From: a bacterium
GTDB taxonomy: Bacteria > DYJV01 > JALVYZ01
NCBI GenBank assembly: GCA_027037705.1
Contig: JALVYZ010000062.1
Coordinates: 1 to 15,521 of the forward strand
DNA length: 15,521 bases
Direction: 5' to 3'
In this document: in pieces, positions 1 to 15,521 of the stretch
Numbering within the stretch: position 1 is the first letter of the stretch
How the letters are laid out: the number at the start of each line of letters is the position of its first letter
Program-made: the position numbers and the translations under genes
The notes under the pieces: generated by a model
Told to the model about the DNA's origin: nothing
What the model saw: the letters and a program-made list of their open reading frames with translations, nothing else
The model's database searches: none

Positions 1-1262
1 TCTAATTTTTCTCTAACAGCTTCAATACATTGCTTCATCCCACAAGAAGAAATTTTAAGCCCCATTGGAGTTACTTGATTTTCCTCATTTGCATTTATTA
101 ACCTTAGTTCAACAGGATCTATTTTAGCTAATTTTGCAAGTTCATCTATATTTGATTCAATTGCAAATGTTGCTTGAGGATTACCATAACCTCTGAATGC
201 CTGGGCATAAATATTATTTGTGTAAACACATGTAGCTTTGAAGTAAACTGCTGGAACTTTATATAAAGAACTCATTGGGACAAACATAACAGAAGGAGTT
301 GTAGCTCCCCAAGATGTATAAGCTCCATTATCAAGTAAAGCCGTGGCTTCTCTAAATGTTAACTTTCCATTTTCATCACATCCCTGAGTTATTTCAATAA
401 TCGTTGGTTGCCTTGGTACCATTCCAACAAATTCTTCTTCACGAGAAAATAAAATTTTCACTGGCTTTCCAGTCATATATGATAAAATTATAGCAATAAA
501 ATCATGACAGTGAGTATCAAGTTTATTACCAAATGCACCACCTATTGCTGGAGAAATAACTCTTACTTTTTTGTCTCCAAGTCCCAGGGCTTTCATTAAA
601 TCGTAAAAATCAGCTTGAGCTAAAAAAGGAATTTGAGTTGGCATCCATACAGTTAAATTTTTATTTATATCAAACTCTGCAATAATACCTGTTGTTCCCA
701 TACAGCAATGATGAACCCATGTAGTTTTGTAAGTGCTTTTGACTATATATTTAGATTTTTTCTTCCATTCATCAATATCTCCATGGGATATTTCCCAATT
801 TAAAGGAAGAATATTTGATTTGTTTCTCTCATGAATAATAGGAGCACCTTCTTTTAATGCTTCTTCAGGAGTAAAAACTCCAGGTAAAGGTTCATACTCT
901 ATTTCTATCAAATTAATTGCTTCTTCTGCAATTTCAGGAGATATTGCTGCCACTGCAGCTACTTCATCTTTAAAATTTCTAACTTTATCATATTTTATAA
1001 CTGGATTGTCTTTCATAAAACCTATTGCAAAATTTTTTACTGGATTGGTATCTCTCGTGAGAATTGCTTTAACTCCAGGAACCTTTTTAGCTTTTGAAAT
1101 ATCTATATTTACAATTTTGGCATGAGCATATTCACTTCTTTTAATTTTAGCATAAAGCATATTTTTTCTTTTCAAATCATGAATATATTGAGCTTCTCCT
1201 AATATTTTTTCAGGAGCGTCTAATTTTGGAACTGGCTTCCCTATAAATTTAAAATTACTCAT
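1..1262 (-). CDS. Molybdenum hydroxylase (xanthine dehydrogenase family) large subunit L2, C-terminus outside window
   Basis: This is an open frame of 420 codons from ATG at 1262 to the left edge with no stop, so the gene is partial. It is the molybdopterin-binding large subunit of a xanthine dehydrogenase/CoxL-type hydroxylase, which adds water-derived oxygen to a heterocycle or aldehyde carbon. The N-terminal domain is typical (residues 1-130 or so). The moco-binding GGAFGNK motif is at 241-247 and the canonical FRGYGNPQ loop at 356-363. In the substrate-pocket motif, normally H-x-x-[LM]-E-[PT], I read HHCCMGTTG (184-192), with Gly189 in the Glu position. The C-terminal catalytic-Glu segment lies beyond the window. 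The start is 9 bases after the 2Fe-2S subunit stop and preceded by AGGAGGT, so translation is coupled in an M-S-L operon. About 41 of the first 70 residues are identical to L1 (13138-15426) by hand alignment. The substrate is unknown. Confidence 0.9.
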   Translation of the reverse strand, partial: MSNFKFIGKPVPKLDAPEKILGEAQYIHDLKRKNMLYAKIKRSEYAHAKIVNIDISKAKKVPGVKAILTRDTNPVKNFAIGFMKDNPVIKYDKVRNFKDEVAAVAAISPEIAEEAINLIEIEYEPLPGVFTPEEALKEGAPIIHERNKSNILPLNWEISHGDIDEWKKKSKYIVKSTYKTTWVHHCCMGTTGIIAEFDINKNLTVWMPTQIPFLAQADFYDLMKALGLGDKKVRVISPAIGGAFGNKLDTHCHDFIAIILSYMTGKPVKILFSREEEFVGMVPRQPTIIEITQGCDENGKLTFREATALLDNGAYTSWGATTPSVMFVPMSSLYKVPAVYFKATCVYTNNIYAQAFRGYGNPQATFAIESNIDELAKLAKIDPVELRLINANEENQVTPMGLKISSCGMKQCIEAVREKL

Positions 1263-1271
1263 ATAAACCTC

Positions 1272-1739
1272 CTATTTCTTCCATAACGATTTTACTGCAT
1301 CAATTATCTGAATATAACCTGTACATCTACATAGATTTCCTGCTAATGCTCTTTTTATCTCCTCTTCTGTTACATCTTCTCTATCTTTATTTTCTCTATA
1401 AAATGCCTCTGTTGACATAATCATTCCTGGAGTACAGAATCCACATTGAACTGCGCCATTTTCCCAGAAAGCTTTCTGAATTAAACCAAAATCTCCATCA
1501 TTTTGCATCCCTTCAATGGTAATAACTGTTTTACCGTCAACTTCAACAGCAGGATACAAACAGCTATTTATATTTTTCCCATCTACTAACACAGTACATG
1601 CGCCACATTCTCCAATTCCACAACCTTCTTTTACACCTGTTAATCCTAAATTTTCCCTTAAAACATCTATAAGCATTGTATCTTCTCTGACTGCAACTTC
1701 AACAACATCTCCATTTAATATAAATCTAATTGTTTTCAT
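1272..1739 (-). CDS. Molybdenum hydroxylase 2Fe-2S subunit (CoxS/XdhC-like)
   Basis: This 155-residue protein has the normal length for the small iron-sulfur subunit of molybdenum hydroxylases. The N-terminal plant-ferredoxin-like domain carries Cys40, 45, 48 and 60 (CGIGECGAC and a later Cys). The C-terminal helical domain carries Cys99, 102, 137 and 139 (QCGFCTPG and LCRCTGY). All eight ligands of the two 2Fe-2S clusters are therefore present. It passes electrons from the molybdenum centre in the large subunit to FAD in the medium subunit. It lies 16 bases after the M gene and 9 bases before L2, with a GAGGT ribosome binding site, giving an M-S-L operon. There is no signal peptide, so it is cytoplasmic. 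The family is certain; the partner is most likely L2, though L1 is possible. Confidence 0.96.
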
Positions 1740-1755
1740 TTTTTACCTCATTTAC

Positions 1756-2622
1756 CTAAATTAATTTTGCTCTTTTATACGCAATCATTCCCACTCTTTT
1801 AATATATGCTTTAATTATCTCTCTTTTATGCCATTCTTTTCCTCTTATATCATCAATTGGCGAACATTCTTTTTTTGCTATATTTCCAGCTTGTTCTAAA
1901 ATTTCTTCTGAAAATTTTTTATGAATTAAAAATTCTTCTGTACCAGTAGCTCTTATTGGAGTAGGAGCAACAGTTGTTAATCCTACTTTAATATCTTCGA
2001 TTATATCATCATCTCCAATTTTTATATTCATTGCCACTCCAGCATTTGCTAAATCCATAGCATTTCTTTTCATAAATTTATAATAAGCTGAACCTGAATT
2101 CTTTACTGGTTTTTTAAGTAAAAAACCTTTAACAATCTCTTCTTCAGCGAGAAAAACTTGTTTTGGACCTTTAAAAAATTCATCTAAAGGAAGTTCCCTT
2201 TCCTTAAAATCATCCATAATAATTACAACTTTTGCATCATAAATTAATAATGGACTGGCAGTATCTGCTCCTGGAGAAGCATTAACAATATTTCCACCAA
2301 TTGTTCCAACATTTCTTATTTGAACTGAAGCCATATTAATAAGAGCATCATATAATGCTGGAAAATATTTTCTTACAACTTCAGATTGTTCAAGCTCTCT
2401 TAAAGTTGTTCCTGCTCCAATAAAAACAAACTTTTCATTTTCTTCTATTCCTTTAATTTCATTCAAATTCCTTAAAGAAATAAGTGCATCAGGTTTTATA
2501 GCTTTTTTCTTGATTAAAACAAAAATATCTGTGCCTCCAGCGACATATTTTGAATTTTTATATTCTTTTTTTAAATATATTGCTTCACCTACAGAACCTG
2601 GTTTAAAATATCTAAAGTTCAT
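1756..2622 (-). CDS. Molybdenum hydroxylase FAD-binding subunit (CoxM-like)
   Basis: This 288-residue protein is the FAD subunit of a molybdenum hydroxylase (CO dehydrogenase medium-subunit fold). It shows the two FAD pyrophosphate-binding motifs of the family: AGGTD at 28-32 and TIGGNIVNASPGAD at 107-120. The CoxM C-terminal domain follows. The length is standard. The extra cysteine-rich loop that holds a 4Fe-4S cluster in 4-hydroxybenzoyl-CoA reductase is absent, and I see a single Cys, near the C-terminus. This argues for an oxidative hydroxylase rather than a dearomatising reductase. It is the first gene of the M-S-L2 group, with a GGGAG ribosome binding site before ATG 2622. It follows the binding-protein gene after a 129-base gap holding a hairpin and a heptamer array. 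Confidence 0.94.
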   Translation of the reverse strand: MNFRYFKPGSVGEAIYLKKEYKNSKYVAGGTDIFVLIKKKAIKPDALISLRNLNEIKGIEENEKFVFIGAGTTLRELEQSEVVRKYFPALYDALINMASVQIRNVGTIGGNIVNASPGADTASPLLIYDAKVVIIMDDFKERELPLDEFFKGPKQVFLAEEEIVKGFLLKKPVKNSGSAYYKFMKRNAMDLANAGVAMNIKIGDDDIIEDIKVGLTTVAPTPIRATGTEEFLIHKKFSEEILEQAGNIAKKECSPIDDIRGKEWHKREIIKAYIKRVGMIAYKRAKLI

Positions 2623-2690
2623 TATTTTCTCCCTGAATTAATTATAAAATTAACTCCTTCTACTTTCAACTTCTACTATATATTTTATCA

Positions 2691-2712
2691 GGCAGGGAAA
2701 AATTTCCCCACC
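2691..2712. other. Short near-perfect hairpin between binding-protein and hydroxylase genes
   Basis: Positions 2691-2700 and 2703-2712 are inverted repeats matching at 8 of 10 positions. The two mismatches become G-U pairs in the minus-strand RNA, so a GC-rich stem of 9-10 bp with a tiny loop can form. On the minus strand no strong U-run follows. On the plus strand TTATTTTTTA follows, but no plus-strand gene precedes it. I read it as a possible mRNA 3'-end stabiliser or weak attenuator after the binding-protein gene, not a proven terminator. Confidence 0.35.
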
Positions 2713-2721
2713 TTATTTTTT

Positions 2722-2754
2722 ACTCCTGACTCCTGACTCCACACTCCCGACTTA
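2722..2754. repeat. ACTCCNG heptamer array at the 3' end of the binding-protein gene
   Basis: Four period-7 units, ACTCCTG, ACTCCTG, ACTCCAC and ACTCCCG, are followed by ACTTA. The last unit contains the TAA stop (2752-2754) of the upstream gene. On the mRNA sense strand it reads as repeated GGAGT cores. Confidence 0.9.
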
Positions 2755-3888
2755 TTTAACCAACTTCCACTTTCCATTAACAACTTGAACCATTACCACA
2801 TCATTTAAACCTAAACCATTATGATCTTTAGGTGTAATTTTATAAATTCCACTTATACCAACATATCCATATGTTTTATTTTCAAGATAATCTCTAATCT
2901 TTTCTCTGTCACAACCAACATGTTTTAACGCTTCCAATACTAAGTATGCTGCATCAACACCATATGCAACCATTGTCCCTGGATAGTATCCATATTTTTC
3001 TTTAAAAATTTTAACAAAATGTAAAATTTTCTTTTTCTGAGGGTCAGAATTTGGAAGTTGGTCAGCCACATAAATTTTTGTTGCAGGCATTAACACTCCT
3101 TCTGCAGCATCTCCAGCTACTTTTAAGAAAATTGGGTCACACTGACCGTGGCATTGGAATAATGGCTGCTTCATTCCAAGTCTCTTTTTATTTTTTGCAA
3201 TAATTCCACCAGCTGGACCAATTGTCCATGCAATAATTGCATCAGGATTTTTGTCTTTTACTTTAACAAGCTGTGTTGTCATATCAACATCTTTTCTATG
3301 AAAACTTTCTGCTGCAACCATTTTAACACCATATTTAGGTGAAAGTTTCTTTGCAACTTTATATCCATCTCTTCCAAATCCATCAGCAGAATATAAAAAA
3401 GCATATGTTTTTAATCCATGTTTTTTCATATATTGAAAAATTTTTCCAAGAGCAACAGAGCTTCTATATGGAGATTTAAAGACATATTTAACAGGTGGCT
3501 TATCAATAATTATATCACTACCTGCATGCATAAATGTTGGAACATGCATTTTATTCACATAAGGTTTAACAGCCATTCCTGAACCAGTAGTTGTTGGACC
3601 AATAATTACACAAACCTTGTCCTGCTCAACAAGTTTCTTTGCCCCAAGAAGAGCTTTTGTAGGATTCATTTGAGTATCAACTTCAATTAATTCAATTTTT
3701 TTACCATTAATTCCTCCATGAGCATTTGCTTCTTCAAAGATCAATTTACAAGCATTCTTTTGGGCAATTCCTATATGAGCTGCTGGGCCAGTTAATGCAA
3801 AAAGTCCTCCAACTTTAATAACTCCACCAGCAAATAATGAACCTGCAAAACATAAAATAATTCCCAGAATTAATAATAGTTTTTTCAT
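2752..3888 (-). CDS. ABC transporter substrate-binding protein, LivK/type 1 periplasmic family
   Basis: This 378-residue precursor has a clear signal peptide: KK, a hydrophobic stretch, then SLFA before GG, with likely cleavage after residue 20. The Cys at 13 has no proper lipobox, so a soluble periplasmic protein is more likely than a lipoprotein. The mature protein starts with the branched-chain amino-acid-binding-protein signature (KVGGLFALTGPAAHIG). It continues with ANAHGGINGKKIEL and VIIGPTTTGSG, typical of peripla_BP_6. This family also binds aromatic acids in degradation clusters, which suits the neighbouring ligase and hydroxylase. No permease or ATPase genes of the transporter are in the window. 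A very strong AAGGAGGTG site precedes ATG 3888. The ligand cannot be read from the sequence; an aromatic or N-heterocyclic acid is my inference. Confidence 0.93.
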   Translation of the reverse strand: MKKLLLILGIILCFAGSLFAGGVIKVGGLFALTGPAAHIGIAQKNACKLIFEEANAHGGINGKKIELIEVDTQMNPTKALLGAKKLVEQDKVCVIIGPTTTGSGMAVKPYVNKMHVPTFMHAGSDIIIDKPPVKYVFKSPYRSSVALGKIFQYMKKHGLKTYAFLYSADGFGRDGYKVAKKLSPKYGVKMVAAESFHRKDVDMTTQLVKVKDKNPDAIIAWTIGPAGGIIAKNKKRLGMKQPLFQCHGQCDPIFLKVAGDAAEGVLMPATKIYVADQLPNSDPQKKKILHFVKIFKEKYGYYPGTMVAYGVDAAYLVLEALKHVGCDREKIRDYLENKTYGYVGISGIYKITPKDHNGLGLNDVVMVQVVNGKWKLVK

Positions 3889-3929
3889 AATTCACCTCCT
3901 TTAGTTTTTATAAATATCACTACTTTAAA

Positions 3930-4010
3930 TTAGTGTTAGTGTTGGTGATAGTGTTAGTTTAAAATTTTTTATTATTCATTTTTAACTTTTAATTAAAAGA
4001 TTCCCGACTA
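3930..4010. repeat. Composite repeat: TTAGTG hexamers, AT-rich spacer, short ACTCCNG end
   Basis: Five in-phase hexamers (TTAGTG, TTAGTG, TTGGTG, ATAGTG, TTAGTT; 3930-3959) are followed by TAAAATTTTTT and an AT-rich spacer. One and a half heptamer units (ATTCCCG, ACTA; 4000-4010) then end exactly with the TAG stop of the ligase gene (4008-4010). The same order of parts recurs at 13034-13121. Confidence 0.85.
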
Positions 4011-5300
4011 ATATCTCTTATCAAAAATCCTTTTTGTCTTTCTTTCTGACCTTGGCAATGTTCTATAATCAACTATTTCAACAATTGTATTAACTAATAA
4101 TCTTTTTTTAATTTCAAAATTTATTTCTCTTGCTAATTTTTTATCTTGTGATTTATCACCGTCTTCAGCTCTTTCCACTTTTAAGATCATATAATCTTTT
4201 CCATCATCTCTTCTCTCTAAAATAACTTGATATTCACTACCTATACCTTCAATTTGTGATAAAATTGAATCTATTGAACCTGGATATATGTTTACACCTC
4301 TAAAAATAAACATATCATCACTTCTACCAAGGATTTTATCATGCCTTGGAAGAAAACAACCACAAGGACAGTCATCTCCAATAATGAGCTTTGTCAAATC
4401 TCTTGAACGATATCTTATTAATGGTGCAGCTTCTTTCCATAAAGTAGTATAAACCATCTCTCCTATCTCTCCAGGAGCAACTGGTTTTAATGTTTTTGGA
4501 TCTATAATTTCAAGTATATAAAAATCAGCCCAATAATGAATTCCAGTATGATATTTACAATCAAGTCCTGTTCCTGGGCCATAAAGTTCTGTCATTCCAG
4601 GGATGTCAAATATTTCTTCAGCTCCAGAAAGTTCTTTAATTTTCCTAATTATTGCATCAGAAGTCCTTTCAGAACCAAGAATTATTTTTTTCAAATTAAT
4701 TTTATCTCTTACACCTCTCCTATTTATTTCCTCTGACATTAATAATGCCATTGAAGCTGTACAGCACATAACAGTTGATTGAAAATCAATTAAAAATTCT
4801 ATCTGCATATCAAGATTCCCTGGTCCAGTTGGAATCGCCATTGCTCCATACTTTTCACATGCAAGCTGAAATCCAACTCCCGCTGTCCACACCCCATATC
4901 CTACACATATTTGAACTCTGTCTTCAGGAGTTAATTCTGCCATTTCATAACATCTTGCAAACATATAAAGCCAGTCATCAATATCTTTCTGAGTATAGCA
5001 TAAAATTTTTCTTTTTCCTGTGGTCCCACTTGAAGCATGTATTCTTACAATATCCTTAAAATCCACGCTTCTTAAAGGAAAAGGATAACCTGCTCGTAGA
5101 TCATCAGCAGTTGTAAATGGTAATTTTTCAATATCTTCAAGAGATTGGATATCATCAGGTTTTACCCCTGCCTCATCAAATTTCTTTTTGTAAAATGTAG
5201 AATTGTTATATGCATGATTTACAGTCCATTTTAACCTTTCAAGCTGTAATTTTTTTAATTCTTCCATATTATTAACTTTTGGAGGAAATCTCTTTAACAT
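4008..5300 (-). CDS. paaK: Phenylacetate-CoA ligase family (PaaK-type) aryl-acid CoA ligase
   Basis: This 430-residue AMP-forming acyl-CoA synthetase is at the usual PaaK length. The ATP phosphate loop SSGTTGK is at 90-96. The adenylation motif GMTELYG is at 235-241 and RYRSRDLT at 296-303. The PaaK C-terminal signature GRSDDMFIFRGVNIYP is at 325-340. A C-terminal LPRSERKTKR segment supplies the lysine expected near the adenylate (421/423). CPCGC lies at 311-315. The enzyme activates an aromatic acid to its CoA thioester with ATP. Indoleacetate-CoA ligase (IaaB) of Aromatoleum belongs to this same family, and the hydantoinase and mutase neighbours favour an N-heterocyclic acetate over phenylacetate. 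That is inference. The start at 5300 has GGAG at a good distance. The TAG stop sits in a repeat unit. Confidence 0.93.
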   Translation of the reverse strand: MLKRFPPKVNNMEELKKLQLERLKWTVNHAYNNSTFYKKKFDEAGVKPDDIQSLEDIEKLPFTTADDLRAGYPFPLRSVDFKDIVRIHASSGTTGKRKILCYTQKDIDDWLYMFARCYEMAELTPEDRVQICVGYGVWTAGVGFQLACEKYGAMAIPTGPGNLDMQIEFLIDFQSTVMCCTASMALLMSEEINRRGVRDKINLKKIILGSERTSDAIIRKIKELSGAEEIFDIPGMTELYGPGTGLDCKYHTGIHYWADFYILEIIDPKTLKPVAPGEIGEMVYTTLWKEAAPLIRYRSRDLTKLIIGDDCPCGCFLPRHDKILGRSDDMFIFRGVNIYPGSIDSILSQIEGIGSEYQVILERRDDGKDYMILKVERAEDGDKSQDKKLAREINFEIKKRLLVNTIVEIVDYRTLPRSERKTKRIFDKRY

Positions 5301-5659
5301 TTTTATACTCCTACGTTTTTTTGGCTATGGGTTATAGGAAATATTTATGTTTAAATCTCTTAACCATAATCTATAGCCTATTGCCTTTTTCTATAAGTTA
5401 ATTTATTACCAATTAATATAAATCCCTTCAGCCTTCTACCTTCAACCTTAATTTTAGTGTTGGTGATGGTGTTAATTTTTTTGTTATTCATGGTTATTTG
5501 TAGTTATTAATTGTAATTATTAGTAATTTGTTGTTATTGGCATAGGAATTTAGTAAAAAATATTACAATTAACCACTATCCCACTCGCCATTAGCCAACT
5601 CTTCACCGTTCACCGTTCACTGTTCACTATTAAATAACTCCCGATTCCGCACTCCAGAC
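5301..5659. repeat. 359-base intergenic region, a mosaic of short-period repeats
   Basis: No gene is visible. Reading along the plus strand there are: an imperfect inverted repeat (5323-5338 with 5363-5378, 12 of 16 matching); CCTTCNN heptamers (5425-5450); TTAGTG-like hexamers (5454-5477); an AT-rich stretch with loose TTATTNG repeats (about 5480-5545); TTCACCG heptamers (5602-5629); and ACTCCNG heptamers (5637-5669) running into the HyuB gene end. The ligase ribosome binding site is just above 5300. I see no confident promoter, although this is the largest gap and a promoter for the ligase could hide here. Confidence 0.85.
5602..5629. repeat. TTCACNG heptamer array
   Basis: Four consecutive in-phase units: TTCACCG, TTCACCG, TTCACTG and TTCACTA. 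On the sense strand this reads GTGAACNG-type repeats. It is followed within 8 bases by the ACTCCNG array. Confidence 0.9.
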
Positions 5660-5669
5660 TCATGACTTA
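5637..5669. repeat. ACTCCNG heptamer array overlapping the HyuB gene end
   Basis: The units are ACTCCCG, ATTCCGC, ACTCCAG and ACTCATG, followed by ACTTA. The last ten bases overlap the coding end of hydantoinase B: the TGA stop (5660-5662) and the codons for the last residues lie inside the array. Confidence 0.9.
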
Positions 5670-7393
5670 GCATTTCTAATTTTCATAGTCTGTTCAAAAT
5701 CAACTTCTAAAGTCTCTGGATTAATTACAACTCCATAATCTTCTTTTGCTTTTTCTATTGAAACAAAGCCATTTCTCACATCATATAATACTGCATTTAT
5801 ATCTCTTTTGTATGGATGTCCCCATCCACCTCCACCACCTGCTTCTTGATAATAAATTGTCCCTTTTGGCACATTTTCAATTAAATCTTTAGATTTACAT
5901 TTATAAACTTTACCATCAGGATAGGTAAGTTCTATTTTATTAAGTGTTCCTGGTTTTCCACCATGTGCTCCAAATGCAGGTTCAACATCTCCATCTCCAA
6001 AAGTAACAACTTTAGTATTATCACTTCCAATTATAAATTTTGTTATCACTCCAACACCACCTCTCCATTGACCAGCTCCTCCTGAATCTGTCCAGTATTC
6101 ATGTTTTAACAACAGATGGGGTGTTTGATGCTCAAACATTTCATAATCTTGATCAAGTACACCACCAGAGGCATCAATCATTCCAATATGATCATATCCA
6201 TCACATCCTTTTATTGCTCCAGATCCACCTTTTAATCCCATAAATCCAATATCTACATAAGGTTCATTCTTTCTTGGGTCAATTCCAGTTGTTAAAGAAC
6301 ATAATAATTCATCCCATTCAGCAGTTACTCTATCAGGAATTACAGGAGATAATGCCCTCATAATTGCATCAGCATTATTTGGACATAAATGATTACCATA
6401 AGTGGTAGCAGCTGGAAATTTAGCATTTAAAACTGTTCCTTCAGGAATAATTATATTAATAGGTCTGACCATCCCATCGTTATGTGGAATGTCTGGATTT
6501 ATCATCTGTAAGAAAGTTAAAATTGTTGCTGATGCACTTGAGGTAAAAGTTCCATTAACAAATCCTGGGGTTTGAGGGTCTGTATCTGAATAATCAAAAG
6601 TTATTTTTGTGTCTTCAACTGTAATTTTAACTCTTATTGTATAAGAAGATCCTTCATTTCTTCCATCGTAATAACCAGTTGCTTCTCCATAATATACCCC
6701 ATTTGGAATTGTTCTAATTTCATTTTCCATCATCTTTTGAGTTGAATCAAAAAGATACTCTTTATGCGCTTCAAACACATCAACTCCGTATCTATCAATA
6801 AGTTTTAGAAGTTCTCTTTCTCCTACAACACAACTTCCAATTTCAGCTTTCATGTCTTCTTCAACAATCTTTAATCTTATATTAGCAAATATTAAATTCC
6901 AAACATCTTTTCTTAATTTACCTTTTTCATAAACTTTTACAGGAGGTATTCTTAATGCTTCTTGCCATACTTCTGTCGCATTTGGATTATATCCTCCCTG
7001 AACACATCCACCAATATCAGCCTGATGTCCTTTACATGCTGCCCATCCTACAAGTTCATCTTTATAAAAAATTGGTTTATATACAGCAACATCATTATTC
7101 TGATTTCCCATTGAAAAAACATCATTATGAAATATTACATCACCAGGATAAATTTCATCTCTAAAATAGTTAACAATATATTCGCAGACAGGTGCAAGTG
7201 AAAATGCTAATATAGGAAGATTTTCTGTCTGTTCAAGCATTTTACCGTTTCTATCATATAGACCTGTTACAAAATCTCGTGCTTCGCATAAAATTGGACT
7301 TCTTGTTGTTTTCTCAAGAGCAATACTCATCTCATTTGTAATTGCTTTTAGCCTCTTTCTTAAAATAGAAACAAGCACTTTATCTATTTTCAT
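5660..7393 (-). CDS. hyuB: Hydantoinase/oxoprolinase subunit B (HyuB family)
   Basis: At 577 residues this is the normal length for HyuB and much shorter than the roughly 770-residue acetone carboxylase alpha subunit. With HyuA it should form a cytoplasmic ATP-dependent amidohydrolase or carboxylase that opens lactam/imide rings or acts on ketones. Family landmarks are the PGDVIFHND segment (83-91), DVAVYKPIF (101-109), GHQADIGG (122-129), and the glycine-rich end with GGAGQWRGGVG and EAGGGGGWGHPYKR. The usual GGTH in the metal-site region is MGNQ here (95-98), marking a divergent subfamily. GGGGG precedes ATG 7393. It is separated from hyuA by a DUF2283 gene and two repeat arrays. No third (gamma) subunit of the acetone carboxylase kind is present. 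Lactam opening of an oxidised N-heterocycle is the best-fitting role by context. Confidence 0.93.
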   Translation of the reverse strand: MKIDKVLVSILRKRLKAITNEMSIALEKTTRSPILCEARDFVTGLYDRNGKMLEQTENLPILAFSLAPVCEYIVNYFRDEIYPGDVIFHNDVFSMGNQNNDVAVYKPIFYKDELVGWAACKGHQADIGGCVQGGYNPNATEVWQEALRIPPVKVYEKGKLRKDVWNLIFANIRLKIVEEDMKAEIGSCVVGERELLKLIDRYGVDVFEAHKEYLFDSTQKMMENEIRTIPNGVYYGEATGYYDGRNEGSSYTIRVKITVEDTKITFDYSDTDPQTPGFVNGTFTSSASATILTFLQMINPDIPHNDGMVRPINIIIPEGTVLNAKFPAATTYGNHLCPNNADAIMRALSPVIPDRVTAEWDELLCSLTTGIDPRKNEPYVDIGFMGLKGGSGAIKGCDGYDHIGMIDASGGVLDQDYEMFEHQTPHLLLKHEYWTDSGGAGQWRGGVGVITKFIIGSDNTKVVTFGDGDVEPAFGAHGGKPGTLNKIELTYPDGKVYKCKSKDLIENVPKGTIYYQEAGGGGGWGHPYKRDINAVLYDVRNGFVSIEKAKEDYGVVINPETLEVDFEQTMKIRNAKS

Positions 7394-7414
7394 AACTGCC
7401 CCCTTTTTAAGTTA

Positions 7415-7505
7415 ATGCGTTAATGCGTATATGAGTTTATGCGTAAATGTATATATGAGAATAATAAATTTTCCGCATCTTCGCATATTCGCTTCTACGC
7501 ATTTA
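7415..7505. repeat. Inverted ATGCGTNN octamer array
   Basis: Six in-phase octamers (ATGCGTTA, ATGCGTAT, ATGAGTTT, ATGCGTAA, ATGTATAT, ATGAGAAT; 7415-7462) face four inverted octamers (CGCATCTT, CGCATATT, CGCTTCTA, CGCATTTA; 7474-7505) across an AT-rich centre. The right arm matches that of the element at 12501-12604 at 26 of 29 positions. Confidence 0.92.
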
Positions 7506-7751
7506 CTACATTTCTCCTTCAACCTTCAACTCTTGTTTTTGGATTACATCCTTTTTAATTTCCACAGAATAAAAAAGAATAGTTTTCAAATCAATCTTCT
7601 GTGAAGCATTTAAAATTTCTATGCCAACAATTTTATTATCTGATGTTGTATCAATATTTAAACCTTCTGAAATTTCAATTACGCCTTCAGGCTGAATATC
7701 ACTTAATTTTAAATATAATGCATCTACTTCATCATCATAAAAAACCTTCAT
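7506..7751 (-). CDS. Small DUF2283 family protein
   Basis: This 81-residue protein has the DUF2283 pattern: YDDEVDALYLKL (5-16), then ISEGLNID and KIVGIEILNAS. The function of DUF2283 is not established. Members are often found next to DUF4258/RelE-like partners and are suspected toxin-antitoxin components, but no partner is visible here. It has a good AAAGGAGAG site before ATG 7751. It sits between the hyuA and hyuB genes, bounded on one side by the octamer element and on the other by the ACTCCNG array. Two CCTTCAA units (7516-7529) encode part of its C-terminal ELKVEGEM. It looks like an inserted cassette rather than part of the catabolic pathway. Confidence 0.85.
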   Translation of the reverse strand: MKVFYDDEVDALYLKLSDIQPEGVIEISEGLNIDTTSDNKIVGIEILNASQKIDLKTILFYSVEIKKDVIQKQELKVEGEM

Positions 7752-7767
7752 TTTCTCTCCTTTAAAA

Positions 7768-7799
7768 ACTCCCGACTCCGCACTCCAGACTCCAGACTA
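7768..7799. repeat. ACTCCNG heptamer array ending in the HyuA stop codon
   Basis: Four in-phase units, ACTCCCG, ACTCCGC, ACTCCAG and ACTCCAG, are followed by ACTA. The final CTA (7797-7799) is the TAG stop of hydantoinase A on the minus strand. Confidence 0.92.
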
Positions 7800-9905
7800 A
7801 TTATTTACAATCCTTTTCCTAACTTCTTCTTCTCTATCTTTCAAATAAATTGTATAGTTTCCATACATATCCACAAGCACATTATATTCAGGAGTCACAA
7901 ATGTAGTAGTATTGTCCTGTTCTAAAATTGCTGGACCTTCAATTCTATTTCCAAATTCAAGCTTTAATGCATCAAATACATTAACTTCTTCAAACTTTTG
8001 CTGAACTGGTAAAAAAACTTTTCTTGTATTTTTAAAAGCATTTTCTGGACTTTCCCCTTTATATTCCATTTTTAAAAATTTTGGCTTATCTGTCTGTCCA
8101 ACAGCAATTAATCTTAAATTTATAATTTCAATTGGCGTACCTTCATCTTCAAGAGAGTATCCAAATAATCTATTATGTTGAGGATGGAATTTTTTAGCAA
8201 TTGAATCCCAATCTGCATTAAAAATATCTTCTTCTTCAACCTCTATTGTTACTTCATGATATTGTCTCACATATCTTAAATCTAATTGATATATAAATTT
8301 CATATTATTTTCAGGGATACCTTCTGATTTTAAAAGTTTTGCACCCTCTTCCTTCATCTGAACAAAATAATTTTTAAATTTTTTAACATCAGCCATGTCC
8401 ATTCTTGTTACATAACTTTGGACAAAATCGTGTTTTAAATCAGACATTAACATTCCAGCAGCACATAAAATTGATGATTCTCTTGGAACTATCATTACAG
8501 GAATTTCAAGTTCTCTTGCAATCATACAGGCATGATTTGGGCCTGCTCCACCTGCTACAATCATTGGTAAATCTCTTGGATCGACGCCTTCTTTTACTGC
8601 TACTTCCCTAACAGCTGCTGCCATGTTAACATTAATAACATTATACATCCCAGCAGCTGCTTCATAAAGATCATATTTTAATGGTTTTGCAATTTTTTCC
8701 ATAATTGCTTTTTCTGCTTTTGGTTTATTTAATTTAATTCTACCACCTGCAAAGTAATCTGGATCAAGATAACCTAAAATCAAGTCTGCATCTGTGCATG
8801 TTGGCTCTTCTCCTCCAAGGTCATAACAAACTGGACCTGGTTTTGATCCTGCACTTTGTGGTCCCATTCTAAGTAAGCCACCTTCATCAATCCACCCAAT
8901 GCTACCTCCTCCAGCTCCAATTGTAACAACATTTAACATTGGAAGTGCAATTCTTAATCTATTAATATCTCCTGTAGTAGTTGTTGTAGGTTTATTATCT
9001 TTAACAACTGACGCATCAAAACTTGTTCCTCCCATGTCGACAATTAAACAATTATTGTAATTTTGCGCATTTGCATAAAATGTTCCTGCGACAGGACCTC
9101 CTGCTGGACCTGACAGCAAAGTTATTGCTGCTCTTTTCATTGCATTTTCTGGAGAAACGACACCACCATTTGAGGCCATAATTAACAAAATACCCTCAAA
9201 ATCATTATCTGATAATTTTTTAATCAATGCTTTTAAATATCTTTCAAGAATTGGTCCCACATAAGCATTAAGACATGTTGTTGAAACTCTGTCATAAAAT
9301 CTAACTGAAGGTAAAAGCTCTGAAGAAACAGATATATAAGAATTAGGAAGAGATTCCTTTACAAGTTCAGCAACTCTTTTTTCATGAGAATCATTAGCAT
9401 AAGAATGCATAAAACAAATAGCTACTGCTTTAACATCTTCTCTTTTAAATTTTTCTATTTGCTCTTTTGCTTGATTTTCATCAAGGGGAGTAATAACATT
9501 TCCACTCCAATCAATCCTTTCTTTCACTGGTAATCTTAAATATCTCTCAACTACAGGCTTAGCATTTTTATATCTATTGTTATACTGTTCTTCTCTGATG
9601 CCTCTTCTCATTTCTAAAGCATCTATAACTCCTTCAGTAGTTAATAATCCTGTTTTTACTCCTGTATATGTTAAAGTTGCATTAGTAGTAACAGTTGTTC
9701 CATGAACTATAACATCTACCTGTTTCAAAAAGTCTGGAGTTGACAATCCTCTTTTATCAGCCATTTCTGAAATACCCTTCATTGTTGCAATCGAAGGATC
9801 ATCAGGAGTTGACAACACTTTATATATCTCATTTGTCCCATCTGGAGTTGTAAGTAAAAAATCAGTAAATGTACCTCCAACATCAATTCCAATTTTATAA
9901 CCCAT
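7797..9905 (-). CDS. hyuA: Hydantoinase/oxoprolinase subunit A (HyuA family)
   Basis: This 702-residue protein, counted from ATG 9905, is the ATP-binding subunit of the hydantoinase/oxoprolinase/acetone-carboxylase family. It carries the acetate-kinase/actin-like phosphate motif IDVGGTFTD near the N-terminus, then HGTTVTTNA, LLSGPAGGPVAG, VDMGGTSFDAS, IGAGGGSIG and VAGGAGPNHA in order, ending with the usual C-terminal beta-rich domain. With HyuB it should couple ATP hydrolysis to ring opening or carboxylation. An in-frame TTG at 9920 gives a longer frame, but the GAAGGAGGG site sits between TTG and ATG, so I chose 9905. It follows the mutase gene across a hairpin-forming repeat. The exact substrate cannot be told from sequence. 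Context suggests an oxo-indole-like lactam. Confidence 0.94.
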   Translation of the reverse strand: MGYKIGIDVGGTFTDFLLTTPDGTNEIYKVLSTPDDPSIATMKGISEMADKRGLSTPDFLKQVDVIVHGTTVTTNATLTYTGVKTGLLTTEGVIDALEMRRGIREEQYNNRYKNAKPVVERYLRLPVKERIDWSGNVITPLDENQAKEQIEKFKREDVKAVAICFMHSYANDSHEKRVAELVKESLPNSYISVSSELLPSVRFYDRVSTTCLNAYVGPILERYLKALIKKLSDNDFEGILLIMASNGGVVSPENAMKRAAITLLSGPAGGPVAGTFYANAQNYNNCLIVDMGGTSFDASVVKDNKPTTTTTGDINRLRIALPMLNVVTIGAGGGSIGWIDEGGLLRMGPQSAGSKPGPVCYDLGGEEPTCTDADLILGYLDPDYFAGGRIKLNKPKAEKAIMEKIAKPLKYDLYEAAAGMYNVINVNMAAAVREVAVKEGVDPRDLPMIVAGGAGPNHACMIARELEIPVMIVPRESSILCAAGMLMSDLKHDFVQSYVTRMDMADVKKFKNYFVQMKEEGAKLLKSEGIPENNMKFIYQLDLRYVRQYHEVTIEVEEEDIFNADWDSIAKKFHPQHNRLFGYSLEDEGTPIEIINLRLIAVGQTDKPKFLKMEYKGESPENAFKNTRKVFLPVQQKFEEVNVFDALKLEFGNRIEGPAILEQDNTTTFVTPEYNVLVDMYGNYTIYLKDREEEVRKRIVNN

Positions 9906-9909
9906 TTTT

Positions 9910-9918
9910 CCCTCCTTC
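9910..9918 (-). promoter_or_regulatory. Ribosome binding site deciding the HyuA start
   Basis: GAAGGAGGG on the minus strand lies four bases before ATG 9905. It would lie inside the coding sequence if the TTG at 9920 were the start, so 9905 is preferred. Confidence 0.85.
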
Positions 9919-9926
9919 AATAGTGC

Positions 9927-9999
9927 GGTGTCGGGAGTGCGGAGTATGGAGTCATTAATTATTTCAAACTCCTGACTCCCGACACCAGACTCTCGACTA
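9927..9999. repeat. Inverted pair of ACTCCNG heptamer arrays between mutase and HyuA genes
   Basis: The right half reads ACTCCTG, ACTCCCG, ACACCAG, ACTCTCG, ACTA (9968-9999). The left half is an inverted copy. Positions 9927-9945 and 9968-9986 are complementary at 17 of 19 positions around a 22-base loop, so a strong hairpin can form in the RNA between the two cistrons. It starts four bases after the mutase stop and ends nine bases before the HyuA ribosome binding site. Confidence 0.88.
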
Positions 10000-10003
10000 T
10001 ATG

Positions 10004-11641
10004 TTAAAATATCCTCGGTTCTTTGAATTCACCAAAAACTTCTCTAAATACATTAGCCATTTCGCCCACTGTTGCATAAGCTTTACAGCATTCAACAAGA
10101 TACGGCATTACATTTTCACCTTTTTTAGTTGCTTTCTCAAGTTCTTTTAATGTTTCTTGTACTTTTTTATTATCTCTATTTTTCTTTAATTTTTTTAATT
10201 CCTTAATTTTTTTCTCAGCTGCCTCTTCATCATATTCATGAAGTTGAACTTCTTGCTTTTCCTCTTTCATTTTATATTTATTAACACCAATTTTTATATA
10301 TTCACCTTTTTCAATTCCTTTTTGAAATTCATAAGCTTGTTTTGCAATTTTAGCTTGAATATAACCATCTTCAATTGCTTTAAGCATTCCCCCATAGTCC
10401 TCTATCTCTCTCATCTCTTCTAAAATTTTGTCTTCCATCTGTTTTGTAATTGTTTCCACAAAGTATGAACCTGCAAGGGGATCAACTGTATCACGAAGAC
10501 CAACTTCATCCATTAGAATCTGAAGTGTTCTAAGAGAAATAAGTGCAGATTCTGGAGTTGGAATAGTATAAGCTTCATCATATGAACATAATGCTGTTGT
10601 TTGAGCTCCACCAAGAGCTGCAGCAAGAGCGTAATACGCACCTCTTACAATATTATTCATTGGTTGCTCTTTTGTAAGTCCTGAACCTCCTCCTCCAAAT
10701 AAACCTCTTAAAAATAATACTTTTTTACTTTTCTTTCCTGCACCATATCTTTCTTTTAAATTTTTAGCCCATAATTTGCGGGCAGCTCTGAATTTTGCAA
10801 CCTGTTCCCATAAATTACCGTATATATTGAAGTTAAAAGTTATTCTTCCTGCGAAATCATCGATATCAATCCCTCTTTTTAAAACTTCATCAATATAAAC
10901 ATTTGCAATTAAAATAGCATAAGCAATTTCCTGTGCAGGAGTTGCACCAGACTCTCTAATATGATAACCACAAACACTTACAGGATTACATTTAGGAAGC
11001 TCTTTTGCAGAATATTCCATTGTATCACCAATTAATTTTACAGAAGGTCTTGGAGGATAAATCCATGCACCTCTTCCTATAATTTCTTTTAAAATATCAT
11101 TTTGAGGTGTTGCGCTTATAACCTTTTTGTCATAACCATACTTTTCTGCAACTGCTTGAAACATTGCAAGCATAATTGAGGCAACTGCATTTATTGTTAA
11201 GCCAACTCCAATCTTATCTAACGCAATATCTTTAAATGCAATTTCAAAATCTCTTAATGTATCCACTGCCATGCCAACTCTTCCAACTTCTCCCTCTGCT
11301 TTTGGATCATCAGAATCAAGTCCCATCTGAGTTGGCAAATCAAATGCAACATTTAAACCAGTTTGTCCTTGAGATATAAGCAATTTAAATCTTTCATTAG
11401 TCTGTTCAGGAGTACCAAACCCTGAATACTGCCTCATTGTCCATGCACGAGTTCTATAACCCTGTGGATGTATTCCTCTTGTAAATGGAAATTCTCCTGG
11501 ATCATTTAATTCTTTTTCATAATCAAATCCTATCTCTTTTAAATCCTCTGGAGTGTAAACAGGCTTAACTTTTATTCCTGATAAATATTCTACCTCTAAA
11601 ATTCTATCCTTTTCATCTCTAATATACTTTGCTACTCCCAT
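10004..11641 (-). CDS. B12-dependent acyl-CoA mutase large subunit (methylmalonyl-CoA mutase family)
   Basis: This 545-residue protein is the substrate-binding TIM-barrel subunit of a split B12 mutase. The B12 domain is a separate gene (12082-12477). By alignment with Propionibacterium mutase, the methylmalonyl-type specificity residues are kept: Tyr72 in MRQYSGF (Tyr89), Ala99 in VAFD, Arg190 in IIGRGAWIYPP (Arg207, binds the free carboxylate) and the GYH His227 (His244). Isobutyryl- and 2-hydroxyisobutyryl-CoA mutases differ at these sites. It should therefore interconvert a succinyl-type and a malonyl-type CoA ester. In this cluster that could be plain methylmalonyl-CoA or an aryl-substituted analogue such as (2-aminophenyl)succinyl-CoA. 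A Lys/Glu-rich linker lies around residues 450-510. AAGGAAG precedes ATG 11641. A toxin-antitoxin pair separates it from its small subunit. No MeaB-type chaperone gene is in the window. Confidence 0.93.
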   Translation of the reverse strand: MGVAKYIRDEKDRILEVEYLSGIKVKPVYTPEDLKEIGFDYEKELNDPGEFPFTRGIHPQGYRTRAWTMRQYSGFGTPEQTNERFKLLISQGQTGLNVAFDLPTQMGLDSDDPKAEGEVGRVGMAVDTLRDFEIAFKDIALDKIGVGLTINAVASIMLAMFQAVAEKYGYDKKVISATPQNDILKEIIGRGAWIYPPRPSVKLIGDTMEYSAKELPKCNPVSVCGYHIRESGATPAQEIAYAILIANVYIDEVLKRGIDIDDFAGRITFNFNIYGNLWEQVAKFRAARKLWAKNLKERYGAGKKSKKVLFLRGLFGGGGSGLTKEQPMNNIVRGAYYALAAALGGAQTTALCSYDEAYTIPTPESALISLRTLQILMDEVGLRDTVDPLAGSYFVETITKQMEDKILEEMREIEDYGGMLKAIEDGYIQAKIAKQAYEFQKGIEKGEYIKIGVNKYKMKEEKQEVQLHEYDEEAAEKKIKELKKLKKNRDNKKVQETLKELEKATKKGENVMPYLVECCKAYATVGEMANVFREVFGEFKEPRIF

Positions 11642-11652
11642 GTTTTCTTCCT

Positions 11653-11901
11653 TTATTTTTTATAACTTTCTTTTCTATGGAAAATTCTACCTATTTCAAT
11701 TGTATCATTTACTACATCAAATAATACCCTATAATTTCCAACTCTTAAACGAAAAGCTGGTTGAAAATTAGACAACTTTTTTAAATTAGAAACATTTGGA
11801 AAATTTTTTAATTCTTCTATTTTTTCATAAATCTTCATTTTTTCTTCTTTTGGAATACTTCTTAAATCTTTAATGGCACTTTTTCTAATATTTATCTTCA
11901 T
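11653..11901 (-). CDS. RelE/ParE-family toxin
   Basis: This 82-residue protein has the RelE fold pattern: an N-terminal KSAIKDLRSIPKEEKMKIYEKIEELK helix pair (7-32), KKL (41-43), the core strand FRLRVGNYRVLFDV (50-63), and the C-terminal RIFHRKESYK (72-81). It has the Arg/His/Tyr residues expected of ribosome-dependent mRNA interferases. It overlaps the end of the antitoxin gene by 17 bases (11885-11901), the usual coupled type II arrangement. It ends 11 bases before the mutase large-subunit start, so the pair sits inside the mutase operon. Whether it is active is unknown. Confidence 0.9.
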   Translation of the reverse strand: MKINIRKSAIKDLRSIPKEEKMKIYEKIEELKNFPNVSNLKKLSNFQPAFRLRVGNYRVLFDVVNDTIEIGRIFHRKESYKK

Positions 11902-12076
11902 TCTTTATAAATTCTTCAAATGGAACAGTCTCTTCTCCTCTTGTTTTAGCCAATAAAATCAAATCATTGAAATCTTCTTCAGATACAATTTCAACTTCGT
12001 CTTTTAATTTTCTTAAAAACCAATTAATTTTTTCATAAGTTTCTTTGTTTTTGACATTTATAGTTATAGTATGCAT
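11885..12076 (-). CDS. Antitoxin partner of the RelE-type toxin
   Basis: This is a small acidic protein of 63 residues. Its N-terminal segment (MHTITINVKNKETYEKINWFL) could form a strand-helix DNA-binding or dimerisation part. Its C-terminal acidic tail with VPFEEFIKNED is typical of a toxin-wrapping helix. Sequence family cannot be named with confidence (RelB/Phd-like). The call rests mainly on size, charge and the 17-base overlap with the RelE-type gene downstream. It begins 5 bases after the mutase small-subunit stop, with only a weak GGAG-like site (AGGAGTAAT) that overlaps the end of that gene, implying coupling to it. Confidence 0.8.
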   Translation of the reverse strand: MHTITINVKNKETYEKINWFLRKLKDEVEIVSEEDFNDLILLAKTRGEETVPFEEFIKNEDKY

Positions 12077-12081
12077 AATTA

Positions 12082-12477
12082 TTACTCCTTAATCTCCTCT
12101 TTCAAAAATTTTATTGTCTCTTCAAGTGGAGTTCCTCCAGGAAATACTCCTTTTATTCCTAACTCTTTTAATTTTGGGATATCTTTATCAGGAATTACTC
12201 CACCTATAAAAACAACAATATCCTGAGCACCTTTTTCTTTTAATTTTTCCATTATCTTTTTTGCATAATATAGATGAGCACCAGAATATATACTTAAACC
12301 AATTGCATCAACTGATTCTTGAAGAGCAATATTTACAATTTCATCAATTGTTTTATGTAATCCTGAATATATAACTTCCATTCCAGCTTCTTTTAATGCA
12401 TGACATACAATTTTAGCTCCTTTATCATGCCCATCAAGTCCTGGTTTTCCAATTAACACCCTAATCTTCCTTCCCAT
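12082..12477 (-). CDS. B12-binding small subunit of acyl-CoA mutase
   Basis: This 131-residue protein is a stand-alone C-terminal cobalamin-binding domain of the methylmalonyl-CoA mutase family. The base-off/His-on motif DxHxxG is at Asp15, His17 and Gly20 (KPGLDGHDKGAK). SGL is at 38-40, the SGAH loop at 65-68, and the nucleotide-tail glycines at 92-93 (IGGVIP), all in order. His17 should be the lower ligand of cobalt. It works with the large subunit at 10004-11641 to catalyse radical carbon-skeleton rearrangement. The split layout is common in archaea and many anaerobic bacteria. GAGGT precedes ATG 12477. The upstream gap holds the second inverted octamer element. Confidence 0.95.
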   Translation of the reverse strand: MGRKIRVLIGKPGLDGHDKGAKIVCHALKEAGMEVIYSGLHKTIDEIVNIALQESVDAIGLSIYSGAHLYYAKKIMEKLKEKGAQDIVVFIGGVIPDKDIPKLKELGIKGVFPGGTPLEETIKFLKEEIKE

Positions 12478-12500
12478 CTTTTACCTCTAATTAATTGTTA

Positions 12501-12604
12501 ATGCGTGAATGGGTATATGCGTAAATACGAAATTATTTTATTTATCTCCACATCTACTCATCTACGCATTAACGCATCTTCGCATTTACGCTTCTACGCA
12601 TCTT
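12501..12604. repeat. Inverted ATGCGTNN octamer array, second copy
   Basis: Left arm: ATGCGTGA, ATGGGTAT, ATGCGTAA, ATACGAAA (12501-12532). After an AT-rich centre the right arm has seven inverted octamers in phase (CACATCTA to CGCATCTT, 12549-12604). The right arm overlaps the end of the epimerase-like gene and supplies its TAG stop (12594-12596) and last codons. Confidence 0.92.
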
Positions 12605-13019
12605 CCTCAAATTTAAATTCCCCATCAATAATTTCAGTTAAAACCCCGCACATCTCTTTAGGATAGTTTATAAAAGCATATCTATTTCCAAAAAGTTCTC
12701 TTGGTTTTTCATCTATCAATTTATAGCCTTTATCTTTTAATTCTTTTAATTTTTTTTCTACATCATCAACTTCATACGAAATTAAGAACACACCTTCGCC
12801 GTTCTTTTTAATAAATTTTGCAACTTCTCCATCAGGTGATGTTGATTCCATAAGCTCTAAAGCAACTTCTCCAATATAGTATCTTGCAACCTTAATCTTT
12901 TCACTCTCCGCTATGTATTCGCAATAAAGTTCCAATCCCAAAACATCCTCATAAATCTTTTTTGCTTTTTCTAAATCCTTAACAGCAATGCAAATATGAT
13001 CAATTTTTTTTGCTTTCAT
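12594..13019 (-). CDS. VOC-family protein, methylmalonyl-CoA epimerase-like with altered metal site
   Basis: This 141-residue single-domain vicinal-oxygen-chelate protein is most like methylmalonyl-CoA epimerase: IDHICIAVKDLEKAKKIYEDVLGL at the start, VALELMESTSPDGEVAKFI, a YEVDDVEKKLKELKDKGYKLIDEKPR block, and GVLTEI near the end. Of the usual metal ligands, His8, an acidic residue at 55 (usually Gln or Glu) and Glu129 are present. The His-His of the GxHHIA motif is Phe78-Leu79 here. It may still epimerise the malonyl-type CoA ester for the mutase next door, perhaps with another substrate, or may have another role. TAAGGAG precedes ATG 13019. Its stop lies in the octamer element. Confidence 0.85.
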   Translation of the reverse strand: MKAKKIDHICIAVKDLEKAKKIYEDVLGLELYCEYIAESEKIKVARYYIGEVALELMESTSPDGEVAKFIKKNGEGVFLISYEVDDVEKKLKELKDKGYKLIDEKPRELFGNRYAFINYPKEMCGVLTEIIDGEFKFEEDA

Positions 13020-13033
13020 TTTAGCTCCTTAAT

Positions 13034-13121
13034 TTAGTGTTAGTGGTAGTGTTGGTGTTAGTTTAAAATTTTTCATTTTTCATTAAATTTCTCCCGACTC
13101 AGCACTCCTGACTCCCCACTT
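13034..13121. repeat. Composite repeat: TTAGTG hexamers, AT-rich spacer, ACTCCNG heptamers
   Basis: Five hexamers (13034-13063: TTAGTG, TTAGTG, GTAGTG, TTGGTG, TTAGTT) are followed by TAAAATTTTTC, an AT-rich spacer, and heptamers CTCCCG, ACTCAGC, ACTCCTG, ACTCCCC, ACTT (13091-13121). It has the same layout and shared junction (TTAGTTTAAAATTTTT) as 3930-4010. Confidence 0.88.
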
Positions 13122-13127
13122 CTTCTC

Positions 13128-13162
13128 CCTTCCACCTTCAACCTTCATCCTTCAACCTCTTT
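13128..13162. repeat. CCTTCAA heptamer array entering the L1 gene
   Basis: The units CCTTCCA, CCTTCAA, CCTTCAT, CCTTCAA and CCTCTTT are in phase. The array encodes the last residues (LKDEG) and the TGA stop of the L1 gene and extends past it. Confidence 0.88.
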
Positions 13163-15426
13163 TCCTCCAACGCCTTTAATATCTTATCTGGAGTAATTGG
13201 AAAATCTTTTATCCATACTCCTACTGCATCATAGATTGCATTAGCTATTGCCTGAAATGAATTCATTGAACCAAAAAGTCCTGCTTCTTTTGCACCAAAT
13301 GGTCCTTTTGGATCATTTGTAATTACAGCATCAGCATAAACATTTTCTGGAACATCTAAAGAGGTTGGTATTTTATATTCAAGAAAATCAGCATTTAAAA
13401 CTTTACCATCTTTAAAAATATGTTCTTCTTTTAATGTGCTGCCAACACCGCCAGAAGCTATTGAACCTTCATATTGTCCCTGAACACCTTTTATATTTAT
13501 TGGAAAACCACAATCATGAAAACCAACTGCATTTATAATTTTAACTTCTCCTGTGTTTGTATCAACTTCAACTTCAACTGCATTTGCCCCAAAACTAAAT
13601 GTTGTGGCCTGCTGACCCACGGGATTTTTAACCCATTCCCTATCATTTGAAACTTCAGGCATGTAATGTCCTCTTCCCATAACATGCCTGTTTTCTATTA
13701 ATCCTTTTCTTATAACCTTATGCAATGGCACCTGCTTTGATTTATCTTTTTTAGAAAAAACAATTTTATTTTCTATATCAAGCTCATCTTCAGAGCAATT
13801 TAACATTTCAGAAGCTAATTTTAAAATCTGAGCTTTTGCATCTTCACAGGCTTTTTTAACTGCATTTCCAGATACTAAAACTGCTGCCTGAGAATATGCC
13901 CCAACATCTAAAGTTGTAACCTCAGTATCTCCAGCTACAATATGAATTTCTTCTGGAGGTACTCCCAATACTTCTGATGCTATTTGAACCATTGCATGAT
14001 AATTACCCTGACCATTATCTATTACTCCAGAAATAATTGTTGGATACCCATCTTCATTGAATTTTACAAAACAGCTTGAGCCTCCTCTTATTCCCATTGG
14101 AAATCCACACATCATACCATTTGCTCCAATTCCAACGCCTCTTCCAAATGGAAGTTTTCCTCTTTTTTTATCCCACTCTATTTTTTCAGCTGCTTTTTTT
14201 ATTGCTTCTTTTAATCCACAACTGTAAATTTTAGATTTTGTTGCCTGCATATCTCCTGGATTTAAAGCATTTCTTAACCTTATCTCAACTGGATCAATTC
14301 CTAACTCCTCTGCTATCATATCAAGCTGCATTCCAAGTCCACCTAAAAAAGCTCTACCATGGCATCTATACATTCCCCTAATAGGCTTATTTGTGTAAAC
14401 TCTGTATGAATTTAATCTTACATTTTCCAATTTATATGTTTCTTCCCACACTAAGAATGGGACAGAAGCTGCTATTGGTCCTGTACTTGAATACGCACCA
14501 CCATCCATTATAACTTTAATATCCTGAGCTAAAATTTTCCCGTCCTTTGTAACTCCAGTTTTTGCATACATTACCATTGAATGCACCTGACGGGTGCATA
14601 TCATACTTTCCTCTCTTGTATATACAACCTTTACAGGTCTTCTTGCTTTTATTGATAAAAGAGAAGTTATAAAATCCAATGGAAAAATATCAGATCTGCC
14701 ACCAAAAGCTCCTCCAATTGTAGGCCTTCTCACAATTACCTTATTTAATGGTATATGCAATAAATTTGAAAGAGCTTTTGCCTTTGTATGAGGACTTGCA
14801 TTTGGCATCCATATCTCAATTGAACCATCAGAATGATAATATGCAATAACAGCGTAAGGCTCAAGCATTCCATAGCCTTCATCTTTTGATGTGAATTTAT
14901 CTTCTCTAACTAAATATGCTTTTTCAAAAGCTTTATCCACATCTCCAACATCTATTTTTACATGAATATTTATATTATTAGGATGGTCTTCATGAATTAA
15001 TGGGGCACCATCTTTCATTGCCTCTTCTGCATCAAAAACTGCTGGAAGTGGTTCATAATCCACTTTAATTAAATCAAGTGCTTCTAAAGCTGTTTCTTCA
15101 TCAACTGCAGCTACTGCTGCAACTTCTTCACCAATAAATCTCACTTTATCAGACGCAATTAACTGATGATCTCTTGTATATTTAAAAACTCCCCATTTTT
15201 CTCCAAAAGTATCATCTCTTGTAATTACCGCTTTAACTCCTGGAACTTTTTTAGCTTTTGAAACATCTATGTTTAAAATTTTTGCATGAGCTAAAGGACT
15301 GTGTAAAACCTTTCCAACAAGCATATTAGGTAATTTTATATCAGCAGTATAAAGAGCATCACCTGTTGCCTTTTGTGGAGTATCAATTCTCGGGATTCCT
15401 TTACCAAGGATTTTATAATTACTCAT
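13138..15426 (-). CDS. Molybdenum hydroxylase large subunit L1 with altered active-site residues
   Basis: This 762-residue protein is a full-length xanthine dehydrogenase-family molybdopterin subunit. It shows the N-terminal domain, MLEP (187-190) in the pocket motif, moco motif GGAFGGR (238-244), the YRCHGR loop (353-358), a GQGNYHAMVQIASEVLG segment and the C-terminal GPFGAKEAGL (708-717). Two key sites differ. Cys355 replaces the usual Gly of FRGxG, at the position of the S-bound Cys in form I CO dehydrogenase. Leu717 replaces the catalytic Glu of the KGxGE motif. The SR pair usual before the late glycine motif is QA. The rest of the protein looks intact, with no frameshift. GGAGGTAATTAATG gives the start. 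No small or medium subunit genes are next to it, so it may share those at 1272-2622. Whether it catalyses hydroxylation is uncertain. Confidence 0.9.
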   Translation of the reverse strand: MSNYKILGKGIPRIDTPQKATGDALYTADIKLPNMLVGKVLHSPLAHAKILNIDVSKAKKVPGVKAVITRDDTFGEKWGVFKYTRDHQLIASDKVRFIGEEVAAVAAVDEETALEALDLIKVDYEPLPAVFDAEEAMKDGAPLIHEDHPNNINIHVKIDVGDVDKAFEKAYLVREDKFTSKDEGYGMLEPYAVIAYYHSDGSIEIWMPNASPHTKAKALSNLLHIPLNKVIVRRPTIGGAFGGRSDIFPLDFITSLLSIKARRPVKVVYTREESMICTRQVHSMVMYAKTGVTKDGKILAQDIKVIMDGGAYSSTGPIAASVPFLVWEETYKLENVRLNSYRVYTNKPIRGMYRCHGRAFLGGLGMQLDMIAEELGIDPVEIRLRNALNPGDMQATKSKIYSCGLKEAIKKAAEKIEWDKKRGKLPFGRGVGIGANGMMCGFPMGIRGGSSCFVKFNEDGYPTIISGVIDNGQGNYHAMVQIASEVLGVPPEEIHIVAGDTEVTTLDVGAYSQAAVLVSGNAVKKACEDAKAQILKLASEMLNCSEDELDIENKIVFSKKDKSKQVPLHKVIRKGLIENRHVMGRGHYMPEVSNDREWVKNPVGQQATTFSFGANAVEVEVDTNTGEVKIINAVGFHDCGFPINIKGVQGQYEGSIASGGVGSTLKEEHIFKDGKVLNADFLEYKIPTSLDVPENVYADAVITNDPKGPFGAKEAGLFGSMNSFQAIANAIYDAVGVWIKDFPITPDKILKALEEKRLKDEG

Positions 15427-15459
15427 TAATTACCTCCGTTTGTAATTCGTGGTTTTTTA

Positions 15460-15515
15460 ATGCGTATATGCGTTAATGCGTGGATGCGTGTATGCGTAAA
15501 TGAGTTCATACGTCA
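15460..15515. repeat. ATGCGTNN octamer array upstream of L1, third copy
   Basis: Seven perfectly phased octamers: ATGCGTAT, ATGCGTTA, ATGCGTGG, ATGCGTGT, ATGCGTAA, ATGAGTTC, ATACGTCA. The window ends six bases later, so an inverted right arm like those at 7415 and 12501 may lie outside. Confidence 0.92.
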
Positions 15516-15521
15516 ATTAGA

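Follow-up and report, generated by a model that had tools for sequence, protein, structure and literature searches.

The gene row and its completion on neighboring contigs

The window, the whole stretch of 15,521 nucleotides analysed here, is one complete contig (C62) of a MAG, and all of its named genes lie in a single row on the minus strand, the strand of every window coordinate given below. The original prediction had listed a Mo hydroxylase, a PaaK-type ligase, HyuA/HyuB, a split B12 mutase, an epimerase-like protein and a binding protein, and all of these were found, co-directional. Contig C394 overlaps the right end of C62 by exactly 127 bases and contig C397 has ∼220 nearly identical bases in common with its left end; the operon can thus be completed on both sides. 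The same gene order is repeated on contig C164 of the nearest related genome, G001, and in locus L083, which excludes chance.

At the right end of the window lies the large subunit A of a Mo enzyme (762 aa; 13138..15426), resembling 4-hydroxybenzoyl-CoA reductase (HBCR) and carrying Leu in place of the catalytic Glu of the xanthine oxidase (XO) family, in the motif GAKEAGLFG; its CoxS and CoxM partners are on C394 (L034, 252-734 and 802-1836). It is followed by a VOC protein with the methylmalonyl-CoA epimerase fold that lacks the HH motif, with its metal-ligand His, found in true epimerases (12594..13019), then by the B12-binding small subunit (IaaGH type; 12082..12477) and the large subunit (10004..11641) of a mutase assigned by sequence as a putative (2-aminophenyl)succinyl-CoA / (2-aminobenzyl)malonyl-CoA mutase. 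Next come HyuA, the ATP-binding subunit of a hydantoinase-like lactam-opening enzyme (7797..9920; annotated with a TTG start, the ATG five codons further in being likelier), its partner HyuB (5660..7393), an IaaB-like PaaK-type aryl-CoA ligase that putatively converts indoleacetate to indoleacetyl-CoA (4008..5300) and a LivK-type substrate-binding protein (2752..3888), with LivHMGF encoded on C394 (L034, 3325-6674). The row ends with the CoxM (FAD; 1756..2622) and CoxS (2x[2Fe-2S]; 1272..1739) subunits of a candidate indoleacetyl-CoA 2-hydroxylase and the N-terminal half of an iaa-type large subunit B (3..1262), which is cut by the contig end; its remainder, on C397 (L184, 3-1301), has the catalytic Glu in the motif GAKGIGEIG.

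Two small insertions, both absent from G001, had gone unmentioned in the original prediction. One is a DUF2283 gene between HyuA and HyuB (7506..7751); the other, between the two mutase subunits, is a ParE/RelE-type toxin gene (11653..11901) whose start is overlapped by a small ORF of 63 aa, a candidate antitoxin (11885..12076).

Assignment of the pathway enzymes

Our reference set comprised 80 named loci; the anchor for iaa was Desulfocarbo indianensis, a published iaa species, together with the IaaF motif, the Aromatoleum Iaa proteins lying outside the set. HyuA, HyuB and the mutase occurred together in 50 of the 80 loci, D. indianensis included, often with IaaF, CaiB and CoxMSL. The HyuB, ligase and mutase of C62 group in clades represented in dozens of such indoleacetate-type loci, separate from caprolactamases, from PaaK and from the genome's own methylmalonyl-CoA mutases (MCM).

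The iaa clade takes in both HyuA and HyuB, which are linked to the mutase, and HyuB is 69-84% identical to its relatives in indoleacetate-type loci; in a plasmid search its relatives reached only 33-37% among the matches listed. HyuAB scored 703.9 and 433.3 bits, below the caprolactamase cut-off of 1000, and 404.3, below the acetophenone carboxylase cut-off of 1500. Most iaa-linked ligases share 61-78% identity with that of the window, the next best being at ∼40%. In the tree the window mutase sits inside a clade of iaa-linked mutases (100*), with the genome's MCM paralogues outside; it carries the iaa-type signature of 21 diagnostic positions, and iaa mutases keep equivalents of the MCM triad Y89/R207/H244 (Tyr/Arg/His). 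The split B12 mutase is thus distinct from MCM with the carboxylate-binding Arg kept.

Checking the genes beyond both edges recovered a CoA-transferase, an IaaF-type dehydrogenase and the LivHMGF transporter. The transferase is of class III (IaaL-like) and accompanies the Mo hydroxylase. The acyl-CoA dehydrogenase, on C394, has GGG rather than YEG, as do 35 of 35 iaa-type copies; GGG is the motif reported for IaaF, an enzyme that prefers benzylmalonyl-CoA and rejects short side chains (PMC8360864). At least five related named loci have IorAB (indolepyruvate oxidoreductase) in place of the ligase, and this replacement supports indole as the ring.

G001 has BamA, as do the genomes of L083, L087, L075, L102 and L130. 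A search of the window's own genome, a fragmented assembly, did not find it; there the syntenic contig C341 stops just short of the position at which G001 has BamA. The HGD-D-type proteins of this genome resemble double-cubane or dehydratase-type pairs more than an unambiguous class I benzoyl-CoA reductase, and no gene is assigned to the ring reductase.

With gene families, synteny and clades as set out above, C62 and its joined contigs very probably form an iaa-type operon that degrades indoleacetate anaerobically; indoleacetate itself we infer as the substrate from sequence. The cluster type is that originally predicted, and the clades, the completed operon and the IorAB replacements all support it.

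Proposed route

Taking the reaction order from the Aromatoleum literature, the Liv-type transporter would import indoleacetate, the PaaK-type ligase would convert it to indoleacetyl-CoA, and Mo enzyme B would hydroxylate C2 to give the oxindole. HyuAB would then use ATP to open the lactam, giving (2-aminophenyl)succinyl-CoA; the class III CoA-transferase would shift CoA to the second carboxyl group, and the B12 mutase would yield (2-aminobenzyl)malonyl-CoA, which the GGG-type dehydrogenase would decarboxylate and oxidize to 2-aminocinnamoyl-CoA. Beta-oxidation would lead to 2-aminobenzoyl-CoA and on to the benzoyl-CoA pathway. Complex A and the VOC protein may form an additional module, catalyzing ferredoxin-driven loss of the ring amino group from 2-aminobenzoyl-CoA.

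An additional module with an HBCR-like complex

This module A consists of large subunit A with its CoxS and CoxM (a three-subunit complex, complex A) and the epimerase-like VOC gene, and it bears out the suggestion that the cluster is a distinct variant, the second large subunit and the epimerase-like gene being what sets it apart. The position of the catalytic Glu holds Leu or Met in 48 of 48 complex A family members, versus Glu in 43 of 43 other XO-family proteins compared. Across large distances the family keeps GGAFGGR, GQG, the Fe-S and FAD subunits and, in the FAD subunit, the five-Cys [4Fe-4S] insert. Against the 4-hydroxybenzoyl-CoA reductase model complex A scored 654 bits (cut-off 994.55). 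The VOC protein has the methylmalonyl-CoA epimerase fold with FL instead of HH and scored 107.5 bits (cut-off 114.95). By these measures we place neither in the named family closest to it. A structure model built for large subunit A had a mean pLDDT of 32 (three sequences) and was not used; loss of Glu43, the Streptomyces epimerase base, was likewise dropped as evidence on the VOC protein, since the epimerase-like gene beside a mutase paralogue in G001 is also without this Glu.

The complex A and VOC pair recurs adjoining iaa genes. Module A is present in Dethiosulfatarculus sandiegensis, whereas none was found in D. indianensis. Of the 42 module A loci, 20 are linked to iaa genes, spread over several distinct branches, and within one phylum module A is strongly enriched in genomes with iaa-type HyuB (18 of 26 versus 38 of 369, uncorrected for kinship). 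A saccharopine-dehydrogenase-like gene and a class III aminotransferase adjoin module A in 18 of the 42 loci, 15 of them with no iaa genes in view and three combining module A, this pair and iaa genes. Stand-alone module A with that pair is unexplained by reductive deamination.

In the literature searched we found no gene assigned to 2-aminobenzoyl-CoA deamination, the link from indoleacetate or anthranilate to benzoyl-CoA. Our best guess, held with somewhat less than even confidence, is that module A carries out this reductive deamination. More tentatively, and rather doubtfully as a whole, complex A may be a new kind of XO-family enzyme that works without the catalytic Glu, with a His-less epimerase-fold partner, and deaminates 2-aminobenzoyl-CoA.

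Alternative readings

The genes might be unrelated neighbors: a propionate-type mutase and epimerase, a phenylacetate ligase, a caprolactamase or oxoprolinase and generic Mo hydroxylases. The top NCBIfam names are indeed those of these families, but all scores fall below the cut-offs except for subfamily-level mutase domain models, and clade placement, the signatures, a gene order shared between phyla and the link to the GGG dehydrogenase make this reading scarcely credible. The trees place the mutase, ligase and HyuAB with indoleacetate-type loci and not in the propionate, phenylacetate or caprolactam/oxoproline clades, ruling out those metabolisms. It is also unlikely, if less so, that the same chemistry serves another lactam-forming or N-heterocyclic acid, such as a ring-substituted indoleacetate or indole-propionate. 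Indoleacetate is read from the genes, and there is a variant with a quite different HyuAB (32-38% identity) adjoining the same ligase and Mo enzyme; nonetheless, the iaa set is present in full, IorAB adjoins ligase-less iaa loci, and the substrate preference of IaaF noted above speaks for the indoleacetate route.

For module A the choice is less sharp. Rather than deaminating 2-aminobenzoyl-CoA, it may use an aryl-CoA with a hydroxyl or amino substituent, belonging to a second, often iaa-adjacent pathway that involves the saccharopine-dehydrogenase-like protein and the class III aminotransferase. The 18 loci with that pair, most of them lacking iaa genes in view, favor such a pathway, which we regard as a serious if somewhat improbable possibility, whereas the iaa linkage on separate branches and the enrichment within one phylum (again with kinship uncorrected) argue for deamination. 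The uniform loss of the catalytic Glu, together with loss of HH in every iaa-linked VOC protein (FL/ML/MV and the like), could instead mean that module A has no catalytic activity or is an electron-transfer or regulatory complex, but the retained cofactor motifs, five-Cys insert and Fe-S and FAD subunits are what a working redox enzyme would be expected to have, making this improbable.

Relation to known systems

The iaa operons of Aromatoleum aromaticum, D. indianensis, Desulfatiglans and Ferroglobus have in common with the present cluster the ligase, Mo hydroxylase, HyuAB, CoA-transferase, B12 mutase, IaaF with GGG and binding protein. Unlike them, the cluster described here adds HBCR-like complex A and the VOC protein, includes LivHMGF, has no ETF genes beside iaaF and shows a GntR regulator and a divergent two-operon layout. 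The novelty lies in the second large subunit, the three-subunit complex to which it belongs, and the epimerase-like gene.

Among relatives with a solved structure, the best for complex A is 4-hydroxybenzoyl-CoA reductase (HcrABC, PDB 1rm6), with which the FAD subunit of complex A shares the C-x4-C-x15-C-x7-C-x8-C insert at identical spacing, whereas HcrA E726 is replaced by Leu/Met and Y326 by Val/Ile in 42 of 42 aligned members; G386 and G390 hold complex A alongside other, closer HcrA relatives. The ani cluster of Desulfatiglans anilini encodes a putative HBCR-like 4-aminobenzoyl-CoA reductase that is induced by aniline and 4-aminobenzoate and has been proposed to deaminate an aminobenzoyl-CoA reductively (PMC7500099); both enzymes are described as HBCR-like, and the D. 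anilini substrate is para-amino. The VOC protein shares its fold with methylmalonyl-CoA epimerase, and within the metal site both have the first His and the last Glu; they differ at HH.

The iaa-type gene sets extend far past denitrifying Betaproteobacteria, to MAGs of Aminicenantes, Planctomycetota, Actinomycetota and many relatives of sulfate reducers, and some Thermoplasmata MAGs carry HyuAB of the iaa clade. Module A offers a concrete candidate for the ring deamination by which indole compounds and anthranilate enter the benzoyl-CoA pathway. Whatever its substrate, a widespread XO-family clade in which every member seen has another residue in place of the catalytic Glu would be relevant to molybdoenzyme chemistry.

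The joined locus

The window spans the whole of contig C62 (15,521 bases), part of a 2.05 Mb MAG of 496 contigs, and its minus strand carries every annotated gene. Its right end overlaps contig C394 exactly over 127 bases, and its left end has about 220 nearly identical bases in common with contig C397. The joined operon starts on C394 with CoxM_A and CoxS_A, continues with MoL_A, the VOC protein, mutase small subunit, a small ORF with ParE, mutase large subunit, HyuA, a DUF2283 gene, HyuB, ligase, binding protein, CoxM_B and CoxS_B, and ends with MoL_B (completed on C397), followed by convergent ligA. Divergent genes on C394 encode a class III CoA-transferase, LivH, LivM, LivG, LivF, an acyl-CoA dehydrogenase, a GntR regulator and an amidohydrolase; cell-division genes lie past them. 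G001, the sole compared genome from the same order (the next relatives compared match at domain level only), has this arrangement on its AT-rich contig C164, minus two intra-operon insertions: the ParE-type toxin gene with its small overlapping ORF (11653-12076) and the DUF2283 gene (7506-7751).

A probable iaa cluster

The anaerobic indoleacetate (iaa) pathway employs ligase IaaB, CoA-transferase IaaL, mutase IaaGH, binding protein IaaM and IaaF, a decarboxylating dehydrogenase in which a GGG motif replaces YEG; orthologous operons have been reported for Desulfocarbo indianensis and Ferroglobus (PMC8360864). Counterparts of all five are present in the joined locus, whose dehydrogenase ends in LLYGGGTSE; GGG occurred in 35 of 35 aligned iaa-type copies, the ordinary acyl-CoA dehydrogenases alongside having mostly xEG. 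Scanning named genomes with a HyuB alignment yielded 80 HyuB loci (69-84% identity), 50 of which hold HyuA, HyuB and mutase together; of the 36 loci exceeding 20 kb, 28 include the mutase. The window ligase mostly shares 61-78% identity with its counterparts in iaa-type loci, the next relatives reaching only about 40%, and the window mutase groups with iaa-linked mutases in a clade that has full support and leaves out the two methylmalonyl-CoA mutase (MCM)-like paralogues from its own genome. At 21 nearly invariant positions the iaa-linked mutases depart from MCM, and all keep its Tyr, Arg and His positions (one Tyr cell is a gap), as would suit a substrate carrying a free carboxylate; Tyr and Arg are missing from 2-hydroxyisobutyryl-CoA mutase, the closest mutase of solved structure. 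The original prediction of an iaa-type cluster is thus upheld by the grouping of ligase and mutase and by the full enzyme set, including the CoA-transferase and GGG dehydrogenase found beyond the window edge on C394.

Possible entry routes

An indolepyruvate oxidoreductase-like gene adjoins HyuAB in five named loci (L125, L129, L131, L138, L144) and two G loci (L057, L058). The ligase was not seen in any of these seven, which points to a form of the pathway fed by tryptophan; of 19 loci that do carry the ligase, 17 have no oxidoreductase-like gene (the match in L107 is weaker). The pattern agrees with two routes to indoleacetyl-CoA, one from the free acid through the ligase and one from tryptophan by way of indolepyruvate, and it favours, short of proof, an indole ring. 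L058 additionally carries an aminotransferase gene close by.

Divergent HyuA/HyuB, only 32-38% identical to those of the window, adjoin iaa-type ligase and Mo enzyme B (L284, 2-8999; L292, 64-7217; L302, 230-7429) or mutase (L287, 15269-16000), possibly another hydantoinase-like enzyme recruited to the same step. A second HyuAB pair beside a TRAP transporter (L024, on C276 of genome G000, 2195-5733; HyuA 38%) presumably serves hydantoin or lactam use unrelated to the iaa operon.

The extra module

The suspicion that this is a distinct variant proved right, in that the second large subunit (A) and the VOC protein form an extra module. Large subunit A groups in the tree with HcrA of 4-hydroxybenzoyl-CoA reductase (HBCR), its closest solved relative, and large subunit B with iaa-locus hydroxylases. 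The FAD subunit of complex A has the same C-x4-C-x15-C-x7-C-x8-C insert as HBCR. Glu1261 of xanthine oxidase is essential for catalysis (PMC10420851); at the equivalent HcrA Glu726 (matched through the common GxxGE motif) 48 of 48 A-family proteins have Leu or Met, and all 43 other family members covering the site have Glu. HcrA Tyr326 is replaced by Val or Ile in the A family. Because the Glu is lost, complex A should not be an ordinary hydroxylase; this loss by itself does not show deamination.

The VOC protein, a neighbour of module A at 27 of the 42 loci examined, has an epimerase fold (predicted model, pLDDT 92); iaa-linked copies lack the HH of true epimerases, one His of which we take to be a metal ligand.

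Desulfocarbo's phylum was covered by 395 genomes; 56 of them encode an A-type subunit of at least 52% identity, and no match falls between this level and 44%. Module A occurred in 18 of the 26 iaa-type genomes (HyuB match of at least 75%) vs. 38 of the 369 others (Fisher P = 2.6e-11, kinship not corrected).

The iaa route ends in 2-aminobenzoyl-CoA, whose amino group must be removed before the compound can enter the benzoyl-CoA pathway. Azoarcus evansii has been described as having a 2-aminobenzoyl-CoA reductase activity (PMC4539516), and for Desulfatiglans anilini an HBCR-like protein has been suggested to act on the para isomer (PMC7500099). Being HBCR-like, carrying the [4Fe-4S] insert and tied to iaa genes (20 of 42 loci), complex A is a natural candidate for removing this ring amino group. 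A saccharopine-dehydrogenase-like gene and a class III aminotransferase gene stand beside module A nearly as often (18 of 42 loci, three having both contexts), and context labels are scattered on the module A tree, the iaa label changing at least eight times. Since the deaminase reading does not account for the aminotransferase/saccharopine-dehydrogenase context, we hold it as a tentative one, somewhat short of an even chance, and place complex A in no family. Complex A, the VOC protein and that gene pair (aminotransferase GSA-aminomutase-like) adjoin one another in a conserved row (L282, 4857-7352; L286, 5863-8386; L307, 11265-13702; and others).

BamA marks the benzoyl-CoA pathway. It exceeded the family threshold in G001 and in the genomes that hold L083, L087, L075, L102 and L130, and was not found above it in the window's fragmented genome (496 contigs). 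This may be an assembly gap, because contig C341 ends just past the hydratase gene, which in G001 precedes Had and BamA. At L178 (3291-5909), an HMG-CoA-synthase-like protein (OB-fold/zinc-ribbon tail) and a thiolase directly follow complex A and the VOC protein; the pair could be the thiolase step yielding 2-aminobenzoyl-CoA.

Sequence comparison thus gives good support to a pathway of known kind in a deep-branching bacterium, a variant through its extra module, and that module is the part of the locus worth an experiment.

Follow-up and report, generated by a model that had tools for sequence, protein, structure and literature searches.

Enzymes of the xanthine oxidase family are regarded as relying universally on one glutamate as their catalytic base (PMC10420851), and variants of this residue in characterized members are inactive. 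For example, mouse AOX1 carrying the Glu-to-Gln change E1265Q shows no detectable activity (PMC2671166). The bacterial DNA analysed here (15,521 nucleotides, hereafter called the window) encodes a molybdenum (Mo) subunit of this family, L1, for which a preliminary description had reported leucine at the position of this glutamate. This raises the question of whether the substitution is genuine and, if so, what such a protein might do. The answer also bears on annotation, because L1-type proteins risk being read as 4-hydroxybenzoyl-CoA reductase (HCR) or xanthine dehydrogenase.

Leucine at the position of the catalytic glutamate

The L1 gene (13138..15426; all genes and residues located below also lie on the minus strand) is an intact reading frame, as initially described, and encodes 762 amino acids without internal stops. 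Its product carries the Pfam domains MoCoBD_1 (PF02738), MoCoBD_2 (PF20256) and Ald_Xan_dh_C (PF01315), and its best PDB match by HMMER is the HCR alpha subunit from Thauera aromatica (1rm6_A, E = 7e-124). The motif of interest (GPFGAKEAGLFGSM, L1 residues 708-721, 13264..13305) retains Lys713 and aligns with 1rm6_A free of gaps, GPFGAKEAGL in L1 being matched to GPFGAKEASE, whose final residue is HCR Glu726. A MAFFT alignment that included bovine xanthine oxidase, the sequence of which was confirmed by PDB search, likewise places Leu717 (CTT, 13276..13278) opposite bovine Glu1261 and HCR Glu726. Furthermore, an AlphaFold2 model of L1 (pLDDT 91.9, pTM 0.91) superposes on 1rm6_A as its closest known fold (Z 45.8, rmsd 1.8 Å over 749 residues). 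Therefore, the leucine at the position of the catalytic glutamate is real.

The preliminary description had named Glu714 as the residue that might face the Mo center instead. This residue corresponds to HCR Glu723, which is extra to the catalytic Glu726, and so Glu714 is ruled out as the true base. HCR carries Glu at both motif positions, whereas L1 does so only at the first. L1 is also not a decayed gene, as evident by the purifying selection indicated by a dN of 0.16 against a saturated dS of ~2.1 in comparison with a homologue of 80% identity, and by the conservation described below.

A clade with a rebuilt molybdenum pocket

A survey of homologues extends the observation from a single leucine to a replacement by Leu or Met throughout a clade, coupled with loss of the equivalent of bovine Gln767. 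The residue could be read in 56 distinct sequences of the subfamily and is Leu in 32, Met in 24 and Glu in none. Six different Leu codons, in addition to ATG, are found at this position, and the diversity of codons among the Leu members indicates that the residue is not an inherited error. Other checked relatives outside the subfamily have Glu, with Gln occurring twice; the more distant relatives L037 and L038 carry Gln through separate changes on the tree. In a tree of 94 rows, which was built by a quick method with the trait column left in, the Leu/Met rows make up one side of a single branch (support 100, one change), and Glu is retained in the rows closest to this clade, L035/L052 and L009/L010.

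Subfamily members, at 52-77% identity, are present in 57 of 395 Desulfobacterota genomes, or approximately one in seven of a sample composed mostly of metagenome assemblies. They also occur in two Chloroflexota genomes and in the window's own order. Plasmid records yielded only homologues of 37-38% identity, and our literature search found neither natural xanthine-oxidase-family enzymes without the catalytic Glu nor published biochemistry for the L1 clade. Judged from these sequences, the clade is a distinct and intact branch of the family whose loss of Glu is common to dozens of anaerobic bacteria, rather than a product of error or decay. An artefact of alignment, sequencing or assembly, or drift in one genome, might be suspected because the window derives from a fragmented assembly of 496 contigs. 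However, this explanation is refuted by the gap-free alignment, the structure match and the 56 distinct sequences drawing on seven codons, and we consider its probability negligible.

The bovine residue Gln767 contacts the Mo oxo group, and several other bovine residues have established roles at the pterin site. At the Gln767 position (HCR Gln214), L1 carries Ala210 (14797..14799), and the 61 subfamily members examined have Ala (58) or Gly (3). Glu-bearing sister lineages already have Thr or Met there, which indicates that the Gln767 equivalent was lost before the Glu. Two other sites are invariant in the subfamily: His356 (14359..14361), a candidate acid/base that aligns with HCR His360 and bovine Phe914 and is His in 61 of 61 members, and Phe442-Pro443 (14098..14103), which align with bovine Phe1009-Thr1010. 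Gln513 (13888..13890) occupies the bovine Ser1080 position, where subfamily members have Gln or Met. The equivalents of bovine Glu802 and Arg880 are Ser and Val/Ile, respectively.

Unlike these positions, the residues of the pterin site are kept. Gln473 (14008..14010), within the GQG motif, corresponds to bovine Gln1040 and is Gln in 60 of 61 members, and Gln651 (59/61) and Lys713 (56/56) are similarly retained. Thus, L1 has the family fold and the Gln1040, Gln1194 and Lys1257 equivalents in common with xanthine dehydrogenase/oxidase and aldehyde oxidase, but lacks those of Glu1261 and Gln767. HCR (HcrABC, 1rm6/1sb3) resembles L1 in the fold and length of its Mo subunit (33% identity, rmsd 1.8 Å), in its His360-type residue and in its GPFGAKEA motif, and differs by having Glu726 and Gln214 where L1 has Leu717 and Ala210. 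A natural clade that lacks both the Glu and the Gln at the Mo oxo group while keeping its cofactor-site residues makes the purpose of the glutamate, and the capacity of the fold without it, directly testable.

Partner subunits and the indoleacetate gene cluster

In relatives, genes for a [2Fe-2S] subunit (S1) and an FAD subunit (M1) adjoin that of L1, and in the window's genome the L1-type [2Fe-2S] and FAD subunits are encoded on contig C394. M1 aligns with the HCR beta subunit (HcrB), including all four cysteines of its additional [4Fe-4S] cluster; these cysteines are present in 62 of 62 flavoproteins that partner L1 and in 0 of 62 L2-type partners. L1 and M1 are not HCR equivalogs, as evident by scores that fall below the NCBIfam cut-offs (654.2 bits versus 994.55 for TIGR03194, the best family for L1, and 203.8 bits versus 404.55 for M1 with TIGR03195). 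L1 is the Mo subunit of its own HCR-type trimer (L1, FAD/[4Fe-4S] and [2Fe-2S] subunits).

With a complete HCR-style electron chain of its own, L1 should have no need of L2, the second Mo subunit encoded in the window (3..1262, an ORF truncated by the window edge). L2 in turn has a separate full set consisting of S2, a [2Fe-2S] subunit assigned by profile match (1272..1739), and M2, an FAD subunit (1756..2622) that lacks the [4Fe-4S] loop, as do 62 of 62 M2-type proteins. The likely continuation of L2 on contig C397 reads GAKGIGE and so has Glu. The earlier suggestion that L1 might be a structural partner of L2 is thus not supported, given the subunit set of L1, and L1 is also often encoded far from L2. 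Elsewhere in the window's genome (G000:C470; L004:1-1674, 2122-2580), another Glu-bearing Mo large subunit is followed by an amidohydrolase that, by eye, resembles the enamidase of anaerobic nicotinate degradation.

The remaining genes point to anaerobic indoleacetate degradation by the iaa pathway, whose operon was reportedly first described by Ebenau-Jehle et al. in 2012. Encoded in the window are a two-part B12-dependent acyl-CoA mutase with an IaaG-like large subunit (10004..11641, TIGR00641), which co-occurs with L1, and an IaaH-like B12-binding small subunit (12082..12477, TIGR00640); the alpha (HyuA-type, 7797..9920) and beta (HyuB-type, 5660..7393) subunits of an ATP-dependent lactamase, both assigned by profile matches; a PaaK-like CoA ligase that is an IaaB candidate by profile match (4008..5300); and an ABC substrate-binding protein assigned from sequence as an IaaM-like candidate (2752..3888). 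Together with contig C394, which supplies a family III CoA transferase and an acyl-CoA dehydrogenase, the set includes L2, a GntR regulator and a LIV-type ABC transporter with its binding protein. The CoA ligase, CoA transferase, B12 mutase, hydantoinase-type lactamase and Mo enzyme of the pathway (PMC8360864; lactamase, PMC5214803) are all present together, and by this gene content the window is an anaerobic indoleacetate cluster. A sequence motif supports this assignment: in place of the YEG of other acyl-CoA dehydrogenases, IaaF enzymes are reported to carry GGG (PMC8360864), and the acyl-CoA dehydrogenases of the window's genome (L084) and of L007 read GGGTSEI.

At the level of gene sets, the correspondence with the iaa operon known from Aromatoleum aromaticum and from strict anaerobes covers the CoA ligase, lactamase, CoA transferase, mutase, GGG-type dehydrogenase, GntR regulator, binding protein and Mo enzyme. 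The difference is that two Mo enzymes are found here, the Glu-bearing L2 and an accessory Glu-less L1 with its VOC protein. This methylmalonyl-CoA-epimerase-like protein (12594..13019; TIGR03081, 107 bits with a cut-off of 115) is encoded close to L1 in 26 of 45 loci, whereas no VOC gene was found in any of the 15 L1-less iaa loci examined. By gene linkage, anaerobic auxin degradation would involve L1 as a second Mo enzyme.

Several minor features of these loci were also observed. Between the window's mutase genes lie a ParE-type toxin gene (PF05016) and a small upstream ORF (11653-11901 and 11885-12076); in the relative L063, the two mutase genes are adjacent. Degenerate 8-base repeats (GCATYWAC-like) form intergenic arrays at 7415-7502, 12509-12601 and 15460-15503, with 23 loose matches versus 1.4 expected. 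In the first two arrays, minus-strand copies are followed by plus-strand copies. The strict repeat pattern also occurs on five other contigs, although a reversed control pattern yields 6 matches versus 11. Two HyuAB types are found in otherwise similar iaa clusters, sharing 64-82% (L115-L117) or 31-42% (L157-L161) identity with that of the window. A Chloroflexota cluster bearing L1 (L082/L083, G065:C27) includes mutase, L2, ETF and acyl-CoA carboxylase genes, and may serve a different substrate because its acyl-CoA dehydrogenase has VEG rather than GGG.

Among the 395 Desulfobacterota genomes, the iaa-type mutase is present in 76, L2 in 74 and L1 in 57. L1 and the mutase occur together in 52 genomes, with L1 alone in five and the mutase alone in 24, and L2 and the mutase occur together in 69. 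The Fisher values for co-occurrence are extreme, but they overstate independence because the genomes are related. L1 lies inside the iaa cluster in the window, G001, L115 and L117, and some other L1 loci have no iaa genes nearby. For example, in L118, L119 and L125, the neighbours of the L1 homologues are genes for a class III aminotransferase and a saccharopine-dehydrogenase-like protein. In genomes lacking L1, the iaa clusters retain a Glu-bearing L2 beside the CoA ligase. This arrangement favours L2 over L1 for indole hydroxylation, making L2 the likely indole hydroxylase and L1 an added enzyme. A search for the Aromatoleum or Ferroglobus Mo subunit gave no match among 369 Gammaproteobacteria or among 101 relatives of an archaeal genome; with no positive control in the sample, this negative result is uninformative.

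Possible functions of L1

Because both classic second-sphere Mo residues are replaced (Glu1261 by Leu or Met, Gln767 by Ala or Gly), L1 is probably unable to hydroxylate substrates in the usual way, in which Glu assists the attack by Mo-OH. A hydrophobic Leu or Met would hold a base away from Mo. The low-potential cluster in the partner subunit suggests instead that L1 probably reduces an aromatic CoA thioester. We infer that catalysis would run in the reductive direction, with ferredoxin feeding electrons through FAD/[4Fe-4S] and [2Fe-2S] to the Mo center, as in HCR, where the thioester would be reduced with the invariant His356 as a presumed proton donor. Reductase function alone would not account for the missing Glu, since HCR retains this residue. 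Overall, we see roughly an even chance that L1 is an HCR-like low-potential reductase with a carboxylate-free Mo pocket that acts in or beside indoleacetate catabolism. Of the possibilities raised in the preliminary description, an alternative mechanism or a non-hydroxylating paralogue is the better reading.

It could be argued that L1 is nonetheless the indoleacetyl-CoA C2-hydroxylase of the pathway, with His356 or bulk water serving as the base in place of Glu. L1 adjoins CoA transferase and mutase genes, its HCR relatives accept CoA thioesters, and the published pathway begins with indoleacetyl-CoA (PMC8360864). However, complete iaa clusters without L1 carry the Glu-bearing L2 beside their CoA ligase, which disfavours L1 as the sole indole hydroxylase. 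The inactivity of the AOX1 variant and the fit of a low-potential [4Fe-4S] subunit with reduction also count against this proposal, and we regard it as unlikely. The loss of a residue regarded as essential, along with the Gln767 equivalent, might alternatively signify a catalytically dead subunit with a regulatory or structural role, perhaps as a partner of L2. The strong purifying selection on L1, its retained pterin-site residues, its full complement of electron-transfer subunits and its frequent distance from L2 render this proposal highly improbable.

The distribution of L1 leaves some room for a role off the main route of iaa-degrading anaerobes, in a side pathway or an adjacent one, where non-hydroxylating redox chemistry with the VOC protein might act on a different indole or on an amino-aryl compound. 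Of the 76 mutase-bearing genomes, 24 lack L1, and some L1 loci hold VOC, saccharopine-dehydrogenase-like and aminotransferase genes with no iaa genes. Yet 52 of the 57 genomes with L1 also have the iaa-type mutase, and the gene is embedded in the iaa cluster itself in the four cases listed above. On balance, we consider such a placement possible but not probable.

A plausible and chemically attractive reaction for such a reductase would be reductive removal of the amino group that the indole ring leaves on the aryl moiety, for example by conversion of 2-aminobenzoyl-CoA to benzoyl-CoA. 2-Aminobenzoyl-CoA is the expected end product of the iaa route, and its reductive deamination is a tentative candidate for the L1 step. 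HCR-annotated proteins induced by aniline or 4-aminobenzoate in Desulfatiglans anilini have been proposed to be reductive deaminases, acting on 4-aminobenzoyl-CoA (PMC7500099). Simple deamination leaves unexplained both the tie to the VOC protein and, elsewhere, the saccharopine-dehydrogenase-like and aminotransferase genes. The benzoyl-CoA-pathway marker bamA (TIGR03200) does not discriminate between the two groups of iaa genomes, being present in 43 of 54 with L1 and 21 of 23 without, and a search of the window's own genome gave no match. The marker is thus about as common without L1 as with it, which indicates that benzoyl-CoA can be reached without L1. A broader proposal, which we put forward as speculative, is that L1 founds a class of Mo enzymes with the xanthine oxidase fold but no active-site carboxylate, which would cleave a C-N bond of a CoA thioester reductively, an aryl deamination that would serve as the deamination step of anaerobic indole/anthranilate catabolism. 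Reductive dehydroxylation is carried out by another xanthine-oxidase-family enzyme, Ucdh, the Enterocloster urolithin dehydroxylase, which is closest to HCR (PMC12771579) but only remotely related to L1.
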